A stretch of 64,000 bases of DNA from Arcobacter sp. LA11 (GTDB taxonomy: Bacteria > Campylobacterota > Campylobacteria > Campylobacterales > Arcobacteraceae), in the NCBI RefSeq assembly GCF_001895145.1, contig NZ_BDIR01000011.1:1-64000 (forward strand), given 5' to 3'. This document shows positions 1 through 64,000 of this stretch, piece by piece; positions within the stretch are counted from its first letter, which is position 1, and the number at the start of each line of letters is the position of its first letter. Position numbers and translations under genes: made by a program. The notes beneath the pieces are model-generated. The model was given only the letters and a program-made list of their open reading frames with translations, was not told where the DNA came from and made no database searches.

Positions 1-111
1 TAAAGAGAATCCACAAGAATAAGAAACTGCATCTAATACTTTGATTGCTTCATCTACTATCTCTGGTCCTATTCCATCACCTTTGATTATTGATATATTG
101 TATTTTTTCAT
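1..111 (-). CDS. Isocitrate/isopropylmalate dehydrogenase family protein (N-terminal fragment)
   Basis: Only the first 37 codons lie in the window; the gene runs off the left edge. The start at 111 follows an AAGGAG ribosome site. The N-terminus has the family motif [20 protein letters not shown], the nucleotide-side loop shared by 3-isopropylmalate, isocitrate and tartrate/malate dehydrogenases. Substrate cannot be told from this piece. It lies 22 bp downstream of the short-chain dehydrogenase gene on the same strand, so the two are probably cotranscribed and may share the operator at 966-980. It could be housekeeping leuB, or an accessory 2-hydroxyacid dehydrogenase. Confidence 0.75.
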
Positions 112-133
112 CTTTTACTTTTCTCCTTAATTT

Positions 134-928
134 TTAAACTGCGGATTGTATAACACCTGCATCAGCTCTTAATGCAGCACCATTTGTAGCAGATGATAAA
201 GAACTTGCAGTATATACAATCATATTTGATACTTCTTCTACATTTGTAAATCTTTGAAGTAAAGATGTTGGTCTTATTTCCTCAAAAAATTCTTTTTCAA
301 TCTCTTTAAAGGATTTATTTTGAGAGTTAGCAAGTTCTTCCATAAATTCAGAAACGCCTTCTGAGTTAGATGGTCCAACAATAATTGAATTAGAAGTAAC
401 ATTTGTACCTTTTGTAAGTTCTGCAATTCCTCTTGCAACGGAAATTTGAGCAGTTTTAGTCATACCATAATGTATCATTTCTTTTGGAATTTGTAAGGCA
501 GATTCACTAGAAATAAATATAATTCTTCCCCAGTTCTGATTTACCATTTTTGATAAATAATGTTGTGAGAGTCTTACTCCACTCATAACATTTATATTGA
601 ACATATCAATCCACTCTTTTTCCGTGATGTCTTTAAATTCTTTTGGTTCAAATACTCCTAGATTATTTATTAGAATATCAATATGAGGAATTTTTGATAT
701 AAGATGATTACAACCTTCTAAGCTTTTTAAATCTGCAACAATACCTTCTATTTTAGCCTCTGGAAATTTCTTTTTAATTTTTAAAATAGCTTTTTTTAAT
801 TTTTCTTTATTTTTACCATTAATAACTACCTTTGCACCTTCTTCACAAAGTTTCATTGCCGTTGCTAGTCCAATTCCCTGCGTGGAACCTGTAATTAATG
901 CAATTTTATTTTTTATTTTTAAATCCAT
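134..928 (-). CDS. Short-chain dehydrogenase/reductase (SDR family)
   Basis: A 264-residue classical SDR, probably an NAD(P)-dependent cytoplasmic oxidoreductase. It has the cofactor glycine motif GSTQGIG near residue 13, an NNLG motif near residue 88, the catalytic Ser in an ISSES stretch and the YGMTK catalytic Tyr/Lys pair. I placed the start at 928 because AGGAG precedes that ATG at good spacing. The longer reading frame to 982 would run through the operator-like element and its -10 sequence. The substrate is unknown. Position beside the phenol regulators, and a copy of their presumed operator upstream, suggest a role in aromatic or side-product metabolism. Confidence 0.85.
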   Translation of the reverse strand: MDLKIKNKIALITGSTQGIGLATAMKLCEEGAKVVINGKNKEKLKKAILKIKKKFPEAKIEGIVADLKSLEGCNHLISKIPHIDILINNLGVFEPKEFKDITEKEWIDMFNINVMSGVRLSQHYLSKMVNQNWGRIIFISSESALQIPKEMIHYGMTKTAQISVARGIAELTKGTNVTSNSIIVGPSNSEGVSEFMEELANSQNKSFKEIEKEFFEEIRPTSLLQRFTNVEEVSNMIVYTASSLSSATNGAALRADAGVIQSAV

Positions 929-948
929 ATATTCTCCTTTAAAAAAAT

Positions 949-980
949 ATAATAGTAAAAAAGAATCGTGATTAAATCGC
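949..980 (-). promoter_or_regulatory. Operator-like direct repeat plus -10, SDR promoter (site B)
   Basis: Reading the minus strand, GCGATTTAATCACGA (980 to 966) holds two GCGA-like half-sites 11 bp apart. Eleven bases later comes TATTAT (954-949), a plausible -10 hexamer. The repeat therefore covers the -35 position, as expected for an OmpR/PhoB-type activator. Near-identical elements with the same spacing precede dmpK and the porin gene. Binding by the adjacent response regulator is inference. Confidence 0.6.
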
Positions 981-1042
981 ATTTTATTTTATAAAATTAA
1001 TTAAAGGATAAAAGATTTCTTTTTAGTATATACTAGATTGAA

Positions 1043-1801
1043 CTATAAAAGTTCAATCTTATAACCTGTATTATTTTGATTTACAATTAAATCTTTATGT
1101 ATTTTTCCTCTTAGTCTAAATAACAGTGATCTAAAAGCAGCATATCCAGCAGGCTCGTCTTGCCATATTGCGTATTCTAATTGTTCTTGTGAAATGTTAT
1201 GTCCAGGTGAGCTACATAATAGTTTTATAATTTTAATCTCTTTGGATGTTAGTTTTACAGGTTCATCTCCATAATAGAGAACTTCTTTCTCTTTATCAAA
1301 TAGGTACCCAAATTTCAATCTTACTGTTCTTGATTTTTCTTCTGTATTTATAGATAGTTTATGTTCTAAAGTTTTATTGATATTTTGTACAGCGTCTAGT
1401 TTTTGAGTTTTTGATTTATCCTCTTCGGCTTTTTTTAAAGCTACTTCAATTGCAGCTTGTAATATATTTTTTTTGTAAGGTTTTAATATGTATCCGTATG
1501 GAAAAGTTTCTGATGCCTCTTTAATTGTTGAGAGTTCAGAATTTGCAGTTAGAAATATTATAGGAGTATTAGGAATAATTGTTTTTAACTCTTTTGCTAA
1601 AACTATACCTGTTGTAGGACCTTTTAAATAAATATCCATTAAAATCAAATCAGGAACTACTCCTTTTTCTAAAATTTTTAATGTTTTACATTTATTAGGA
1701 GCTATGCCACAGGGTTCGTAACCTAGCTCAATTAGTGTTTCTTTTAAATTTAAAGCAATTATTGATTCATCTTCTACAATCAAAATTTTTATTTTATTCA
1801 T
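1043..1801 (-). CDS. Response regulator, REC plus OmpR-type winged helix
   Basis: 252 residues. The receiver domain occupies about residues 4-125, with acidic E10/D11, phosphoacceptor D56, T85 and K107. The C-terminal region (about 160-250) matches the OmpR/PhoB winged-helix DNA-binding domain (Trans_reg_C), with a typical ending of recognition helix and beta hairpin. AGGAG precedes the ATG at 1801. The gene overlaps the end of the upstream histidine kinase gene by 8 bp, so the two are a translationally coupled two-component pair. OmpR-type regulators bind tandem direct repeats about 10-11 bp apart, which fits the repeats at 966-980, 3160-3174 and 17945-17959. It is the likely activator of the phenol operon; no DmpR-type regulator is present. 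Confidence 0.88.
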   Translation of the reverse strand: MNKIKILIVEDESIIALNLKETLIELGYEPCGIAPNKCKTLKILEKGVVPDLILMDIYLKGPTTGIVLAKELKTIIPNTPIIFLTANSELSTIKEASETFPYGYILKPYKKNILQAAIEVALKKAEEDKSKTQKLDAVQNINKTLEHKLSINTEEKSRTVRLKFGYLFDKEKEVLYYGDEPVKLTSKEIKIIKLLCSSPGHNISQEQLEYAIWQDEPAGYAAFRSLLFRLRGKIHKDLIVNQNNTGYKIELL

Positions 1802-3095
1802 AGCTATTCTCCTTTTGAGGAAATTTAATATTACACTCTAGTCCTTTATTATTACAAAATTCAATTTCTCCATCAAGTTGATCTTCTACAATGGAATGTA
1901 TTAATTGCATTCCAATTGATTCACTCTTATATAAAGAATTTATCTTTTTCATACCATCTCCATTATCTCTTATTTTTAATAATATAAAATCATCAATTAT
2001 ATTCATATGAATACATAAAAGATTATCTCTATTTTCACTAAAGGCATACTTAAAAGCATTTACACAAAGTTCGTGCAATACCATTCCTAATTGAATACAT
2101 CTATTAGTTGAAAAAATAAGTTTGTCAATATGTAAATCAACGGTTAGTTTTGTATTTTGAGATATGTATAAATCTTTTATATCTTCAACTAGTTTGGTAA
2201 TATAATCAGGTAAGTTAATATATGCTAAGTTTTCCCCTAAATATAAAAATTCATGAACTAGTGCCATTGTATGGATTCTACTTCTACTTTGTTTCATTGC
2301 ATCTTTTAACTCATTATCGTTACTTCTTCTTTCTTGCATATTTAATAAAGAAGAGATTATTTCCATATTATTTTTAACTCTATGATGAATTTCTTTTAAA
2401 AGAATCTCTTTTTCATCAATAGACTTTTGAAGTTCTCTATTCATTGTTGTTATACTATTTCTATATTCTAGTCTTTGTGTCATATCTCTTCCAAATGCAC
2501 ATATATAATCTTTCCCTCCATATATAAATCCGTGCCCTGATACTTCAATTGGAATAATAGTTCCATCTTTTTTTCTTTGTGTTGTTTCAAGTCTCCAGTT
2601 TTTTGTATTTTTAATTTCTAACATACATACTTGTGCGGAGTTCCTATCAAAATTTGGATCCATATCTTCTAAGTCCATATCTAACATCTCTTCTTTTGTA
2701 TATCCTAGTATGTTACAAGCTGCTTGATTTACATAAACAAATTTTGCATCAAGAGTGAACCAATATATTTGGTCAACTGAATTATCTAAAGCAAATTCAT
2801 AAGGGGCTAATCTATCTTTATCTTTTTGTTTTAGTTCATTGTATGATTTTTCTATTTTAGTGATTACTTTTTGCATATGATTAATCATTATATATAAAAT
2901 TATCCCAGTAGATATCATAAATAGTATTACAAATGTAATGGGACCTTGATTTGTTATGTCATTATTTTCAAAAAATATTTTAATTAATTTATCTAAAAGA
3001 AGAACGCCTAAAATACCAGTAAAAATAAAAGTCAGAGAGAATCTTCTTGCAATTTTTTTATTATTAAAAAAACGAGTTTTAAATTTATATTTCAA
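1794..3095 (-). CDS. Membrane PAS histidine kinase (HisKA_2 type)
   Basis: 433 residues. Two membrane segments (about 19-41 and 52-72) are separated by only some ten residues, so there is no periplasmic sensor domain. A PAS domain follows (about 98-210), then a HisKA_2 dimerisation box with the sequence EIHHRVKNNM (H237/H238). An HATPase domain (about 325-430) has an N box at HELCVNAFKYAF and a DNGDGM G1 box. The PAS domain is the most likely ligand sensor. It is transcribed divergently from dmpK and coupled to the response regulator gene, so a role in sensing phenol or its products is a strong inference but not shown. Confidence 0.87.
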   Translation of the reverse strand: MKYKFKTRFFNNKKIARRFSLTFIFTGILGVLLLDKLIKIFFENNDITNQGPITFVILFMISTGIILYIMINHMQKVITKIEKSYNELKQKDKDRLAPYEFALDNSVDQIYWFTLDAKFVYVNQAACNILGYTKEEMLDMDLEDMDPNFDRNSAQVCMLEIKNTKNWRLETTQRKKDGTIIPIEVSGHGFIYGGKDYICAFGRDMTQRLEYRNSITTMNRELQKSIDEKEILLKEIHHRVKNNMEIISSLLNMQERRSNDNELKDAMKQSRSRIHTMALVHEFLYLGENLAYINLPDYITKLVEDIKDLYISQNTKLTVDLHIDKLIFSTNRCIQLGMVLHELCVNAFKYAFSENRDNLLCIHMNIIDDFILLKIRDNGDGMKKINSLYKSESIGMQLIHSIVEDQLDGEIEFCNNKGLECNIKFPQKENSYE

Positions 3096-3159
3096 ACCAA
3101 GACCTTTTTTATCATTATTTCTAAAATTATATCATAAAGAAAAAAATGAAATTTATACT

Positions 3160-3191
3160 GCGATTAATTCGCGAATATTTTTTATTAAACT
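3160..3191 (+). promoter_or_regulatory. dmpKp: Operator-like direct repeat plus -10, phenol operon promoter (site C)
   Basis: GCGATTAATTCGCGA (3160-3174) carries two perfect GCGA half-sites 11 bp apart. Eleven bases later TAAACT (3186-3191) is a weak -10-like hexamer. The element lies in the 168-bp gap between the divergent kinase gene and dmpK and points towards dmpK. It matches site B and site A in repeat period, orientation and spacing. Confidence 0.6.
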
Positions 3192-3220
3192 GATTTTGAA
3201 AGTTTGAAATACTCAAAATA

Positions 3221-3243
3221 CTAAAACATATTTTATGTTTTAG
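3221..3243 (+). other. Perfect 10-bp hairpin in the dmpK leader
   Basis: CTAAAACATA (3221-3230) and TATGTTTTAG (3234-3243) are exact inverted repeats around a TTT loop. The hairpin ends 20 bases before the dmpK ATG and about 10 before its AGAAAGGG ribosome site. If transcription starts near 3198 it lies in the mRNA leader, where it could stabilise the message. It could instead be a DNA palindrome bound by a protein. Confidence 0.5.
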
Positions 3244-3263
3244 GTTTCTTAGAAAGGGCTAGT

Positions 3264-3530
3264 ATGAGTAATGAGTTGATTACAGATTTTGATAAGTATG
3301 TTCATATTACAAATCAAACTAAAGCTGGATTAATAGAGTTTGATTTTTCTGTTGGAGATCCAACAATGTATCTTGAACTTGCTTTACCAGTAAGACAATT
3401 TGAAAATTTTTGTAATAAAAATGGTGTTAAGTATTTAACTAAACAACAAGAGATTGATGTGGAAAATGACAGACATAAGTGGAAGTATGGCGAAGTTGGA
3501 ACATTAAAATATGAAAAGGAGCAAGAGTAA
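3264..3530 (+). CDS. dmpK: Phenol hydroxylase accessory/assembly protein DmpK
   Basis: 88 residues, the usual size for DmpK/PhK proteins, which help assemble active phenol hydroxylase but are not part of the catalytic complex. Family features include the stretch VGDPTMYLELALPVRQFENFC (conserved hydrophobic core, residues about 31-50). It is the first gene of the catabolic operon. A strong AGAAAGGG ribosome site precedes the ATG, and the stop overlaps the dmpL start by one base (TAATG). The presumed operator and promoter lie at 3160-3191. Confidence 0.87.
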   Translation: MSNELITDFDKYVHITNQTKAGLIEFDFSVGDPTMYLELALPVRQFENFCNKNGVKYLTKQQEIDVENDRHKWKYGEVGTLKYEKEQE

Positions 3531-4525
3531 TGACATTAGATATAAAAAGTATTGATATACAGCCTAAAAGGGAGACCTTTGGTCATGTTGCAAGGCGTAT
3601 TGGAGAAGGTAAGGCTGCAACTAGATATGAAGAAGCTACATATGACTTACAAGCAACGCATAACTTTCATTATAGACCAACATATAACCCTAAGTATGAG
3701 TTATATGATACTGATAAAACAGCTATTAAGATGGAAGATTGGTATAAGTTTTTAGATCCAAGACAATATTACTATTCAAACTATGTAATGACAAGAGCAA
3801 AACAGCAAGAAGTAGCAGAGCAAAACTTTACTTTTATAGAAAAAAGAGATCTTTTATCTGTAATGCCTCAAGATGTAAAAAATGAGATTTTAAATCATGT
3901 TTTACCTTTAAGACACTATGAATGGGGAGCTAATATGAACAATCTTCAATTAGTTTCTGAAAGTTATGGGGCGGCTTTTGCTAGTGCTTCTATGTTCCAT
4001 GCTGAAGATAGATTAGGTAATGCTCAATATATTACTAGAATTGGTTTAATGATCTCTGAAAATGAGACAGATGTTTTAGATAATTCAAAAGAAGCATGGT
4101 TAAATGATGCTTCATGGCAACCATTAAGAAAAGCACTTGAAGATTCATTTGTTTTAGAAGATTGGTTTGAGTTACATATGGTTCAAAATATAATTATGGA
4201 TGGATTTATTCAACCACTATTTTTTAATGTGTATGAACAAGAATTAAATGCAAGAGGTGGAAGTGCACAAGGAATGATGAGTGAATTTATTACAACTTGG
4301 TATGAAGAATCATCTAAGTGGACTGATAAAACTATTGAGGTTGCATCATCTGAGTCAGAAGAAAATGCTCAGTTATTATCTTCTTGGGCAATAAAATATA
4401 TTGAAATCATGGAAGAAGCAACTTTAGCCTTAGCAAAAAATATTGTTGAAAATCCTACTTCTACAGTTGCAACAATTAAAGAAAATTTAATTAACCGTTT
4501 AAATAAAAACGGTCTAAAAGTATAG
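3530..4525 (+). CDS. dmpL: Phenol hydroxylase beta subunit DmpL
   Basis: 331 residues, matching the non-catalytic ferritin-like beta subunit of the (alpha-beta-gamma)2 bacterial multicomponent monooxygenases. The N-terminus is rich in Tyr/His/Pro with the family pattern DPRQYYYSNYV near residue 75. The helical core contains the LLSVMPQDV and LPLRHYEWGANMNNLQL stretches seen in toluene/phenol monooxygenase beta chains. It lacks the pair of EXXH iron sites found in the alpha subunit. It overlaps dmpK by one base and is followed 8 bp later by dmpM, as in other phenol hydroxylase operons. Confidence 0.92.
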   Translation: MTLDIKSIDIQPKRETFGHVARRIGEGKAATRYEEATYDLQATHNFHYRPTYNPKYELYDTDKTAIKMEDWYKFLDPRQYYYSNYVMTRAKQQEVAEQNFTFIEKRDLLSVMPQDVKNEILNHVLPLRHYEWGANMNNLQLVSESYGAAFASASMFHAEDRLGNAQYITRIGLMISENETDVLDNSKEAWLNDASWQPLRKALEDSFVLEDWFELHMVQNIIMDGFIQPLFFNVYEQELNARGGSAQGMMSEFITTWYEESSKWTDKTIEVASSESEENAQLLSSWAIKYIEIMEEATLALAKNIVENPTSTVATIKENLINRLNKNGLKV

Positions 4526-4533
4526 GAGATACT

Positions 4534-4809
4534 ATGTCACAAAATAATGTAATGTTAGTTCTTCAAGCAAATGAAGAAGCACGTCCTATGGTTGAAGCAA
4601 TACAAAAAGACAACCAAGATGCAATTGTTGAAAATCAGCCTGCAATGATAAAAATAACATCTCCTGGAAAGTTAGTCATAAAAGCTGAAACTATGGAAGA
4701 AATTATTGGACGAGAATGGGATCCTCAAGAACTTCAACTTGTTTTGATTTCACTTGCAGGTAATGTTGATGAAGATTATGATCATTTTACAATCTATTGG
4801 GATAACTAG
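4534..4809 (+). CDS. dmpM: Phenol hydroxylase coupling (effector) protein DmpM
   Basis: 91 residues, the typical length for the cofactorless MmoB/DmpM regulatory component that binds the hydroxylase and couples electron transfer to hydroxylation. The sequence opens with the family beta strand (NNVMLVLQANEEARPMVEAI) and contains MIKITSPGKLVIKAE with the expected Gly. It sits between the beta and alpha subunit genes in canonical order, preceded by a TAGGAG ribosome site. Confidence 0.92.
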   Translation: MSQNNVMLVLQANEEARPMVEAIQKDNQDAIVENQPAMIKITSPGKLVIKAETMEEIIGREWDPQELQLVLISLAGNVDEDYDHFTIYWDN

Positions 4810-4818
4810 GAGCAAACA

Positions 4819-6339
4819 ATGACTATGAACACTAAAAATAGAAAAAAACGTTTAAATATGAAAGAAAAATATAAACATATGACAAGACTTGGTTGGGAAA
4901 CTAGCTACCAAGATATGGATAAAGTTTTTCCTTATGATAATTATGAAGGTATTAAAATTCATGATTGGGAAGCTTGGGAAGACCCATTTAGAATGACAAT
5001 GGATTCTTACTGGAAATATCAAGGTGAAAAAGATAAAAAGTTATATGCAATTATTGATGCTTTTGCTCAAAATAATGCTCAAAAAAATATTACGGATGCA
5101 AGATATGTATCTGCATTAAAATTGTTTTTAACTGGTGTTTCACCATTAGAATATCAAGCTCATAGAGGTTTTGCACATGTTGCAAGAAATTTTAGAGGTG
5201 ATGGTCCAAGAGTAGCGTGTCAAATGCAAGCAATTGATGAACTAAGACATGTTCAAACTCAAATTCATACTTTAAGCCATTATAACAAACACTTTAACGG
5301 ATTTTCTGAGTTTGCACATTGGCATGATAGAGTTTGGTATCTTTCTGTTCCTAAATCATTCTTTGATGATGCAAGAACTGCTGGACCATTTGAATTTATG
5401 ATTGCAATTGGATTTTCATTTGAGTATGTATTAACAAACCTTTTATTTGTACCATTTATGAGTGGAGCTGCTTATAATGGAGATATGGCAACTGTTACAT
5501 TTGGATTCTCTGCACAATCTGATGAAGCTAGACATATGACATTAGGTCTTCAAGCTATTAAATTTATGTTAGAGCAAGATCCAGCAAATGTTCCAATCGT
5601 ACAAGGTTGGATTGATAAGTGGACATGGAGAGGTTATAAAGTTTTAGGGCTTGTATCAATGATGATGGATTATATGTTACCTGAATCTCCACAGTCATGG
5701 AAAGAAGCATGGGAATTATATTTTGAAGAAAATACTGTTGCACTATTTAAAGATTTAGAAAGATATGGAATCAAAGTTCCTGATTGTGCAGGAACAGTTG
5801 CAGCTGAAAAAGATCATTTATCTCATCAAATTTGGATGACATTTTATACTCATGGAGCAGCAGCACCTTTCCATACTTGGTTACCTGATGAAAAGAAAAT
5901 GGATTGGTTAAGTGAAAAATATCCAGATACATTTGATAAATATTATAGACCAGTATATGAACATTGGGCAAAATTAGAGAAAGAGGGTAAGAGATATTAT
6001 TCAGAAATGTTACCCCAACTTTGTCAGACTTGTCAGATACCAATGCTTTATACAGAGATTGAAAAAGGTGAACCAACACAAATTGCCCATAGACATACTA
6101 TCTTCAATGGTGAGAGATTTCATTTTTGTTCTGATCATTGTAAAGACATTTTTGAGAATGAACCTGAAAAATATACCCATGCGTGGATGCCTGTACAACA
6201 AATATTCCAAGGAAATTGTGGTGGGGCAACACTTCCAGAAGTTTTAGATTGGTATAAAGTTAAGTTTGGTACAGACAATTTAGATTATGTAGGGTCTGAA
6301 GATGAAGCTACATGGAAACAGTGGCATGGGCAAGAATAA
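4819..6339 (+). CDS. dmpN: Phenol hydroxylase alpha (diiron) subunit DmpN
   Basis: 506 residues. This is the catalytic subunit that inserts oxygen into phenol to give catechol. The six carboxylate/histidine iron ligands are visible with family spacing: E111, E141 and H144 (DELRH), E202, E236 and H239 (DEARH). The C-terminal third holds a YHS-like zinc-binding region with CQTC and HFCSDHC motifs, typical of phenol hydroxylase alpha chains. The start follows AGGAGCAAACA. Another ATG lies two codons in, and the exact start is not critical. It is flanked by dmpM and dmpO. Confidence 0.95.
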   Translation: MTMNTKNRKKRLNMKEKYKHMTRLGWETSYQDMDKVFPYDNYEGIKIHDWEAWEDPFRMTMDSYWKYQGEKDKKLYAIIDAFAQNNAQKNITDARYVSALKLFLTGVSPLEYQAHRGFAHVARNFRGDGPRVACQMQAIDELRHVQTQIHTLSHYNKHFNGFSEFAHWHDRVWYLSVPKSFFDDARTAGPFEFMIAIGFSFEYVLTNLLFVPFMSGAAYNGDMATVTFGFSAQSDEARHMTLGLQAIKFMLEQDPANVPIVQGWIDKWTWRGYKVLGLVSMMMDYMLPESPQSWKEAWELYFEENTVALFKDLERYGIKVPDCAGTVAAEKDHLSHQIWMTFYTHGAAAPFHTWLPDEKKMDWLSEKYPDTFDKYYRPVYEHWAKLEKEGKRYYSEMLPQLCQTCQIPMLYTEIEKGEPTQIAHRHTIFNGERFHFCSDHCKDIFENEPEKYTHAWMPVQQIFQGNCGGATLPEVLDWYKVKFGTDNLDYVGSEDEATWKQWHGQE

Positions 6340-6348
6340 GGAGATATT

Positions 6349-6711
6349 ATGGCAGTTAAATCAATAGGAAAATATGAAGCGAAAATGATGGATGCAGTTG
6401 AAAACTTTCATGGGAATCAACTTGTTTATATAGGATGGGATAAACATAGGCTGATTAATTCAGCTATGGCTTTCCCTTTACCTCCACAAATGCCATTTGG
6501 GGCACTGTTAAGTGATGTAATGCCGATGTGTTATAAAGATCATCCAGATTTTGAACAGGTTGTTTGGGATGATTCTATTATTTGGAATTTAAATGGAGAA
6601 TTATTTGTTCCAGATGTTGAAAAATCTTTACAAGATAATGGAATAGATCATAAATCAATTTTGAGATTTGAAACACCAAATCTTACAGGACTTAATGGCG
6701 TAGGAATGTAA
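6349..6711 (+). CDS. dmpO: Phenol hydroxylase gamma subunit DmpO
   Basis: 120 residues, the length of the small gamma subunit that stabilises the hydroxylase dimer. Family sequence features include the FHGNQLVYIGWDKHR stretch (about residues 19-33) and PLPPQMPFGALLSDVMP (about 45-61). An AAGGAG site precedes the ATG. The stop is separated from dmpP by one base, so translation of the reductase is likely coupled. Confidence 0.92.
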   Translation: MAVKSIGKYEAKMMDAVENFHGNQLVYIGWDKHRLINSAMAFPLPPQMPFGALLSDVMPMCYKDHPDFEQVVWDDSIIWNLNGELFVPDVEKSLQDNGIDHKSILRFETPNLTGLNGVGM

Positions 6712-6712
6712 T

Positions 6713-7771
6713 ATGAGTTATCAAGTAGAGATAGAGCCAACTGGTGATGTAATTGAGGTTCAAGATGGACAAACTATTCTTGATGCCGCATTAAGACAAG
6801 GTGTCTATATCCCACATGCTTGTTCTCATGGTTTATGTGGAACTTGTAAGGTTGAAGTTCTAGAAGGAGAAGTAGATTATGGTGCTGCTTCACCTTTTGC
6901 ATTGATGGATATAGAGAAAGATGAAGGGAAATGTCTAGCTTGTACTGCAACGCCAATGGAAGATTGTGCGATTGAAGCTGATATTGACGAAGAACCAGAT
7001 GCTAGAACAATTCCTGTACAGGATTTTATGGGAACAGTTGTTGAGGTAAAAGATTTAACGCCAAGAATTAAAGGAATTTTTATTGAATTAGATGAAGAGA
7101 TTGATTTTCAAGCAGGACAGTATATTCAATATTATGTTCCTGGATTTGAAGAACCAAGAGCGTTTTCTTTGTGTAATTCATCAAATAATAAAAAAATTAT
7201 TGAGTTAAATATTGCATTAGTTCCTGATGGTGAAGCAACACCTTGGATACATAAAAATGTAAAAGTAGGTGCAAGAAGGAAAATTGCTGGACCATATGGA
7301 AGATTTTTTGTACGAGAATCTGCAAATAAACCAATGATTTTCTTTGCAGGTGGTTCTGGACTTTCAAGTCCAAAATCAATGATTTTAGAACAACTTGAAA
7401 ATGGAAGTACTCAACAAATACATCTATTTCATGGAGCAAGAAATCAAGAAGAACTTTATTATTCTGATATGTTTGAAAAATTGGCTGAAGAATATGAAAA
7501 CTTTACATACGTTCCTGTGTTATCAGATAATGATTTAGAGAATTGGAATGGAAGAACAGGTTTTGTAAATGATGCAGCAAATGAGATATTTGAAAATGAT
7601 TTTTCTGGTTCAAAGGCATATTTATGTGGCCCTCCACCAATGATTGATGCGTGTATTACAACTTTAATGAGAGGAAGACTTTTTGATAGAGATATATATA
7701 CTGAAAAGTTTTTTTCTAAAGCGGATTTAAATAGTACAAGTGTTCAAAGTCCTCTTTTTAAATCAATCTAG
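6713..7771 (+). CDS. dmpP: Phenol hydroxylase reductase DmpP (2Fe-2S, FAD, NADH)
   Basis: 352 residues. This component passes electrons from NADH to the diiron subunit. An N-terminal plant-type ferredoxin domain (about 1-90) has cysteines C37, C42, C45 and C77 in the C-x4-C-x2-C-x31-C pattern. An FAD domain follows with the RAFSLCNS motif near residue 150, then an NAD domain with GGSGLSSPKSM near 222 and the CGPPPMID motif near 306. Length and order agree with DmpP. It ends the KLMNOP block. Confidence 0.95.
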   Translation: MSYQVEIEPTGDVIEVQDGQTILDAALRQGVYIPHACSHGLCGTCKVEVLEGEVDYGAASPFALMDIEKDEGKCLACTATPMEDCAIEADIDEEPDARTIPVQDFMGTVVEVKDLTPRIKGIFIELDEEIDFQAGQYIQYYVPGFEEPRAFSLCNSSNNKKIIELNIALVPDGEATPWIHKNVKVGARRKIAGPYGRFFVRESANKPMIFFAGGSGLSSPKSMILEQLENGSTQQIHLFHGARNQEELYYSDMFEKLAEEYENFTYVPVLSDNDLENWNGRTGFVNDAANEIFENDFSGSKAYLCGPPPMIDACITTLMRGRLFDRDIYTEKFFSKADLNSTSVQSPLFKSI

Positions 7772-7779
7772 GTTTTGAA

Positions 7780-8112
7780 ATGGGCGAAAAAATATTCTTA
7801 ATGACAATGGAAGGTTCTAATAAAGAGATTATTGGAACAAAAGATAAACACATCTTAGATGCTATGTTAGCTGTTGGAATTGATAAAGCTCCAAAAGGTT
7901 GCCATGGCGGAGGATGTGGTGTTTGTAAAATTAAGATAATAAAAGGAGAAGTTACTACTTTAACTCAAAGTAGAAAGTTCTTATCAGTAGAAGAAGAGAA
8001 AGATGGTCATGTACTTGCATGTAGAGCATTCCCTCTTTCAGACTTAGAGTTTGAATTTATTGGAAAACCTAAATGTAAAGTTAATGAAAAGAAAAAATAC
8101 GGATTTGTATAA
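7780..8112 (+). CDS. dmpQ: XylT-type chloroplast-like 2Fe-2S ferredoxin DmpQ
   Basis: 110 residues. The cysteine pattern GCHGGGCGVCK, with a later CRAF cysteine, marks a plant-type 2Fe-2S ferredoxin. In other meta-cleavage operons XylT/DmpQ proteins re-reduce the iron of inactivated catechol 2,3-dioxygenase, and this gene directly precedes that enzyme's gene. The GCHGGGCG loop, in place of the CSxGxCGTC of reductase domains, fits the XylT subgroup. Confidence 0.88.
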   Translation: MGEKIFLMTMEGSNKEIIGTKDKHILDAMLAVGIDKAPKGCHGGGCGVCKIKIIKGEVTTLTQSRKFLSVEEEKDGHVLACRAFPLSDLEFEFIGKPKCKVNEKKKYGFV

Positions 8113-8123
8113 AAGGAAAAACT

Positions 8124-9068
8124 ATGGGAATTATGAGAATAGGACATATAGATATTAATGTAATTGATATTGAAGTATCAAAAGCATATTACACAAAAGT
8201 AATGGATATGAGAATCACTCATGAGGCTGCAGATGGAAAAGTCTATTTAAAATGCTGGGATGAGTGGGATAAATATTCTGTTGTTTTAACGCCAAATGAT
8301 AGTGCAGGAATGAATAATATTGCATACAAAGTTGAAAAAGATTCTGATTTAGATGATTTAAAAACAAAGTTAGAAGCTTATGGCATTTCAGTAAATGATA
8401 GACCTGCTAATGAAGTAATTTTTTGTGGAAGAACATTAACTTTTAATCTTCCTTCTGGACATGAAATGATTCTTTATTCACAAAAAGATTTCATTGGTAA
8501 AGATGTTGGAACTCAAAATCCAGAACCATGGCCTGATGGAATGACTGGAGTAGGTGCTCATTGGTTAGATCATGCTTTATTAATGTGTGAACTTGATCCT
8601 GAAAATGGAGTAAATAAAGTTACTGAAAATACAAAATTAATGGAAGAAGTTTTTGATATGAAACTTGCAGAACAAGTTATGGTTGGTCCAAATGGTGATG
8701 TTCAGTTAGCAACTTGGCTAAGTGCTGGAAATACTCCCCATGATATTGCATTTGTTGGAGGTCCTGAAATGGGATTACATCATTTTGCATTTTTCTTAGA
8801 TGATTGGGCAGATATTTTAAAAGCTGCAGATGTCTTATCTAAAAATGATGTAAAAGTAGATGTTACTCCACAAAGACATGGAATTACAAGAGGAAATACA
8901 ATTTATTTCTTTGATCCATCAGGAAATAGAAATGAGACATTTGCTGGACTTGGTTATGCAGTTTATCCTGATATGCCAACAATTACTTGGACAGAAGATA
9001 AATTATGGAAAGGTATTTTCTATCATACTGCACAACCTGTTGAGTCTTTTACAACAGTATATACATAG
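8124..9068 (+). CDS. dmpB: Catechol 2,3-dioxygenase (extradiol)
   Basis: 314 residues. It opens catechol between C2 and C3 to give yellow 2-hydroxymuconic semialdehyde. The vicinal-oxygen-chelate fold is duplicated. The catalytic half has metal ligands H150, H220 and E271 and the active-site residues H206, H252 and Y261. From H206 onwards the spacing matches XylE/DmpB exactly. The signature FFDPSGNRNETF (263-274) is the extradiol dioxygenase motif. An AAGGAAAA ribosome site precedes the ATG. Confidence 0.95.
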   Translation: MGIMRIGHIDINVIDIEVSKAYYTKVMDMRITHEAADGKVYLKCWDEWDKYSVVLTPNDSAGMNNIAYKVEKDSDLDDLKTKLEAYGISVNDRPANEVIFCGRTLTFNLPSGHEMILYSQKDFIGKDVGTQNPEPWPDGMTGVGAHWLDHALLMCELDPENGVNKVTENTKLMEEVFDMKLAEQVMVGPNGDVQLATWLSAGNTPHDIAFVGGPEMGLHHFAFFLDDWADILKAADVLSKNDVKVDVTPQRHGITRGNTIYFFDPSGNRNETFAGLGYAVYPDMPTITWTEDKLWKGIFYHTAQPVESFTTVYT

Positions 9069-9076
9069 GATTTGAA

Positions 9077-9493
9077 GTGAAAACATTTAATCACAATGAT
9101 ATATCTATGCAAGCAGCTTTTGCTGCTTGTAATGAAGCTGTGAAAAAAGCAGAAGAACTTAAGATAAAAATTAATGTAAGTATTTGTGATAGTGCTGGAT
9201 TAGAACTAGCTTTTTTAAGAATGAATGGTTCATATATTCACTCAATTAATATTGCAAAAGATAAAGCATATACTAGTGCAAGTTTTGGGTTTAGTACTGC
9301 TACTTGGACAGATATTTTTAAGGAAGCTTCACACTTAGAACAAGGATTTTCTAATAGAGATAGACTAATACCTTTTGGTGGAGGTCTACCTATTATGAAT
9401 GAAAATGAACTTATAGGTGCAATTGGAGTTTCTGGAGGAACAGAGGAAGAAGATATTATTTGTGCGCAAGCAGGAATAAATAAAATAGTATAA
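9077..9493 (+). CDS. GlcG/HbpS-family protein (DUF336)
   Basis: 138 residues, GTG start preceded by AGGA. It belongs to the GlcG/HbpS fold family, with the alternating pattern of AFAACNEAVKKAEEL, the beta strand INVSICDSAGLELAFLRM, the KAYTSASF segment and the C-terminal GGLPIMNENELIGAIGVSGG. Some members bind haem or cobalamin-like ligands; most are uncharacterised. It lies between catechol dioxygenase and 2-hydroxymuconic semialdehyde dehydrogenase, so a role in catabolism or enzyme protection is plausible but unproven. Confidence 0.85.
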   Translation: MKTFNHNDISMQAAFAACNEAVKKAEELKIKINVSICDSAGLELAFLRMNGSYIHSINIAKDKAYTSASFGFSTATWTDIFKEASHLEQGFSNRDRLIPFGGGLPIMNENELIGAIGVSGGTEEEDIICAQAGINKIV

Positions 9494-9512
9494 ATAAAAT
9501 TTAGGAATACAT

Positions 9513-10970
9513 ATGAAAAAAGTACAACATTATATAAATGGACAATTTGTAGATTCACAATGTGGTGAATTTTTTGATAACTATAACCCAGCAACAAATG
9601 AGTTGATTTCAAAAGTAGCTTTAGGACGGGAATATGAAGTAAATGCGGCAGTTGAAGCTGCAAGAAAAGCATTAACTGGGGAATGGGGGCAAATGAAGTT
9701 AAATGACAGAATTGCTTTAATGTATGAAATTGCAAATGAAATGGATAAAAGATTTGATGATTTCTTAGAAGCTGAAACTCTTGATACAGGTAAACCATAC
9801 TCTATTGCCAGACATATTGATATTCCAAGAGGAGCTGCAAACTTCAAAGTATTTGCTGATACCATGAAATCAGTTGCAGATGAAGCATATAGAATGGATA
9901 CACCAGATGGCAAAACTGCAATGAACTATTCAATGAGACAGCCAAAAGGTGTTATTTCTGTTATTTCTCCTTGGAATTTACCACTTCTTTTAATGACTTG
10001 GAAAGTTGGCCCCGCTCTAGCTTGTGGTAATACAGTTATTGTAAAACCTTCTCAAGTAACTCCTACAACAACATCACTTTTAGGTGAAGTAATGTCTAAA
10101 GTTGGAATTCCTGATGGAGTTTATAATGTAGTACAAGGAAAAGGGTCTATTACTGGGAATTTAATTACTGCTCATAAAGATATTGATGCTATTACTTTTA
10201 CAGGTGAAACTGTAACAGGTGAAAAAATTATGAAAGAGTGTTCTGTTGGTGTTAGGGATGTTTCTTTGGAACTTGGTGGTAAAAACCCTGCAATTATCTT
10301 TGAAGATTGTGATATGGATAAAGCAATTACTGAAACAACAAGATCAGCCTTTGCAAATTCTGGACAAGTGTGTTTAGGTACAGAAAGAGTTTATGTACAA
10401 AGACCAATTTTTGATAAATTTGTCAAAAGATTAAAAGAGTCTGCTCAAAATTTAAAACTTGGAGTTCAAAATGATGAATCATCAGATATGGGTCCATTAG
10501 TAAGTGCAGCACATAGAGATAAAGTTTTATCATATTATGAAACAGCAGTTGCTGAAGGTGCAAATGTAGTTTTAGGTGGAGGGACTCCTACAATGACAGG
10601 TAACTTAAAAGATGGTTATTGGGTTGAACCAACAATTTGGACAGGCTTAAGTGAAGATGCAACGGTTGTAAAAGAGGAAGTATTTGGACCTTGTTGTCAT
10701 GTTCAACCATTTGATACAGAAGAAGAAGTTATAAAAATGGCAAATAATTCTCCATATGGTTTAGCTTCTACAGTATTTACTGAAAATCTAGATAAAGCTC
10801 ATAGAGTTGCAGGACAGATTGATTCAGGAATTGTATGGATTAACTCATGGTTTTTAAGAGATTTAAGAACACCATTTGGTGGGATGAAAGGTTCTGGAAT
10901 TGGACGTGAGGGTGGTCATCACTCTTTAGAATTCTATACAGAGCTAAAAAATGTATGTATAAAGATGTAA
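9513..10970 (+). CDS. dmpC: 2-hydroxymuconic semialdehyde dehydrogenase
   Basis: 485 residues, the aldehyde dehydrogenase superfamily length. It oxidises 2-hydroxymuconic semialdehyde to 4-oxalocrotonate with NAD+. Visible catalytic residues are N155 in SPWNLP, E253 in LELGGKNP and the nucleophile C287 in SGQVCLGTERV. The C-terminal PFGGMKGSGIGREGG is the usual family signature. Neighbours define the pathway branch: this enzyme feeds the decarboxylase/tautomerase route (dmpH, dmpI), while dmpD gives the hydrolytic route. Confidence 0.93.
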   Translation: MKKVQHYINGQFVDSQCGEFFDNYNPATNELISKVALGREYEVNAAVEAARKALTGEWGQMKLNDRIALMYEIANEMDKRFDDFLEAETLDTGKPYSIARHIDIPRGAANFKVFADTMKSVADEAYRMDTPDGKTAMNYSMRQPKGVISVISPWNLPLLLMTWKVGPALACGNTVIVKPSQVTPTTTSLLGEVMSKVGIPDGVYNVVQGKGSITGNLITAHKDIDAITFTGETVTGEKIMKECSVGVRDVSLELGGKNPAIIFEDCDMDKAITETTRSAFANSGQVCLGTERVYVQRPIFDKFVKRLKESAQNLKLGVQNDESSDMGPLVSAAHRDKVLSYYETAVAEGANVVLGGGTPTMTGNLKDGYWVEPTIWTGLSEDATVVKEEVFGPCCHVQPFDTEEEVIKMANNSPYGLASTVFTENLDKAHRVAGQIDSGIVWINSWFLRDLRTPFGGMKGSGIGREGGHHSLEFYTELKNVCIKM

Positions 10971-10977
10971 GGACAAA

Positions 10978-11769
10978 ATGATGGAAAAAGCAAAAATTGA
11001 AAAATATGGTAATGAATTATATGAAGCTTTAAAATCTAACACAATGATTGAACCTATTACTTCAAGAGAATCAGATATTACAATTGAAGATGCCTACGCA
11101 ATTCAAGACGTGTTTATCAAAAGAAGAATAAAAGATGATGGTGTAAAAGTTATTGGTAAAAAAATTGGTGTTACATCAAAAGTTGTAATGGATATGTTAG
11201 GTGTTCATCAGCCAGATTTTGGATATCTTTTATCTGATATGATTTATTCTGATGGTGATGAAATAGATGTTACAAATAAAATGATTCAACCAAAAGCAGA
11301 GGGTGAAATTGCCTTTGTTCTAAAAGAAGATTTAATGGGACCAGGGGTTACAACGGCTGATGTTTTAAGAGCAACAAAATTTGTGATGCCTTGTTTTGAA
11401 ATTGTTGATTCTAGAATTAAAGATTGGAAAATAAAAGTACAAGATACAGTTGCAGATAATGCTTCTTGTGGATATATAGTATTTGGAGGACAAGGTGTTA
11501 ATCCTAGAGATGTTGATTTGACAACTTGCGGTTTAACATTAGAAGCGAATGGAGAATTATTACATACAGGAGCAGGTGCCGCTGCTCTAGGAAGTCCTGT
11601 AAATGCAGTTGCCTGGCTTGCAAATACTTTAGGCTCTTTTGGAGTTGGTCTAAAAGCTGGTGAGGTAATACTTTCAGGAGCTTTATGTGCGATGGTTACG
11701 ATTAAACCAAATGATAATATGACTATTAATGTAGGTGGAATTGGTTCTGCTTCTTGTAGATTTGTGTAA
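10978..11769 (+). CDS. dmpE: 2-oxopent-4-enoate (2-hydroxypenta-2,4-dienoate) hydratase
   Basis: 263 residues. It adds water to 2-oxopent-4-enoate to give 4-hydroxy-2-oxovalerate. It is a member of the hydratase/decarboxylase family together with DmpH in the same operon. The family motifs KIGVTSKVVMDMLGVHQPDFGYL, EGEIAFVLKEDL and CFEIVDSRIKDWKIKVQDTVADNAS hold the metal-binding acidic residues. It can be told from DmpH by position and by the CGYIVFGG versus SSRYVTGG segment, so swapping of the two names is possible but unlikely. Confidence 0.88.
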   Translation: MMEKAKIEKYGNELYEALKSNTMIEPITSRESDITIEDAYAIQDVFIKRRIKDDGVKVIGKKIGVTSKVVMDMLGVHQPDFGYLLSDMIYSDGDEIDVTNKMIQPKAEGEIAFVLKEDLMGPGVTTADVLRATKFVMPCFEIVDSRIKDWKIKVQDTVADNASCGYIVFGGQGVNPRDVDLTTCGLTLEANGELLHTGAGAAALGSPVNAVAWLANTLGSFGVGLKAGEVILSGALCAMVTIKPNDNMTINVGGIGSASCRFV

Positions 11770-11778
11770 ATAGTGCAA

Positions 11779-11796
11779 AGGATAACTTGTTATCCT
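11779..11796 (+). other. Hairpin 1 between dmpE and dmpF
   Basis: AGGATAA and TTATCCT form a perfect 7-bp stem around CTTG. It is the first of three stem-loops in the 130-bp gap between dmpE and dmpF. Confidence 0.45.
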
Positions 11797-11816
11797 CTTT
11801 AGGATTTGTTTATTTA

Positions 11817-11835
11817 GGTGAAATTTATTTTCACC
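11817..11835 (+). other. Hairpin 2 between dmpE and dmpF
   Basis: GGTGAAA and TTTCACC form a perfect 7-bp stem around TTTAT. No U-tract follows, so it is more likely a processing or stabilising hairpin than a terminator. Confidence 0.45.
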
Positions 11836-11861
11836 GTTAAAAGAAATAAAAAGAATAAAAG

Positions 11862-11887
11862 GTCCCTTCAAAATAGGGACTATTTTT
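11862..11887 (+). terminator. Terminator-like hairpin upstream of dmpF
   Basis: GTCCCT (11862-11867) pairs with AGGGAC (11875-11880), followed by TATTTTT. It resembles a weak intrinsic terminator. It lies inside the operon, 12 bases before the dmpF start, so it probably attenuates or marks an RNA processing site rather than ending the operon. Confidence 0.45.
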
Positions 11888-11899
11888 AAGGAATTAAGT

Positions 11900-12784
11900 A
11901 TGAAAATTAACTGCGCATTAATTGGATCTGGAAATATAGGAACAGATTTAATGTATAAACTTCAAAGAAGTGAGATTTTAAACCCATTATGGATGGTAGG
12001 AATTGATCCAGAATCTGATGGATTATTAAAAGCAAAAGAAGCTGGAATGAAAATTACTTCTGATGGTGTAGATGGATTATTAGAATATATTGAAGATGAT
12101 GGAGTAATGATTGCTTTTGATGCAACATCAGCTTATGTTCATGGTGAGAATAATAGAAAACTAAAAGAAAAAGGTGTAATGGTTATAGATTTAACACCTG
12201 CTGCAATTGGGCCATTTTGTGTTCCTTCTGTAAATATGAAAGAGTTACTTTCTAAAAATGAACAAAATGTAAATATGGTTACTTGTGGAGGGCAAGCTAC
12301 TATTCCAATGGTAGCGGCTGTATCTGCTGTTCAAGCTGTTGAATATGGCGAGATTGTTGCAACAGTTGCTTCAAAATCAGCAGGTCCAGGAACAAGGGCA
12401 AATATTGATGAGTTTACAGAGACTACTAAACTAGGTATAGAAAAAGTTGGTGGTGCAAAACTTGGTAAAGCAATTATAATTTTAAATCCTGCTGAGCCAC
12501 CTTTAATGATGAGAGATACTGTTCACTGTTTAACAGTTGATGACCCAGATGAAGAAGCTATTACAAAATCTGTAAATGAGATGATAAGTGAAGTTCAAAA
12601 GTTTGTACCAGGCTATAAATTAAAAAATGGTCCAGTATTTGATGGAAAAAAAGTATCTATCTTTTTAGAAGTTGAAGGTTTAGGAGATTACTTACCAAAG
12701 TATGCGGGTAATCTAGACATTATTACAGCTGCCGCAACAAATATTGCAGAGCAAATGGCTGAACAAATAAAAGCAGGAGCATAA
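11900..12784 (+). CDS. dmpF: Acetaldehyde dehydrogenase (acylating)
   Basis: 294 residues. It converts acetaldehyde, NAD+ and CoA to acetyl-CoA and normally works in a complex with the aldolase DmpG, to which acetaldehyde is channelled. The Rossmann motif is [10 protein letters not shown] (10-19). The catalytic cysteine is C129 in [11 protein letters not shown], and the family DP/NTP segments are present. It is slightly shorter than Pseudomonas DmpF. AAGGAATTAAGT precedes the start, and dmpG follows after 2 bp. Confidence 0.94.
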
Positions 12785-12786
12785 TT

Positions 12787-13815
12787 ATGGATTTAAGAGG
12801 AAAAAAAGTAACTCTTCATGATATGTCATTAAGAGATGGAATGCACTCTATTAGACATCAGTTTACATTAGAACAAATGACAAAAATGTCAATGGCTATG
12901 GATGAAGCGGGTGTTCCTATGATTGAGGTGACTCATGGAGATGGCTTAGGAGGAACTTCACTTAATTATGGTTTTGGTTTACATAGTGATGAAGAGTGGT
13001 TAGATGCTGTTGTTCCTAATGTAAAACAAACAAAAGTATCTGCTCTTTTACTTCCTGGTATTGGAATTGTAAAAGATTTAGAACGAGCAGTAGAACATGG
13101 AATTTCAACTGTTAGGGTTGCAACACATTGTACTGAAGCTGATTGTTCTCAACAACATATCACAAAAGCTAAAGAGATGGGCTTAGATACAGTTGGTTTT
13201 TTAATGATGGCACATATGGTTGACGAAAAAAGAATTGTTGAAGAAGCTAGAAAGATGGTTTCATATGGTGCAAATTGTATTTATGCAACAGATTCTGCTG
13301 GATATATGTTACCAGATATGGTTAGTGCAAGAATAGGGGCTTTGAAAAAAGAGTTTGGAGATGAAATTGAAATTGGATTTCACGGTCATAATAATATGTC
13401 TATGGGTGTTGCTAATTCTCTGGCTGCAATCGAATCAGGGGCAACTAGAATTGATGCTTCACTAGCAGGATTTGGAGCAGGTTCTGGAAATACAGCAATG
13501 GAAGTTTTAGTAGCTGTTTTAAATAGAATGGGTGTTGAAACTGGAATTGATTTAAATAAAATTGAAGATGCAGCTGAAGATATCGCTTTACCAATTATGG
13601 GGAAACCTACAAGAATTTCTAGAGATTCTTTAACTCTTGGATATGCAGGTGTTTACTCTTCTTTTTTACTTTTTGCACGTCGTGCTGAAGCAAAATATGG
13701 AATAGATACAAGAACTATTTTAGAAGAACTAGGTCGAAGAGGAACTGTTGGTGGTCAAGAAGATATGATTGAAGATTTAGCATTAGATATGGCAAAAGAG
13801 CAAGGATTAATATAA
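12787..13815 (+). CDS. dmpG: 4-hydroxy-2-oxovalerate aldolase
   Basis: 342 residues, class II pyruvate aldolase. It splits 4-hydroxy-2-oxovalerate into pyruvate and acetaldehyde. R16, D17 and H20 in SLRDGMH and the metal ligands H199/H201 in GFHGHNN match DmpG with a shift of one residue. The C-terminal communication domain used to bind DmpF is present. The stop overlaps the dmpH start (TAATG). Confidence 0.95.
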
Positions 13816-14603
13816 TGGCATTAGATAAAGCAACAATAGAAAAGCTAGCTAAGCATTGTGAAGATGCTGAGGTTCAGGCTTATGAGATTACAAAGATAAC
13901 TGATGATTATCCTCAAATGACATATGAGGATGCATATGATATCCAATGGAAAGCAAGAGCTAATAAAGAAGCTAGAGGTACAAAAATAGTTGGTATGAAA
14001 ATGGGTCTAACTTCTCAAGCTAAGATGAAACAAATGGGAGTTGAAAATCCTTGTTATGGATATTTAGCAGATTATTTTGCTTATGGTGATGGAGCAGAAA
14101 TTAAGATTGATGAGTTAATTCATCCTAAAGTAGAAGCTGAAATTGCTTTTATTTTAAAAGATGATTTATCAGGCCCTGGGTGTCATATTGGAGATGTTTT
14201 AGCTGCAACTGATTTTGTTATGCCTGCAGTTGAAATTATTGATTCTAGATATAAAGATTTTAAATTTGATTTAAAATCAGTTATTGCTGATAACTCTTCG
14301 TCTTCTAGATATGTAACTGGTGGAAGAATGAGAGATATAAAAGACTTAGATTTAAAAACTCTAGGTGTTGTTATGGAAATAAATGGTGAAGTAGTTCAGC
14401 TTGGAGCTGGAGCTGCTGTTCTTGGTCATCCTGCAACATCAATTGCTATGTTAGCAAATATGATGGGTGAAAGAGGTGAAGTTTTAAAAGCTGGTACTTA
14501 TATTCTTTCAGGTGCAATTACTGCTGCAGTGGGAGTAAAAAAAGGTGATAATGTAACTGTGAAATTTCAAGATCTTGGTTGTTTAACAATGAAGTTTGTA
14601 TAA
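13815..14603 (+). CDS. dmpH: 4-oxalocrotonate (2-oxo-3-hexenedioate) decarboxylase
   Basis: 262 residues. It is the paralogue of DmpE that decarboxylates the 4-oxalocrotonate isomer made by DmpI to 2-oxopent-4-enoate. Shared family motifs are KMGLTSQAKMKQMGVENPCYGYL, EAEIAFILKDDL and AVEIIDSRYKDFKFDLKSVIADNSSSS. The SSSR tract and the position next to dmpI support the decarboxylase assignment. It overlaps dmpG by one base. Confidence 0.9.
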   Translation: MALDKATIEKLAKHCEDAEVQAYEITKITDDYPQMTYEDAYDIQWKARANKEARGTKIVGMKMGLTSQAKMKQMGVENPCYGYLADYFAYGDGAEIKIDELIHPKVEAEIAFILKDDLSGPGCHIGDVLAATDFVMPAVEIIDSRYKDFKFDLKSVIADNSSSSRYVTGGRMRDIKDLDLKTLGVVMEINGEVVQLGAGAAVLGHPATSIAMLANMMGERGEVLKAGTYILSGAITAAVGVKKGDNVTVKFQDLGCLTMKFV

Positions 14604-14612
14604 AGGAATCCT

Positions 14613-14804
14613 ATGCCAATTGCAACAATAAATATAATTGAAGGAAGATCTGATGAAAAAAAAGAGGATCTTATTATAAAAGTAACTCAAGCTATTCATG
14701 AATCAATTGATGCTCCTATTGAATCAATAAGAGTGATATTAAACGAGATGCCAAAACAACATTTTGGAATAGCTGGTAAAAGTATAAAAAAGTTAGGTAA
14801 ATAG
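14613..14804 (+). CDS. dmpI: 4-oxalocrotonate tautomerase
   Basis: 63 residues including Met1. The mature N-terminal proline (MPIATI) is the catalytic base of this family. The GRSDEKK segment holds Arg11, and RVILNEM holds Arg39 (numbering from Pro1). Size and hexamer-forming beta-alpha-beta pattern are as expected. It keto-enol isomerises 2-hydroxymuconate for DmpH. AAGGAATCCT precedes the ATG. Confidence 0.94.
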   Translation: MPIATINIIEGRSDEKKEDLIIKVTQAIHESIDAPIESIRVILNEMPKQHFGIAGKSIKKLGK

Positions 14805-14844
14805 TATATTAAAACTAAATATATTTGATGAAAAAAGGAATAAG

Positions 14845-15663
14845 ATGGAAAACCCAGAAATAGCACATAGTATAAAAACTGGAAACTTTAAAACAAATTA
14901 TCATGATATGGGAAGTGGCGAAACAGTAATATTTATTCATGGCTCAGGACCAGGTGTTTCTGCTTTTGCAAACTGGAGATTATGTATGCCAGATTTATCT
15001 GAAAACTTTAGAGTACTTGCCCCTGATATGGCTGGTTTTGGTTTTACTGAAAGGCTAGAAAATTCAAGTTATAATATGGATGTTTGGGTTAAACAAATAA
15101 TCGATTTAATGGATGCCTTAGATATCAAAAAAACAAATCTTGTTGGAAACTCATTTGGTGGTGCTTTAGCATTATCTTTAACGATTAAATATCCTGAAAG
15201 GTTTAAAAAAATTGTACTTATGGGATCAATGGGTGTTGAATTTGAATTAACAGCAGGACTTGATCAAGCTTGGGGTTATACTCCAAGTTTAGAAAACATG
15301 AAATCTTTACTTGATACTTTTGCATATAGTAGAGTTTTAGTAACAAATGAGTTAGCAAAGTTAAGATATGATGCAAGTATACGTCCAGGTTTTCAAGAGT
15401 CATTTTCTTCAATGTTTCCAGCTCCTAGACAAAATTCGGTTAGAGATATGGCAAGTAAAGAAGAAGATATAAAGAAAATTGATAAAGATGTATTGATTAT
15501 TCATGGAAGAGATGATAAAGTTATTCCTTTTGAAAACTCTATAAGGTTACATAGTTTAATCCAAAAATCTCAATTACATGGATTTGGGGAGTGTGGACAT
15601 TGGAGTCAAATTGAACACAAAGATAGATTTAATAAAATAGTAAAAGATTTTTTTATGGAGTAA
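14845..15663 (+). CDS. dmpD: 2-hydroxymuconic semialdehyde hydrolase (alpha/beta hydrolase)
   Basis: 272 residues. It cleaves the ring-opened product hydrolytically, yielding formate and 2-oxopent-4-enoate from the catechol product. The oxyanion motif is HGSGPGVSAFANW (32-44), the nucleophile is S103 in GNSFGGAL, the acid is D223/D224 in HGRDDKVIP, and the base is H252 in CGHWSQIE. In Pseudomonas CF600 dmpD follows dmpC; here it is at the operon end, after dmpI. The identification as the meta-cleavage hydrolase is firm at subfamily level. Confidence 0.9.
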   Translation: MENPEIAHSIKTGNFKTNYHDMGSGETVIFIHGSGPGVSAFANWRLCMPDLSENFRVLAPDMAGFGFTERLENSSYNMDVWVKQIIDLMDALDIKKTNLVGNSFGGALALSLTIKYPERFKKIVLMGSMGVEFELTAGLDQAWGYTPSLENMKSLLDTFAYSRVLVTNELAKLRYDASIRPGFQESFSSMFPAPRQNSVRDMASKEEDIKKIDKDVLIIHGRDDKVIPFENSIRLHSLIQKSQLHGFGECGHWSQIEHKDRFNKIVKDFFME

Positions 15664-15667
15664 AGAT

Positions 15668-16606
15668 ATGAATTACATTATTCTAGGTGCTGGTGGAATT
15701 GGGTCTTATTATGGTGCAAAACTATTAGAAACAGGACATAATGTAATTTTTATTGCAAGGGGCAAACATTTAAAGGCATTAAAAGAAAATGGTTTAAATT
15801 TGTCCCATCCAACTTTTAAGTTTAATAAAAAAGTTTTGGCTTTTAGTTTGGATGAAATAAAACTAAATAATCTTCCTCAAATAGATGCAATAATTTTAAC
15901 TACAAAATCAACTACAACTAATAATGTTGCAAAAGATTTATCCAAAATTTTTAATGATAATCAAAAATGTCCCTTTATTGTTTCTTTACAAAATGGTGTT
16001 GAAAATGAAGATATTTTATGTAACTATTTTCCAAAAGATAAAATAATAGGAGCACTTAGTAGAAAAATAGGAGCTCATATTGTAAAACCTGGTTATATTG
16101 AAGCTACAGGTATTGTAGAGACAATAATTGGTACTTTAGAAAAAACTTCTAGTAATAAAATATTTTTACAGAACTTTTCATCAGAAATTAAAAAATCAGG
16201 TATTTTATGTGAAGTTACAGATAATATAAAATTAGAGTTGTGGAAGAAATTGATTATTAACAATGGTGTAAATGCTATATGCGCTTTATTAGAAATAAAA
16301 ACTGGTGTTTTAATGCATAATAAAAAGTTATCTCAAATTGTATATGGATTGATGGAAGAAACAGCAAGTGCTGCAAAGGCTGTAAATATAGTTATTGAGA
16401 AAGAGGATATTAATCTAATGTTTGAATTAATAAGAAATTTTGATTCGATTAAACCTTCAATGTTAATAGATAAAGAATTCAAAAGGCCTCTTGAAATTGA
16501 TGAGATATGTGGAGTTGTTATAAAATATAATGAAATGCAAGGATTTGATTCTCCATATACAAGAACAGTAGCTAGTATATTAGAATTTACTTATAATCTA
16601 AAATAG
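15668..16606 (+). CDS. Ketopantoate reductase-family protein (PanE/ApbA)
   Basis: 312 residues. The N-terminal Rossmann motif GAGGIGSYYGAKL and the C-terminal helical domain with KLIINNGVNAICALLEIKTG match the PanE/ApbA family, which reduces 2-oxo acids such as ketopantoate with NADPH. It begins 4 bp after dmpD and is clearly the last gene of the catabolic operon. It may be the housekeeping panE, or a paralogue acting on a 2-oxo acid of the pathway; the sequence does not decide. A bidirectional terminator follows. Confidence 0.8.
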   Translation: MNYIILGAGGIGSYYGAKLLETGHNVIFIARGKHLKALKENGLNLSHPTFKFNKKVLAFSLDEIKLNNLPQIDAIILTTKSTTTNNVAKDLSKIFNDNQKCPFIVSLQNGVENEDILCNYFPKDKIIGALSRKIGAHIVKPGYIEATGIVETIIGTLEKTSSNKIFLQNFSSEIKKSGILCEVTDNIKLELWKKLIINNGVNAICALLEIKTGVLMHNKKLSQIVYGLMEETASAAKAVNIVIEKEDINLMFELIRNFDSIKPSMLIDKEFKRPLEIDEICGVVIKYNEMQGFDSPYTRTVASILEFTYNLK

Positions 16607-16614
16607 TGAGAATA

Positions 16615-16640
16615 AAAGAAGAGCTGAAAAGCTCCTCTTT
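16615..16640. terminator. Bidirectional terminator between phenol operon and porin
   Basis: AAAGA-A-GAGCT (16615-16625) pairs with AGCTC-C-TCTTT (16630-16640) around GAAA, with one mismatch. The A and T tracts on either side suit termination of both converging transcripts. Confidence 0.7.
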
Positions 16641-16641
16641 A

Positions 16642-17829
16642 TTAGAATTTATAACTTAAATAAATTCTTGTTGTATCTGTGTCTTCTTTAAAAACTTTCT
16701 CTGTTTCTACGTGTTCATAATTTACTTTTAACAGAAAATTTTTATAAAATGGGTATATTATCATAGCTCCAACAGCATCTACATCTCCTAAAGCATGAGT
16801 TTTTGAGGCAGAATGTCCTGCATAGGCAATAACTGTTGAATTTGCAATTGGCGCAATAATACCTCCTACAATAGTATCTGTATCAGCTCTAACAGGTACT
16901 CCTCCTCCATGAACTGGCATGGCTGTAAATGGAGTATCAGATGTCCCTGCTCCTGCACCTGTATATACAGGTGCATGTTTATCCGTGCTTGAAGTATATG
17001 CAGCTATATATGCAAGTTTTCCAATTCCTAATGGACCCATTGCTTTTAATCCAAATAATTTACCATCTTGTGCATCAGAAGCCTGTGTTTTATCTGTTGA
17101 AGTTAAAACTTGCGCTGAGATATTGTGACCAGCAATTACATAATCGGCTTGTAGATATAATGCCTCTTTATCAGAAGCTGATGTTTGACCATTTTCTTTT
17201 AAATATTGGGCTTGTAATGTAAGGTCTTTAATAGAAGTATTTTTAGCATAAATAGTATATGCTCCATCTTGAAATTTATCAAAATCTCCAGTGTCTCCTA
17301 TAGAATTAGTTTTTCCTTGATATTTATTTATATAACCTGCAACTAAAGTTGTATCAGGAATATCTGTGTTTGTTAAAACATAAGCTTCAAAAGAATCTTT
17401 TAAAATTGATTCAGAAGATTTTCCATCTATTGCCGTACTTACCAGAGGTGTATAGATATATTGCCTACCAGCTTTTAAACTTGTTTTTGAAATTGTATAA
17501 TCAATATATGCTTCTGATAAAACTGCACCAGATGCATCTAAATCATTTGCAAAAACATTACTATTATTTTTATCATCTATAATAGAAGATGTCTGAAAAG
17601 TAGCCCCTGCTTTAAAACCATAAAAATCACCTGTTATGATACCTAAACTACCACCAACAGCCGTAATATTATCTGATTTCTTATTTCCTAGGAAATTTGA
17701 GTTTGAGTATTCTGCTTTAATCTCACCTTTTACTTTTGAGTTTGAAAAAGCTTCTGACAAGTTCTGTGCATTTACTGAGCTTATTAGAGCTAGAGAAGTA
17801 ACTAAACTTAACTTTACAATTTTTTTCAT
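16642..17829 (-). CDS. Outer-membrane porin (epsilonproteobacterial OprD/major OMP type)
   Basis: 395 residues. The signal peptide is clear (MKKIVKLSLVTSLALISSVNA, cleavage after VNA). The mature part is rich in Gly, Ser, Thr and alternating hydrophobic strands (for example LKAGRQYIYTPLVST), as in 16-18-stranded porins, and ends with the outer-membrane C-terminal Phe (RIYLSYKF). It converges on the phenol operon. A copy of the phenol operator with a -10 sequence lies about 100 bp upstream, so it is a candidate entry channel for phenolic substrates. Specificity is inference. Confidence 0.85.
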   Translation of the reverse strand: MKKIVKLSLVTSLALISSVNAQNLSEAFSNSKVKGEIKAEYSNSNFLGNKKSDNITAVGGSLGIITGDFYGFKAGATFQTSSIIDDKNNSNVFANDLDASGAVLSEAYIDYTISKTSLKAGRQYIYTPLVSTAIDGKSSESILKDSFEAYVLTNTDIPDTTLVAGYINKYQGKTNSIGDTGDFDKFQDGAYTIYAKNTSIKDLTLQAQYLKENGQTSASDKEALYLQADYVIAGHNISAQVLTSTDKTQASDAQDGKLFGLKAMGPLGIGKLAYIAAYTSSTDKHAPVYTGAGAGTSDTPFTAMPVHGGGVPVRADTDTIVGGIIAPIANSTVIAYAGHSASKTHALGDVDAVGAMIIYPFYKNFLLKVNYEHVETEKVFKEDTDTTRIYLSYKF

Positions 17830-17927
17830 TTTATTCCCTTAATTATGTGATTTTCAAAAGAAATCTCTTCTTCAATAGAAATTCGCAAAATATCAAAGAA
17901 GAAATCTATTTAGAGTTTTCATATATA

Positions 17928-17959
17928 AATATAATTAAATGAAATCGCATTTTAATCGC
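17928..17959 (-). promoter_or_regulatory. Operator-like direct repeat plus -10, porin promoter (site A)
   Basis: On the minus strand GCGATTAAAATGCGA (17959 to 17945) has two perfect GCGA half-sites 11 bp apart. Eleven bases downstream TATATT (17933-17928) is a good -10 hexamer. The porin start is about 100 bp further, leaving a long leader. The same arrangement is found upstream of dmpK and the SDR gene. Confidence 0.6.
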
Positions 17960-18056
17960 GAATTGAATAAAATAACTTAAATGGCTTATCTTTAATATAT
18001 GATTAATTATTTAGTTCTAAAAATACACAAGAAAAATACTAATTTATTATTATATA

Positions 18057-18070
18057 AAAACTATAGTTTT
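18057..18070. promoter_or_regulatory. Palindrome upstream of the nickel/cobalt transporter operon
   Basis: AAAACTATAGTTTT is a perfect 14-bp palindrome, 29 bp before the nikK start. AT-rich flanks extend the symmetry imperfectly (18046-18080). It is a candidate operator, perhaps for a metal regulator such as NikR or Fur, but matches neither consensus well enough to say which. Confidence 0.4.
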
Positions 18071-18099
18071 ATAATTATAAAAATTTAAAAAGGATACTT

Positions 18100-18813
18100 T
18101 TGAAAACTTTTTTACTTCACATTCTCTTTTCTATATATGCAAGTGCACATTTCTTAGCATTTATTCCAACAACGGATAATATAAAGGATGATTCTCCTAA
18201 AATAAACTTTGACATGATGTTTATGCATCCTTTTGAGCAAACTGGTATGACAATGGAAAAACCAATAGGTCTCTTTTTGGATAAGAAAGAGCTTCCTTTA
18301 ACTTCTGTAAATAAATATAATCATAAGGCATGGAGTAGTAGTTATACTTTTAAAAAGCCAGGTGTTTACCAATTTTATGTAAAACCTACTCTTTATTTTG
18401 AACCTAGTGAAGAGAAGTATATCTCTCATGTTCCAAAGGTAATAATAAGTGCTTTTGGAAGAGAAGATGGTTGGGATGAACCTGTAGGTTTAAAGTATGA
18501 GATTATTCCCTTAGTTAAACCTTTTGGAGTTTACAAAGGAAATCTCTTTCAAGGTAAAGTTTTACATAATGGAAAACCTGCTTCAAATGTAGAAGTAGAA
18601 GTTGAATTATATAATACTTTTGGATTAAAAACCCCTAGTGATGCACATATAACACAAGTTGTTAAAACTGATGATAATGGCATTTTTTCTTTTGTTATGA
18701 ATCATAAAGGTTGGTGGGGATTTGCTGCACTGATAGAAGAGGGTGAAGAAGAGTATAAAGGTAAAAAATATCCTATTGAAAATGGTGCGTTACTTTGGAT
18801 AAAGGCTTACTAA
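18100..18813 (+). CDS. nikK: NikK-like periplasmic DUF4198 protein of an ECF nickel/cobalt transporter
   Basis: 237 residues from a TTG start preceded by AAGGAT. The N-terminus is a short signal peptide ending near SAHF, leaving a His close to the mature end. A DUF4198 domain follows, with HPFEQTGMTMEKP, paired beta strands (WSSSYTFKKPGVYQFYVKP) and a C-terminal carboxypeptidase-regulatory-like fold containing TDDNGIFSF and KGWWGFAAL. Such proteins occur with NikM/NikL/NikQ/NikO in nickel uptake operons and may capture metal in the periplasm. The gene leads that operon here. Confidence 0.8.
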   Translation: MKTFLLHILFSIYASAHFLAFIPTTDNIKDDSPKINFDMMFMHPFEQTGMTMEKPIGLFLDKKELPLTSVNKYNHKAWSSSYTFKKPGVYQFYVKPTLYFEPSEEKYISHVPKVIISAFGREDGWDEPVGLKYEIIPLVKPFGVYKGNLFQGKVLHNGKPASNVEVEVELYNTFGLKTPSDAHITQVVKTDDNGIFSFVMNHKGWWGFAALIEEGEEEYKGKKYPIENGALLWIKAY

Positions 18814-18817
18814 CATA

Positions 18818-19420
18818 ATGCATATTTCGGACGGGATTTTATCAAGTGAAGTTGTTATTACTTCATCTGTTATTGCTATTGGGTTTGTTTTATATTCATT
18901 AAAAACAATTAAGAATAATAATATTGCTATTATAGCAGCAATGGGGGCTATATTTTTTATAGCTTCCTTTATTCATATCCCTTTAGGTCCTACTCAAATT
19001 CATTTGGTTCTTTTAGGTGTGATTGGAATAGTACTAGGCTCTTCAGTATTTTTAAGTATTTTAATAGCTTTATTATTACAAGCTACACTTTTAGGTTATG
19101 GTGGATTAACTTCTCTTGGTTCAAATTTATTGATAATGGCTCTACCTGCTTTTTTAATATATTTAATTACAAAAAATGGTTTATTAAATTTTTTAAGTCA
19201 AAAAATGAAATATTTTTCGATAGGTTTTTTAGCCGTATTTTTATCTACAATTTTTTTAGCACTTATTTTAGCTTTATCAAAAGATGAATATTTATATGCT
19301 TCATATACGATAATATTTGCAAACATTCCAGCTATGATAATAGAAGGTTTAATTACTCTATTTTTAATTAATTATTTGAAAAAATCTATGCCTACTCTTT
19401 TAGATGAAGTAAATTTATGA
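18818..19420 (+). CDS. nikM: NikM/CbiM-type substrate-binding membrane component
   Basis: 200 residues with about six membrane helices. The hallmark N-terminus MHISDGILS carries the His2 metal ligand, and IHIPLGPTQIHLVLLGVIGIVLG carries the conserved histidines of the CbiM/NikM family. It is the metal-specific S component of an ECF transporter. Nickel is favoured over cobalt because the operon has nikK and nikL partners in place of cbiN, but the sequence alone cannot settle the metal. Confidence 0.88.
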   Translation: MHISDGILSSEVVITSSVIAIGFVLYSLKTIKNNNIAIIAAMGAIFFIASFIHIPLGPTQIHLVLLGVIGIVLGSSVFLSILIALLLQATLLGYGGLTSLGSNLLIMALPAFLIYLITKNGLLNFLSQKMKYFSIGFLAVFLSTIFLALILALSKDEYLYASYTIIFANIPAMIIEGLITLFLINYLKKSMPTLLDEVNL

Positions 19421-19824
19421 GAATAGTATTTCTGTCTTTTCTTTTAGTAAATATTTTATTTGCCCATAAATTAAACCTATTTTTATTTGAAGAAAATAAT
19501 GAAATACGTATTAGTTCTTATTTTGCTTCAGGAACACCATGTAAAAATTGTAAGGTAGATATATTTAATGAAAAAAAAGAACTCTTAAGTAGTGTTAAAA
19601 CTGATAAAAATGGTGAATATATTATAAAAAATGTTGAACCAAAACTATTTATAAAAGTTGAAGCAGTTGGTGGTCATGCTGTTGAGAAAAAGTTTGAACT
19701 TAAAAATATAAAATCTAAGCAAGATATAGAAGATATTAAACCAGAAAATAGTTTTTTACAATCTATTTTTGCAATTTTATTGATTGCAATAATTTTTTTA
19801 GTATTAAAAAGAATAAAAAAATGA
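19417..19824 (+). CDS. nikL: NikL-like small membrane-anchored component
   Basis: 135 residues: N-terminal signal segment (MRIVFLSFLLVNILFAHK), then a small beta domain with ASGTPCKNCKVDIF and a TDKNGEYIIKNVEPKLFIKVEA strand pair. A C-terminal membrane helix ends in KRIKK. This topology (periplasmic domain with a C-terminal anchor) fits NikL of nickel ECF transporters. The two cysteines (PCKNCK) may be structural or bind metal. It overlaps nikM by 4 bp and nikQ by 4 bp. Confidence 0.72.
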   Translation: MRIVFLSFLLVNILFAHKLNLFLFEENNEIRISSYFASGTPCKNCKVDIFNEKKELLSSVKTDKNGEYIIKNVEPKLFIKVEAVGGHAVEKKFELKNIKSKQDIEDIKPENSFLQSIFAILLIAIIFLVLKRIKK

Positions 19825-20468
19825 GTAAATTTAATTCTTCAGTTCTTTTAGTATCAGCTTTTTTATATTCAATTTTTATTAGTTTTAATAAGATTGAAAT
19901 TTTATATTTCTTTCCTATAATCTTTGTTGCTTTTTGTGAATATAAAATTATCTTAGAAGTATTAAAAAAATTATTGTTTTTAAATTTATTTATTTTAATG
20001 ATTTTTGTAGTTCTTTTAATACAAAGTTCACTAGAAGAGGCTCTAAATATATATATTAGAACAAATATGATTATTTTGTTTAATCTGTTTTTATTTTCCC
20101 ATTCGAGTGGTTATGATATTGTTAGAGCATTAAATGAACTTAGGTTTCCTAAAAAGTTTGTAAGTTCAGTATATTTTACATTAAAGATGATACAAACATT
20201 GACTGATGAGTTAAAAAAAATACGACAAACTTTACAAGCTAGAGGTTTTAAATCTTCTACCTCTCTTTTTACTTATGAGACATATGGAAATCTATTTGGT
20301 CATATTTTTGTAAAATCTATTAAAAAAGCAAATGCAATGCAAGATTCTTTTGCTCTTAGAGGTTTTCATGGAAGAATTTATTTAATCAATAATTCAAAAT
20401 TGTCTCTTTATGATTTGACTTTGATATTTTTGGTTTGTATGTTATTTGTAAAAAAGGCAGTAGTATGA
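19821..20468 (+). CDS. nikQ: NikQ/CbiQ-type ECF transporter transmembrane (T) component
   Basis: 215 residues, several membrane helices in the first half. The coupling-helix region has the family pattern QTLTDELKKIRQTLQARGFKS, and a second stretch AMQDSFALRGFHGR carries the second conserved Ala-Arg-Gly motif that contacts the ATPase. It overlaps nikO by an ATGA junction. Confidence 0.85.
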   Translation: MSKFNSSVLLVSAFLYSIFISFNKIEILYFFPIIFVAFCEYKIILEVLKKLLFLNLFILMIFVVLLIQSSLEEALNIYIRTNMIILFNLFLFSHSSGYDIVRALNELRFPKKFVSSVYFTLKMIQTLTDELKKIRQTLQARGFKSSTSLFTYETYGNLFGHIFVKSIKKANAMQDSFALRGFHGRIYLINNSKLSLYDLTLIFLVCMLFVKKAVV

Positions 20469-21115
20469 GTTGTTCAATTAATTTAAAAGAGGTCTCTTAT
20501 GAAACAAATAAAGAGATTTTTAAAAATGTAACACTAAATGTTTCCCATGAAGAGAAAGTAGCAATTGTAGGAGCAAATGGAAGTGGTAAGAGTTCTTTAT
20601 TAAAAATTGTTGCAGGTCTTATGAAACAAAAAGATGGAGAAATTTTTTTATTTCATAATGAAATGAAGAAATTAAATGATTTTAAAGAGTTTAGAAGTGA
20701 TATTGGATATCTTCCTCAAGATGTTAGTGATCATTTTTTATGTCCAACTGTTATTGAAGATGTGATGTTTGCTCTTCGTGCAAAAGGTATAAAAAAAGAT
20801 GAAGCATATACTAAATCTTGTGCTATTTTAGATGAACTTGGAATTCTACACTTAGAAAATAGAAATATATATGATTTAAGTGGTGGAGAGCAAAAAATTA
20901 TTGCACTTGCTGGTATTTTGATTACTCAACCAAGAATTTTACTTTTAGATGAACCTACTAATGCACTTGATGAAGATGCTGAAGAAAAAATTATTAAGAT
21001 ATTAAATTCTATAAAAAAATCTATGATAATAGTTTCTCATCATAAGACATTTATAGATAGATTAGCTCCTACAATTTATAAACTTTCTGCAAGAGGTTTA
21101 GATAAAATTAATTAA
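20465..21115 (+). CDS. nikO: NikO/CbiO-type ECF transporter ATPase
   Basis: 216 residues from the ATG at 20465. That start forms an ATGA overlap with the nikQ stop and is preceded by AGGCAG, so it is preferred to an ATG ten codons earlier that lies inside nikQ. Walker A is GANGSGKSSLLK, Q-loop LPQDVSDHF, signature LSGGEQK, Walker B ILLLDEPTNALD, H-loop VSHHK. It ends the transporter operon. Confidence 0.9.
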   Translation: MSCSINLKEVSYETNKEIFKNVTLNVSHEEKVAIVGANGSGKSSLLKIVAGLMKQKDGEIFLFHNEMKKLNDFKEFRSDIGYLPQDVSDHFLCPTVIEDVMFALRAKGIKKDEAYTKSCAILDELGILHLENRNIYDLSGGEQKIIALAGILITQPRILLLDEPTNALDEDAEEKIIKILNSIKKSMIIVSHHKTFIDRLAPTIYKLSARGLDKIN

Positions 21116-21132
21116 AGTTTAACTTTAAACTT
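21115..21132 (+). terminator. AT-only inverted repeat after nikO (weak terminator)
   Basis: AAGTTTAA and TTAAACTT form a perfect 8-bp stem with a two-base CT centre, overlapping the nikO stop region. Low GC makes it weak; it may end the transporter transcript. Confidence 0.35.
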
Positions 21133-21460
21133 AGAGTTATTTTAATTGATTTTGGCATTATAATAATATTTAAAGATGCTTATAATAAGTCTTTCAAGAG
21201 ATAAAAGATAAAAAATAAATAATTTTTATAAGATTATTTCAGTATAAAAAAGATAGTTTAAAATTATTAAATAACTTCAATTAATCCACAATATTTATAC
21301 GATTTAATTGTATAAAATAGCACTAGAATAGCATTTTAGAGTTAATTTTGAAATTCATTAGATTTTCTTAAAATTAGCTAAAAATAATTAAAAGTTTTAA
21401 GATTATTTTAATTATTTTTATGTAAACATATTCTAGAACAATAACTTTAAGGAGTAACTG
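21133..21460. other. Long AT-rich intergenic region with an inverted repeat
   Basis: About 330 bp without a convincing gene. It is extremely AT-rich. Positions 21379-21393 and 21406-21420 form a perfect 15-bp inverted repeat with a 12-base loop, 40 bp before the Cache-protein start. A TATAAA hexamer near 21312 could be a -10. An AAGGAG ribosome site lies at 21449-21454. I see nothing else. Confidence 0.5.
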
Positions 21461-21904
21461 ATGGGAAAATTAATGAAACTAGGGGCAGCTTTATTACTTG
21501 GTGGAGCAACTTATGCATTTGCACTTACAGCTGATGAAGTAAAAGCACATGTAATGGCAGGAAAAGCTTATTGTGACGAAGTGGGTGTTGCAAAATGTGT
21601 TGAAGAAATCGGTAAAAAAGGTGGAAAATTTGATAAAGGTGAGCTATACATTTGGGCAAATGATTTTGACGGTGTAATTACAGGTCATCCAAAAAAACCT
21701 ATTGCTGGGAAAAATTTATATAGATATAAAGATAAAGCTGGTAATCAATTATTTAAAAACTTTATTGATGTAGTAAAGGCTGATGGTCAAGGTTGGAGTG
21801 ATTATGTATGGGCTCATCCTGTAACTAAAAAACAAGCGCCTAAATCATCATTTGTAATTGGAATTGGTGAAAATCAATTAATTGGTGCAGGTTATTATAA
21901 ATAA
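21461..21904 (+). CDS. Periplasmic single-Cache-domain protein
   Basis: 147 residues. A signal peptide (to about residue 21, ending AFA) is followed by a lone Cache-type domain. The stretch LYIWANDFDGVITGHP...GKNLYRYKDKAGNQLF, the ending GWSDYVWAHP and the final IGIGENQLIGAGYYK closely resemble the sCache_2 modules of chemoreceptors, including those of the receptor at 47406. There is no membrane anchor or output domain. Two cysteines (near 39 and 47) could form a disulfide. It precedes a chemoreceptor gene, so it may present a ligand to a receptor; this is inference. Confidence 0.8.
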   Translation: MGKLMKLGAALLLGGATYAFALTADEVKAHVMAGKAYCDEVGVAKCVEEIGKKGGKFDKGELYIWANDFDGVITGHPKKPIAGKNLYRYKDKAGNQLFKNFIDVVKADGQGWSDYVWAHPVTKKQAPKSSFVIGIGENQLIGAGYYK

Positions 21905-21912
21905 AAATCTCA

Positions 21913-21946
21913 AATAAATCCTTGATGAATTAATCAAGGGTTTATT
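21913..21946 (+). terminator. Intrinsic terminator after the Cache protein
   Basis: AATAAATCCTTGAT (21913-21926) pairs with ATCAAGGGTTTATT (21933-21946) over 14 positions with one G-U pair and a six-base loop. It separates the Cache gene from the chemoreceptor gene. Confidence 0.65.
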
Positions 21947-22015
21947 AAAATTATATTGGCTAAAATAAGTATATTACGTGTATTTATTTTATTTAATATC
22001 TAGATAGGATCCCAC

Positions 22016-23890
22016 ATGTTAGCTTTAAACAATATGAAAATAGGTAAAAAACTTATAATAGCTCCCGCTATTGCTGTTTTATTCTTGATAGTCTTAGCAA
22101 TCTTTTCAAATAATGCTTTAAAATCAGATAGAGAAACTTTAAATGAAATTGTTGAGATAAAGTTTGAACTATATAAGGCAAGTAGTAGATTACTTATTGA
22201 TGTTGATTTATATAATTCTGTAATGTATAAAGTATTTAGTTTTGCAACAGGTGGATATGAACAATCACAAATTGATGAACAACTTGTATTGTTAGATAAA
22301 GTTGGAAAGCAGATGGAGAAAGATTTAAAAATCTTATTATCTGCAAAAGGTACGGATGCTAAAGTTAAAAAGATTTTAAAACAAGTTGAAAAAAATGAAA
22401 AAGAATACCTAGGTGCGGTAGCAGATGCCCTTGATATGCTAACAGTTGATGTAGGTATGGCAACTCCAATGCTTTCAGTTACAGATGAGGTATTTTCATT
22501 ATTAAATAAAGATTTAAAAAATATTAATAAAATTGCTGATGATGAAAATAAAATGAGTTATCAAAAAGCATTAAATAAAATTGATAGTACTTTAAATACA
22601 CTTTATGTTTTAATGGCTGTTGCTTTTATATTATGTTTTGTAATTATTACAGCTGTTACAAATTCTATAAAAACACCTTTAAATAAATTCCAAAATGGCT
22701 TACTAGAATTTTTTAAATATATGAATAAAGAGACTTCAGAAGCAAAACTTCTTGATCTTGGTACAAAAGATGAATTAGGAGAAATGGCAGAAGCTGTAAA
22801 TAATTCTATCTTGGCTATTAAAGATGGAATAGAAAAAGATAGAAGCTTAGTTGATAGTGCAATTTCTTGTGCTAATGAAGCAAAAAAAGGATTCTTAAAT
22901 GCAAGAATAGAAGGTAATACATCTAATCCTTCTTTAAATGAACTAAAAGATGTTATTAATGAAATGCTAGTAGAAATCGAATCTAATATTAAAAATGCAA
23001 TGAGCGTATTATCACGATATACTCAATATGATTATAGACCAGAAGCTTGCTTAGAAGGTTTAGATGGTGATTTAAGAGCGCTGTGTTCAGATGTGAATAA
23101 TGTTGGACAAGCAATTACTAGTATGTTAGTTGAAAATAAACAAATAGGATTAATATTATCATCAAATTCTGATAAACTATCAAGTAATGTAGATAATTTA
23201 ACAAGTTCTGCAAACAGTCAAGCCGCATCACTTGAAGAGACTGCTGCTGCGATTGAAGAGATTACTGCAAATATGCAAAATAGCTCGCAAAACATTGCTC
23301 AGATGACCAATTATGCAAATGATGTATCAAATTCAGTTTCAATTGGACAAGATCTTGCTTCTAAAACTGCTTCATCAATGGATGAAATTAATGAGCAAAC
23401 GCAAGCAATTGCAGATTCAATTACTGTAATTGATCAAATTGCTTTCCAGACAAATATTCTTTCTTTAAATGCTGCAGTTGAAGCTGCAACTGCAGGTGAA
23501 GCAGGAAAAGGATTTGCAGTTGTTGCACAAGAAGTTAGAAATCTAGCTGCACGTTCAGCGGAAGCTGCAAAAGAGATTAAAGATTTAGTTGAAAATGCGA
23601 CAGAAAAAGCAAATGGTGGAAAATCAATTTCTACTGATATGATTGCAGGTTACGATAAACTAAATAACAATATCCATAATACTTTAGAATTAATTAATAG
23701 TGTTTCTGAATCTTCAAAAGAACAATTTGATGCTATGGAACAAATCAATGATACGGTTAATAACCTTGATCAAGTTACTCAACAAAATGCACAATCTGCT
23801 GGCGAAGCAAATAAAGTTGCAAGAGAAGTAAATGAAATTGCAGTACAAGTAGTACAAAAAACTGATGAGAAAGAGTTTGAAGGTAAATAA
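22016..23890 (+). CDS. Methyl-accepting chemotaxis protein, four-helix-bundle type
   Basis: 624 residues. TM1 is at about 15-35 and TM2 at about 193-215. The periplasmic part between them is helical and charged, as in four-helix-bundle sensor domains, not Cache. A HAMP-like region and a second helical segment precede the cytoplasmic signalling domain (about 390-600). Its hairpin tip carries the highly conserved [20 protein letters not shown]. It ends in EKEFEGK and lacks the xWxxF CheR tether seen in the receptor at 47406. The ligand is unknown. Confidence 0.92.
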
Positions 23891-23974
23891 AATTCTAAAT
23901 TTTTTAGAATTTGACTAAATTTAACTTCAAAGAAAATTTTTTTTATTATAATCTATTCTTAGAAAGGATGGATT

Positions 23975-24541
23975 ATGATAAATTATAAAAAAGCTACAAA
24001 AGAAAACATTCCTTCAATATTAGATTTACAAGCAAAAAATTTAGTTACAAACTTAAAAGAGAATGAAAAAGAGGATGGTTTTGTAACTACTCCTTTTACA
24101 GTAGAGCAACTTGAAAACTTAATAGCTCTTGATGGAGTATTTATAGCTATAAAAGATGAAAAAGTTGTCTCATATGTTATGTGTGCTTCTTGGCAGTATT
24201 GGGTTGCTTGGCCTATGTTTGAATACATGGCTAGTTTTTTAGATACTTTAGAATATAAAAATCAAAAACTTACTATGGATAATTCATATCAATATGGACC
24301 AATTTGTGTTTCTAAGGATTGTAGAGGAAGTGGAGTATTTGAAAATATTTTTGAATTTGCAAGATTTGAGATGAGTAAGAAATATCCTATTCTTGTGACA
24401 TTTATAAATAAAATAAATACAAGGTCGTATGAAGCTCATGTTAGAAAACTGGGACTTGAAGTTATAACAGAGTTTGAATTTAACAATAACAATTTTTATG
24501 AATTGGTTTATGACACATCAAAAAAACTGGAAATAAAATGA
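23975..24541 (+). CDS. GNAT-family acetyltransferase
   Basis: 188 residues. The N-terminus YKKATKENIPSILDLQ and the acetyl-CoA-binding segment ICVSKDCRGSGVFENIFEFAR (pattern R-x-x-G-x-x) match GNAT N-acetyltransferases. The C-terminal NTRSYEAHVRKLGLEVITEFEF is the usual last helix and strand. Substrate unknown. It overlaps the racemase gene by 4 bp (ATGA), so the two probably act together or are at least coexpressed. Confidence 0.82.
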   Translation: MINYKKATKENIPSILDLQAKNLVTNLKENEKEDGFVTTPFTVEQLENLIALDGVFIAIKDEKVVSYVMCASWQYWVAWPMFEYMASFLDTLEYKNQKLTMDNSYQYGPICVSKDCRGSGVFENIFEFARFEMSKKYPILVTFINKINTRSYEAHVRKLGLEVITEFEFNNNNFYELVYDTSKKLEIK

Positions 24542-25233
24542 AAAAAATAGGAATGTTAGGTGGAATGTCTTGGGAATCAACATCTACATATTATAAGCTT
24601 TTAAATGAAGAAGTAAAAAATAGATTGGGTGGATTACATAGTGCAAAGATAATTCTTTCAAGTGTGGATTTTGAAGAGATTGAAAAATTTCAACATAGTG
24701 CACTTTGGGATGAAACTGCAGAAATATTGTCAAATGAAGCAAAAGCAGTTGAATTGGCAAATGCAGATTTTTTAATAATTTGTACAAATACAATGCATAA
24801 AGTAGCACCTCAAATAGAAAAGAATATAAATATTCCAATAGTTCATATTGCTGATGCTACTGGGGAAGCTTTGGTAAAAGATAGTATTAAAAAAGTTGCA
24901 CTTTTAGGTACTAAGTTTACTATGACAGAAGCTTTTTATAAAGATAGAATAAAGCAGAAATTTGGGATAGAGGTAGTTATTCCAAATGAAAAAGAACAAG
25001 ATATTATTCATGATGTTATTTATAAAGAGTTATGTTTAGGAAAATGTAATAAAAAATCTAGAGATGAATATATAAAGATTATTAAAAGATTAGAAAAAGA
25101 GCATGAGGCAGAAGGTGTTATTTTAGGTTGTACTGAAATTTCGATGCTTATTAAACAAGGTTATGTTGAAATACCAATTTATGATACTACAAAATTGCAT
25201 GTATTAAGTGCTGTGGATTTTGCTTTAAAATAA
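24538..25233 (+). CDS. Aspartate/glutamate racemase family protein
   Basis: 231 residues. The N-terminal GMLGGMSWESTSTYY, the first catalytic cysteine in IICTNTMHK and the second in ILGCTEISML are hallmarks of the Asp/Glu racemase superfamily, YgeA/RacX-like branch. It probably interconverts amino-acid enantiomers without a cofactor. The SGNH hydrolase gene starts one base after its stop. Confidence 0.88.
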   Translation: MKKIGMLGGMSWESTSTYYKLLNEEVKNRLGGLHSAKIILSSVDFEEIEKFQHSALWDETAEILSNEAKAVELANADFLIICTNTMHKVAPQIEKNINIPIVHIADATGEALVKDSIKKVALLGTKFTMTEAFYKDRIKQKFGIEVVIPNEKEQDIIHDVIYKELCLGKCNKKSRDEYIKIIKRLEKEHEAEGVILGCTEISMLIKQGYVEIPIYDTTKLHVLSAVDFALK

Positions 25234-25234
25234 G

Positions 25235-25756
25235 ATGAAAAAAAATATTGATATTGTGATGTTAGGTGATTCAATTATTGGACGAGGAGAGTGGGATAAA
25301 CTTTTATCAAAAGAACATCTTTTAAATTTGGGTATTGATGGAGATACAACTTTAGGAATATTAAATAGAATAGATTCTGTTGTAGAAGTTCTACCTCGAA
25401 GTGTTTTTTTCATGGCAGGAATAAATGATTTGTGTTCATCTATTCCTCTTGAAAAAGTTTTCAGAAACTATAAAAAGATATTAGAAACTTTAAAATCAAA
25501 AAATATCAATATTTTAGTTCAATTAACGCTTTTTACTGAAATGACAGCAATAAATAAAAAAGTAAAAGAATTTAACTTTTTAGTAAAAGAGTATTGTGAA
25601 AAAGAAGATTTAAGATATATAGATTTAAATCCAATTTTATGTGAAAGGGAGATATTAAAGGATTCATATTCTACTGATGGTCTTCATTTAAATTTTATTG
25701 CATATCATGTCTGGGCTAAAGAGATAAAAGATAATTCTTTTTTTCAATCAATTTAG
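25235..25756 (+). CDS. SGNH/GDSL-type hydrolase
   Basis: 173 residues. Block I is MLGDSIIGRGEW (catalytic Ser in GDS), block III is MAGINDLCSS, and block V is DGLHLNFIAYHVW (Asp/His). No signal peptide, so cytoplasmic. Substrates of such small lipase-like enzymes vary (acyl esters, sugar acetates). It is the last gene of the acetyltransferase-racemase-hydrolase set. Confidence 0.85.
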   Translation: MKKNIDIVMLGDSIIGRGEWDKLLSKEHLLNLGIDGDTTLGILNRIDSVVEVLPRSVFFMAGINDLCSSIPLEKVFRNYKKILETLKSKNINILVQLTLFTEMTAINKKVKEFNFLVKEYCEKEDLRYIDLNPILCEREILKDSYSTDGLHLNFIAYHVWAKEIKDNSFFQSI

Positions 25757-25791
25757 CTATACTTCGGAAAATAAAAACATTTTGGAGAATT

Positions 25792-26280
25792 ATGGATTTT
25801 AATAAATTAGATAATAACTTAAAAGAAGAGATACACTTTGAGATTTTGGCATTTGCAAATGCAATGGGTGGGAAAAACTTCTTTCTTAAGATGATTGAAG
25901 AAATTAGAGCTGAGAAACCAAATCCTTTATTAAATAAAACTGGAACATTTCATACTTCAAAAGCTAAAATAACGCTAAGTAAATCAATGTATAAAGATAC
26001 TTTCTCTGTACTTTTTGATGCAATAAGAAGAGAAGATAGAAGTGGTGATATGCTTAATGGTATTGCACCTAAAGAGTATAAAGCTACTATGAATATGATG
26101 AGAGCTTTAGCTAAAGTAACTATTACTGCTGAATCTAAAGAAGAGACGGGTGGAACTTATGATTTTACTATTTTAGATACAAGTGAAGAGAAAAAAACAA
26201 AAGTAACATTTGTATTTAAAGCAATTTTCTTTTATCACCTTGATGAAGCAAAAAAAGCATTAGCTTTTAAAAGTGAGTAG
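25792..26280 (+). CDS. Conserved-looking protein of unknown function
   Basis: 162 residues, ATG preceded by TTGGAG. I do not recognise it. The N-terminal part is helical and acidic (LKEEIHFEILAFANAMGGKNFF). The middle has KAKITLSKSMYKDTFSVLFDAIRREDRSGDM, and the end is a beta-rich stretch (VTITAESKEETGGTYDFTIL) with TFVFKAIFFYHLDEAKKALAF. No signal peptide, membrane span or cysteine. It has its own short upstream gap and converges on the NosD gene, ending 2 bp from it. Confidence 0.7.
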   Translation: MDFNKLDNNLKEEIHFEILAFANAMGGKNFFLKMIEEIRAEKPNPLLNKTGTFHTSKAKITLSKSMYKDTFSVLFDAIRREDRSGDMLNGIAPKEYKATMNMMRALAKVTITAESKEETGGTYDFTILDTSEEKKTKVTFVFKAIFFYHLDEAKKALAFKSE

Positions 26281-26282
26281 TT

Positions 26283-27494
26283 TTATTTTAATTCAACAAT
26301 AGGTTTTGTATCCTCTAATAAAACAACTGGTTCTATAAATGGTGCAAGGCTTAATATAAAATTTAAAATAGATATAATTGGTGTTGCATAAAAAAACTTC
26401 ACTTTGTTATTGTAATGCCATAATCTATCCGCATATTGAAGTATCCTATAGCTAGTATCTCCAATATTATCATTGTTTTTATCAAAACCTGAATAATGAT
26501 CCCAATAGTTTTCTTCTACGATATTTTTTGAAGTAGCATTTCCTCTAACACTTTTTACTACATCATCTATATTTCCAATTATGGTATTTCTTTTTATTAA
26601 ATTTTGTTTTATGGCACCATGAAAATGAAAAGCTTCCATATTGTAACTTATTTCATTGTCTGTGATAAATCTTTTAATTGAAGTTTCATTATGTTTTGCA
26701 TCTATATAAAAAGCTTTACTGTTGAACGTTACTACATTATCTTTAAATACAAAGTTTGAGACACCTTTAATTAAAATTCCAATACCAGCTTTTCCTATAC
26801 TACTTTTTATCATATTATTTTTTACTGTGGTATCTTTTGCTCCACCAAATATTAGTCCTACAGAGTTAAACTGGAAATGATTATTATCGATTATATTGTT
26901 ATTACTTTTTAGAAAATGTAAACCAAATCTAGATTTTTCTATATGATTTTGTGTGATTAAATTATTGTGTGAATAGGAAAATATAACATCTTTAGTATTA
27001 TAGATTTCATTGTTTCTAATGATATTATTGTTGCTATAGTATAGTTTTAAAGCATTTCCTCTAAGACTGATTTCTAAGTCTTTTGATGTAATATAATTGT
27101 TTTCAATAATAGAATTTGTAACCATTCCCATATCTATGCCGTATAAAGAGTCTTTGATTGTACAGTTTAGAATTTTACTATTATTTGAATTAGATATTTT
27201 TATTCCGGCATCTCTTGCATCTAATCTGTTTCCACTTCCTTGAATAAGCAGATTTTTTAATATTACATTTGATGAGGTGATTTCTATCACACTGTTTTTA
27301 TTTTCACCTTGAATAATTACATTTTTACCTTTTGCAATAATTGTAAGAGGTTTATTTATTTTAATATTTCCGTGATAAATACCATTTGGTAGTTTTAAAA
27401 TAGAGTTTACTTCTGCATTATTTATTGCTTCTTGTAGAATATTAGCATTTGAAAAAGATATAAAAAAGGTAAATAACAGTAGTAATCTTCTCAT
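26283..27494 (-). CDS. nosD: NosD-family parallel beta-helix protein
   Basis: 403 residues. A signal peptide (MRRLLLLFTFFISFSNA) is followed by many Asn-rich beta-helix coils (N-I-I-x-N-N-x-I repeats). The C-terminal part has the NosD signature ENYWDHYSGFDKNNDNIGD and then YADRLWHYNNKVKFFYATPIISILNFILSLAPF. NosD is a periplasmic factor that helps load copper into nitrous oxide reductase. No nosZ or other nos gene is in this window, so it is an orphan copy here. Confidence 0.87.
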   Translation of the reverse strand: MRRLLLLFTFFISFSNANILQEAINNAEVNSILKLPNGIYHGNIKINKPLTIIAKGKNVIIQGENKNSVIEITSSNVILKNLLIQGSGNRLDARDAGIKISNSNNSKILNCTIKDSLYGIDMGMVTNSIIENNYITSKDLEISLRGNALKLYYSNNNIIRNNEIYNTKDVIFSYSHNNLITQNHIEKSRFGLHFLKSNNNIIDNNHFQFNSVGLIFGGAKDTTVKNNMIKSSIGKAGIGILIKGVSNFVFKDNVVTFNSKAFYIDAKHNETSIKRFITDNEISYNMEAFHFHGAIKQNLIKRNTIIGNIDDVVKSVRGNATSKNIVEENYWDHYSGFDKNNDNIGDTSYRILQYADRLWHYNNKVKFFYATPIISILNFILSLAPFIEPVVLLEDTKPIVELK

Positions 27495-27577
27495 ATAATG
27501 TTCCAGAAAAATATTAATATTTTAACATTTTTATTTAGTTAAAAAATTGTCTTATGACAAGAATCAAAAATTTTTGC

Positions 27578-27583
27578 TATACT
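27578..27583 (+). promoter_or_regulatory. Probable -10 of the ywbE-yaiI pair
   Basis: TATACT preceded by TTGC, 24 bp before the TTG start at 27607. Its position argues against the longer reading frame that begins upstream at 27547. Confidence 0.4.
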
Positions 27584-27606
27584 TTCAAAAAATAATAGGA
27601 TATAAA

Positions 27607-27807
27607 TTGATACGAGATCATAGAGAAAGAGATGATATAACTCCTGGATTAAAAGTGAAAATTGTATTGAAAAAAGACCAAAGAACTTCAAAACGTACTT
27701 TAGGTGTAGTAAAAAAACTTTTGACAAGTTCTAAATATCATCCAAGAGGAATTAAGGTGATGCTTGAAGATGGACAAGTTGGACGAGTTCAGGAAATAGT
27801 AGTATAA
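27607..27807 (+). CDS. ywbE: YwbE family protein (DUF2196)
   Basis: 66 residues from a TTG at 27607, preceded by TAGGAT. The sequence ITPGLKVKIVLKKDQRTSKR followed by LTSSKYHPRGIKVMLEDGQVGRVQEI matches the small YwbE family almost end to end. Function is unknown; the fold is predicted to be a small beta barrel. Its stop abuts the start of the next gene. Confidence 0.85.
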   Translation: MIRDHRERDDITPGLKVKIVLKKDQRTSKRTLGVVKKLLTSSKYHPRGIKVMLEDGQVGRVQEIVV

Positions 27808-28263
27808 ATGACACTTTATGTTGATGGTGATGCTTTTCCAAATCTTTTAAAACCAATTTTATTTAGAGCAATTGAAAGATTAAATCTAAAAACAATTGTA
27901 ATCGCTAATAAAAAAATAAATATAGGACAATCTTCTTTTATAACTTATATGGTTGTAGAACAGGGAGCTGATGAAGCTGATAATAAAATTGTAGAACTAC
28001 TAGAAGAAAATGATTTAGTGATAACTGCTGATATTCCGTTAGCTGATAGAACTATTTGTAAAAATGCACATGCAATAGATCATCGTGGAGAACTTTACAC
28101 TCAAGATAATATAAAACAATATCTAGCAATGAGAAACCTTATGCAAGAAATACGTGATAGTGGAGAAGTTACAAAAGGTCCCGCTCCATTTTCACAAAAA
28201 GATGCACAAAGTTTTGCAAATCAATTAAATAAATTTTTGCAAAAATTTCAGAAAATTAAATAA
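27808..28263 (+). CDS. YaiI/YqxD family protein (DUF188)
   Basis: 151 residues. The N-terminal YVDGDAFPNLLKPILFRA, the acidic GADEADNKIVELL and ITADIPLADRTICKNAHAIDHRGELYT are the family signature. The acidic clusters resemble PIN-type nuclease sites, but the family's activity is not established. It starts directly after the ywbE stop (TAAATG). Confidence 0.88.
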   Translation: MTLYVDGDAFPNLLKPILFRAIERLNLKTIVIANKKINIGQSSFITYMVVEQGADEADNKIVELLEENDLVITADIPLADRTICKNAHAIDHRGELYTQDNIKQYLAMRNLMQEIRDSGEVTKGPAPFSQKDAQSFANQLNKFLQKFQKIK

Positions 28264-28264
28264 A

Positions 28265-29269
28265 TCAACTTTTTTTGAATTCTACTTCACAAACAACTTG
28301 TGCATGGTCACTTTGTAAGATTGAACCATCATGATTTTTTTGAAGATGTTCATCAAATATTTCATAGGAGATTATTTTAGCAATAAATTCTTTCTCTTTT
28401 TTGTTAAACTCTTTTGATACAAAAATATAGTCAATTACATTTCCATATCCTTGATAATAACTCGTAGCAGTTCTTTTTTTTTCTTTTTGTTCAGGATGAG
28501 GATTGTATATTTTTTTATTGAACAAATAATTTGCATCAAATAATATATGAGAATCTTTTTTAATCTTTTGATGATAGGCTTTATTTGTTAGGGCATCTAT
28601 CGTAAGAGAAAATTCTTTATCATTTAAATCACATAAAAATATACTAGGTGTTTTTGTCTTTTTTATATCTTGAAATAAAGATGAAGCTTCACATAATCTT
28701 TGCTTTAATGCCATAGAATAATTTTTTTCTAAAGCTTCTTTTACTTTTTCTTTCTTTTGTTTTAATGTATGAGTTTTATTAAATAAGTACTCGTATTCAT
28801 TTAATCTATTTGATTTTAGATGGCTTACATATACTGTTATTTGTTTTTTATTTGGAAGTTCTATTAAAGCTTTTATAGGTATTCTTGAAAATTTGAAATG
28901 ACCTTCAATTTTATGATTTAGGATACTTCTGCCATGCACTGGAACTTTAAATGTTTCAATTATTGGGTGTTTTGAAGCTAGAGCAACAGCTGTGCTTACA
29001 AAAACTGTAGGGTTTTGTTTTGCAGTCTTAGCATTTTGTGCCATATAAAAATAGTCAAAGCCTAATTCTTTTACTAATTTTTCTAGCGCATCTTTTGAAA
29101 AAACTTCTTGAAAACCAATAATATCACAATCCATTTTTTGAATTTGATTTTTTAACCAAGTAGTTTTTTCTTCCCATTCAGTAGGTTTAAAAGTATCTTT
29201 TCTTGTATACCAAGAGAATGGAGGTTCTACGAACTGAAATAAGTTAAATGTGCCAAATCGAATAATCAT
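28265..29269 (-). CDS. Endonuclease/exonuclease/phosphatase (EEP) family protein
   Basis: 334 residues. EEP motifs appear in order: GTFNLF, IIGFQEVF (metal-binding Glu), YVSHLKSN, LCDLNDKE (catalytic Asp/Asn), NVIDYIF and SDHAQV (catalytic Asp-His). There is no signal peptide. It could act on nucleic acid or a phospholipid/inositol phosphate. The start lacks an evident ribosome site. The same first codons (RFGTFNLFQF) occur again 1.77 kb away, next to the ClC gene stop, pointing to a rearranged 5' end. Confidence 0.83.
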   Translation of the reverse strand: MIIRFGTFNLFQFVEPPFSWYTRKDTFKPTEWEEKTTWLKNQIQKMDCDIIGFQEVFSKDALEKLVKELGFDYFYMAQNAKTAKQNPTVFVSTAVALASKHPIIETFKVPVHGRSILNHKIEGHFKFSRIPIKALIELPNKKQITVYVSHLKSNRLNEYEYLFNKTHTLKQKKEKVKEALEKNYSMALKQRLCEASSLFQDIKKTKTPSIFLCDLNDKEFSLTIDALTNKAYHQKIKKDSHILFDANYLFNKKIYNPHPEQKEKKRTATSYYQGYGNVIDYIFVSKEFNKKEKEFIAKIISYEIFDEHLQKNHDGSILQSDHAQVVCEVEFKKS

Positions 29270-29345
29270 AGTTTATTATAACAAAAGTTATTTTATTTTC
29301 AATAGTTTATTTAATGTGAGTATTCTTAACTTTTCTAGGCTTTCT

Positions 29346-29380
29346 ATATAAAGCTTGTTTATTAAAAACAAGCTTTATAT
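29346..29380. terminator. Perfect 15-bp inverted repeat
   Basis: ATATAAAGCTTGTTT (29346-29360) and AAACAAGCTTTATAT (29366-29380) pair exactly around ATTAA. It lies between the EEP gene and the RCC1-like gene and is probably a terminator for the latter. Another possibility is the end of the inserted segment. Confidence 0.5.
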
Positions 29381-29539
29381 TTTGATTAAATAGCGCAAAT
29401 TCTCTATTTTGTAATAAACTTACTATTTTTATTAGTGGCAATTTTGACTATACAAATATCACCTTGATTATTTTTTATAGTAACGAATTACTAAGAAAAA
29501 ATAAATTAGGATCTACCTTCAAAAGTTTTGTTGATAATT

Positions 29540-30844
29540 TTATTCTGTCCCAATAGTTCCATCCCAAGTTACAATTGTACCATCATTTTTGTATGCGAGG
29601 AAAAAGTTTTCTGTAGAATATATTTTATTATATCCTAAATCTGTAGGTTCTTCCATTCCACCATATGCACCATCTCCCCAAGCAGAGATAGAACCATCTG
29701 CTTTTATTGCAGCAAAAGCTCCAACTGTTGAATAAACTTTTGTATATCCTAAATCACTAGGTGTATCGGTTCCTCCAAATATATTATTCCCCCAAGCAGA
29801 GATAGAACCATCTGCTTTTATTGCAGCAAAAGCACTATGATTAGAATAAACTTTTGTATACCCTAAATCACTAGGTGCATCAGTTCCTCCATATGCACTA
29901 TCTCCCCAAACAGAAATAGAACCATCCGCTTTTAAGGCTGCAAAAGCACCAACTGTAGAATAAATATCTGTATAACCAGAATCAGTAGGCGCGCCAGTTC
30001 CTCCATTTATACTATTCCCCCAAGTAGAAATAGAACCATCTGCTCTCATTGCACTAAAAGCGCTATGATTAGAATAAACTTTTGTATACCCTGAATCAGT
30101 AGGAGCATTAGTTCCTCCATAAGAATTATGTCCCCAAACAGAAATAGAACCATCTGCTTTTATTGCTGCAAAAGCAGCTCTCGTTGAATAAATATTTGTA
30201 TAACCAGAATCAGTAGGTGCGCCAATTCCACCATAAGAACTATTTCCCCAAACAGAAATAGAACCATCAGTTTTTATTGCAGCAAAAGCAGCTCTATTAG
30301 AATAAATTTTAGTATAACCAGAATCAGTAGGTGCGCCAATTCCACCATAAGAATTATGTCCCCAAGTAGAAATAGAACCATCTTCTTTTAATGCTGCAAA
30401 AGCAGTATATGTTGAATAAATTTTGGTGTAACCAGAATCAGTAGGCGCTCCAATCCCTCCAAAGTCAACATTTCCCCAAGTAGAAATAGAACCATCATTT
30501 TTTAACGCTGTGAATGCGAATCCATTAGAATATATTTTAATATATCCTGTATCATTAGGAGCTATTATTTCTCCATAATCAACATTCCCCCAAGTAGTTA
30601 TTGAACCATCTTCGTTTAGGGCTGCCATAGTATTACGATTTGGAATCGTAGGTGAATTATAAAATCCTTGGTAATTGTTCTGTGCAGAGTTATAATCAAC
30701 TTCCACAAAAGGATATTGACTTTCATTAAGAGTATTGGCTTTTAAAGCAACTAGGTTAGAAAAAATAAAAAGAATAAAAAATATGACTATTAAATAATTA
30801 GACAGATTAATTCTTTTTTTATTTTGTATATTTGTTAATAACAT
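29540..30844 (-). CDS. RCC1-like tandem-repeat secreted/anchored protein
   Basis: 434 residues. An N-terminal hydrophobic segment (YLIVIFFILFIFSNLVALKA) serves as signal or anchor. From about residue 70 there are nine near-identical 38-residue repeats plus a partial tenth, of the form ADGSIS-x-WG-x(4)-GG-x(3)-P-x-D-x-GYTK-x-YS-x(4)-AFAAIK. The DGSIxxWG core resembles RCC1/BLIP-II propeller blades, suggesting a beta-propeller surface or periplasmic protein. The unit is 114 bp in DNA. Function is unknown. The gene lies in a segment flanked by duplicated EEP-gene sequence. Confidence 0.78.
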   Translation of the reverse strand: MLLTNIQNKKRINLSNYLIVIFFILFIFSNLVALKANTLNESQYPFVEVDYNSAQNNYQGFYNSPTIPNRNTMAALNEDGSITTWGNVDYGEIIAPNDTGYIKIYSNGFAFTALKNDGSISTWGNVDFGGIGAPTDSGYTKIYSTYTAFAALKEDGSISTWGHNSYGGIGAPTDSGYTKIYSNRAAFAAIKTDGSISVWGNSSYGGIGAPTDSGYTNIYSTRAAFAAIKADGSISVWGHNSYGGTNAPTDSGYTKVYSNHSAFSAMRADGSISTWGNSINGGTGAPTDSGYTDIYSTVGAFAALKADGSISVWGDSAYGGTDAPSDLGYTKVYSNHSAFAAIKADGSISAWGNNIFGGTDTPSDLGYTKVYSTVGAFAAIKADGSISAWGDGAYGGMEEPTDLGYNKIYSTENFFLAYKNDGTIVTWDGTIGTE

Positions 30845-30996
30845 GAGTTTCCTTTTTCAAAATTTAATAAAATATTACCATATTTATTATAAAAATTAAA
30901 GAACTATTAAAATAATAAATTACATAATTTATTTTAAAATATTAAGGAAAATTGAAAAGTTGTATTTTTGTAGAAGTATTAAAATAAGATTTTAGA

Positions 30997-31034
30997 AACT
31001 GAAATAAGTTAAATGTGCCAAAACGTAATTTCAT
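30997..31034 (-). pseudogene. 5' remnant of an EEP-family gene
   Basis: On the minus strand an ATG at 31034, just after the ClC stop, opens MKLRFGTFNLFQF, almost the same as the start of the intact EEP gene (MIIRFGTFNLFQF). Bases 30997-31022 are identical to 29232-29257 (26 bp). Similarity is lost after the QF codons, and a stop comes 17 codons later. It is a broken or duplicated gene start. Confidence 0.7.
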
Positions 31035-31036
31035 TA

Positions 31037-32398
31037 TTATTTTTCTGCTCTCCAGTCCATTCTTCTTTTAAAGCTTGCTACTTTGGCTTTACTTTTGACA
31101 CTTAGGTCTATATTGCTCTGGGTTATATCTTCTCCAAATTCAATATTTAGCATATCTGATTTTGACATCTTTAAAACTTGAGATTGGAAAACACTTCTAT
31201 GTCCAGTAATCAAAAATGTAATTACTGCGCTAACTGCTGCATAATGAGCGATATCTATTCCAAAAAGTTCAACTGCCATAATTGTTGCAGCAATTGGTGA
31301 GTTTGTTGTTCCTGCTAGTACACTTACAAGTCCAAGTGCAGCAAAAAGTGAAATGTTTTCGCCTATGAAAGTACCAAACATATGTCCACTTGTTGCACCT
31401 ACATAAAATATTGGGGTAATAACTCCCCCACTACCGCCAGCTCCAAGAGTTATGGAGGTGTAAATAGTCTTAGCTATAAAGGCATACCATGGTACATCTT
31501 CTGATAATGCTGGATCACTATAAAAAAGTGTTGATATTGTATCAAGACCTAATCCAAAGTATTGGTCTCCTACTACAAATGATAATAAAACTAAAAATGT
31601 ACCACCTAAAAAAGCTTTTAGATAGATATTAATATTTATTCTTTTTATTCCCATCTCTGTTCTTCTTAATACTGTAATTAAAAAATCTGAAACAATACCA
31701 AAAAACAGACCTGCAAGAATTACTTGTAAAATTAGAGTAGGGTTAAAACTTATTGAGTTAAATTCCATTATATAATAGCTATAATGAACTCCTAAATATT
31801 TTGCAGTCGTATATGCTGCAAAACCTGCTATAAAAGAAGGAAGAAGAACATCATACATGATGATACCTACAATTAAAACTTCAACACCAAAAATAGCACC
31901 TGAAATGGGTGTTCCAAATACAGAAGCAAATCCTGCACTTATACCACATATTACAAGCTTCTTTCTATCTTTTTCTGAAAATTTAAAAAGTTGAGATATT
32001 GCAGATGCCGCTCCAGCACCTATTTGTGCGCCAGGCCCTTCTTTCCCTACTGAACCACCTGTAAACATTGTTACAATAGTAGTTACTAATTTTATAGGAA
32101 TTACTGCAAAATCAATTTTTCCATTTTTTCTGTGGACTGCTTCAATTACTTTTTCAGTTCCATGTCCAGTTGCATTTGGTGCAAATTTTCTAACTAAAAA
32201 AACTGTTATTACAAGTCCTAATGGTAATAAATAATAAGATTGAAAAGGTAAAAAGGATTGAGCTTCTTCTGATTTATGAATTGCATTTAAAAAAAATGTA
32301 ACTATTGCACCGATTACTACACCAATTGCAGATGATAAAAGTACCCACTTTGTAACGCTAAAAAAGATAAGAGATTGTTCAATAAAATGTTTTTTCAT
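31037..32398 (-). CDS. ClC-type chloride channel/antiporter
   Basis: 453 residues with about ten or more membrane helices. The selectivity motifs GSVGKEGPGAQIG (GKEGP with the gating Glu) and GAGGSGGVITPIFYVGATSGHMFG match the voltage-gated chloride channel family. GTPISGAIFGVEVL is also typical. It probably moves chloride, or exchanges it for protons, across the inner membrane. There is no CBS domain. Divergent from the DUF234 gene. Confidence 0.92.
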   Translation of the reverse strand: MKKHFIEQSLIFFSVTKWVLLSSAIGVVIGAIVTFFLNAIHKSEEAQSFLPFQSYYLLPLGLVITVFLVRKFAPNATGHGTEKVIEAVHRKNGKIDFAVIPIKLVTTIVTMFTGGSVGKEGPGAQIGAGAASAISQLFKFSEKDRKKLVICGISAGFASVFGTPISGAIFGVEVLIVGIIMYDVLLPSFIAGFAAYTTAKYLGVHYSYYIMEFNSISFNPTLILQVILAGLFFGIVSDFLITVLRRTEMGIKRININIYLKAFLGGTFLVLLSFVVGDQYFGLGLDTISTLFYSDPALSEDVPWYAFIAKTIYTSITLGAGGSGGVITPIFYVGATSGHMFGTFIGENISLFAALGLVSVLAGTTNSPIAATIMAVELFGIDIAHYAAVSAVITFLITGHRSVFQSQVLKMSKSDMLNIEFGEDITQSNIDLSVKSKAKVASFKRRMDWRAEK

Positions 32399-32462
32399 AA
32401 AAAAGTCTTAGGTGGAAGATATGTTTTAAAATTGTATCGAAAATATATTGAAATTATTATGC

Positions 32463-32468
32463 TATAAT
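32463..32468 (+). promoter_or_regulatory. TATAAT hexamer at the DUF234 gene start
   Basis: A consensus -10 that overlaps the TTG codon at 32468. If used, the mRNA would start about at 32475, leaving the true start codon in doubt. Confidence 0.4.
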
Positions 32469-33388
32469 TGCACAATTTAAAGAAAATAATAAAAGGCTTT
32501 CCCATTATTTCAAATAACCAACCACTATTAGAACAATTTCAAAGATTTTGTGAAAAAAATAATCCAAAGGATTTAGAATCTGCAGTAAACTATTTTGCAG
32601 TTTTTGGAGGATTAGATGTTAAGATTGATATGACTAAACCGCTTAGAAGTTTAATCATAAGACATATTTTAAATGATTACTATGATATTCAAGAATATAT
32701 AGGAAAACTTACAAAAAATTCTGCACCATTTCATAAAGTATTAACTGGCATTGCATTAGGTGATAGAAGAACTAATTCTGCATTTAAAAGAGCTGATATT
32801 GAATATGATGAAGGAATAAAAGCTATTTATGAACTTGAAGAATTGGAGATAATCTCAACTGAAACTGCTATGGACCATCTTACAAATAATTTTGAAGAAA
32901 ATGATGTTTCAGATAAACTTCTTTTTACTACACCATTTTTAAGATTTTGGTTTGCTTTTGTGTCTCCTTTATATAGAGGTATAAAAAGAGAAGAGTATGA
33001 CGAATGTTTTGAAAGATTTAATAACTATCAAGCAGAATTCATGGGTCTTATTTTTGAACAGCTTTGTCATGAATATATTAAAGAAACTTTTAAAGATGAT
33101 GCAATTGAAGAAATCGGAAGATATTGGGATGAAGATAAAAATGAACTTGACCTAATAGCTCAAACAGAATCTGGAAAAATCATAATTGGAAGTTGTAAAT
33201 ATAGTAATAATAAAGTTAAGAAAAATGAATTAAATAGGTTAAAAAATATTTGTGAGAAACTTGACCTTGTACCTGATTATGTAACACTATTTTCAAAAAA
33301 AGGTTTTACAAATGAACTTAAAAGCGAAAAAGGTCAAAGTCTAAAACTATGTACTGCAAAAAGTTTAAAAGCACTATATATAAGCTAG
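32468..33388 (+). CDS. DUF234-containing protein with a nuclease-like C-terminus
   Basis: 306 residues if the TTG at 32468 is used. The N-terminal two thirds are helical (winged-helix region with the SAFKRADIEYDEGIKAIYELEELEIIS stretch, and LLFTTPFLRFWFAFVSPLYRGI). The C-terminal 100 residues are the DUF234 domain, with a PD-(D/E)XK-like pattern ...ELDLIAQ...IIGSCKYS. Family members are usually C-terminal to an AAA ATPase; that ATPase part is absent here. The function is unknown, perhaps DNA-related. Confidence 0.7.
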   Translation: MHNLKKIIKGFPIISNNQPLLEQFQRFCEKNNPKDLESAVNYFAVFGGLDVKIDMTKPLRSLIIRHILNDYYDIQEYIGKLTKNSAPFHKVLTGIALGDRRTNSAFKRADIEYDEGIKAIYELEELEIISTETAMDHLTNNFEENDVSDKLLFTTPFLRFWFAFVSPLYRGIKREEYDECFERFNNYQAEFMGLIFEQLCHEYIKETFKDDAIEEIGRYWDEDKNELDLIAQTESGKIIIGSCKYSNNKVKKNELNRLKNICEKLDLVPDYVTLFSKKGFTNELKSEKGQSLKLCTAKSLKALYIS

Positions 33389-33594
33389 ATTTGTTTTTTA
33401 AGGTTTAATTTTATAAATTCTTCTATACTAAGTATAGAAACAAAATTTACTAATTAATAATCAAACAATATTTGGTTAGCACCCTTAAATTTTTTCTTAT
33501 TGAACTCAATTTGATATAAAATAGTAAGGTTTATTTATTGATTAAACCAATAAACTATAAAGTCTTTATAGTCCAACCTTTACTAAGGAACTTT

Positions 33595-34248
33595 ATGTCA
33601 ACGGTTCGATTTTTATATCAGACTATAGAATTTGATAATATGGATATTCATCTGAAAACTCTTCGAGATAAACAACAATATGATGAAAAATATGATAAAA
33701 AAAATATTGAAGGTTTGTCTTCTGCAAATTGGTCTATATTTGGTGTATTGTGGCCATCTAGCAAGGTATTAGCAAATTTGATGCAAGATTATGATTTAGA
33801 AAACAAGCGAATACTAGAAGTAGGAGGAGGAATTGCTCTTTCAAGTTTGATTTTAAATCATAGAAATGCGGATATTACTGTAACAGATTTTAATCCAGAA
33901 GTTAAAAAATTTCTTGACGTAAATAGTAAATTAAATGATGATAGAGATATCCCTTTTATATGTGCAAATTGGATTGATAGTGATGATGAACTTGGACTCT
34001 TTGATTTAATCATTGGAAGTGATATTTTATATGAACAGTTTCATTTAGAAGACTTATCAAGATTTTTAGATGATCATACAGCTGAAAAATGTAAGATAAT
34101 AGTAGTTGATCCTGGACGAGGCAATCATTCAAAATTTAGTAAAATGATGGTTTCTTTAGGCTATAAACATACTCAATATAAACCTCAAAATACAGAAGAG
34201 TATTTAGATACACCCTTTAAAGGTGAAGTTATTGAGTATCATAAATAG
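33595..34248 (+). CDS. Class I SAM-dependent methyltransferase (METTL21/lysine-methyltransferase-like)
   Basis: 217 residues from the ATG at 33595, chosen because AAGGAACTTT precedes it; the frame is open further upstream to a TTG at 33538. Motif I is ILEVGGGIALSSLIL, preceded by FGVLWPSSKVLANL, which is typical of METTL21-like protein methyltransferases. Motif II is TVTDFNP, and the DLIIGSDILYE motif follows. Substrate unknown. Confidence 0.78.
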   Translation: MSTVRFLYQTIEFDNMDIHLKTLRDKQQYDEKYDKKNIEGLSSANWSIFGVLWPSSKVLANLMQDYDLENKRILEVGGGIALSSLILNHRNADITVTDFNPEVKKFLDVNSKLNDDRDIPFICANWIDSDDELGLFDLIIGSDILYEQFHLEDLSRFLDDHTAEKCKIIVVDPGRGNHSKFSKMMVSLGYKHTQYKPQNTEEYLDTPFKGEVIEYHK

Positions 34249-34297
34249 AGCTTTTGAATTTATTTGTTACAATGCGTTATAAAAATAAAGGTGTGCT

Positions 34298-35374
34298 TTG
34301 GATTTAATAAATATTGATTATATCAATGAAAAAGATTATAAACTAGTTGAAGAATTTATAAATTCAACTACAAGAAAAAAATTTATTTTAGGAATAAATA
34401 AACTTACAAAATCTGTTCAAAAATATGTAAATGTAGATGGAATAATAGATGACTTTACAAGAGTACATAGTTCAAGAAAAAAATCAATTTATAAAATAGA
34501 AGATGTTCCAAATGATGCTTTGATACTTTCAACTTCTTCGGGAAGTCCTTTAGAAGTAAAAGAAAGTCTTGATGCTAGAGGATTTGAAAATATTAATTAT
34601 TTGGCATTTTATAAATATTCAAACTATGATTTAGCTAAACCACCTTTTATTACAGACTTTAAAGAAGATTATAAAAAAAATAAAGAAAAGTATTTAAAAG
34701 TTTATAATTTACTAGATGATAAAAAATCAAGAGAGGTTTTTACTAAAGTAATTAATTTTAAGATAAGTTTTGACTTGGATTTTATGCAAGGTTTTACAAA
34801 TAGCCATGAAGAACAATATTTTGATAAAGAGCTGATTCCTTCAATTAAAAATATTGTATTTGTTGATGGTGGGGCATATATTGGAGATACTATACCTAAT
34901 ATTATAAAAAACTTTCCAGATTTTAAAAAAATATATTGTATAGAACCAAATGATTTGCATATTAGCATCGCAAAAAAGAATTTCCATCTTCAAGAAAATA
35001 TAGAGTTTATAAATTGTGGTTTAGGAAATAAAAAGCAAGAATCTAATCAAGTACAAGAATTCCAAGATAACTGTGAACATGATTATCAAGCGGAAAATAT
35101 TGATACGATTGATAATTTAATAAAAGAAAAAATAGATTTCATAAAATTAGATATAGAAGGTGCAGAACAAGATGCTCTTCTAGGCGCAAAAAATACAATA
35201 GAAAAATATCATCCATTTCTTGCAATTTGTATTTATCATAAAGCAGAAGATTGGTATAAAATACCCCAAATAGTGTTAGATATAAATTCTGAGTATTATA
35301 TTTATTTAAGACATTATATGGAAGGAATTTATGAAACTGTGATGTATTTTATCCCTCAAAAACATGTTATATAA
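34298..35374 (+). CDS. FkbM-family methyltransferase
   Basis: 358 residues, TTG start after AAGGTG. The C-terminal half is an FkbM domain with VFVDGGAYIGDTIPNII, IYCIEPND, the ENIEFINCGLGN segment and IDFIKLDIEGAEQDALLGA. The N-terminal 150 residues resemble a nucleotide-sugar or epimerase-like helper region (DDVPNDALILSTSSGSP...SLDARGFENINYLAFYKYS), commonly found in proteins modifying surface glycans. It may methylate a cell-surface sugar. A 17-bp inverted repeat follows its stop. Confidence 0.8.
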   Translation: MDLINIDYINEKDYKLVEEFINSTTRKKFILGINKLTKSVQKYVNVDGIIDDFTRVHSSRKKSIYKIEDVPNDALILSTSSGSPLEVKESLDARGFENINYLAFYKYSNYDLAKPPFITDFKEDYKKNKEKYLKVYNLLDDKKSREVFTKVINFKISFDLDFMQGFTNSHEEQYFDKELIPSIKNIVFVDGGAYIGDTIPNIIKNFPDFKKIYCIEPNDLHISIAKKNFHLQENIEFINCGLGNKKQESNQVQEFQDNCEHDYQAENIDTIDNLIKEKIDFIKLDIEGAEQDALLGAKNTIEKYHPFLAICIYHKAEDWYKIPQIVLDINSEYYIYLRHYMEGIYETVMYFIPQKHVI

Positions 35375-35379
35375 TTAGT

Positions 35380-35425
35380 TATAATATATAATTTAAAAAG
35401 GTAAGTAATTAAATTATATATTATA
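35380..35425. terminator. Perfect 17-bp AT-only inverted repeat
   Basis: TATAATATATAATTTAA (35380-35396) and its exact complement (35409-35425) flank a 12-base loop. It starts 6 bases after the FkbM gene stop. It may be a weak terminator or an element near the protease promoter. Confidence 0.45.
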
Positions 35426-35466
35426 TATAATGTTATATAATACTTTAAATTTTTTTAGGATGATAA

Positions 35467-37131
35467 ATGAAAACATTTAATGTATTTAGAACTATATTTT
35501 ACACAATATTAATAAGTTTTTTTATAACTGCTTGTGGTGGGGGAGGTGGTGGTAGCTCTTCTTTTACCAGAACTAATGTAGGAGTCTTTGTTGATGATGT
35601 AGTTGAAGGTATATATTACAAAAGTGGAACAACTAGCGGATATACGAATGAAAAAGGTTATTTCCCTTTTAATAATGAGAAGGTAGAGTTTTTTATAGGT
35701 GATATAAAAATTGGAGAAATAAGTTTTTTACCTACTGATAAGCTTGTGTTTATTCAAGATATCTTAGGTTTAGATAGATCTAATATTACAGACGATAGAG
35801 TTATTAATATTGCTACTTTTTTACAATCTTTAGATTCTGATTCTTCAACAGATAAAATAGAAATTATGAGAGATGATTTTGAAAAATTTAAAGATATTAG
35901 CGGAAATATTGATACTATAGATATAAATACTGTTTTATCTAACAAAGGATTTACTAAAAAAAGTAAAGATGAAGTACAGCTTCATTTAAGTACAACTTTT
36001 GCTAAATATAATAAAGTTTCTTTTGATCAAAAAGAAAAAGATTTTTTATACAGCCAATTGTATACTGATTATTTTTGGGCAGACTATGTTGCAAATAAAT
36101 CATATAATAAATATACCGATCCTAATCAAATGATTACGGATTTTAAATATAAAGCATTGGATAAATGGAGTTACGCAGAAACTTTAGATGATTATATAAA
36201 AGGTTCAGAACAAGAAGATACTGGCTTTGGATGTTATTTTATGGGAACATCATATATAAATTTTATTGAAATTAATTCTCCTTGTGAAAAAGCAGGCTTA
36301 AAAAGAGGAGATGAATTAATCCAAATAAATTATATAAATGTTACTAATGAAAACTTTAGAAAGGCAGAAGTTAGTGGACGACCTGTAATTTTTTCAATTG
36401 TTAGAAATGGTGTAACTATGGATATAAATATTACTCCTATAGTTTATAACTATAAAGCTTCAAAAAGATATGTTTATAATTCTCAAGATAATAAAAAAGT
36501 AGGCTATTTTATTTATAATGGATTTACTTCAAAAAGCTCCGATGAGATTGAAGAAGCTTTTTCTTATTTTAAAGATAATGCGATAGAAGAGTTAATTATT
36601 GACTTACGATATAATGGTGGTGGATCTCTTGCTGTCTCTTCAATATTATTAGACAAAATTGCAGGATTTAATAATGAAGATAGTTTACAGTTCTATTTAT
36701 TAGATAATTTAAGTGTTAAAGAAAATAGTTACTTTATGAAAGATGATAATAGTCTTGATTTATCGAGAGTATTTTTTATTACAAGTGAATATACTGCTTC
36801 AGCTAGTGAACTTATTATAAATGCATTAACTCCATATCTTGATGTAAGATTAATTGGAGATACTACTCATGGTAAGCCAGTAGGAATGACAGGTAAATAC
36901 ATATCTAGTAAGTATATTTATTGGCTAATTAATTTTGCTATTTATAATGCAAATGATGTAGGTAATTATTATAGTGGATTAAATCCTGATTGCTTAGTGA
37001 GTGACCCTGTTTCAGAACAAAGAGGAAGTTTAGATGAAAAATTACTTAACGAAGTATTATATTATATAGAAAATAACAATTGTGCTTCTGGTAGTAGTCT
37101 ACCAAATAATTTTTATACCCTTATTAATTAA
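35467..37131 (+). CDS. S41-family (tail-specific-type) protease lipoprotein
   Basis: 554 residues. The lipobox FITAC (Cys near residue 23) is followed by a Gly/Ser tether, so it is an exported lipoprotein. A PDZ-like region lies about 250-325 (GFGCYFMGTSYINFIEINSPCEKAGLKRGDELIQIN). The S41 protease domain (about 335-520) has IIDLRYNGGG, TSEYTASASELIINAL with the catalytic Ser, and TTHGKPVGMTG with the catalytic Lys. The N-terminal 200 residues, including the GVFVDDVVEGIYYKSGTTSG region, are of a type found in epsilonproteobacterial lipoproteins. Targets unknown. Confidence 0.87.
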   Translation: MKTFNVFRTIFYTILISFFITACGGGGGGSSSFTRTNVGVFVDDVVEGIYYKSGTTSGYTNEKGYFPFNNEKVEFFIGDIKIGEISFLPTDKLVFIQDILGLDRSNITDDRVINIATFLQSLDSDSSTDKIEIMRDDFEKFKDISGNIDTIDINTVLSNKGFTKKSKDEVQLHLSTTFAKYNKVSFDQKEKDFLYSQLYTDYFWADYVANKSYNKYTDPNQMITDFKYKALDKWSYAETLDDYIKGSEQEDTGFGCYFMGTSYINFIEINSPCEKAGLKRGDELIQINYINVTNENFRKAEVSGRPVIFSIVRNGVTMDINITPIVYNYKASKRYVYNSQDNKKVGYFIYNGFTSKSSDEIEEAFSYFKDNAIEELIIDLRYNGGGSLAVSSILLDKIAGFNNEDSLQFYLLDNLSVKENSYFMKDDNSLDLSRVFFITSEYTASASELIINALTPYLDVRLIGDTTHGKPVGMTGKYISSKYIYWLINFAIYNANDVGNYYSGLNPDCLVSDPVSEQRGSLDEKLLNEVLYYIENNNCASGSSLPNNFYTLIN

Positions 37132-37140
37132 GTCTGATAT

Positions 37141-37170
37141 AAATATACACTTATCTCTAAGTGTATATTT
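37141..37170. terminator. Bidirectional terminator between protease and NIPSNAP genes
   Basis: AAATATACACTTA (37141-37153) and TAAGTGTATATTT (37158-37170) form a perfect 13-bp stem around TCTC, with A/T tracts on both sides. It serves two converging genes. Confidence 0.7.
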
Positions 37171-37475
37171 TATTGGAATACAGGTCTAAAAAAACTTCTT
37201 TCATATGAAATAATACAATCAGTTTCTTCTGCATATTCAAAAGCTTTGATACATTCTTCATCTTTAAAAGAAGCATTTCTATATTCTTCATATTTTGATA
37301 AAGAAGAAAAAGTAAATAGCGCAAGAGCTACATTGTTTGTTCCTTCACTTGGTAAAAAATATCCATGGTGTGTTCCACCAAATTTATCTACAAGTGGAAT
37401 CCAAAGTTTTGCATAGTGTTCGAATTCTTTTATTTTTTTAGGTTCTATCTTATAGTTTAAATAACATGTAATCAT
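37170..37475 (-). CDS. NIPSNAP-family protein
   Basis: 101 residues. The sequence ITCYLNYKIEPKKIKEFEHYAKLWIPLVDKFGGTHHGYFLPSEG is typical of the NIPSNAP/dimeric alpha-beta-barrel fold. It ends with SYERSFFRPVF. The function is not established. It is a single gene, divergent from the rpsL promoter. Confidence 0.85.
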   Translation of the reverse strand: MITCYLNYKIEPKKIKEFEHYAKLWIPLVDKFGGTHHGYFLPSEGTNNVALALFTFSSLSKYEEYRNASFKDEECIKAFEYAEETDCIISYERSFFRPVFQ

Positions 37476-37543
37476 TCTTGTTCCTTTTTGTCATTTTATC
37501 AAACTTTTATTTAACCTTAACCAAAGATTAAGACACACTTCAG

Positions 37544-37549
37544 TATAAT
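37544..37549 (+). promoter_or_regulatory. -10 hexamer of the rpsL-rpsG-fusA operon
   Basis: A consensus TATAAT about 208 bp before the rpsL ATG. No clear -35 is seen, as is usual in Campylobacterota. It implies a leader of nearly 200 bases. Confidence 0.55.
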
Positions 37550-37555
37550 CCGTAA

Positions 37556-37756
37556 CTTTTTTAGAAAACACTCAACGTTTCTCTAGAATGGTAGTATCGT
37601 TTTGATTATGATTCTTATCATATGTCATGGCACTGTGAAAGTGTAACGAGAAGCATGAGCCTGCTTAATAGCTCAAACCAATAAATAGAGAATCTTTAAT
37701 CGATTCACATTAGTAAATTATATTACAGATTACTCTAAATAAAACAAAGGGAAAGA
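37556..37756 (+). other. Long structured 5' leader of the rpsL operon
   Basis: Between the -10 and rpsL, small stem-loops are visible: CACT-GTGAA-AGTG, AAGCA-TGAGCC-TGCTT and the overlapping alternative TGAGC...GCTCA. Mutually exclusive pairings would suit a regulated leader, for instance autogenous control by S7. No open reading frame of note is present. Confidence 0.4.
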
Positions 37757-38131
37757 ATGCCTACAATCAATCAGCTTGTAAGAAAAGAGCGAAAAAGAGT
37801 GATTAAAAAATCAAAATCACCAGCTTTAGACAAATGTCCACAAAGAAGAGGAGTATGTACAAGAGTATATACAACTACTCCAAAGAAACCTAACTCGGCT
37901 TTAAGAAAAGTTGCAAAAGTTAGATTAACAACTGGGTTCGAAGTTATTTCGTACATCGGTGGTGAGGGTCACAACCTTCAAGAACACTCTATCGTATTAG
38001 TTAGAGGGGGAAGAGTTAAAGATTTACCTGGTGTTAAATATCACATCGTTAGAGGTGCTTTAGATACTGCTGGTGTTGCAAACAGAACTGTTGCAAGATC
38101 TAAATATGGTACTAAAAAGCCTAAGAAATAA
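37757..38131 (+). CDS. rpsL: 30S ribosomal protein S12
   Basis: 124 residues, standard length. [14 protein letters not shown] at the start and [20 protein letters not shown] plus [16 protein letters not shown] are S12 signatures, including the lysine positions linked to streptomycin response. It is the first gene of the rpsL-rpsG-fusA set, with AAAGGGAAAGA as ribosome site. Confidence 0.98.
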
Positions 38132-38135
38132 GTAG

Positions 38136-38615
<480 letters not shown>

Positions 38616-38630
38616 TAGGAAACTAATATA

Positions 38631-40739
38631 ATGGCAAGAAAAACACCACTTAATAGATTAAGAAATATTGGTATTGCTGCACATATTGATGCAGGTAAAA
38701 CAACAACAACTGAAAGAATTTTATTCTACACAGGTGTTGAGCATAAAATTGGTGAGGTTCATGATGGTGCTGCTACTATGGACTGGATGGAACAAGAGCA
38801 AGAAAGAGGTATTACAATTACTTCTGCTGCAACTACTTGTAACTGGACTCACCCAAAAACAAACGAAGAATTACAAATAAACATCATTGACACTCCAGGT
38901 CACGTTGACTTCACTATTGAAGTTGAGAGATCTATGAGAGTTCTTGATGGTGCTGTAGCTGTATTCTGTTCAGTTGGTGGGGTTCAACCACAATCTGAAA
39001 CTGTTTGGAGACAAGCAAACAAATATAGAGTTCCAAGAATGATTTTCGTTAACAAAATGGATAGAACTGGTGCAGATTTCTTTATGGTTGAAGAACAAGT
39101 AGGTTCTAGACTTAAAGCTAATCCTGTTCCAATTCAAATTCCTATTGGTGCTGAAGAAAACTTCGCTGGTGTTGTTGATTTAGTATCTATGAAAGCAATC
39201 GTTTGGGATCAAGATGCTGCAATGGGTTCAAATTACCATGTTGAAGATATTCCTGCTGAGTTACAAGACCAAGCTGAAGAATATAGAGAAAAAATGGTTG
39301 AGTCTGCTGCTGAGCAAGACGAAGAGTTAATGGAAAAATACCTTGAAGGTGAAGAATTAACTGAAGAAGAAATCGTTGCTGGTCTTAAAAAAGGTTGTTT
39401 AGCAATGGAAATTACTCCAATGACTTGTGGTACTGCATTTAAAAACAAAGGTGTTCAAACTTTACTTGACGCTGTTGCTATGTATATGCCTTCTCCATTA
39501 GAAGTTGAAGATATCAAAGGCGAAACACAAGACGGTGAAGCTGTTGTTGTTGAATCTACTGATGAAGGTGAAGTTGCTGGTCTTGCATTCAAGATTATGA
39601 CTGACCCATTTGTTGGACAATTAACTTTCACAAGAATCTATAGAGGTATTTTACAATCAGGTACTTACGTACTTAACTCTACAAAGATGAAAAAAGAAAG
39701 AATCGGAAGACTTCTTAAGATGCATGCTATCAAAAGAGAAGAAGTTAACGAATTATACGCTGGTGAAATTGGTGCAGTTGTTGGTCTTAAGACTACAATC
39801 ACTGGTGATACATTAGCATCTGAAAAAGATCCAGTAATCTTAGAAAGAATGGACTTCCCAGATCCAGTTATTTCTGTTGCAGTTGAGCCAAAAACTAAAG
39901 CTGACCAAGAAAAAATGGGTGTAGCATTAGGAAAATTAGCACAAGAAGATCCATCATTTAGAGTTGCAACTGATGAAGAATCTGGTCAAACTATTATTTC
40001 AGGAATGGGTGAATTACACCTTGAAATTCTTGTTGATAGAATGAAAAGAGAATTTAAAGTTGAAGCTGAAGTTGGTGCTCCTCAAGTTGCATACAGAGAG
40101 ACTATTAAGAATCCTGTTAAACAAGAGTACAAATACGCTAAGCAATCTGGTGGTAAAGGTCAATATGGTCATGTATACTTAGACATTAACCCATTACCTT
40201 CTGATTCAGAAATTAACTATGAATTCCATAATGCTATTAAAGGTGGGGCTGTTCCTAAAGAATATATCCCTGCAGTTGATAAAGGTTGTCAAGAAGCAAT
40301 GGCTGGTGGTATTTTAGCTGGTTATCCAATGGTAAACATCGAAGTTACACTTTATGATGGTTCTTTCCACGACGTTGATTCATCTGAAATGGCATTTAAA
40401 CTTGCTGCTTCTATGGGATTCAAAAAAGGTTGTAGATCAGATGCTGCTCAACCAGTTATCTTAGAACCAATGATGAAAGTTGAAATTGAAACTCCTGAAG
40501 ATTATATGGGAGATGTTATCGGTGACGTTAACAAAAGAAGAGGACAAGTAAATTCTATGGATGATAGAGCTGGTGTTAAATTAGTTGTAGCAATGATTCC
40601 ATTATCTGAAATGTTCGGATACTCTACAGACTTAAGATCTATGTCTCAAGGTAGAGCTACTTATTCTATGATTTTCGATAACTATTCTGAAGTTCCAAAA
40701 AATGTTTCTGAAGAAATTATCAAAAAGAGAAATGGTTAA
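38631..40739 (+). CDS. fusA: Elongation factor G
   Basis: 702 residues, full length. GTPase motifs [15 protein letters not shown] (G1), DTPGHVDF (G3) and [10 protein letters not shown] (G4) are present. The EF-G II-V domains follow, including the AYRETI and [10 protein letters not shown] segments. It translocates tRNAs on the ribosome. As in other highly expressed genes here, more C-ending codons are used than in neighbouring genes. A hairpin terminator begins 8 bases after the stop. Confidence 0.98.
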
Positions 40740-40747
40740 AATCGTTT

Positions 40748-40773
40748 AAAAGAGTGGATCGTTTGACTCTTTT
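40748..40773 (+). terminator. Hairpin directly after fusA
   Basis: AAAAGAGT (40748-40755) and ACTCTTTT (40766-40773) pair exactly around a ten-base loop. It may be a terminator or a 3'-end stabiliser of the fusA message. Confidence 0.5.
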
Positions 40774-40924
40774 AGATTTTCTCACAGAGAGTGTATAGCA
40801 CAAGAACGAGCTTTTGAATATGTAATAGAAATCTTTGATTTCGTAATTATATCAAAAGGTCTGAGTAGAACAATTGTAATACTTAGTTTCATAAAAAGCC
40901 TCGACATATGTCGGGGCTTTTTTT
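40774..40924 (+). ncRNA. Possible structured RNA or fusA 3' UTR ending at a terminator
   Basis: About 150 bases with strong secondary-structure potential. CTTTTGA (near 40832) pairs with TCAAAAG (near 40858) and encloses GAAATC-TTT-GATTTC, and the segment ends at the rho-independent terminator at 40896-40924. No open reading frame is present. No known small RNA was recognised; it could simply be a long 3' UTR. Confidence 0.3.
40896..40924 (+). terminator. Strong intrinsic terminator
   Basis: AAGCCTCGACAT (40896-40907) pairs with ATGTCGGGGCTT (40908-40919) with one T-G pair, followed by T residues to 40924. It is the most GC-rich terminator in the window and ends the fusA operon or the RNA before it. 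Confidence 0.85.
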
Positions 40925-41002
40925 ATGCCTATTAAATTTTAAATCCTATTTTAAATTATCTTTAGATAAAATCTCTAATATATCTACTTTTAAGAGAAAT
41001 CA

Positions 41003-42907
41003 ATGTTGAATATCAGAAATCTTTTTATTTTATTTTTTATTGTTATAAACTTAAATGCATCAATGCAAAAAGATGTTATATATGTGGAAAATTTTGATGG
41101 CGATGAAATAAGTATAAAAGATGAGTTTTTTAATAAAGAAACTGACCTGTATACTATAAGTATAGGTACGCTTACTTTAGATAGACATGATCCAATTGAT
41201 TTTTTTAAAACATATAAAATGAAAAATGCACTTGCTTATAAATATGGTGAAAATAAAGAGTTTGCAAGGGTGATTTCAGGGGTTTATAAAACAGGAACAG
41301 AAGCTACTGAACATATAAAGAATTTAGATCCAAGATTACAAAAAAATAAACCATATTCTGCAAAACTAAAAAGACATCAAGTTTTATATACTGAAGAGTT
41401 AAAAGTAAATAAATCTAAAATTGCAAAAAACTCTACTAAAACAAAAAAAAACACAAAGTTAAATGAAGTTAAAAATTCTATTTATACAACTGAGTCTCAA
41501 GATGCACAAGAACTAAAAAAAGAGTTTTTAACTAATGGCTCAAAGTACTACTCTATTGCTTTAGGAAGTATATCCTTATCAAAAAACTCAATACAAAACT
41601 TTTTTAATACTTATGATGTTGGAGATAAAGCTTTAGCTCATATTTATGGAAAAAATAAAGATAAAGCAAGAATAATATATGGACTATACAGAACTTCAAA
41701 AGAAGCAAGAGAAGCTTTAGAAAATTTTAATAGTAGATTAAAAAAGAATAAGCCTTTTTCAATGAGAATGAAAAAATTTCAAAGTTTCTATAATAAAAAT
41801 TTTCCAAATGGTATAGAAAGCAATAATATAGTTGAGTTAAAAATTAATGATAAAAAGGAAAAAGAAAAAGCAATAAAACCAAAACTTAGTGATGAAATAA
41901 AAATAGTAAAAAAGAATGAAGTACCAAAAAAAGTTTTAGAAAAAAAGATAAAACCAAAAGTCACTAAGCCTAAGATTGTTAAACCAAAAATTGCTTCTAA
42001 ACCTAAAATAAAACAAAAACCGAAGAAGAAAGTAGTAAAAAAAATAAAGCCTAAAAAGCTTATGAAGGAAGATCTCAATAAAAGTAGATTTGTTAAATAT
42101 TCTGAACTAGAAGATGTATATTTTATTGAGAGTAATGGAAGTTTCAATATTTTAAATGAAGTTTTTCTAAATGATGGAAGCTCTTTTTATACAGTAGATT
42201 TAGGTGAATTAAAATTAAATCAAATATCTATTGAACAGTTTTTTCTAAAAAACAATATGGAAGATGATGCTTTAGCTTATAAGTATGGTGATAATGATGA
42301 ATATGCACGGGCAATTTATGGAGCTTATGAAACAAAAGAAGCTGCAAGTAAAGCAATTAAGAGTTTAAACGTATCCCAAAAAGATTTAAGAGTTAGTAAT
42401 ATAAAAAATCATCAAAAACTTTATAAAGAGTATCATAAAGATGTATATAATAAAAATACAAAAAAACAAGCATATGAAGAAAAAAAGATTGTAAATAGCA
42501 GTTTTTCATATGATGGTTCAAACGATAATATTGTTTATGTAGAAACAAATGGTCAGAAAAATTTATTAAAAAATGAATTTTTTAATAAAGAATCATCTTT
42601 ATATACTATTACATTAATAACATTTTTAAAAGAAAATATGAGTATAGAAAAGTTTTTAAATGCAAATGGAATAAAAAATGATGCCCTTGGATATTCTATA
42701 GGTTCAGTAAATAATTATTACAGAGTAATTTATGGCTTGTATGAAACTTCAACAGAAGCAAAAGAAGCAATACAAAATTTAAATTATGAATTAAGAAAAA
42801 ATATTCCATATGTTTCGCGAATTATTACAAATCAAAAGAAATTTGAAAGCTATAATAATAGAATCTTAGAAGATGAAATAAATAACATAAAGAAATTAGA
42901 ATTTTAA
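41003..42907 (+). CDS. Secreted protein with four SPOR-like repeats
   Basis: 634 residues. A signal peptide (MLNIRNLFILFFIVINLNAS) is followed by four copies of a domain of about 100 residues (near 22-130, 163-270, 370-480, 510-620). Each has FFNKE-type start, YTISIGTL-like strand, a helix ending in ALAYKYG, FARVISGVYKT and a helix with KNLDPRL..K.KPY. The strand-helix pattern (YT-I-G ... ARVI-G-Y-T..EA...I..L) resembles SPOR domains, which bind denuded peptidoglycan. Copies 2 and 3 are separated by a Lys/Pro-rich linker of about 75 residues. Likely periplasmic and cell-wall associated. No exact family name can be given. Confidence 0.7.
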   Translation: MLNIRNLFILFFIVINLNASMQKDVIYVENFDGDEISIKDEFFNKETDLYTISIGTLTLDRHDPIDFFKTYKMKNALAYKYGENKEFARVISGVYKTGTEATEHIKNLDPRLQKNKPYSAKLKRHQVLYTEELKVNKSKIAKNSTKTKKNTKLNEVKNSIYTTESQDAQELKKEFLTNGSKYYSIALGSISLSKNSIQNFFNTYDVGDKALAHIYGKNKDKARIIYGLYRTSKEAREALENFNSRLKKNKPFSMRMKKFQSFYNKNFPNGIESNNIVELKINDKKEKEKAIKPKLSDEIKIVKKNEVPKKVLEKKIKPKVTKPKIVKPKIASKPKIKQKPKKKVVKKIKPKKLMKEDLNKSRFVKYSELEDVYFIESNGSFNILNEVFLNDGSSFYTVDLGELKLNQISIEQFFLKNNMEDDALAYKYGDNDEYARAIYGAYETKEAASKAIKSLNVSQKDLRVSNIKNHQKLYKEYHKDVYNKNTKKQAYEEKKIVNSSFSYDGSNDNIVYVETNGQKNLLKNEFFNKESSLYTITLITFLKENMSIEKFLNANGIKNDALGYSIGSVNNYYRVIYGLYETSTEAKEAIQNLNYELRKNIPYVSRIITNQKKFESYNNRILEDEINNIKKLEF

Positions 42908-42924
42908 AGAATAGGAAATAATAC

Positions 42925-43791
42925 TTGAAAGTAACAAGAAGTTCAGAGAAACTAAAAGTCTCAAATATTGCAGGTGTTGTATTAAAACCTGATTCGCCAG
43001 AAATTAAAAAAGAATTTTTAGAAATAAAAAAATGCCTTAAAAATCATGGAATAGAAGTATTTTTAGAAAAATGTAGTGCTACTATGATAGGTGAAGAAGG
43101 TTTATCATTAGATGAACTTTGTGAAAAGGTAGATTTTTTAGTATCTGTAGGTGGTGATGGGACTCTTTTATCTGTAGTTAGAAAATCATTTAATTATAAC
43201 ATTCCTGTTCTTGGTATTCATATGGGAACATTAGGTTTTTTAACAGATATTATTTATGAAGAGTTTCCAAATTTTTTAAGAGATTTTAAATCTGATAATT
43301 ATCGGATTGATAATAGAATGCTAGTTGAGTGTTGCGTAAATGACAAATGTTTTGTAGCTTTCAATGATATTGTAATTTCAAGAAAAACTGTATCTTCGAT
43401 GATTACAATAAAAGCTAAGATTGATGGAAATTCTTTTAATTCTTATTATGGGGATGGAGTTATTATCTCTACACCTACTGGTTCAACTGCATACAATCTT
43501 TCAGTTGGAGGCCCTGTTGTTTACCCTTTAACTGAAGCATTTATTATAACTCCTGTTGCTCCTCATAGTTTAACTCAAAGACCTTTAGTAATGCCAGCAG
43601 ATATAGTTATTGAGTTTAAAATCACAGATGAACAAGGTGCCGTATTGTTAATAGATGGACAAGATACTTATGAAGTAGAAAATAATGCAGTTATTAAAGT
43701 TACGATTGCACAAAATAAAGCAAAATTAATTCATAGAACAAAGAGAAACTTTTTTGAAGTTCTAAATGAGAAATTAGGGTGGGGTAACTAA
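42925..43791 (+). CDS. nadK: NAD kinase
   Basis: 288 residues, TTG start. It phosphorylates NAD to NADP. The GGDGT motif is in VSVGGDGTLLSVVR, and the second signature is in GDGVIISTPTGSTAYNLSVGGP. Next to recN, as in Campylobacter. No strong ribosome site is seen; the stretch TAGGAAATAATAC precedes the TTG. Confidence 0.93.
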   Translation: MKVTRSSEKLKVSNIAGVVLKPDSPEIKKEFLEIKKCLKNHGIEVFLEKCSATMIGEEGLSLDELCEKVDFLVSVGGDGTLLSVVRKSFNYNIPVLGIHMGTLGFLTDIIYEEFPNFLRDFKSDNYRIDNRMLVECCVNDKCFVAFNDIVISRKTVSSMITIKAKIDGNSFNSYYGDGVIISTPTGSTAYNLSVGGPVVYPLTEAFIITPVAPHSLTQRPLVMPADIVIEFKITDEQGAVLLIDGQDTYEVENNAVIKVTIAQNKAKLIHRTKRNFFEVLNEKLGWGN

Positions 43792-43796
43792 ATTTA

Positions 43797-45338
43797 ATGA
43801 TTAATAGAATTTATCTTAAAGATTTCCTCTCATTTAATGAAGTGGATATGGAACTAAACTCAGGTTTAGTTTTATTTACAGGTCCAAGTGGTGCTGGAAA
43901 ATCAGTTTTAATGCAATCTATTTTATCTTTATTTGCAATTGGTGAAAGTAAAGCAAGTTTAGGCGAAGTAAGTTTAAATGGTTTAAATATTGAAAATGAA
44001 GCTTATGATATATCATTTGATGATGATATTGTTATAAAAGAGATAAAAAAAGATAAAGTAAGGTATTTTTTAAATTCTCAAACAATATCAAAAAAGAATT
44101 TAAACCAATTTTCAAAAAGTTTAATAAAACATCTTCATCTAAAAGATACAAGTGATTTTGATAGCGATAAGTTACTTGATTTTTTAGATTCTCTTTGTAT
44201 CAAAGAATCTTCAGAATTTAAAATAGTAAAAGAGAATTATGATACTACTTTTAAAAAACTACAAGAGATAAAAAAAGAGCTTTCAAAGATAAAAGAAGAT
44301 GAATCGAAGCTAGAAGATTTAAAAGAATTTGCTAAATTTGAGATTGAAAAAATAAAATCTGTAAATCCTCAAGTAGGGGAATATGAAGAATTAAACGATA
44401 TAAAAAAGAAACTATCAAAAAAAGAAAAAATTCAAGAGGCTATGGAAAAAGCGAATCCTCTTTTTTCTTATACTACAGCTGCAAATTCAGCTTTAGAATT
44501 GTTAGATGAGGATTCTGCTTTTTTTGATGATGCAATAAATGAACTAAATAATATTTTTGAAAAATTCAATGACTCTCTTTTAGAAATGGAAGAACTTGAT
44601 ATAGAAAATGTACTTGATAGAATTGAAAAACTATCTGCTTTGCAAAAAAGGTTTGGTTCTATTGATGAATCTTTAGAGTATAAAAAACAAAAAGAAGAAG
44701 AGCTTGAATCTTATGAAAATATATCTTTTGAAAAAGTAATATTAGAAAAGAATTTGACTAAAACTTCAAAAGAGATTGAGTCTTTAGCAAAAGAATTATC
44801 TTTATATAGAAAAGAAGCCTCAAAAACTTTAGAAGAGAAAATAAACTACTATTTAAAATATTTATATCTTTCAAATGCAAAAATAAACTTTGTAGAGAAA
44901 GAGTTAGATAGAAATGGTATAGATGAAATAGTTTTTGAATTAAATGGTGTTAATTTAGAGACGATTAGTAGTGGTGAGTTTAATCGTTTAAGACTTGCAT
45001 TATTAACTTCAATCAGTGAGTTTGATATTATTGAAAATGGAATTCTTTTTTTAGATGAGATTGATGCAAATTTAAGTGGGAAAGAAAGCTCTGCTATAGC
45101 AACAGTTTTAAATAAGTTATCAAAATCATATCAAATATTTGCAATTTCTCATCAGCCTCAATTAACTTCAACAGCACAGCAACATTTCTTAGTTGATAAA
45201 AAAGATGGAGTATCAAGTGTTAAAAAACTTGATGAAACTTCTAGAATAGATGAAATAGCAAGAATGATTAGTGGTGAAAATATAACTGATGATGCATATA
45301 CTTTTGCAAAAAATTTATTAAATGAAAGAAAGAGCTAG
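43797..45338 (+). CDS. recN: DNA repair protein RecN
   Basis: 513 residues. The SMC-like ATPase head is split by a coiled coil. Walker A GPSGAGKSVLMQSIL is at the N-terminus, and the LSSGEFNRL-type signature and Walker B ILFLDEIDANLSGKESSAIA are near the C-terminus, with long coiled-coil segments (about 140-350) between. Shorter coils than in E. coli are typical of Campylobacterota. It starts 5 bp after nadK and overlaps the converging ankyrin gene by 4 bp. Confidence 0.92.
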   Translation: MINRIYLKDFLSFNEVDMELNSGLVLFTGPSGAGKSVLMQSILSLFAIGESKASLGEVSLNGLNIENEAYDISFDDDIVIKEIKKDKVRYFLNSQTISKKNLNQFSKSLIKHLHLKDTSDFDSDKLLDFLDSLCIKESSEFKIVKENYDTTFKKLQEIKKELSKIKEDESKLEDLKEFAKFEIEKIKSVNPQVGEYEELNDIKKKLSKKEKIQEAMEKANPLFSYTTAANSALELLDEDSAFFDDAINELNNIFEKFNDSLLEMEELDIENVLDRIEKLSALQKRFGSIDESLEYKKQKEEELESYENISFEKVILEKNLTKTSKEIESLAKELSLYRKEASKTLEEKINYYLKYLYLSNAKINFVEKELDRNGIDEIVFELNGVNLETISSGEFNRLRLALLTSISEFDIIENGILFLDEIDANLSGKESSAIATVLNKLSKSYQIFAISHQPQLTSTAQQHFLVDKKDGVSSVKKLDETSRIDEIARMISGENITDDAYTFAKNLLNERKS

Positions 45339-47266
45339 TTTTCTATATTGAACTCTTCTTTCATATTATCTATTAAATTTTTTATTTTTGCTTTTTGAGC
45401 TTTTGTTCTAGCTTCATCTTTTAGAGGTTTTATATTTTTATGGAATTTTTTTAAGAAGTTTAAAATATATTTATTTTTTTTATAGGGATTATTTATGTAT
45501 GCTCCTAATTCAATTAATTCTAAAACCAAAGTTGTATAACCTAAAAATGCTGCATAATTTATTGCTAAAACTCCAAACTTATCTGGTTCATTCAATAAGG
45601 TTTTGTTGTATGAGTATATAAGTTTAAATACTTTAATATCATTTTTCCAAATTGAATTATGAACGATATTTCTTCCTTTATTATCAATAGCATGCATATC
45701 AGCACCTGAATGTAAAAGAAGTTTTATTGTGGGCATATTACAATCTAAAATAGCTTTATGAAGTGTTATCCCTCCATAAGAATCCTTTGCATTTACATTT
45801 GCTCCCATCATGATAATTGTTTGTAAGTTATTATGATATTCTTTTTGTTGGCTATCTTTTTTGAAAGTTTTATTCTCTTCCATATATTTATAGATGATAT
45901 TATTACTATCTATATCTGTTTGATTTATATCGGCGCCATGTTTAACTAGAACTTTTAATAAATCTATATTTCCATATCTTAGTGTTTCAAAAATATAAGG
46001 CTCTTCTTTTGAGTTTAATAGAGATAAGTTTACGTCAGTATTATATAAAACAGTTTCTAATACAGTTGCATAATCTGTATTAAAATCAAGGTTTCTTTTT
46101 AGAGAGTTTTTTGCCTTTTTACCATTTTTTACAATTAATATTGCATCAATTAACTTTTCAATAACTGTTTGTCCATTTTTATCTTTTATATTTGCACTTG
46201 CACCATAATCTAATAGTAAATAGATAACTTCTGAATATTTTGTACCTTTTGTTATGACAGTACTTAAAGCAGTCTCTTTATCTCTATTTTGAATATCAAT
46301 ATGTACTTCATATTCAAATAAGATATTTAATATATCAAGGTTATTAGCTTTCGCAGGTAAAGATAATATAGTGTCATTTTTGTTATTGCAAATAAAAGTG
46401 TTAGTATTTCTCTCTAAAATAACAGGAATAAAATTTATAAGATTTGCAATTTCATTTTTATGTCTTATTAAATCTTCAGGCTCTTCTTCAAAAAATATTT
46501 CTTCTTTTTTTAAAATATAGTTAATCAAATGAAGGAGTATATTATTTCCTTTTTTATCGATACAATCAATATCTAATTCTCTATTTATTAAAGAATTAAA
46601 AATATCTTCACATTCAGAACCATTTTGAACTACATAAAAAAGAATATTTCTTTCCATTGAATCTTTTATATTTAGATTATCAAACTTACTTAGAATTTTA
46701 TTTAACATAGTTTTGTTTATATAAGAGTATTGATAAAACAGTAATTCATTGTTAATATCAAAATTTGGATCAGAAAATATATCATCTATAACTTTATAGT
46801 TTTCAGCTTTTATTGCTAGATGTAAGATTGTTTGATTTTCTTTGTTTCTTTTATTGATATTGTGAATACGAGGTTTGAGTTTTTTATATGCACCGAAATG
46901 ATTATTTAATATTGCAAAATCTATAGCTGTGTATCTATTATGGTCTTCATAGTCAACATTAATATCATCTCTTTTTAATAAAGCCGTAATCGTATCTGTA
47001 TATCCATACTTTGATGCTAGTATTATTGCTGTATCTCCAAAGATATCTACGGCATTGTAGTTTATATTATTGTTTAAAAGCCATTTTACGGATTCAATGT
47101 GATTTTGGGTAATAATCAAATGCAAAAAAGTTTGCAAATTTTGATTTTTGTGATTGATATTTATATGTTCTAGCATTGATTTAATTTTACTCTCTTTGAT
47201 AGAGGGTTTAGCAAGTTCTTCTAAAACGTCATCTGCAGTTATTTTTTTGAATAAGTTCCTAATCAT
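45335..47266 (-). CDS. Ankyrin-repeat protein
   Basis: 643 residues from the ATG at 47266, which follows AAGGACCATTA; the reading frame extends 11 codons further with no better signal. Many ankyrin repeats are visible along the length (for example GDTAIILASKYGYTDTITALLKR, GGITLHKAILDCNMPTIKLLLHSGAD, HGADINQTDIDSN). No signal peptide or catalytic domain, so it is probably a cytoplasmic protein-binding scaffold. The partner is unknown. Confidence 0.82.
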   Translation of the reverse strand: MIRNLFKKITADDVLEELAKPSIKESKIKSMLEHININHKNQNLQTFLHLIITQNHIESVKWLLNNNINYNAVDIFGDTAIILASKYGYTDTITALLKRDDINVDYEDHNRYTAIDFAILNNHFGAYKKLKPRIHNINKRNKENQTILHLAIKAENYKVIDDIFSDPNFDINNELLFYQYSYINKTMLNKILSKFDNLNIKDSMERNILFYVVQNGSECEDIFNSLINRELDIDCIDKKGNNILLHLINYILKKEEIFFEEEPEDLIRHKNEIANLINFIPVILERNTNTFICNNKNDTILSLPAKANNLDILNILFEYEVHIDIQNRDKETALSTVITKGTKYSEVIYLLLDYGASANIKDKNGQTVIEKLIDAILIVKNGKKAKNSLKRNLDFNTDYATVLETVLYNTDVNLSLLNSKEEPYIFETLRYGNIDLLKVLVKHGADINQTDIDSNNIIYKYMEENKTFKKDSQQKEYHNNLQTIIMMGANVNAKDSYGGITLHKAILDCNMPTIKLLLHSGADMHAIDNKGRNIVHNSIWKNDIKVFKLIYSYNKTLLNEPDKFGVLAINYAAFLGYTTLVLELIELGAYINNPYKKNKYILNFLKKFHKNIKPLKDEARTKAQKAKIKNLIDNMKEEFNIEN

Positions 47267-47345
47267 TAATGGTCCTTCTATAAAGTGAAATTTTATCATA
47301 AAAACTTAAAATAAGAAAATAATTATATCTTACTTGTGTTTTCTG

Positions 47346-47375
47346 TTGACTTTTTAAACAGAGAAGAGATATAAT
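47346..47375 (+). promoter_or_regulatory. Sigma70-type promoter of the large chemoreceptor
   Basis: TTGACT (47346-47351) and TATAAT (47370-47375) are separated by 18 bases, 31 bases before the ATG at 47406. It is the best two-element promoter in the window. Confidence 0.65.
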
Positions 47376-47405
47376 TTATAAAAATAACAAAATGTGGAGT
47401 TTTCT

Positions 47406-50384
47406 ATGTTCTCAAATTTATCTATAAAAGCAAAATTATTAATTATCTCTTTAGTTGCAATTGTATTGGTTGCTATACTAATAGCTGCAGAGTCAATTTA
47501 CTCAGTAAAAAACCTCTCTAAGTCCAATATTTCAAACTTTAAAAAAGAAGCCTATGCTAATAAAGAGTCGGAGTTAAAAAATTATGTTTCTTTAGCTATG
47601 AAAACAGTAGAGTCTTATCACAAAAGAACAGCAATTGAACAAGTAAAAATTGAAGTTCAAGAGGATTTGAAATCACAAGCAAAATTTATTTTCTCAATTG
47701 TAGATTCGGAATATAAAAAATATAAAGACCTTCTTCCTGAAGATGAATTAAAAGAAAGAATCAGAGGTATTGTAGAAGGTACAAGATATGGAAATAATGG
47801 TTATTTCTGGATTAATGATACTGGTGTAAAAATGATTATGCATCCTATAAAACCTTCTTTAAATGGTAAAAACTTATCACAATTAAAAGATAAAAGTGGT
47901 AAAAAATTCTTCCAAGAATTTGTAGATGTAGTAAATGCAAAAGGTGAAGGTTTCGTTGATTATTTATGGCCTAAACCAGGATTTGATGACCCTCAAGAAA
48001 AAGTTTCATTTGTAAAATTATTTAAACCATACAACTGGGTGATTGGTACAGGTGAATATGTTTCAGATGTATCTGCATTTTTAAAAAAAGAGGCTTTAAC
48101 ATCTATTGCAAATATGAAATATGGGAAAAGTGGATATTTTTGGATTAATGACTCAAATCATGTGATAAAAACACACGGAGCAAATCCCAAATTAATAGGT
48201 AAAAATGTTGCTGAAATAAAAGATCCAAATGGGGTTTATCTTTTTAAAGATATTGTTATTGCTGGAAATAAATCACCAAAAGGTGGTTTAGTAAAATATA
48301 TGTGGGGGAAACCAGGTAAACCAGAACCACAACCTAAATTCTCTTATGTACAAAGATTTGCTCCATGGGATTGGATTATTGGAACAGGAGCATATGTAGA
48401 TGATATTGAAGATAGTATTAAGAAAATGGAAGAACAAACAGCAGAAGAGATTAATGAAATTATTATGTTCATTTCAATTTTCACAATTATTTGTATTATT
48501 ATAATCTATTTAATTTATTCATTCTTAATTAGAAGAACAATTATTACTCCCCTTGATCATTTAATTGATGCAATTAATGATGTTGCGGGAGATAACTCTA
48601 CTAATAAAACTATTAATAAAAAATCTGATGATGAAATTGGTAAAGTAGTAGATACTTTTAATGCATATATTCAAAAACTTGAAGATAGATATGCTGAAGA
48701 TGCAAAAGTTATTGCAGAAGTTGAAGATGTTATTCAAAAAGTAAACAATGGTTTTTATGTTTACAAAGTTGAGCAAAACTCTTCAAATCCGCTTGTTCAG
48801 AAATTAAGAGATTCAATTAATTCGATGATTTCTGGTACAAATGAGAAATTAATAGAAATAAATAAAATTTTAATTGAATATGGAAATTCTAACTTTGATT
48901 ATAAAACAGAAGGAAGACATAGTACTTCAAATGGTATTGTAGGTTCAATTTTTACTAGTACAAAACAGCTTGGTGGAACAGTATCAGAATTCTTATCAAT
49001 GATTACAACAAGTGGAGATAAATTAAATCAAGATACAGATATTTTATCTACATCATCAAGCAAGTTGTCATCTTCTGCAAATGAGCAAGCAGCTTCTTTA
49101 GAAGAGACAGCAGCTGCTGTTGAAGAGATTACATCTATAATTAAATCAAGTAATGAAAAAGTTGATAGAATGTCAACATTAGCAAATGACTTAAATAAAT
49201 CTGCTAAAGATGGTGAAGATTTAGCTTCTAAAACAACTCAAGCTATGGAAGATATTGATACTCAGGTTAATTCAATTAATGATGCAATTACAGTGATTGA
49301 CCAAATTGCTTTCCAAACAAATATTTTATCACTTAACGCAGCAGTTGAAGCTGCAACAGCAGGTGAAGCTGGAAAAGGATTTGCTGTTGTTGCTCAAGAA
49401 GTAAGAAACCTAGCTTCAAGATCGGCAGAAGCAGCTAAAGAGATAAAAGATATTGTTGAAAATGCAACATCTAAAGCTAATGAAGGTAAATTAATTGCTG
49501 ATAATATGATTGGTGGATATACTGATTTAAATAGTAAAATTAGTGAAACAATTGAGCTTATCACCGATGTTACTAGTGCAAGTAAAGAACAAGAAACTGG
49601 TATTGTTCAAATTAATGATGTGATTAATTCATTAGATCAAGCAACACAAGTAAATGCCTCGTCTGCCTCTCAAATCAGTAATCTAGCTAATGAAGTTTCA
49701 TCATTATCAACAGATCTTTTAAGTATTGCTGATAGAGCAAGTTTTGATGAAGGTAAAAAAACAGAAATATGTGATATAGATTTAGTATTCCAAATATCAA
49801 AACTAAAAAATGATCATATTGTATTTAAAAATGATAATTTTGCAAAAGTTGGTTCAAATACAACTTGGAGTGTAACATCTTGTACTGAATGTGATTTTGG
49901 AAAATGGATTGTTAAACAAGAAAGTTCAAATAAATCATTTACAAAAACTTCAAATTGGTCTTCAATGAAAGAGTGTCATGAATTAGTTCACAAAACTGTT
50001 CAAGAATATATTAATAAAAATGCACAAAATGCTTCTAATTCTGAACTAGAAGCAATTTCTAAAAAATTAGAAGATAGCACTGCTTGCTTATTTGGTTCAA
50101 TGGATAAAATAAAAGTAGAACATTGTAAAAACTATGAAGCAGAATCAAAAACTAATCTAGAAGTAAAAGATACAGTAAGTTTAGCAAAACTTGATACTCC
50201 AAAGGTTGAAAGTAGACCTAAAACAGTAACTTCTACACCTGTTAGAACAGCTCCTAAAAAAGTTGAACCAAAATCTGCACCAGTAAGACCAGCTCCAAGA
50301 AAAGTTGACCCTATTAAACCAACAGCACCTGTTAAGACTATTACTGCAAATAATAATGACGATGATGAGTGGGAAAGCTTTTAA
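47406..50384 (+). CDS. Chemoreceptor with two Cache modules, CZB domain and CheR-tether pentapeptide
   Basis: 992 residues from the ATG at 47406, which follows GGAG; a GTG four codons earlier would overlap that site. TM1 (about 8-28) and TM2 (about 350-375) bracket two sCache_2-like modules, each with a YG-x-x-GYFWIND core and a [18 protein letters not shown] end. Then come a HAMP-like region and the MCP signalling domain (about 540-770, [20 protein letters not shown]). A CZB zinc-binding domain (about 790-890) has [14 protein letters not shown] and ECHELVH. A Lys/Pro-rich tail ends in EWESF, fitting the xWxxF CheR/CheB tether. Likely senses small organic ligands. Confidence 0.93.
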
Positions 50385-50391
50385 AAGCTTT
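50374..50391 (+). terminator. Short hairpin at the chemoreceptor stop
   Basis: AAAGCTT and AAGCTTT pair around TTAA, overlapping the stop codon, followed by T-rich sequence. A weak terminator candidate. Confidence 0.35.
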
Positions 50392-50473
50392 TCTTCTCCT
50401 CTTTATATAAACTAAACTATACTTATAAAATCTAACTAGATTTTCAAAAAGCCTAAAATATAAAAAAATTTGA

Positions 50474-50509
50474 TATAATTGCGATTTTAATAGATGTGTT
50501 TTAAACACA
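50474..50509 (+). promoter_or_regulatory. -10 and adjacent palindrome before the U32 peptidase gene
   Basis: TATAAT (50474-50479) lies 40 bp before the ATG. TGTGTTT-T-AAACACA (50495-50509) is a palindrome with 7-bp arms between the -10 and the ribosome site (AAAGGA), so it could be an operator or a small leader hairpin. Confidence 0.45.
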
Positions 50510-50519
50510 AAGGATTATA

Positions 50520-51833
50520 ATGAATAATGAAAAAGTAGAACTACTATCTCCAGCAGGAAACTTAGAAAAATTAAAAATTGCTTTTAAATATGGTGCAGAT
50601 GCCGTATATGGTGGAGTTAGTCACTTTAGTTTAAGAATAAGAAGTGGAAAAGAATTTACCTTTGAAACTTTCAAAGAAGGAATAGATTACGCCCATGCTC
50701 ATGGAAAAAAAGTATATGCAACAATCAACGGGTTTCCTTTTAATTCACAAATAGATTTACTAAAAAAACATATTTTAAAAATGGCAGAACTTAAGCCAGA
50801 TGCATTGATTGTAGCTGCTCCTGGTGTTGTAAAACTTTGTAGAGAATTAGCACCACAGATTCCAATTCATTTATCAACACAAGCAAATGTAATGAATTAT
50901 TTAGATGCACAAGTATACTATGATATGGGTGTTAGAAGAATAATTGCTGCAAGGGAAATTTCTTTAAGAGATGTATCAGAAATTAAAAAACATTTACCTG
51001 ATATGGAAATAGAAATTTTCGTACATGGTTCAATGTGTTTTGCGTATTCAGGACGATGTTTAGTTAGTGCAGTTCAAATGGGAAGAGTTCCAAATAGAGG
51101 CTCATGTGCAAATGATTGTAGATTTGAATATACTTTATATGCGGCAAATGAAGATCATAGCTCTTTATTTAGATTAGAAGAAGAACCTGGAATTGGAACA
51201 TATATTTTCAATGCAAAAGATATGAACTTAGCATCACATGTAGATGAAATTTTAGAAGCAGGAACAGTTGATTCAATTAAAATTGAAGGAAGAACAAAAT
51301 CACCATATTATGCTGCTGTTACAGCATATGCTTATAGATCTGCAATAGATGATTTTTATGCGTCAAAATTTGATGCTTCTAAATATCAACATGAGTTAGC
51401 AACTACAAAAAATAGAGGTTTTACGGATGCTTATTTAATTCATAAACCTTTTGAAAAGAATGACACACAAAACCATGAATATGCTTTAAGTAAAGGAAGT
51501 TATGAAGTTAGTGGCTTAGTAACAGATGATGAAGAACATTTTTTATGTAAATATAAAACTTATCCAAATGAAGAGACTGAAATTTTCGCACCATTAAATT
51601 CTGAAATTGAAGAGTGTGAAAATGAAATTGGTAAGATTTACAAAAAAGATGATGGAAAATACTATGTAAGTTTTAAAAAGATTTTAACTGAGACAAATAA
51701 AGAGTTAGAATCAGTACATAGTGGAAATTTAAATAAAATACAATTACCAGGAAAATTGCCATATCTTACGATGTTAAGAGTAGAAAGTGAAGAGATAAGT
51801 GAATCATGTGGACAAGGATCTTGTAGTAATTAA
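50520..51833 (+). CDS. U32-family peptidase/hydroxylation protein (TrhP/RlhA-like)
   Basis: 437 residues. The U32 signature EIFVHGSMCFAYSGRCLVSAVQMGR...NRGSCANDCRFEY carries the conserved cysteines. The N-terminus LLSPAGNLEKLKIAFKYGADAVYGG is typical. Related proteins in other bacteria act in tRNA or rRNA uridine/cytidine hydroxylation, not as proteases; which subgroup this is cannot be settled here. Campylobacter has the homologous gene next to purE. Confidence 0.88.
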   Translation: MNNEKVELLSPAGNLEKLKIAFKYGADAVYGGVSHFSLRIRSGKEFTFETFKEGIDYAHAHGKKVYATINGFPFNSQIDLLKKHILKMAELKPDALIVAAPGVVKLCRELAPQIPIHLSTQANVMNYLDAQVYYDMGVRRIIAAREISLRDVSEIKKHLPDMEIEIFVHGSMCFAYSGRCLVSAVQMGRVPNRGSCANDCRFEYTLYAANEDHSSLFRLEEEPGIGTYIFNAKDMNLASHVDEILEAGTVDSIKIEGRTKSPYYAAVTAYAYRSAIDDFYASKFDASKYQHELATTKNRGFTDAYLIHKPFEKNDTQNHEYALSKGSYEVSGLVTDDEEHFLCKYKTYPNEETEIFAPLNSEIEECENEIGKIYKKDDGKYYVSFKKILTETNKELESVHSGNLNKIQLPGKLPYLTMLRVESEEISESCGQGSCSN

Positions 51834-53138
51834 ATGGTAATTTTTAGAGTAACAGAAAATATTAATATCAAGACCACAGATGGAACTTTAGTCAAATATA
51901 ATAAACTAAAAAATCCATCTAATCTTTTCAATGAGACTGTGTATGTAACAACTTTTGAAGATTATACTGATTTAAAAAGGGTATTTTCAAATGTTGGAGA
52001 TAAATATCGTGCTAGAGTTATAGATGAGACAAAAATTAGATATTTAAGTCAGTTTCCTAGAGAGTTAGGAGTTTCTAATTTAAATGAGTATTCTATTACT
52101 CAAAATTTAGATTATAAATATAAAGAGTTTAATGCAAATTGTTCTGATGATGATTTGAAATCAATGTATTTAAATGAAAATAAAGTAGACTTAGATAAAC
52201 AATTAGAGGGTAGTTTAAAAGAAGATATCTCTATTGTAATCATTGGAAACTTAGGACAAAGTATTTCTGAGATGATTTGTTCTTCTACTGCTTTAAGACT
52301 TTTAAATGATAAATTGAAGAAGAGATTTAGAAGTGTTAAATTAGATATTTATCTAAATGCTTCAGATAATAAATATTATTCAAGAGATAAATCTATTTTT
52401 ACAAATCAAAGTTTTATAAATAAAGTTTCTGCTTTATCAATAGATGTAAAACAGATGTGCCAATATGATTTTTTTATAGATGCAAGTTCAGTTTCTAAAA
52501 GAAGTTATTATTCACAACTTTCACATATTGATGCATGGCTTTATAAATTTGGAATAGATTATACAAAAATTGATGAAAGAGAAAAATACAATACAATTAA
52601 TATATCTTTATATCATCCTAAAAAAGAGTTAAAAGAAAAAATAAATAATATAAAACTAAAGGGTAAAACTTTACTTTTTCATCCATACTCTGCAAATATA
52701 ACTAAGTCAATTCCTAAAGAAATAGCTATAAAACTTTTAAAAGAATTACTTTTAAAACTACCTGATTATACTATTGTTTCAGTATTAAAATTAGAGTCAA
52801 AATTTGATAGTGATAGATATGTAGATTTATCATCATATTCTAACGGTTTTTTAGACTATTGTTTTATTGTTTCAAATATGGATAAGATAATTACAGTTAA
52901 TACTGCAACATATCACATTGCAGATGCTTTTTTTATACCAACTCTTACTATTCTTACTGATTCAAATCTTAATGAAAAAATTCAACATTATACAAATTCT
53001 AAAGCAATATATGTAGAAGATAAATCAAAAAATTTTAGTAACTTTGTCTTTCAGACAGATTCTCTTATTTTATACAAGTTTGAAGGTTGGTCAAAACTTA
53101 AATCTTCTAGGATTATAAAGTTATTAGAAACATTTTGA
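51834..53138 (+). CDS. Glycosyltransferase-9-like (heptosyltransferase-like) protein
   Basis: 434 residues, starting directly after the U32 stop (TAAATG). The first 150 residues are of unclear nature. From there, a GT9-like fold is suggested by VIIGNLGQSISEMICSSTALRLL, LLFHPYSANITKSIPKEIAIKLLKELLLKLPDY, and a C-terminal CFIVSNMDKIITVNTATYHIADAFFIPTLTIL, the latter matching the sugar-nucleotide region of heptosyltransferases. The usual GD motif is not obvious, so catalytic activity is uncertain. Confidence 0.6.
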   Translation: MVIFRVTENINIKTTDGTLVKYNKLKNPSNLFNETVYVTTFEDYTDLKRVFSNVGDKYRARVIDETKIRYLSQFPRELGVSNLNEYSITQNLDYKYKEFNANCSDDDLKSMYLNENKVDLDKQLEGSLKEDISIVIIGNLGQSISEMICSSTALRLLNDKLKKRFRSVKLDIYLNASDNKYYSRDKSIFTNQSFINKVSALSIDVKQMCQYDFFIDASSVSKRSYYSQLSHIDAWLYKFGIDYTKIDEREKYNTINISLYHPKKELKEKINNIKLKGKTLLFHPYSANITKSIPKEIAIKLLKELLLKLPDYTIVSVLKLESKFDSDRYVDLSSYSNGFLDYCFIVSNMDKIITVNTATYHIADAFFIPTLTILTDSNLNEKIQHYTNSKAIYVEDKSKNFSNFVFQTDSLILYKFEGWSKLKSSRIIKLLETF

Positions 53139-53139
53139 T

Positions 53140-53145
53140 ATAATA
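53140..53145 (+). promoter_or_regulatory. -10 hexamer of purE
   Basis: TATAAT in the context TGATATAATACTGC, 31 bp before the purE ATG. Confidence 0.55.
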
Positions 53146-53176
53146 CTGCCATTTTAAAAAAAAATCAGGGGTTAAA

Positions 53177-53671
53177 ATGAATTTTGTATCTATTATTATG
53201 GGAAGTAAGTCTGACTATGAAATTATGAAGCATTGTGCTGACACTTTCGAAAAGTTTGATGTTAAATATGAGATTGTTATTTCTTCAGCTCACAGAAGTC
53301 CAGAAAGAACTAAAAATTATATTAAAGAAGCAGAAGAAAAAGGTGCTGTATCTTTTATTGCTGCTGCTGGTATGGCTGCACATTTAGCTGGTGCTTTAGC
53401 TGCTGGTACAACTAAACCAGTTATTGGTGTACCTATGAAAGGTGGAGCAATGGATGGAATGGATGCTATGCTTTCAACTGTTCAAATGCCTGCTGGTATG
53501 CCTGTTGGTACTGTTGCTTTAGGTAGATCTGGTGCAGTTAATGCAGCATATTTTGCTATGCAAATTATGGCTATTACTGATAAAGAATTAGCTATTAAAT
53601 TAAAAGAAGATAGAGTAGTTCAAGCTAAAAAAGTTGAAACTGATTCTAAAAGTATCGAAGTAATACTTTAA
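53177..53671 (+). CDS. purE: N5-carboxyaminoimidazole ribonucleotide mutase
   Basis: 164 residues, class I PurE length. MGSKSDYEIMKHC and SSAHRSPERT are active-site motifs, followed by AAAGMAAHLAGALAAGTTKPVIGVPM. It rearranges N5-CAIR to CAIR in purine synthesis. Its stop overlaps the next start by one base (TAATG). Confidence 0.96.
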   Translation: MNFVSIIMGSKSDYEIMKHCADTFEKFDVKYEIVISSAHRSPERTKNYIKEAEEKGAVSFIAAAGMAAHLAGALAAGTTKPVIGVPMKGGAMDGMDAMLSTVQMPAGMPVGTVALGRSGAVNAAYFAMQIMAITDKELAIKLKEDRVVQAKKVETDSKSIEVIL

Positions 53672-53904
53672 TGAAGCAAGTTGCACTATTTACACAGCCT
53701 AGTTGTAAATGGTGCAATGAAGCAAAAGCTTATTTCAAAGCAAAAAAGATTAGGTATAATCTTATAGATCTTTCCACAAACAAAAAAGCTTTAAACGATT
53801 GTAAGAAACATGGCTGCAAAGGTGCACCTGTAGTTTTAATAGAGAATCATTGGATTTGTGGTTTTGACAAAAATAAAATTAATAAAGCATTAGGAATTAA
53901 ATAG
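53671..53904 (+). CDS. Glutaredoxin-like protein
   Basis: 77 residues, a single thioredoxin fold. The redox motif is PSCKWCNEAK (CxxC), with the cis-proline in GAPVVLIENHWICGFDK. A further pair of cysteines (NDCKKHGCKGAP) is present. It probably reduces disulfides or glutathione adducts. It sits between purE and glyQ with overlapping or abutting junctions. Confidence 0.88.
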   Translation: MKQVALFTQPSCKWCNEAKAYFKAKKIRYNLIDLSTNKKALNDCKKHGCKGAPVVLIENHWICGFDKNKINKALGIK

Positions 53905-54789
53905 ATGGTTACATTTTCGGAAATTCTATTAAAATTACAACAATTTTGGGCACAGCAAGGATGTAATATTGTACAACCATATGATATTCCTGCTGGAGCT
54001 GGTACTTTTCACCCTGCTACTCTTTTAAGAAGTTTAGATTCTACTCCTTGGTCAACTGCGTATGTAGCACCGAGTAGAAGGCCAACTGATGGAAGATATG
54101 GAGAAAATCCAAATAGACTTGGAGCTTATTATCAGTTTCAAGCGCTAATCAAACCAAGTCCTGATAATATTCAAGATTTATACTTACAATCTTTAGAGTA
54201 TTTAGGCTTAGATATTTCTAAACATGATATTAGATTTGTAGAAGATAACTGGGAATCTCCAACTCTAGGAGCATGGGGTCTTGGTTGGGAAGTATGGCTT
54301 GATGGTATGGAAGTAACACAGTTTACTTACTTCCAACAAGTTGGAGGTCTTCCTTGTGATCCCGTTGCAGTTGAGATTACATATGGAACTGAAAGACTTG
54401 CTATGTATCTTCAAGGTGTTGATTCTGTATTTGATATTGTTTGGAATGAGAATGAGTATGGAAAAACTACATATGCAGATGTTCACAAAGAGAGTGAGTA
54501 TCAGTTCTCTACTTACAACTTTGAAGTAGCAGATGTTGACATGTTGTTTAGACATTTTGATGATGCTTTTAAAGAGTGTAAAGTTTGTTTAGAAAAAGGT
54601 TTACCTTTACCTGCATATGATCAATGTATGATTGCTTCTCATGCTTTTAATACGCTTGATGCAAGAAAAGCTATTTCTGTAACGGAAAGACAAAACTATA
54701 TTCTAAAGGTGCGAGAATTAGCCCAAGGTTGTGCTGTTTTATATAAAGAACAAGAACCTGAAAGATTAAAAAGAATAGGTAGAGCATAA
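53905..54789 (+). CDS. glyQ: Glycyl-tRNA synthetase alpha subunit
   Basis: 294 residues. [41 protein letters not shown] and the [35 protein letters not shown] core are invariant features of the alpha subunit of the (alpha-beta)2 enzyme. The beta subunit gene (glyS) is not in this window. It starts directly at the glutaredoxin stop. Confidence 0.97.
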
Positions 54790-54793
54790 TCTT

Positions 54794-55549
54794 ATGAAAC
54801 TACAAGAAATTTATCAATTTTTAAATGAATTGTCACCTTTTGAACTGCAAGAAAAATGGGATAACTCAGGCTTAATAGTTGGAAGTTTCGAAGATGAAAT
54901 AGAAAAAGTTTATATTTCTATAGATTTAGATGAAGAAATTTTAGAAACAATTGATGAAAATTCTTTAGTAATAACTCATCATCCTTTAATTTTTTCGCCT
55001 TTAAAAAGAGTTAATTTTGATTCATATAGTACTAAACTACTTAGAACTTTGATTCAAAAAAATATTTCTCTTATTTCTATGCATACAAATATTGATACTA
55101 CACATTTAAACAAATATGTAGCACGAGAAATTCTTGATTTAGATGTTATTGATAGTGAAGGTTATATTTGTTACGCAAATGTAAACGATAGTTTTTCTTC
55201 CTTTGCTAATAAAATATCATCTAAATTAGGTTTAGAGTATTTAAAGTATGTTAAGTGTAGTGAAAAAGTAGAGAAAGTTGCGCTTGTAACTGGTGCTGGT
55301 ATGTCAATGATTGGTGATATTGATGCAGATTGTTTTATTACAGGTGATATAAAATATCATGATGCAATGGAAGCAAAAGCTAGAGGTATTTCATTAATTG
55401 ACATAAGACACTATGAAAGTGAAAAGCACTTTAGCCCCTTATTAGAGGGACTATTAAGTGAATATTTGAAAAAAAATAAATTAAAAGCTATAATAACAGC
55501 TTCAAAAAATCCATTTAAGTTTTGTACCCAAGGAGAAACGGTTGAATAA
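54794..55549 (+). CDS. NIF3-family (GTP cyclohydrolase I type 2-like) protein
   Basis: 251 residues. The metal ligands in VITHHPLIFSPLKR, the MHTNIDT segment and the GEMKYHDA-like ITGDIKYHDAMEAKARGISLIDIRHYESE match the NIF3/YbgI family. The family's exact function is unclear. It overlaps the zinc-ribbon gene by 8 bp. Confidence 0.9.
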   Translation: MKLQEIYQFLNELSPFELQEKWDNSGLIVGSFEDEIEKVYISIDLDEEILETIDENSLVITHHPLIFSPLKRVNFDSYSTKLLRTLIQKNISLISMHTNIDTTHLNKYVAREILDLDVIDSEGYICYANVNDSFSSFANKISSKLGLEYLKYVKCSEKVEKVALVTGAGMSMIGDIDADCFITGDIKYHDAMEAKARGISLIDIRHYESEKHFSPLLEGLLSEYLKKNKLKAIITASKNPFKFCTQGETVE

Positions 55550-56261
55550 ATATTTACAAGATTTAGTAAAATTATCAAAATTCGATAGTGCTATTAGTAT
55601 GTTTGAACCAAAGATTGAGAATGAAAAAGCAAAATTATCTACATTTGTAGAGATTGCAGAAACAATTAAATCTCAAATCAATGAAACATATGCACAAATT
55701 GATGATGTAAAATCAAAAAGAACAAAGAATAATATCCATTTAGCAGAATTAAAAACTAAATTAGAAGATATTTCAAAAAAGAACAATGAAGTTCAAAATG
55801 AAAAAGAGTTAAAAGCTCTACAACTTGAAGAAGAAATTGCTAAAGAGCAGATTTCATTTGCAAATGAAGAGATTATAAGACTTGATGAAATTGCAGCTTC
55901 AAAAGAAGAAGAGTTAAAAGAGTTGCAAGGTAAATTATCTGAAGAAGAAGAGTCTATTAAAGAGATTCAAATTTCTGTAGATAATGCTATTGAAGAAATT
56001 AACAAAGAAAGAAATGTTGTTTCTCAATCAAGAGGTGAATTATTAGAAAAATTTGATAATAAAATTTTAACTTTTTACCAAAAAATTAGAAGATGGGCTA
56101 AAGACTCAGCGGTTGTTCCTGTAATTGACCAAGCGTGTTACGGATGTTACATGAAAATAAATGACAAAACTTATTCGGAAGTTATCAAATCAGAAGAGAT
56201 TATTAACTGTCCTCATTGTGGAAGAATTTTATATAAAGAAGTAGAAACTGAAGAGGCTTAA
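55542..56261 (+). CDS. Coiled-coil zinc-ribbon protein (C4-type, DUF164-like)
   Basis: 239 residues, TTG start after AAGGAG. The first 160 residues form a long coiled coil. The C-terminal ribbon has CYGCYMKINDKTY...NCPHCGRILY (four cysteines). In Helicobacter and Campylobacter such proteins sit in the same gene string; the Helicobacter relative is a flagellar/growth-linked protein, but a role here is not visible. Confidence 0.87.
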   Translation: MNKYLQDLVKLSKFDSAISMFEPKIENEKAKLSTFVEIAETIKSQINETYAQIDDVKSKRTKNNIHLAELKTKLEDISKKNNEVQNEKELKALQLEEEIAKEQISFANEEIIRLDEIAASKEEELKELQGKLSEEEESIKEIQISVDNAIEEINKERNVVSQSRGELLEKFDNKILTFYQKIRRWAKDSAVVPVIDQACYGCYMKINDKTYSEVIKSEEIINCPHCGRILYKEVETEEA

Positions 56262-56263
56262 TA

Positions 56264-57409
56264 TTGAGCCTTTTTAGTATCCTTTATTATATCTTTGCAA
56301 CGTTAATCTACATACTTGCAATACCCTATCTAATATTAAAATCCAAAAATCCAAAATATAAAGTAGCTATTCCTTCAAAGTTCTTTTTGTCAAATAATGA
56401 TAGTTTTGAAAAAGAAGGTATTTGGTTTCATTGCTGTTCAATGGGTGAAACAAAAGCTATAAAACCTTTAGTTGATGAATTTGAAGACATTAATATTTCG
56501 GTTATTACAAATACTGGGTATGATGAGGCAAAAAACCTGACAAGAAATGTAAGATATTTACCTTTTGAGATTTTTTTACCATTTTGGGTGAAGAAACAAA
56601 AAGCACTTGTAGTTATGGAAGCAGAACTTTGGTATATGCTTTTTTTATCTGCAAAAGTAAAAGGTGCAAAAACTTTTTTAATTAATGCAAGAATTTCTGA
56701 TAAATCATATGATTCATATAAGAGATTTTCATTTTTTTACAAAAGAGTTTTTAATAAAATTGATAAAGTTTTTGCACAAACAGATATTGATAAAAAACGA
56801 TTACTTGAGCTTGGAGCAAAAGATGTTGAAGTTATAGGAAATATAAAATTAGCACAACTTCCAAAAGTAACAAGAGAATTTGAAAAGCAAGATGAAATTT
56901 TAATAACAGCTGGAAGTACTCATAAAAATGAGGAAGAGCTAATATTAAAAGCATATGATAGGAAGTTTGGAAAACTAGTAATAGTTCCTAGACATCCTGA
57001 AAGATTTGAACAAGTTGACTTCTTTATAAATGATTTTATAAAAGATAAAAAACTAAGTTATCATAAGTTTTCACAAAAAGAAGATTTTTCTAGTGATATT
57101 GTACTAGTTGATAAATTAGGAGAATTGAATAATATTTATTCAATTTCTGATGTGGTTATACTTGGAGGAGCATTTGAAAATATTGGTGGACACAATCCAG
57201 TTGAGCCAGCATTTTTTAATTGCAAAATAATTAGTGGTGAAAATATATTTAATCAAAAGTCACTTTTTGAATGTGTGAATAATTACACTATAATAAAAAA
57301 TAATGAACTAAAAGAAACTTTAGAAAATATAGAAAAATTAGAAAAATCAACTCTTGTTCAAGAGGGTGATTTACAACCTATTTTAAAGGAATTACATGGG
57401 TTACGATAA
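56264..57409 (+). CDS. waaA: 3-deoxy-D-manno-octulosonic acid (Kdo) transferase
   Basis: 381 residues, TTG start. It adds Kdo to lipid A precursor at the inner membrane. An N-terminal hydrophobic anchor (LYYIFATLIYILAIPYLIL) precedes the donor/acceptor domains, with FHCCSMGETKAIKPL, GNIKLAQLPKV, ITAGSTHKNEEELILKAY, and LGGAFENIGGHNPVEPA as the conserved GT30 signatures. It overlaps the pseudouridine synthase gene by 14 bp. Confidence 0.93.
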   Translation: MSLFSILYYIFATLIYILAIPYLILKSKNPKYKVAIPSKFFLSNNDSFEKEGIWFHCCSMGETKAIKPLVDEFEDINISVITNTGYDEAKNLTRNVRYLPFEIFLPFWVKKQKALVVMEAELWYMLFLSAKVKGAKTFLINARISDKSYDSYKRFSFFYKRVFNKIDKVFAQTDIDKKRLLELGAKDVEVIGNIKLAQLPKVTREFEKQDEILITAGSTHKNEEELILKAYDRKFGKLVIVPRHPERFEQVDFFINDFIKDKKLSYHKFSQKEDFSSDIVLVDKLGELNNIYSISDVVILGGAFENIGGHNPVEPAFFNCKIISGENIFNQKSLFECVNNYTIIKNNELKETLENIEKLEKSTLVQEGDLQPILKELHGLR

Positions 57410-58145
57410 AGCATATAAAGTATTAGCAAAGCAAGAGGGTATCTCAAACTCAAAAGCAAAAGAATTGATTGATAAAGGACTTGTAAGAGCTGCAGGTAAG
57501 AAAGTAATGATTGCACGTGGAGAAATTGATGAAGATACAGTTTTTTCTGTAAAAGAGATTGCTAGTATTAAAATGATATTTCAAGATGATAATATTCTTG
57601 CTGTTGATAAACCTGCTTTTTTAACAAGTGATGAAGTTGCAAGAAAATTTCCAGACTATATGATGCTAAATAGATTAGATAAAGAGACTAGTGGAGTAAT
57701 GCTTTTTGCTAAAAATGAAGAGTTTCAGAAAAAAGCAATTGGTGAATTTAAAGCTAATAGAGTTTATAAAGAGTATGTTGCTATTGTAGATGGAAAAGTT
57801 ATTGAAGAGATTGAAATTGATAAGCCAATATTAACTGCAAAGAATAGAGGAATTGCTAAATCAAAAATTGATGCAAAAAAAGGAAAACCTGCAAAATCTA
57901 CAGTTTATCCTATGCTAGTTGAGGGAAAGCATTCAAAAATTAAAATTGTTATTGATACTGGGCGAACTCATCAAATTAGAGTTCATTTAAACTCTGTAGG
58001 ACTTCCTATTATTGGTGATGCAATTTATGGAAAACCAGCAGCTAATATAAATAGAGTATTATTACATTCTAAAAAAACTCAAATATTTGATTATACTTTT
58101 GAAGCTAAAGAGCCTAGAGAGTTTAGAGTGTATGAATTTAATTAA
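57396..58145 (+). CDS. RluA-family pseudouridine synthase
   Basis: 249 residues. An N-terminal S4-like region (ISNSKAKELIDKGLVRAAGKKV) precedes the catalytic domain, with NRLDKETSGVMLFAKN (catalytic Asp) and GRTHQIRVHLNSVGLPIIGDAIYG. It isomerises uridine in RNA; the target site cannot be told from sequence. It overlaps waaA and is followed by a terminator. Confidence 0.92.
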   Translation: MGYDKAYKVLAKQEGISNSKAKELIDKGLVRAAGKKVMIARGEIDEDTVFSVKEIASIKMIFQDDNILAVDKPAFLTSDEVARKFPDYMMLNRLDKETSGVMLFAKNEEFQKKAIGEFKANRVYKEYVAIVDGKVIEEIEIDKPILTAKNRGIAKSKIDAKKGKPAKSTVYPMLVEGKHSKIKIVIDTGRTHQIRVHLNSVGLPIIGDAIYGKPAANINRVLLHSKKTQIFDYTFEAKEPREFRVYEFN

Positions 58146-58166
58146 TATTTAAGAATTAAAAAAAAT

Positions 58167-58192
58167 AAAAAGTCCTAAATATAGGACTTTTT
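58167..58192 (+). terminator. Intrinsic terminator after the pseudouridine synthase gene
   Basis: AAAAAGTCCTA (58167-58177) and TAGGACTTTTT (58182-58192) form a perfect 11-bp stem with a four-base loop and T-tract. Confidence 0.8.
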
Positions 58193-58294
58193 ATTGAGAC
58201 TAAAATTAAATTTTCCTTAAATTGATACTTGATTCAACTTCTTTAAAGAATTAAAACAGTAAAATCGCACAAATTTTAAGATTTGGAGATAGTT

Positions 58295-59650
58295 TTGTTT
58301 GATTCATTAACCGGTTCGATAAGAAATGCAGTAAATAAAATAAGGCATAAAGATGATGTTGCCTCATTAAAAAAAGCAATTACTGAACTAAAAAAATCAC
58401 TTTTAAAATCTGATGTTCATCATAAAACAACAAAAGACTTAGTTGCAGCTGTTGAGCTTGAAACTAAAAATAATGGTATTGGACAAGATTCATTTTTAAG
58501 AGCATTACAAATTGAATTAACTAAAATATTAACTACTGAGGGAAATCAAGGTTTTGTTTTCTCTTCAACTCCTCCAACAACGATTCTTATGACTGGACTT
58601 CAAGGTTCAGGTAAAACAACTACAACTGGTAAATTAGCTAATTATTTAAAAATTAGAAAGAAAAAAGTTTTAGTTGCAGCTGCGGATTTACAGAGACTTG
58701 CAGCAGTTGAACAATTAAAACAAATTGCAGAACAAATTGAAGTTGATATTTATTATGATGATAATGAAAAAGATCCTGTAAAAATAGCCAAAGCAGCACA
58801 AGAAAAAGCAAAAAAAGAGCTTTATGATGTTCTTTTAATTGATACAGCTGGTCGACTTGCAATTGATGATGAACTTATGGCTCAACTTGATGATGTTAAA
58901 AAATCTGTTAATCCTGATGAAATTTTTTATGTAGCAGATTCTTTAACAGGGCATGATGCAACTAGAACTGCTACTTCGTTTAAAGAAAAGATTGGTATTG
59001 ATGGTGTAATTTTATCTAAGTATGATGGTGATACTAAAGGTGGAGTGGCTATTTCAATTGCTCACCAAGTTGGTGTTCCTTTAAGATTTATTGGTATTGG
59101 TGAAAAAATGCCAGATCTTGAAGTATTTATTCCAGATAGAATAGTTTCTAGGCTTATGGGTGCTGGAGATATTGAAGGTCTTGCTGAAAAAACATCTGCT
59201 ATTATTGATGAAAAGAAAGCAAAGGAAGTTACTAAAAAGATTAAAAAAGGTGAGTTTAACTTTAATGACTTTTTAGATCAACTTTCTATGATGAGTAAAT
59301 TAGGTTCTATGAAATCTATTATTGGAATGATTCCTGGTCTTTCACAAATGGCTGGACCAATAAAAGATATGGATTTTGAAAATTCTGATGAGATTAAAAG
59401 AATTAAAGCATTAATTGGTTCTATGACTCCTAAAGAGAGAGAAACTCCAAGCTTAATGAACCCAAGTAGAAAGAAAAGAATTGCAAAAGGTTCAGGACTT
59501 TCTGAAATGCAAATCAATAAGATTTTAAAGCAATTTAAAAATGCATCTAAGATGGCTAAGAAGTTATCAAGTAAAGGTGGTATGAAAGGTTTGCAAAATA
59601 TGATGCAACAAATGCAAGGTCCAGGTGGACCAGCAGGATTACCTAAATAA
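58295..59650 (+). CDS. ffh: Signal recognition particle GTPase Ffh
   Basis: 451 residues from the TTG at 58295, which is preceded by GGAG at proper spacing and gives the typical MFDSLTGSI start. The longer frame from 58283 covers that ribosome site. GTPase motifs GLQGSGKTTTTGKLA, DTAGRL and SKYDGDTKGG are visible. The methionine-rich M domain (MMSKLGSMKSIIGMIPG...MQINKILKQFKNASKMAK...GLQNMMQQMQG) binds the SRP RNA and signal peptides. Confidence 0.97.
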   Translation: MFDSLTGSIRNAVNKIRHKDDVASLKKAITELKKSLLKSDVHHKTTKDLVAAVELETKNNGIGQDSFLRALQIELTKILTTEGNQGFVFSSTPPTTILMTGLQGSGKTTTTGKLANYLKIRKKKVLVAAADLQRLAAVEQLKQIAEQIEVDIYYDDNEKDPVKIAKAAQEKAKKELYDVLLIDTAGRLAIDDELMAQLDDVKKSVNPDEIFYVADSLTGHDATRTATSFKEKIGIDGVILSKYDGDTKGGVAISIAHQVGVPLRFIGIGEKMPDLEVFIPDRIVSRLMGAGDIEGLAEKTSAIIDEKKAKEVTKKIKKGEFNFNDFLDQLSMMSKLGSMKSIIGMIPGLSQMAGPIKDMDFENSDEIKRIKALIGSMTPKERETPSLMNPSRKKRIAKGSGLSEMQINKILKQFKNASKMAKKLSSKGGMKGLQNMMQQMQGPGGPAGLPK

Positions 59651-59665
59651 ACAAATAAAAAATCA

Positions 59666-59728
59666 ATAGTGTTGAATTGTAAACTTATTCTTTATTAAAA
59701 GAGTTTGGAGTTTAGAATTCAATACTAT
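59666..59728 (+). other. Long hairpin in the rpsP leader
   Basis: Positions 59668-59686 pair with 59708-59726 over 19 bases with three non-Watson-Crick positions, and two more A/T pairs extend it. It lies 30 bp before the rpsP start. It may regulate the rpsP operon or terminate ffh; no T-tract follows directly. Confidence 0.5.
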
Positions 59729-59757
59729 AAAAAACAAAAAAATTAAGGAAAGAACAA

Positions 59758-59988
59758 ATGACAGTAATTAGATTAACTAGAATGGGTAGAAACAAAAAAC
59801 CATTTTACAGAATCGTTGTAACAGACTCAAGAAAAAGAAGAGATTCAGGATGGATTGAATCAATTGGATACTTTAACCCAGTAGCGGAGCCAAAAGTATT
59901 AAAAATTGATGAAGAAAGATATAACTATTGGTTAAGCGTTGGTGCTAAACCATCTGAAAAAGTTAAAAAATTAGCAGCTCAAAAGTAA
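59758..59988 (+). CDS. rpsP: 30S ribosomal protein S16
   Basis: 76 residues, standard length. [41 protein letters not shown] is the S16 signature. AAGGAAAGAACAA precedes the ATG. First of rpsP-KH-rimM. Confidence 0.98.
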
Positions 59989-60007
59989 TTTCTGATAGAA
60001 TACTAAC

Positions 60008-60247
60008 ATGATTACAAATTTTATAGAAAGTTATGCAAAATTAATTGTAAGTAAACCAGAAGAGGTAACTATTTCAACAAATAGTATTGATGAAACTTTT
60101 ACTGAAATAACAATAAAAGCAAATAGTGCAGATATTGGAAAACTTATTGGTAAAAATGGAAATATGATTAATGCTTTAAAAACTATGGCAAATGGTTGCA
60201 AAGCAAAAGATGGTGTATCTTATAAAATACAAGTTTTAGCAAACTAA
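60008..60247 (+). CDS. khpA: KH-domain RNA-binding protein
   Basis: 79 residues, single KH domain with the GKLIGKNGNMINALKTM loop (GxxG motif). It is homologous to KhpA/YlqC, found between rpsP and rimM in many bacteria. Likely RNA-binding. Confidence 0.92.
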   Translation: MITNFIESYAKLIVSKPEEVTISTNSIDETFTEITIKANSADIGKLIGKNGNMINALKTMANGCKAKDGVSYKIQVLAN

Positions 60248-60257
60248 TATTCATTAT

Positions 60258-60788
60258 ATGAAAAATAAAATTTATGTTGCAAAATTAGGAAAAGCAGTTG
60301 GTCTAAAAGGTCATTTAAGACTTATTATAGACTCTGATTTTCCTAATCAATTTAAAAAAAATGCAATATTTACTACAAATAAAAAACTTGAACTAAAAGT
60401 TCAAGAATACAACATGTCAAGAGAACTTATAAAGTTTGAAAACTATGATGATGTTGATATCGCAAAAAAACTAACAAATCAAGAATTATATGTTTCCCAA
60501 GAAGATACAAAAGAAAATTGTAAATTAGAGAAAGACCAGTTTTTTTGGTTTGATTTAATAGATTGTAAAATTGTAGAAAATGGTAAAACATTAGGTATAG
60601 TAAAAGATATTCATAGATACCCTTTAGATGATTATTTCGAAATTATTACTGATGAGGCTTTGATAAAAGAAGGCTTGCCTAAAATTTTTTTAGTACCTTA
60701 TGTTACACAGACATATATTAAAAATGTTGATATAGAAAATAAAACTATAGAAACAAAAAATTGTTTTGATATTTTAGAAAACTCATAA
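60258..60788 (+). CDS. rimM: Ribosome maturation factor RimM
   Basis: 176 residues. YVAKLGKAVGLKGHLRLI is the N-terminal RimM motif; the PRC-barrel region contains FFWFDLIDCKIVENGKTLGIVKDIHRYPLDDYFEI and FLVPYVTQTYIKNVDI. It assists 30S head maturation. Unlike in Campylobacter, no trmD or rplS follows; a gene on the other strand begins instead. Confidence 0.95.
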   Translation: MKNKIYVAKLGKAVGLKGHLRLIIDSDFPNQFKKNAIFTTNKKLELKVQEYNMSRELIKFENYDDVDIAKKLTNQELYVSQEDTKENCKLEKDQFFWFDLIDCKIVENGKTLGIVKDIHRYPLDDYFEIITDEALIKEGLPKIFLVPYVTQTYIKNVDIENKTIETKNCFDILENS

Positions 60789-60805
60789 GAGCTTCCTAAA
60801 ACTTT

Positions 60806-62002
60806 TTAGTATTTACATCTTTTTTGATATTCTTCATTTGTAAAGTCAATCAAATATGCTTCTTTAAATCCATTATTTAATAAATTATCAAATACTTTTT
60901 GTCTCTCTTTATTTGAGTCATATGGTCCAAAAAATATTTCTATACGGTTTTTATAATCTCTACATAACGATAAGTTTTTATCATATTTTTCTACTTCATC
61001 TAAAAATTCTTTATATAGATTTCCTTTAATTGTTGCAACATTAATAAACGAAAGAAAAGTATTAGTCATATTTTTTTCAACTACTTTTTCTTCTATTTCT
61101 ATTGGCTCTATTGATTCTTCTTTAACCATAGTATTTTCTTCAGGTTCTTCTTCTACTTCAGGCTCTTCATTTAATACTGGCTCAATAGTTTTAACCATAT
61201 TTCTTTGATCTTCTAATTCTTTTAATAGTTCAGCTCTTTTTTCTTCTAGTTTCATTGCTGCTTCTTCTTGAAGTTTTAAAAAGTTTTCTTGTTTTTCTTT
61301 TATTGCTTTTTGTTGATTTTCAAGAATTTGTTTTTCTTTTTCTATTTTTGCATATTGTGCAGCTAATCTTTCTTCTTCTTTTTTCTTTTTTTCTGCTAAT
61401 GCTTTTTCTTCAGCTTCTTTTTTTAATCTTTCTTCTTCTTTTATTCTCTTTTCTTCAGCTTCTAATTCATTTCTATTCATTATTTCATGTTTAGTAAGCA
61501 TAGTAAGTTTTTTATTTAATCTTTTTTTATTTAAATCTTTAGAATCAAACTCTATTTCTGGTTCAGCTTTTTTCATTTCAACTTTTTTCTCTGGCATTTT
61601 CTTTGGTTCTTCTGGATCAAAAAAGCCTAAGAAATATAAAGTTGTACCAACAAGTAATATTAATAAAAGAAAAGCCACAATTCCAATTAAAATTTTATAA
61701 ATTTTTGGTTGTTTTTTTTGTATTTTAGGAGGTTCTTCTGGCGTTTCTTCTGTTTCACTAGTATTTTCAGAATCAATTGAATTATTGTCTTCAGAATCAT
61801 TTTTTTTAGTTTTAAGATTATTATCATTAGATGTCAAATCCGAAGTATTTACTTCTTCTGTAACTGGTTCTAATACCGGCTCAAGTACTTCTTCTAAATC
61901 TCCATCTAGAGATAACTCTTCAAGAGCTTCTTCTGGACTAATATCATTAGAAGTTTCAAGTCCAACTTCTTTTATAATCTCTTCATCTGTTTTTTCTGCC
62001 AT
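60806..62002 (-). CDS. Single-span, coiled-coil protein with SPOR-like C-terminus
   Basis: 398 residues. An acidic N-terminal tail of about 90 residues is followed by a membrane helix (ILIGIVAFLLLILLVGTTLYFLGFF, about 106-130). Then comes a Lys/Glu coiled coil (about 160-270), an acidic stretch, and a C-terminal SPOR-like fold (NRIEIFFGPYDSNKERQKVFDNLLNNGFKEAYLIDF). Probably the C-terminus is periplasmic. It forms a likely operon with flgG and the 143-residue gene, suggesting a flagellar or envelope role, not established. Confidence 0.65.
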   Translation of the reverse strand: MAEKTDEEIIKEVGLETSNDISPEEALEELSLDGDLEEVLEPVLEPVTEEVNTSDLTSNDNNLKTKKNDSEDNNSIDSENTSETEETPEEPPKIQKKQPKIYKILIGIVAFLLLILLVGTTLYFLGFFDPEEPKKMPEKKVEMKKAEPEIEFDSKDLNKKRLNKKLTMLTKHEIMNRNELEAEEKRIKEEERLKKEAEEKALAEKKKKEEERLAAQYAKIEKEKQILENQQKAIKEKQENFLKLQEEAAMKLEEKRAELLKELEDQRNMVKTIEPVLNEEPEVEEEPEENTMVKEESIEPIEIEEKVVEKNMTNTFLSFINVATIKGNLYKEFLDEVEKYDKNLSLCRDYKNRIEIFFGPYDSNKERQKVFDNLLNNGFKEAYLIDFTNEEYQKRCKY

Positions 62003-62005
62003 ATT

Positions 62006-62437
62006 TTACTCTTTATTTAATTTTCTTTTTTCTCGTTGTCTTTCTAAAATCTTTTCTTTATTTTTTTCATAATAAGCTTTTCTATACTCTTTTAATGCAT
62101 CTTTCTTTTTTTCTCTATATGTTTTATCATATTCTAATCTTTTTTCTCGATTTTCTTGATAATAAGTTTGTTTTTTTTCTTTATACTCGCTCATCTTTTT
62201 TAGAATTTGTTCTTTTCTATCGTCAACATGTTCTTTTTGTTTTTTTGCAATTAATTTAATATTTTTTGTAAAGTTATCACTATCAAGTTCTTTTGAATAG
62301 TCTATTTCTTTATAATCTTTGTATTTAGTTTTAGAAGTTTTTTCTTTACTTTTTAAATAATAATCTCTTTTTTTCTTTTTGTGTTTTAAGAAATTTTCTT
62401 CTCTAAGCCTTTTTAATTCTTCTAAATCTGTAGACAT
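62006..62437 (-). CDS. Highly charged coiled-coil protein of unknown function
   Basis: 143 residues, very rich in Lys, Glu, Arg and Tyr. There are repeats of the KxKxxYYxxNREKRLEYxKxYREKKKD kind, so a long continuous helix is expected. No signal peptide or membrane span. It sits 3 bp upstream of the coiled-coil/SPOR-like gene and 17 bp after flgG. I do not recognise a family. Confidence 0.65.
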   Translation of the reverse strand: MSTDLEELKRLREENFLKHKKKKRDYYLKSKEKTSKTKYKDYKEIDYSKELDSDNFTKNIKLIAKKQKEHVDDRKEQILKKMSEYKEKKQTYYQENREKRLEYDKTYREKKKDALKEYRKAYYEKNKEKILERQREKRKLNKE

Positions 62438-62454
62438 AAATTACTTTATCTTAC

Positions 62455-63243
62455 CTATCTTTTTAATCTGTTAACAGTATCTAACATACTATCAGTTGTT
62501 GTAATTGCTTTAGAATTAGCTTCATATGCACGTTGTGCAGTAATTAAATCAACCATTTCATTTACAAGTTTTACATTTGAAAGTTCTATCATTCCTTGTC
62601 TCATACTTCCAAACTGGTCTTCTGTTGGGTTACCCGTAATTGGGTCACCAGAAGCTTCACTTACCATGAATAGTGATTCTCCTTGAGGACTAAGTCCAGC
62701 AGGATTAATAAAGTCAGCAATTGTAATTTGACCCAAGTTTGTTACATCTCCAGTTGTTGGGTCTTCTGCTGTAACTGTACCATCACTTGCTATAGTTAAA
62801 TTAATTAAATTATCTGGAACTGTAATTTGTGGGTTTAGTGCATATCCATTACCATTTACAATATTTCCTTCTGAATCTAATTTAAAGGCACCATTTCTTG
62901 TATAGGCAGTTTCCCCATCCGGAGTTGTAATTTGAAAGAATCCATTTCCTTCAATGGCTAAATCAAGGGTATTACTTGTTAGTTTTAAGTCCCCTTGTAA
63001 GAAGTTTTTTTGGATACCAGATACCCTTACTCCTAGCCCTACGTCTATTCCAGTAGGATTTGTAGTAGTCTCAGAAGTCTGTCCTGCTGTGTAGTTTAAT
63101 GTTTCATACATTAAATCTTGAAATTCTGCTCTATCTTGTTTAAACCCCATTGTATTTACGTTTGCAATGTTATTAGATGTTACATCAATTTGATGTTGCA
63201 TAGAGTTCATTCCTGTTGCAGCTGTATAAAGACCTCTTATCAT
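62455..63243 (-). CDS. flgG: Flagellar basal-body rod protein FlgG
   Basis: 262 residues, standard length. It begins MIRGLYTAATGMNSMQHQIDVTSNNIANVNTMGFKQ and ends with VNEMVDLITAQRAYEANSKAITTTDSMLDTVNRLKR, the conserved FlgG termini. It forms the distal rod. Divergent from cheY. Confidence 0.96.
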   Translation of the reverse strand: MIRGLYTAATGMNSMQHQIDVTSNNIANVNTMGFKQDRAEFQDLMYETLNYTAGQTSETTTNPTGIDVGLGVRVSGIQKNFLQGDLKLTSNTLDLAIEGNGFFQITTPDGETAYTRNGAFKLDSEGNIVNGNGYALNPQITVPDNLINLTIASDGTVTAEDPTTGDVTNLGQITIADFINPAGLSPQGESLFMVSEASGDPITGNPTEDQFGSMRQGMIELSNVKLVNEMVDLITAQRAYEANSKAITTTDSMLDTVNRLKR

Positions 63244-63397
63244 GGTAATCCTTTATTTTTGTAATAATGTTAAATTATATTTAAAGATTTTTTAAAGTTA
63301 GATAAACTGTTCGATTATTTCAATATTAAGTATAAATTCAAATCAAATTATATATAATAAAAAGATTTTGAATATAGTTTTTAAAAAAGGTTTAAAT

Positions 63398-63766
63398 ATG
63401 AGAATATTAATAGTTGATGATAGCTCGACTATGAGAAGAATTATCGGGAATGTTGTTATGCAATTAGGTTACGCAAAAGAGGATTTTGACGAAGCTGAAG
63501 ATGGCGTAAAAGCATGGAAATTGTTAAGCGAGTCTCAATATGATATCATTTTAACAGATTGGAATATGCCAAATATGAATGGTCTTGATCTAGTGAAGAA
63601 AACTAGAGCTGAGGGTAACCATCAAAAGGTTCCTATAATTATGATTACTACTGAAGGTGGTAAAGGTGAGGTTATTACAGCATTAAAAGCTGGTGTAAAT
63701 AACTATATTGTTAAGCCATTTAATGCACAAGTTTTAAAAGAGAAACTTGATGGAGTTTTAAAATAA
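63398..63766 (+). CDS. cheY: Chemotaxis response regulator CheY
   Basis: 122 residues from the ATG at 63398, preceded by AAAAGG; the longer frame would add ten residues not seen in CheY. Single receiver domain: VDDSSTMRRI (acidic pocket), ILTDWNMP (phosphoacceptor Asp), MITTE (Thr) and VKPFN (Lys). It binds the flagellar switch when phosphorylated. Confidence 0.95.
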   Translation: MRILIVDDSSTMRRIIGNVVMQLGYAKEDFDEAEDGVKAWKLLSESQYDIILTDWNMPNMNGLDLVKKTRAEGNHQKVPIIMITTEGGKGEVITALKAGVNNYIVKPFNAQVLKEKLDGVLK

Positions 63767-63798
63767 TTTTCTAGTAATATCCTAATAAAGGTTTTGAA

Positions 63799-64000
63799 AT
63801 GAGTATGAGTCAAGAAGAAATTGAATCATTGATGAATGGTTTGGATTTTGAAGATGAACCAGCAGCTGAAGAATCACCTGTTGAAGATAGTGCCCCTGCT
63901 GGGAATATGTCAGAAGATGATATTAATGAATTAATTGCACAAACAGAAGATATTTCTGTTAATGAAGAAGATAATAGTAGTACTGAAGAGTCTGTTGATG
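63799..64000 (+). CDS. CheZ-like protein (N-terminal fragment)
   Basis: The first 67 codons lie in the window. MSMSQEEIESLMNGLDFE and MSEDDINELIAQTED are repeats of a short motif also found at the N-terminus of FliM, FliY and epsilonproteobacterial CheZ. An acidic linker follows. The location after cheY and beside flgG, as for the CheZ-like gene of Campylobacter, favours a CheZ-type phosphatase. FliM or FliY cannot be excluded. Confidence 0.6.
   Translation, partial: MSMSQEEIESLMNGLDFEDEPAAEESPVEDSAPAGNMSEDDINELIAQTEDISVNEEDNSSTEESVD

Follow-up and report, generated by a model that had tools for sequence, protein, structure and literature searches.

Three candidate operators of an adjacent two-component system around the phenol locus of Arcobacter sp. 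LA11

Three 15-bp sites around the phenol locus of Arcobacter sp. LA11 are, to judge from sequence, very probably the operators of the neighbouring two-component system, through which the porin, phenol and SDR operons would be activated together. Our data support a model in which the adjacent HisKA_2 kinase and winged-helix regulator bring about class II activation in response to a signal that is probably phenolic.

Results

Within the window, the 64-kb stretch of DNA that was analysed, operator 1 (GCGATTTAATCACGA; 966–980, minus strand) lies upstream of an SDR-family oxidoreductase gene (134–928, minus strand; Pfam adh_short), the first gene behind it. Operator 2 (GCGATTAATTCGCGA; 3160–3174, plus strand) precedes dmpK, and operator 3 (GCGATTAAAATGCGA; 17945–17959, minus strand) precedes an Opr-family porin gene (16642–17829, minus strand), whose product matches NF033923 below the cut-off and has no Pfam match. 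All three 15-mers of the original prediction were verified at these coordinates and strands, as were its -10-like hexamers TATTAT (949–954, minus strand), TAAACT (3186–3191, plus strand) and TATATT (17928–17933, minus strand), each exactly 11 bases past its operator. The position of the SDR start needs slight correction: its codon is at 928, 37 bases from operator 1. A longer SDR open reading frame in the list of frames (134–982) starts 2 bases before this operator.

The proposed activator, a response regulator with Response_reg and Trans_reg_C domains (1043–1801, minus strand), and the proposed sensor, a histidine kinase with PAS and HisKA_2 domains (1794–3095, minus strand), are encoded between the SDR gene and dmpK. 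Of the 26 window proteins compared with Pfam or NCBIfam families, the regulator alone carries a DNA-binding domain. Open reading frames and the Pfam families Phenol_hyd_sub (dmpK) and Phenol_Hydrox (dmpN) identify the phenol hydroxylase genes dmpKLMNOP (3264–7771, plus strand), the remaining subunit letters being presumed from gene order and dmp nomenclature. The dmpQ, catechol 2,3-dioxygenase and meta-cleavage genes that follow (7780–15663, plus strand; NCBIfam TIGR03211, TIGR03216 and TIGR03220, and DmpG_comm) would be co-transcribed with dmpK in LA11, and in relatives they have their own operator.

GCGA-N7-RCGA occurs three times in the window. The consensus GCGATTNNNNNRCGA with at most one mismatch is likewise found three times against 0.67 expected, and as three of 100 shuffles also give three near-matches the support from the window alone is modest. 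Exact GCGATTNNNNNRCGA is confined to the three operators in the whole genome (3,098,976 bases), while the looser GCGANNNNNNNRCGA has eight genome matches, the three operators and five others, against 14 in the reversed control. The genome-wide rarity expected of the motif was borne out with the -10 included. Across the 3.1-Mb genome, GCGA-N7-RCGA with TANNNT 11 bases further on is present only at the three operators, all within 17 kb around the kinase and regulator pair, and its reversed control gives one match. The five other GCGANNNNNNNRCGA matches all lack TANNNT at offset 11, and all but one of them fall within open frames of at least 100 codons. A hold-out weight matrix of 123 sites (118 distinct; end-proximal sites and duplicates dropped), which excluded the Arcobacter sp. 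LA11 genome, G011 and G013, gives the three operators scores of 28.8, 33.3 and 34.9, and no other position in the window exceeds 8. Further targets in the LA11 genome were not found: the 26 one-mismatch matches genome-wide are at control level (29 in total against 31 reversed), and their flanks score 1.5 at best in the hold-out matrix.

The geometry of the site is fixed. At the loci of 25 genomes, 125 GCGA/RCGA pairs have a spacer of 7, compared with 5 or fewer at each of the other spacers from 0 to 21, which gives the tandem direct repeat of 11-bp period typical of OmpR/PhoB-type operators. Among the half-site positions left free by the search pattern, -1, 4 and 5 agree between the two repeats (r 0.97–1.00), and -3 and 6 agree poorly (r 0.59 and 0.40). 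A palindromic site was rejected, and the near-palindrome of operator 2 is taken as secondary, because GCGA-N5-TCGC is found 12 times against the 125 direct repeats. The direct repeat had been predicted to replace the -35. The 11-bp repeat stands, but its replacing anything says little, as C. jejuni sigma-70 promoters are described as having no -35 sequence and a periodic signal at -7, -17, -27 and -38 (PMC3847290). By analogy with C. jejuni, a -35 would not be expected in Arcobacteraceae promoters either.

A TANNNT hexamer follows at offset 11 after 112 of the 125 pairs and is missing there after the other 13. Such placement, much as at phoA, suits activation and speaks against a model in which the adjacent regulator binds but represses, or does both, with phosphorylation releasing rather than recruiting polymerase. 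Although the sign of control is not readable from sequence, and in the LA11 genome a single intergenic region lies between the kinase gene and dmpK, as repression might have it, we consider this model quite unlikely.

The motif proved to be kept upstream of orthologues, as predicted. The operator stands upstream of dmpK in 25 of 25 copies, there always with its -10, of the SDR gene in 19 of 19, of the porin gene in 25 of 26 (a count that includes the copy of G032, where no regulator was found) and of dmpQ in 22 of 24, missing in G000 and G013 only. These counts apply identity limits of 60% for SDR, 35% for porin, 30% for dmpK, 40% for dmpQ and 45% for other genes, below which matches were dropped. 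A minimum of 60 bits was also required of all genes but dmpK, dmpM, dmpQ and porin, and copies whose upstream sequence fell short of 200 bases (a single copy each for response regulator, dmpN, dmpD and porin) were removed. Sites scored for dmpL (24 of 24) and one C23O reflect a 400-base window that reaches back to the leading promoter; the other operon genes have none upstream. Autoregulation through the same operator was rejected, with no own-strand site within 400 bases upstream of 37 kinase or 36 regulator genes. That the three sites arose by chance, as GC-containing words that look alike in AT-rich promoter DNA, would accord with the window shuffles and with GCGA-N7-RCGA being no commoner than its control when the -10 is left out. 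The genome count with the -10, the spacer test and the orthologue test all oppose such an origin, which was rejected and to which we attach a practically negligible probability.

The response regulator was found in 24 of 104 family genomes, all of which carry 3–8 sites. With G095 set apart, 65 of 79 genomes lacking the regulator have no site, and the 79 together have 19 sites against 31 reversed-control matches. G032, which is 95% complete, has a porin-type site near a contig end and no regulator found. In G026, which has no dmpN and whose regulator is shortened, four sites are retained. Uptake, phenol degradation and the SDR operon had been predicted to form one regulon. Conserved sites uphold these targets but not the scope, which is wider in relatives, where a malate/lactate-type dehydrogenase, binding proteins, a prephenate dehydratase-like protein and a chemotaxis receptor are added; in other families the sites lie beside p-cresol genes. 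Eight sites have no open reading frame behind them by the rule used for assignment, and five lead to single genes without identification. A third paralogue, encoded next to Rieske-dioxygenase-like genes in G007 (C28), has a site whose TATAAT stands at offset 10 and which has no plus-strand frame behind it by this rule.

Three more distant relatives (G138, G317 and plasmid pSULKU01 of Sulfuricurvum kujiense) keep the regulator and operator, here adjoining p-cresol methylhydroxylase-type genes. The regulators of G138 and G317, which belong to other families, are 51–55% identical, with two sites flanking each pair, although the three motif matches of G138 equal the three of its reversed control. 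The pSULKU01 regulator is 45% identical and has three sites, all with TANNNT at 11. Genes for 4-hydroxybenzoate/protocatechuate 4,5-cleavage lie in the same stretch at two of the three loci. The FAD oxidoreductase of G317 was named by PDB comparison, and its G138 and pSULKU01 counterparts are 79% and 67% identical; those of G317 and pSULKU01 have no NCBIfam match at 1e-30. The G317 stretch also encodes an IclR-type regulator, for which tblastn gave no match in the stretches from G138 and pSULKU01. In G231, where the regulator (45%) has one internal stop, no site was found within the 3.7 kb searched.

The regulator matches PF00072 and PF00486 above gathering scores, a receiver followed by a Trans_reg_C winged helix. 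Its phosphorylation residues Asp56, Thr85 and Lys107 are invariant in a 33-row alignment and against PhoB and RstA, and in the kinase (PF07568 HisKA_2, 91.7 bits) HHRVKNN is invariant in 33 rows. The RstA alpha4-beta5-alpha5 dimer is described as having Asp97–Arg111 and Glu92–Arg113 salt bridges (PMC4117788). In the comparison with E. coli RstA, which covered Asp97, Arg111 and Arg113, these align to G103, A117 and E119 of the regulator, and G103 and E119 are themselves invariant in 33 rows. The DNA-binding domain is of the OmpR/PhoB type, as predicted, but the receiver lacks these three salt-bridge residues of the subfamily, and a 45-residue helix is predicted for it. Structure searches gave whole-chain matches of poor superposition (TM about 0.4–0.5), so the domain arrangement is not argued from them.

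The recognition helix of the S. kujiense regulator resembles those of 42–43%-identical paralogues in G001, G014 and G015, of which G014 has no site. We dropped the idea that PAGY in this helix is the sole specificity determinant because the S. kujiense regulator, with VGEG, still adjoins operators. Binding by the adjacent regulator is itself a prediction, the recognition helix tracks site presence incompletely and a second Trans_reg_C protein is encoded at the S. kujiense plasmid locus, all of which would fit genuine regulon operators bound by a regulator encoded elsewhere, the adjacent pair being a mere neighbour. This we regard as unlikely given that sites and regulator occur together in 24 of 24 family genomes, with sites at background level where the regulator is absent, that G138, G317 and S. 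kujiense retain this pairing with different target genes, and that a Trans_reg_C domain is expected to read an 11-bp tandem repeat.

Discussion

In the model of activation by the adjacent pair, the PAS/HisKA_2 membrane kinase would sense a phenolic signal via its cytoplasmic PAS domain or membrane helices and phosphorylate Asp56 of the response regulator. Two winged-helix domains would then bind the TGCGATT half-sites head-to-tail, the GCGA blocks starting at -38 and -27 from a putative transcription start, and the bound regulator would bring RNA polymerase to a -10 hexamer whose last base is at -7. The SDR operon, the operon for phenol hydroxylase and meta-cleavage, and the porin gene for uptake would thereby be switched on jointly.

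The -10 of E. coli phoA is TATAGT, which lies 16 bases from the second TGTCA compared with 15 from the second GCGA here, the 11-bp repeats being common to both. A PHO box is described as two direct repeats, each of 11 nt, that are bound in tandem (PMC4415409), and PhoB, which binds such repeats in this way (PMC4415409, PMC3348028), has the same Trans_reg_C-type DNA-binding domain as the LA11 regulator. The systems differ in half-site (CTGTCAT for PhoB, TGCGATT here), in the HisKA_2 kinase and phenolic-catabolism targets of LA11, and in the LA11 receiver, which lacks the dimer salt-bridge residues and is linked to the DNA-binding domain by a long predicted helix. DmpR, an NtrC-type, sigma-54 regulator, drives the same kind of dmp operon. 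It is described as giving phenol-responsive control of phenol catabolism (PMC7264223). In LA11 a two-component system and promoters of the -10 type are found instead, and no DmpR/NtrC-type activator gene is found among the 26 window proteins profiled, the contig starting at the first base of the window. Two-component control of aromatic catabolism is shared with TodS/TodT and StyS/StyR, whose regulators are of the NarL/FixJ type. TodS is described as a seven-domain kinase (PMC4321377) with a PAS domain by which it senses toluene (PMC4861429, PMC2442086), whereas the LA11 kinase is short, with PAS and HisKA_2 domains, and its partner regulator is of the winged-helix type.

More broadly, we would give about an even chance to a distinct phenolic-responsive two-component family in Campylobacterales, in which operator and promoter geometry is fixed and the pathway is exchanged, phenol hydroxylase and catechol meta-cleavage in Arcobacteraceae for p-cresol methylhydroxylase in the three other loci. 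Such a family would be partly plasmid-borne, and its regulator would combine a winged helix with a receiver whose dimer contact is a long helical linker and not the OmpR/PhoB face.

No described regulator of aromatic pollutant breakdown in Arcobacter-type bacteria was found in the open-licence full-text literature, and the operator offers a testable regulatory code for this process. It marks targets without an assigned role as candidates for phenolic metabolism, namely the SDR, Iso_dh, the malate/lactate-type dehydrogenase, the prephenate dehydratase-like protein, the binding proteins and the chemotaxis receptor, and could serve biosensors as a phenol-responsive promoter. Most likely, one sensor system turns on the uptake and the breakdown of phenol-type pollutants together.

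Results

Operators in the window and in the genome

All three 15-mers and -10-like hexamers of the original prediction were found in place, upstream of the SDR gene (966-980, minus strand), dmpK (3160-3174, plus strand) and the porin gene (17945-17959, minus strand), and the 64-kb window contains no other GCGA-N7-RCGA match. Judged within the window alone, the rarity of three near-matches is moderate, with 3 of 100 shuffles equalling it. In the 3.1-Mb Arcobacter sp. LA11 genome the repeat without a -10 is rarer than its reversed control (8 against 14), and the repeat followed by TANNNT at an offset of 11 bases occurs only at the three predicted sites (reversed control, 1).

The response regulator (1043-1801, minus strand) carries Response_reg and Trans_reg_C domains and the histidine kinase (1794-3095, minus strand) PAS and HisKA_2 domains. 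The plus-strand operon opens with phenol hydroxylase genes (Pfam), followed by catechol 2,3-dioxygenase, 2-hydroxymuconic semialdehyde dehydrogenase and 2-oxopent-4-enoate hydratase, which all exceed curated NCBIfam cut-offs, and then by acetaldehyde dehydrogenase and DmpG-type genes. A Pfam search gave no match to the porin, which matches NCBIfam opr_proin_2 under its cut-off; past it lie DUF4198, CbiM, CbiQ, ABC and Cache-domain genes. The contig starts at window base 1 and most of the gene behind SDR lies outside the sequence. By eye, 1-112 (minus strand) is the start of an isocitrate/isopropylmalate-type dehydrogenase truncated by the contig end; the same gene order is present on the Arcobacter cloacae plasmid pACLO, where the dehydrogenase is annotated leuB, and in another genome (G037) such a gene has an operator of its own.

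Spacing and promoter layout

Fifty-six stretches from 24 relatives and the first 22 kb of the window gave 37 regions (979,588 bases, 25 genomes). A spacer of k = 7 accounts for 125 GCGA-Nk-RCGA pairs, and every other k from 0 to 21 for five or fewer. The count at k = 7 is enriched by choice, since the stretches were picked for their regulator, hydroxylase or exact GCGATT-N5-RCGA matches. Two features are free of this selection: the fixed -10 distance (112 of the 125 pairs have TANNNT at offset 11, the next most frequent offset accounting for 22), and the 48 of those 112 sites whose first GCGA is followed by other letters. Among 118 distinct sites, the two half-sites agree, outside the search-fixed letters, at positions -1, 4 and 5 (all T), giving a half-site TGCGATT at 11-bp spacing; the match is poorer at positions -3 and 6. 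In six N7 pairs (regions L111, L132, L133, L134 and L152) AATAAT replaces TANNNT at offset 11, four before one kind of periplasmic binding protein and two before the other; these may form a second promoter class.

Numbered so that the hexamer ends with its T at -7, the sites have GCGA blocks starting at -38 and -27, and position -17 is occupied by a T with 96-97% conservation. According to PMC3847290, C. jejuni sigma-70 promoters lack a -35 and carry a periodic signal at -7, -17, -27 and -38, with a conserved T at these positions in C. jejuni and H. pylori. Given that periodic signal, the -17 T may be an ordinary promoter element, and GCGA may stand where the -27 and -38 signals would be. The E. 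coli phoA promoter likewise has repeats 11 apart and nearly the same distance to the hexamer. There TATAGT lies 16 bases from the second TGTCA; here the hexamer lies 15 from the second GCGA.

Target genes in relatives

Orthologous promoters were compared in 45 regions (eight more, from nine stretches), counting an operator with its -10 within 400 bases upstream. As predicted, the operator is conserved, preceding 25 of 25 dmpK, 19 of 19 SDR and 25 of 26 porin copies, the exception being a 35%-identical porin of genome G007. It also precedes dmpQ in 22 of 24 copies, the exceptions being Arcobacter sp. LA11 and G013. Because dmpQ directly follows dmpP in these two (gap of about ten bases) and the remaining copies have the catechol operon under a separate promoter, two operons have most likely fused behind a single operator in LA11, or the other genomes split theirs.

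First genes behind other sites, some without a -10 at 11, encode a malate/lactate-type dehydrogenase (8), two kinds of periplasmic binding protein (4 and 4), a prephenate dehydratase-like protein (4), a chemotaxis receptor (2), a second Phenol_Hydrox protein (2), a TauE-type exporter (1) and an isocitrate/isopropylmalate-type dehydrogenase (1); these clusters were named from one member each (Pfam), one binding protein barely exceeding the cut-off. Tandem operators 240-253 bases apart lie upstream of the porins of G051, G091 and G095.

Regulator and operator across Arcobacteraceae

The regulator (E <= 1e-60) and the hydroxylase large subunit are each present in 24 of 104 family genomes, 23 of them in common; G026 has the regulator without the hydroxylase, and G095 the hydroxylase without the regulator, its kinase reaching the contig end. 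The 24 regulator-bearing genomes hold 117 full-pattern sites, three to eight each (reversed control, 7). Among the 80 without a regulator match, G095 alone has six, and the other 79 hold 19 in total (reversed control, 31); 65 of these genomes have none and no genome has more than three. A Fisher test of three or more sites against regulator presence gives 1.3e-20, which, the genomes being related, is not an independent-sample probability.

In G026 (region L128) the regulator match starts only at residue 57, the hydroxylase was not found and four operators are kept, before a prephenate dehydratase-like gene, the shortened regulator frame, SDR and a chemotaxis receptor; this locus is possibly decaying or different. 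In A. cloacae the phenol regulon is located on pACLO (L255), with two hipA-type toxin-antitoxin regions inside and beside it.

The regulator and kinase proteins

Asp56, Thr85 and Lys107 of the regulator are invariant in 33 aligned rows. The predicted OmpR/PhoB type holds as far as Response_reg and Trans_reg_C are present, but the regulator is not a textbook member because one defining feature differs: RstA Asp97, Arg111 and Arg113, residues taken from PMC4117788 on the Klebsiella protein, are replaced by G103, A117 and E119 in an alignment with E. coli K-12 RstA.

In the AlphaFold2 model of the regulator (mean pLDDT 85.1, pTM 0.54) a single helix, 111-155, links the domains, with confidence dropping near its end; we infer that the dimer would be helical, perhaps coiled-coil. 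For the kinase, the model (pLDDT 83.1, pTM 0.52) places two long helices at the N terminus, separated by a low-confidence loop of some ten residues and followed by the PAS and kinase domains. Composition suggests that the helices may span the membrane, and if both cross it a periplasmic sensor domain would have no room.

In the tree, one clade (10 rows, 99/98) unites the second regulator copies from nine genomes with the third copy of G007, and the duplication is therefore old. The third pair of G007 (L113, contig C28, 10191-19962; regulator 69%) adjoins Rieske-dioxygenase-like, reductase, transporter and porin genes, which by eye and recall we take to be a benzoate-type set. Its single site is followed by TATAAT at offset 10 and points towards no ORF under the ORF rule used.

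Discussion

Genome counts and orthologous promoters establish the operator, first recognised from sequence alone, as real and conserved. The proposed action of the adjacent regulator on it is strongly supported by these sequence comparisons, and its putative mode of action resembles that of a PhoB-type class II activator.

Loci outside Arcobacteraceae extend this pairing. The regulator (E <= 1e-60) is present in 11 of 398 genomes from Campylobacterales, including two that are not Arcobacteraceae, G138 (51%) and G317 (55%); within their own families 1 of 22 and 2 of 44 genomes have it at E <= 1e-45. In both, two operators of unchanged geometry flank the regulator-kinase pair; G138 has one more match elsewhere, its total of three equalling the reversed control (3). 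Behind the flanking operators lie an aldehyde dehydrogenase and a cytochrome c-flavoprotein operon. The nearest solved structure to the G317 flavoprotein is p-cresol methylhydroxylase (1dii, E 8.7e-217), and its counterparts in G138 and on the Sulfuricurvum kujiense (Sulfurimonadaceae) plasmid pSULKU01 are 79% and 67% identical to it. The G317 stretch also holds 4-hydroxybenzoate 3-monooxygenase and protocatechuate 4,5-dioxygenase genes, matched in the G138 stretch at 59-82% identity and by nothing in 20.8 kb of pSULKU01. The regulator encoded on that plasmid is 45% identical, and its three operators each have TANNNT at 11; the locus also encodes a cytochrome c/FAD-oxidoreductase/OprD set together with an aldehyde dehydrogenase. 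A second S. kujiense Trans_reg_C protein (L254, 5785-6537), without a Pfam receiver match, adjoins the OprD porin.

Regulator and operator thus stay paired while the pathway they would control is exchanged. As both pathways begin with phenolic compounds, we propose that the signal may be a phenolic compound.

Follow-up and report, generated by a model that had tools for sequence, protein, structure and literature searches.

By computation alone, we analysed a 64,000-nucleotide stretch of contig NZ_BDIR01000011.1 of Arcobacter sp. LA11 (hereafter, the window), in which genes for a membrane sensor kinase (HK) and a response regulator (RR) lie divergent from the phenol hydroxylase gene dmpK. The features are listed in Table 1. 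The Pfam domains and the coordinates agreed with this arrangement, which an earlier note on the sequence had described. The RR comprises 252 residues and was matched over the cut-offs by Response_reg (PF00072, 2e-18) and Trans_reg_C (PF00486, 2e-9), so that it possesses both a receiver with the phospho-accepting Asp (D56) and the OmpR-type winged helix that the note had assigned to it; residues D11, D56, T85 and K107 were invariant among 36 aligned RRs. The HK comprises 433 residues, starts with TTG and overlaps the RR gene by 8 nt. Its PAS and HisKA_2 domains were confirmed by matches to PAS_9 (5e-13) and HisKA_2 (PF07568, 3e-26), and HATPase_c was matched at 2.4e-5 with a score of 25.2 bits, slightly below the Pfam cut-off of 26.4. 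H237, N346, D377 and G379 were invariant among 34 aligned HKs, and the intact His in HisKA_2 together with the ATPase domain identified the protein as a HisKA_2 sensor kinase. In the AlphaFold model (mean pLDDT 88), two membrane-region helices were separated by only about 6-15 residues, as expected from the claim that the kinase has almost no periplasmic loop, and they were followed by the PAS domain, a long signalling helix and the kinase core. The pairing of a HisKA_2 kinase with an OmpR-type regulator had also been called uncommon, which did not hold here: 3 of 3 HisKA_2 kinases in this genome adjoin a gene for a receiver with Trans_reg_C, and the pairing is therefore unexceptional in this genome. 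For HWE/HisKA2 kinases in general, the partners often lack DNA-binding domains (PMC10359499).

Table 1. Features of the phenol locus in the window
Feature	Position	Strand	Basis
Short-chain dehydrogenase (SDR) gene, behind RR	134..982	-	adjoins the pair in most relatives
RR, receiver + OmpR/PhoB-type winged helix	1043..1801	-	Pfam Response_reg + Trans_reg_C; phospho-site residues invariant
Membrane sensor kinase HK: 2 TM, PAS, HisKA_2, HATPase_c; TTG start	1794..3095	-	Pfam; AlphaFold (AF2) model
Cytoplasmic PAS domain of HK (residues 92-212), candidate ligand site	2460..2822	-	AF2 model, pLDDT 94; fold matches
Candidate operator before dmpK: direct repeat, 11-bp period, GCGATTAATTC-GCGA	3160..3174	+	window count; kept in relatives
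-10 element TAAACT, 11 nt past second repeat	3186..3191	+	site alignment
dmpK	3264..3530	+	Phenol_hyd_sub 1e-16 (Pfam)
Predicted target: dmpKLMNOP, 2Fe-2S ferredoxin, catechol 2,3-dioxygenase (C23O), meta-cleavage genes	3264..16606	+	ORFs; Phenol_hyd_sub; catechol_2_3 over cut-off
Porin-like outer-membrane protein gene, probable regulon member	16642..17829	-	operator upstream of homologues; signal-like start
Second candidate operator and -10, GCGATTAAAATGCGA-N11-TATATT, before porin-like gene	17928..17959	-	full pattern match

The dmp and meta-cleavage genes are presumably carried on a single transcript. At window positions 14604-14844, the relatives G003, G001 and G002 have a gene for an oxidoreductase of about 340 residues (luciferase-like by eye) that is absent from the window. 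The product of the porin-like gene had no Pfam match and was named for its signal-like start and for a partial match (30%) with an annotated porin of the OprD family.

The direct repeat GCGA-N7-GCGA, which lies upstream of dmpK, recurred among the upstream regions compared and was kept in relatives. The repeat alone matched the window twice against 0.05 matches expected, and the repeat with a -10 element (TANNNT) also matched twice, before dmpK and before the porin-like gene, against 0.00 expected. Upon alignment of 70 distinct sites on the repeat, the TANNNT element lay exactly 11 nt past the second GCGA (T+26 in 62/70, A+27 in 68/70 and T+31 in 70/70), and TT was present five nt past the second GCGA. 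Because the -10 sits at this fixed distance, the repeat occupies the -35 region, as the boxes of PhoB-type activators likewise do. In relatives, such sites precede dmpK, the MDH/ferredoxin/C23O genes and the porin-like gene, and also genes for branched-chain-type transporters and for a second diiron monooxygenase. The SDR gene has an operator-like site of its own in L081, L082 and L087. Homologues of the porin-like gene bear the site in G001, G002, G003, G013, G014, G017, G042, G045, G074, G108, G109, G112 and G116, and in many relatives the homologues that bear it lie near phenol genes. The gene thus probably belongs to the same regulon and encodes a channel for aromatic uptake.

As the repeat pattern was first scored on the same loci that yielded it, the independent checks are the unlinked copies, the porin sites, the distant genera and the genomes without the HK. 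In genomes where the pair is unlinked, a site still precedes dmpK (L075, 6058; L076, 4728) and the ferredoxin-C23O genes. Across the family, the short pattern was found in 24 of 24 genomes with the HK (62 sites) versus 14 of 80 genomes without it (17 sites), and a reversed-pattern control gave 11 and 10 sites in the two groups, respectively. Almost all of these 17 appear to be chance matches; the -10 was in place at two of them, of which one lies within a gene and the other in the remnant locus of G051 described below. A third short-pattern match in the Arcobacter sp. LA11 genome (C6:143234) falls within an ORF in an ExbB/TonB-type region, and we took it to be a chance match. We regard the GCGA-N7-GCGA repeat with its fixed -10 as a putative new element.

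The phyletic distribution of the pair matched that of the phenol genes. DmpN was present in 24 of 104 Arcobacteraceae genomes, and an HK orthologue (62-100% identity) was found in the same 24 and in none of the other 80. Fisher tests on this co-occurrence ignore phylogeny and linkage and their values are therefore only descriptive, and part of the co-occurrence is linkage, because genes lying together travel together. The pair was adjacent to and divergent from dmpK at 23 of 25 DmpN loci, covering six genera and the A. cloacae plasmid pACLO. In the two exceptions (G078 and G018), it adjoins exporter-like genes away from dmpK, and the linkage is therefore not obligatory. Additionally, nine genomes carry a second pair next to separately placed MDH-like/ferredoxin/C23O genes, and one genome carries a pair behind benABCD-like genes (BenA, BenB and BenD over the NCBIfam cut-offs). 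More divergent kinases (34-38% identity), found in Arcobacteraceae and also on a plasmid of Sulfuricurvum, adjoin p-cresol methylhydroxylase (PCMH) genes (PDB 9h40, 8e-169). Beyond the family, six loci were retrieved from other Campylobacterota (36-48% identity). Each adjoins PCMH or dmpKLMNOP genes, the phenol hydroxylase once, and an operator site precedes PCMH or dmpK at all six; at L185, the site before the cytochrome c/PCMH genes is an imperfect GCGA/GTGA. In a kinase scan of named genomes, the matches outside the phylum were generic kinases only, at about 30% identity, which served only as alignment depth for the model. In G051, which is without DmpN, a truncated RR (78% identity), the SDR gene and three operator-like sites were found with no HK (L225, 8260-14584); this locus is a decayed copy left after the loss of the kinase and phenol genes.

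The RRs linked to phenol genes (P), meta-cleavage genes (M) and ben genes, as well as the orphan RRs, share a near-identical helix, EPAGYAAFRS-x-LFRLR, with one T for S. In the five PCMH-linked RRs of Arcobacteraceae, RS is replaced by RG or RN, and the corresponding sites are mostly GAGA; the PCMH-linked RRs of other families keep RS with sites that are mostly GCGA. This change is confined to one clade and thus counts as one event. In the kinase tree, the M-type kinases formed a clade (100/99) into which the ben-linked kinases and a single phenol-linked row with a long branch also fell. The PAS domain holds 9 of the 23 columns with the best separation of P from M kinases, and the P-to-M differences there include Y111H, A126T, L130D/E, Q173H and I/F181Y; PAS columns 111, 126, 130, 138, 173 and 181 split the phenol-type and meta-cleavage-type kinases without overlap. 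This separation suggests that the P and M kinases have different ligands, perhaps phenol for P and a catechol-like compound for M and the ben-linked (B) kinases.

Because a fold search with the whole kinase was swamped by kinase domains, which dominated its matches, the PAS domain was folded alone. The best fold matches of this model were the PAS domains 3olo (Z-score of 17.6) and 3bwl (Z-score of 17.4), and the matches spanned haem, flavin/FAD and small-ligand PAS domains; as these types match alike, the model leaves the ligand class undecided. The PAS1 domain of TodS was not among the best 50 PAS fold matches listed, which bears neither way. Two PAS cysteines, C127 and C199, were invariant in 34 of 34 kinases and may have a redox or ligand role.

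We consider it very probable that in Arcobacteraceae HK and RR, at the position of DmpR, act in its stead as a two-component, PhoB-type activator of phenol catabolism. HK, in the membrane, would sense phenol or an early metabolite, most likely through its cytoplasmic PAS domain, would autophosphorylate at H237 and would then phosphorylate D56 of the RR. The RR would bind as a tandem dimer to the two GCGA half-sites 11 bp apart, in place of a -35 element, and would activate, rather than repress, an ordinary non-sigma54 promoter with its -10 lying 11 nt further, like PhoB at pho boxes. In this genome, the RR would act on the dmp/meta operon and on the porin-like gene. It is plausible that the PAS domain binds phenol, and we put the chances that phenol is the ligand at about even. 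Equally balanced is the broader proposal of a Campylobacterota-wide family of HisKA_2/PhoB-type pairs, in which duplicated copies were re-tuned in the PAS domain for each step (phenol, catechol, benzoate and p-cresol) and kept the recognition helix almost unchanged, with a single GCGA box. If so, one cell would have several sensors, each with its own ligand, that converge on a common aromatic regulon.

The earlier note had pointed out that the pair sits where a DmpR-type activator is expected and had suggested a separate way of sensing phenol or a metabolite, probably through the PAS domain. That the pair stands in for DmpR gained support from its location, the conserved repeat with its fixed -10 and the absence of the expected alternatives; the pairing itself is not remarkable here. 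Pseudomonas-type dmp operons usually have a DmpR/XylR-type sigma54 activator, as in a P. veronii plasmid (L188) with a sigma54 regulator divergent from dmpK. Nevertheless, control by such an activator encoded elsewhere is hardly credible in this genome: a profile search found no XylR_N domain and hence no dmpR homologue elsewhere in the genome, while the P. veronii plasmid served as a positive control at 4.5e-37; the sole full Sigma54_activat domain belongs to a NifA-like protein of the GAF-AAA-Fis type; and a noisy scan (271 matches) that allowed up to 3 mismatches found no -24/-12-like site in the interval from HK to dmpK. It is also improbable, although less so, that the GCGA repeat belongs to an unlinked regulator of another kind and that this regulator governs the dmp operon, with the pair as a passenger or modulator. 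The survey of the genome covered XylR_N/DmpR and sigma54-activator types, which leaves room for another one-component regulator, and the pairs of G078 and G018 lie away from dmpK, both of which would suit an unlinked regulator. However, the repeat and the kinase co-occur in 24 of 24 genomes, the 11-bp direct repeat suits an OmpR/PhoB-type protein, and the PCMH-linked Arcobacteraceae clade changed both half-site and recognition helix, which, albeit a single event, is expected if this RR reads the repeat.

The most serious competitor, which we nonetheless consider unlikely, keeps the same regulon and replaces phenol as the signal: the PAS domain would read redox state, oxygen or membrane energy by way of haem, flavin or cysteines, a fitting signal for an oxygenase pathway. 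The presence of FixL haem, NifL FAD and MmoS redox domains among the best PAS fold matches is consistent with this reading, as is the invariance of the two cysteines. In contrast, a common oxygen or redox signal does not predict paralogues specialised by pathway step or PAS columns that split P from M kinases, and inspection of the kinase alignment by eye revealed neither a conserved haem His of the FixL type nor a LOV Cys motif.

The activator proposed here resembles the sigma54 activators DmpR, XylR and PheR in its position divergent from dmpK, its target operon and presumably its inducer class. Those are single proteins with XylR_N/V4R and AAA+ domains that act on -24/-12 promoters, whereas this system consists of two proteins at a -10 promoter, and neither HK nor RR has an XylR_N/V4R or Sigma54_activat domain. 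As in the TodS/TodT and StyS/StyR systems of Pseudomonas, a PAS-sensor kinase and a response regulator would serve an aromatic operon here. TodT and StyR are of the LuxR/FixJ type, and the TodS and StyS kinases are soluble. Unlike these large soluble multi-domain hybrid kinases, the HK is a small membrane HisKA_2 kinase with an OmpR/PhoB-type (Trans_reg_C) partner; TodS is a complex seven-domain kinase (PMC4321377), and its PAS1 domain binds toluene (PMC4861429). PcrS/PcrR of Aromatoleum aromaticum exerts two-component control over PCMH genes, as proposed for the distant relatives here, but there sensing is by a V4R domain of PcrS, and control depends on sigma54 (PMC10715001). With PhoB/PhoP-type regulators, the RR shares the winged helix and a direct repeat with an 11-bp period, which for PhoP consists of 7-bp motifs with a 4-bp spacer (PMC4832192) and which here lies just upstream of the -10; the half-site GCGA, the HisKA_2 rather than HisKA kinase and the regulon of aromatic catabolism are different. 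The pair would work like TodST, StySR and PcrSR, yet without their defining domain sets, and is not a DmpR.

In the literature searched, which was mostly non-subscription, we found no published account of phenol regulation in Arcobacter or of such a pair, and its novelty is provisional because subscription journals mostly lie outside that literature. For a phylum in which that literature yielded no account of such control, the model offers a prediction of what turns on the genes for phenol, catechol, benzoate and p-cresol. The operator is usable for genome-wide scans, the paralogous sensors that differ in the PAS domain and share a recognition helix would form a natural set for studying the aromatic specificity of PAS sensors, and the system would offer a sigma54-free parts list for phenol biosensors.

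Several further observations were made at these loci. Branched-chain-amino-acid-type ABC transporter genes adjoin M-type pairs in L026 (5056-6345), L080 (4168-5502), L081 (15261-16550) and L082 (4540-5826), each preceded by a GCGA repeat and with AATAAT where the -10 would lie, and are candidates for an aromatic importer. A second diiron monooxygenase (Phenol_Hydrox, 25-27% identity to DmpN) lies beside dmp or meta genes in two genera (L084, 2609-6084; L027, 6204-9599), with an operator in front in L084. On pACLO (L039, 11588-13124), HipA-type toxin-antitoxin genes are inserted between dmpP and the ferredoxin gene, and the second half has its own operator at 13375. Elsewhere in the window (29540-30844), a protein is composed of repeats like 'SISTWGN..YGGIGAPTDSGYTKIYS', which by eye resemble an RCC1-like beta-propeller.
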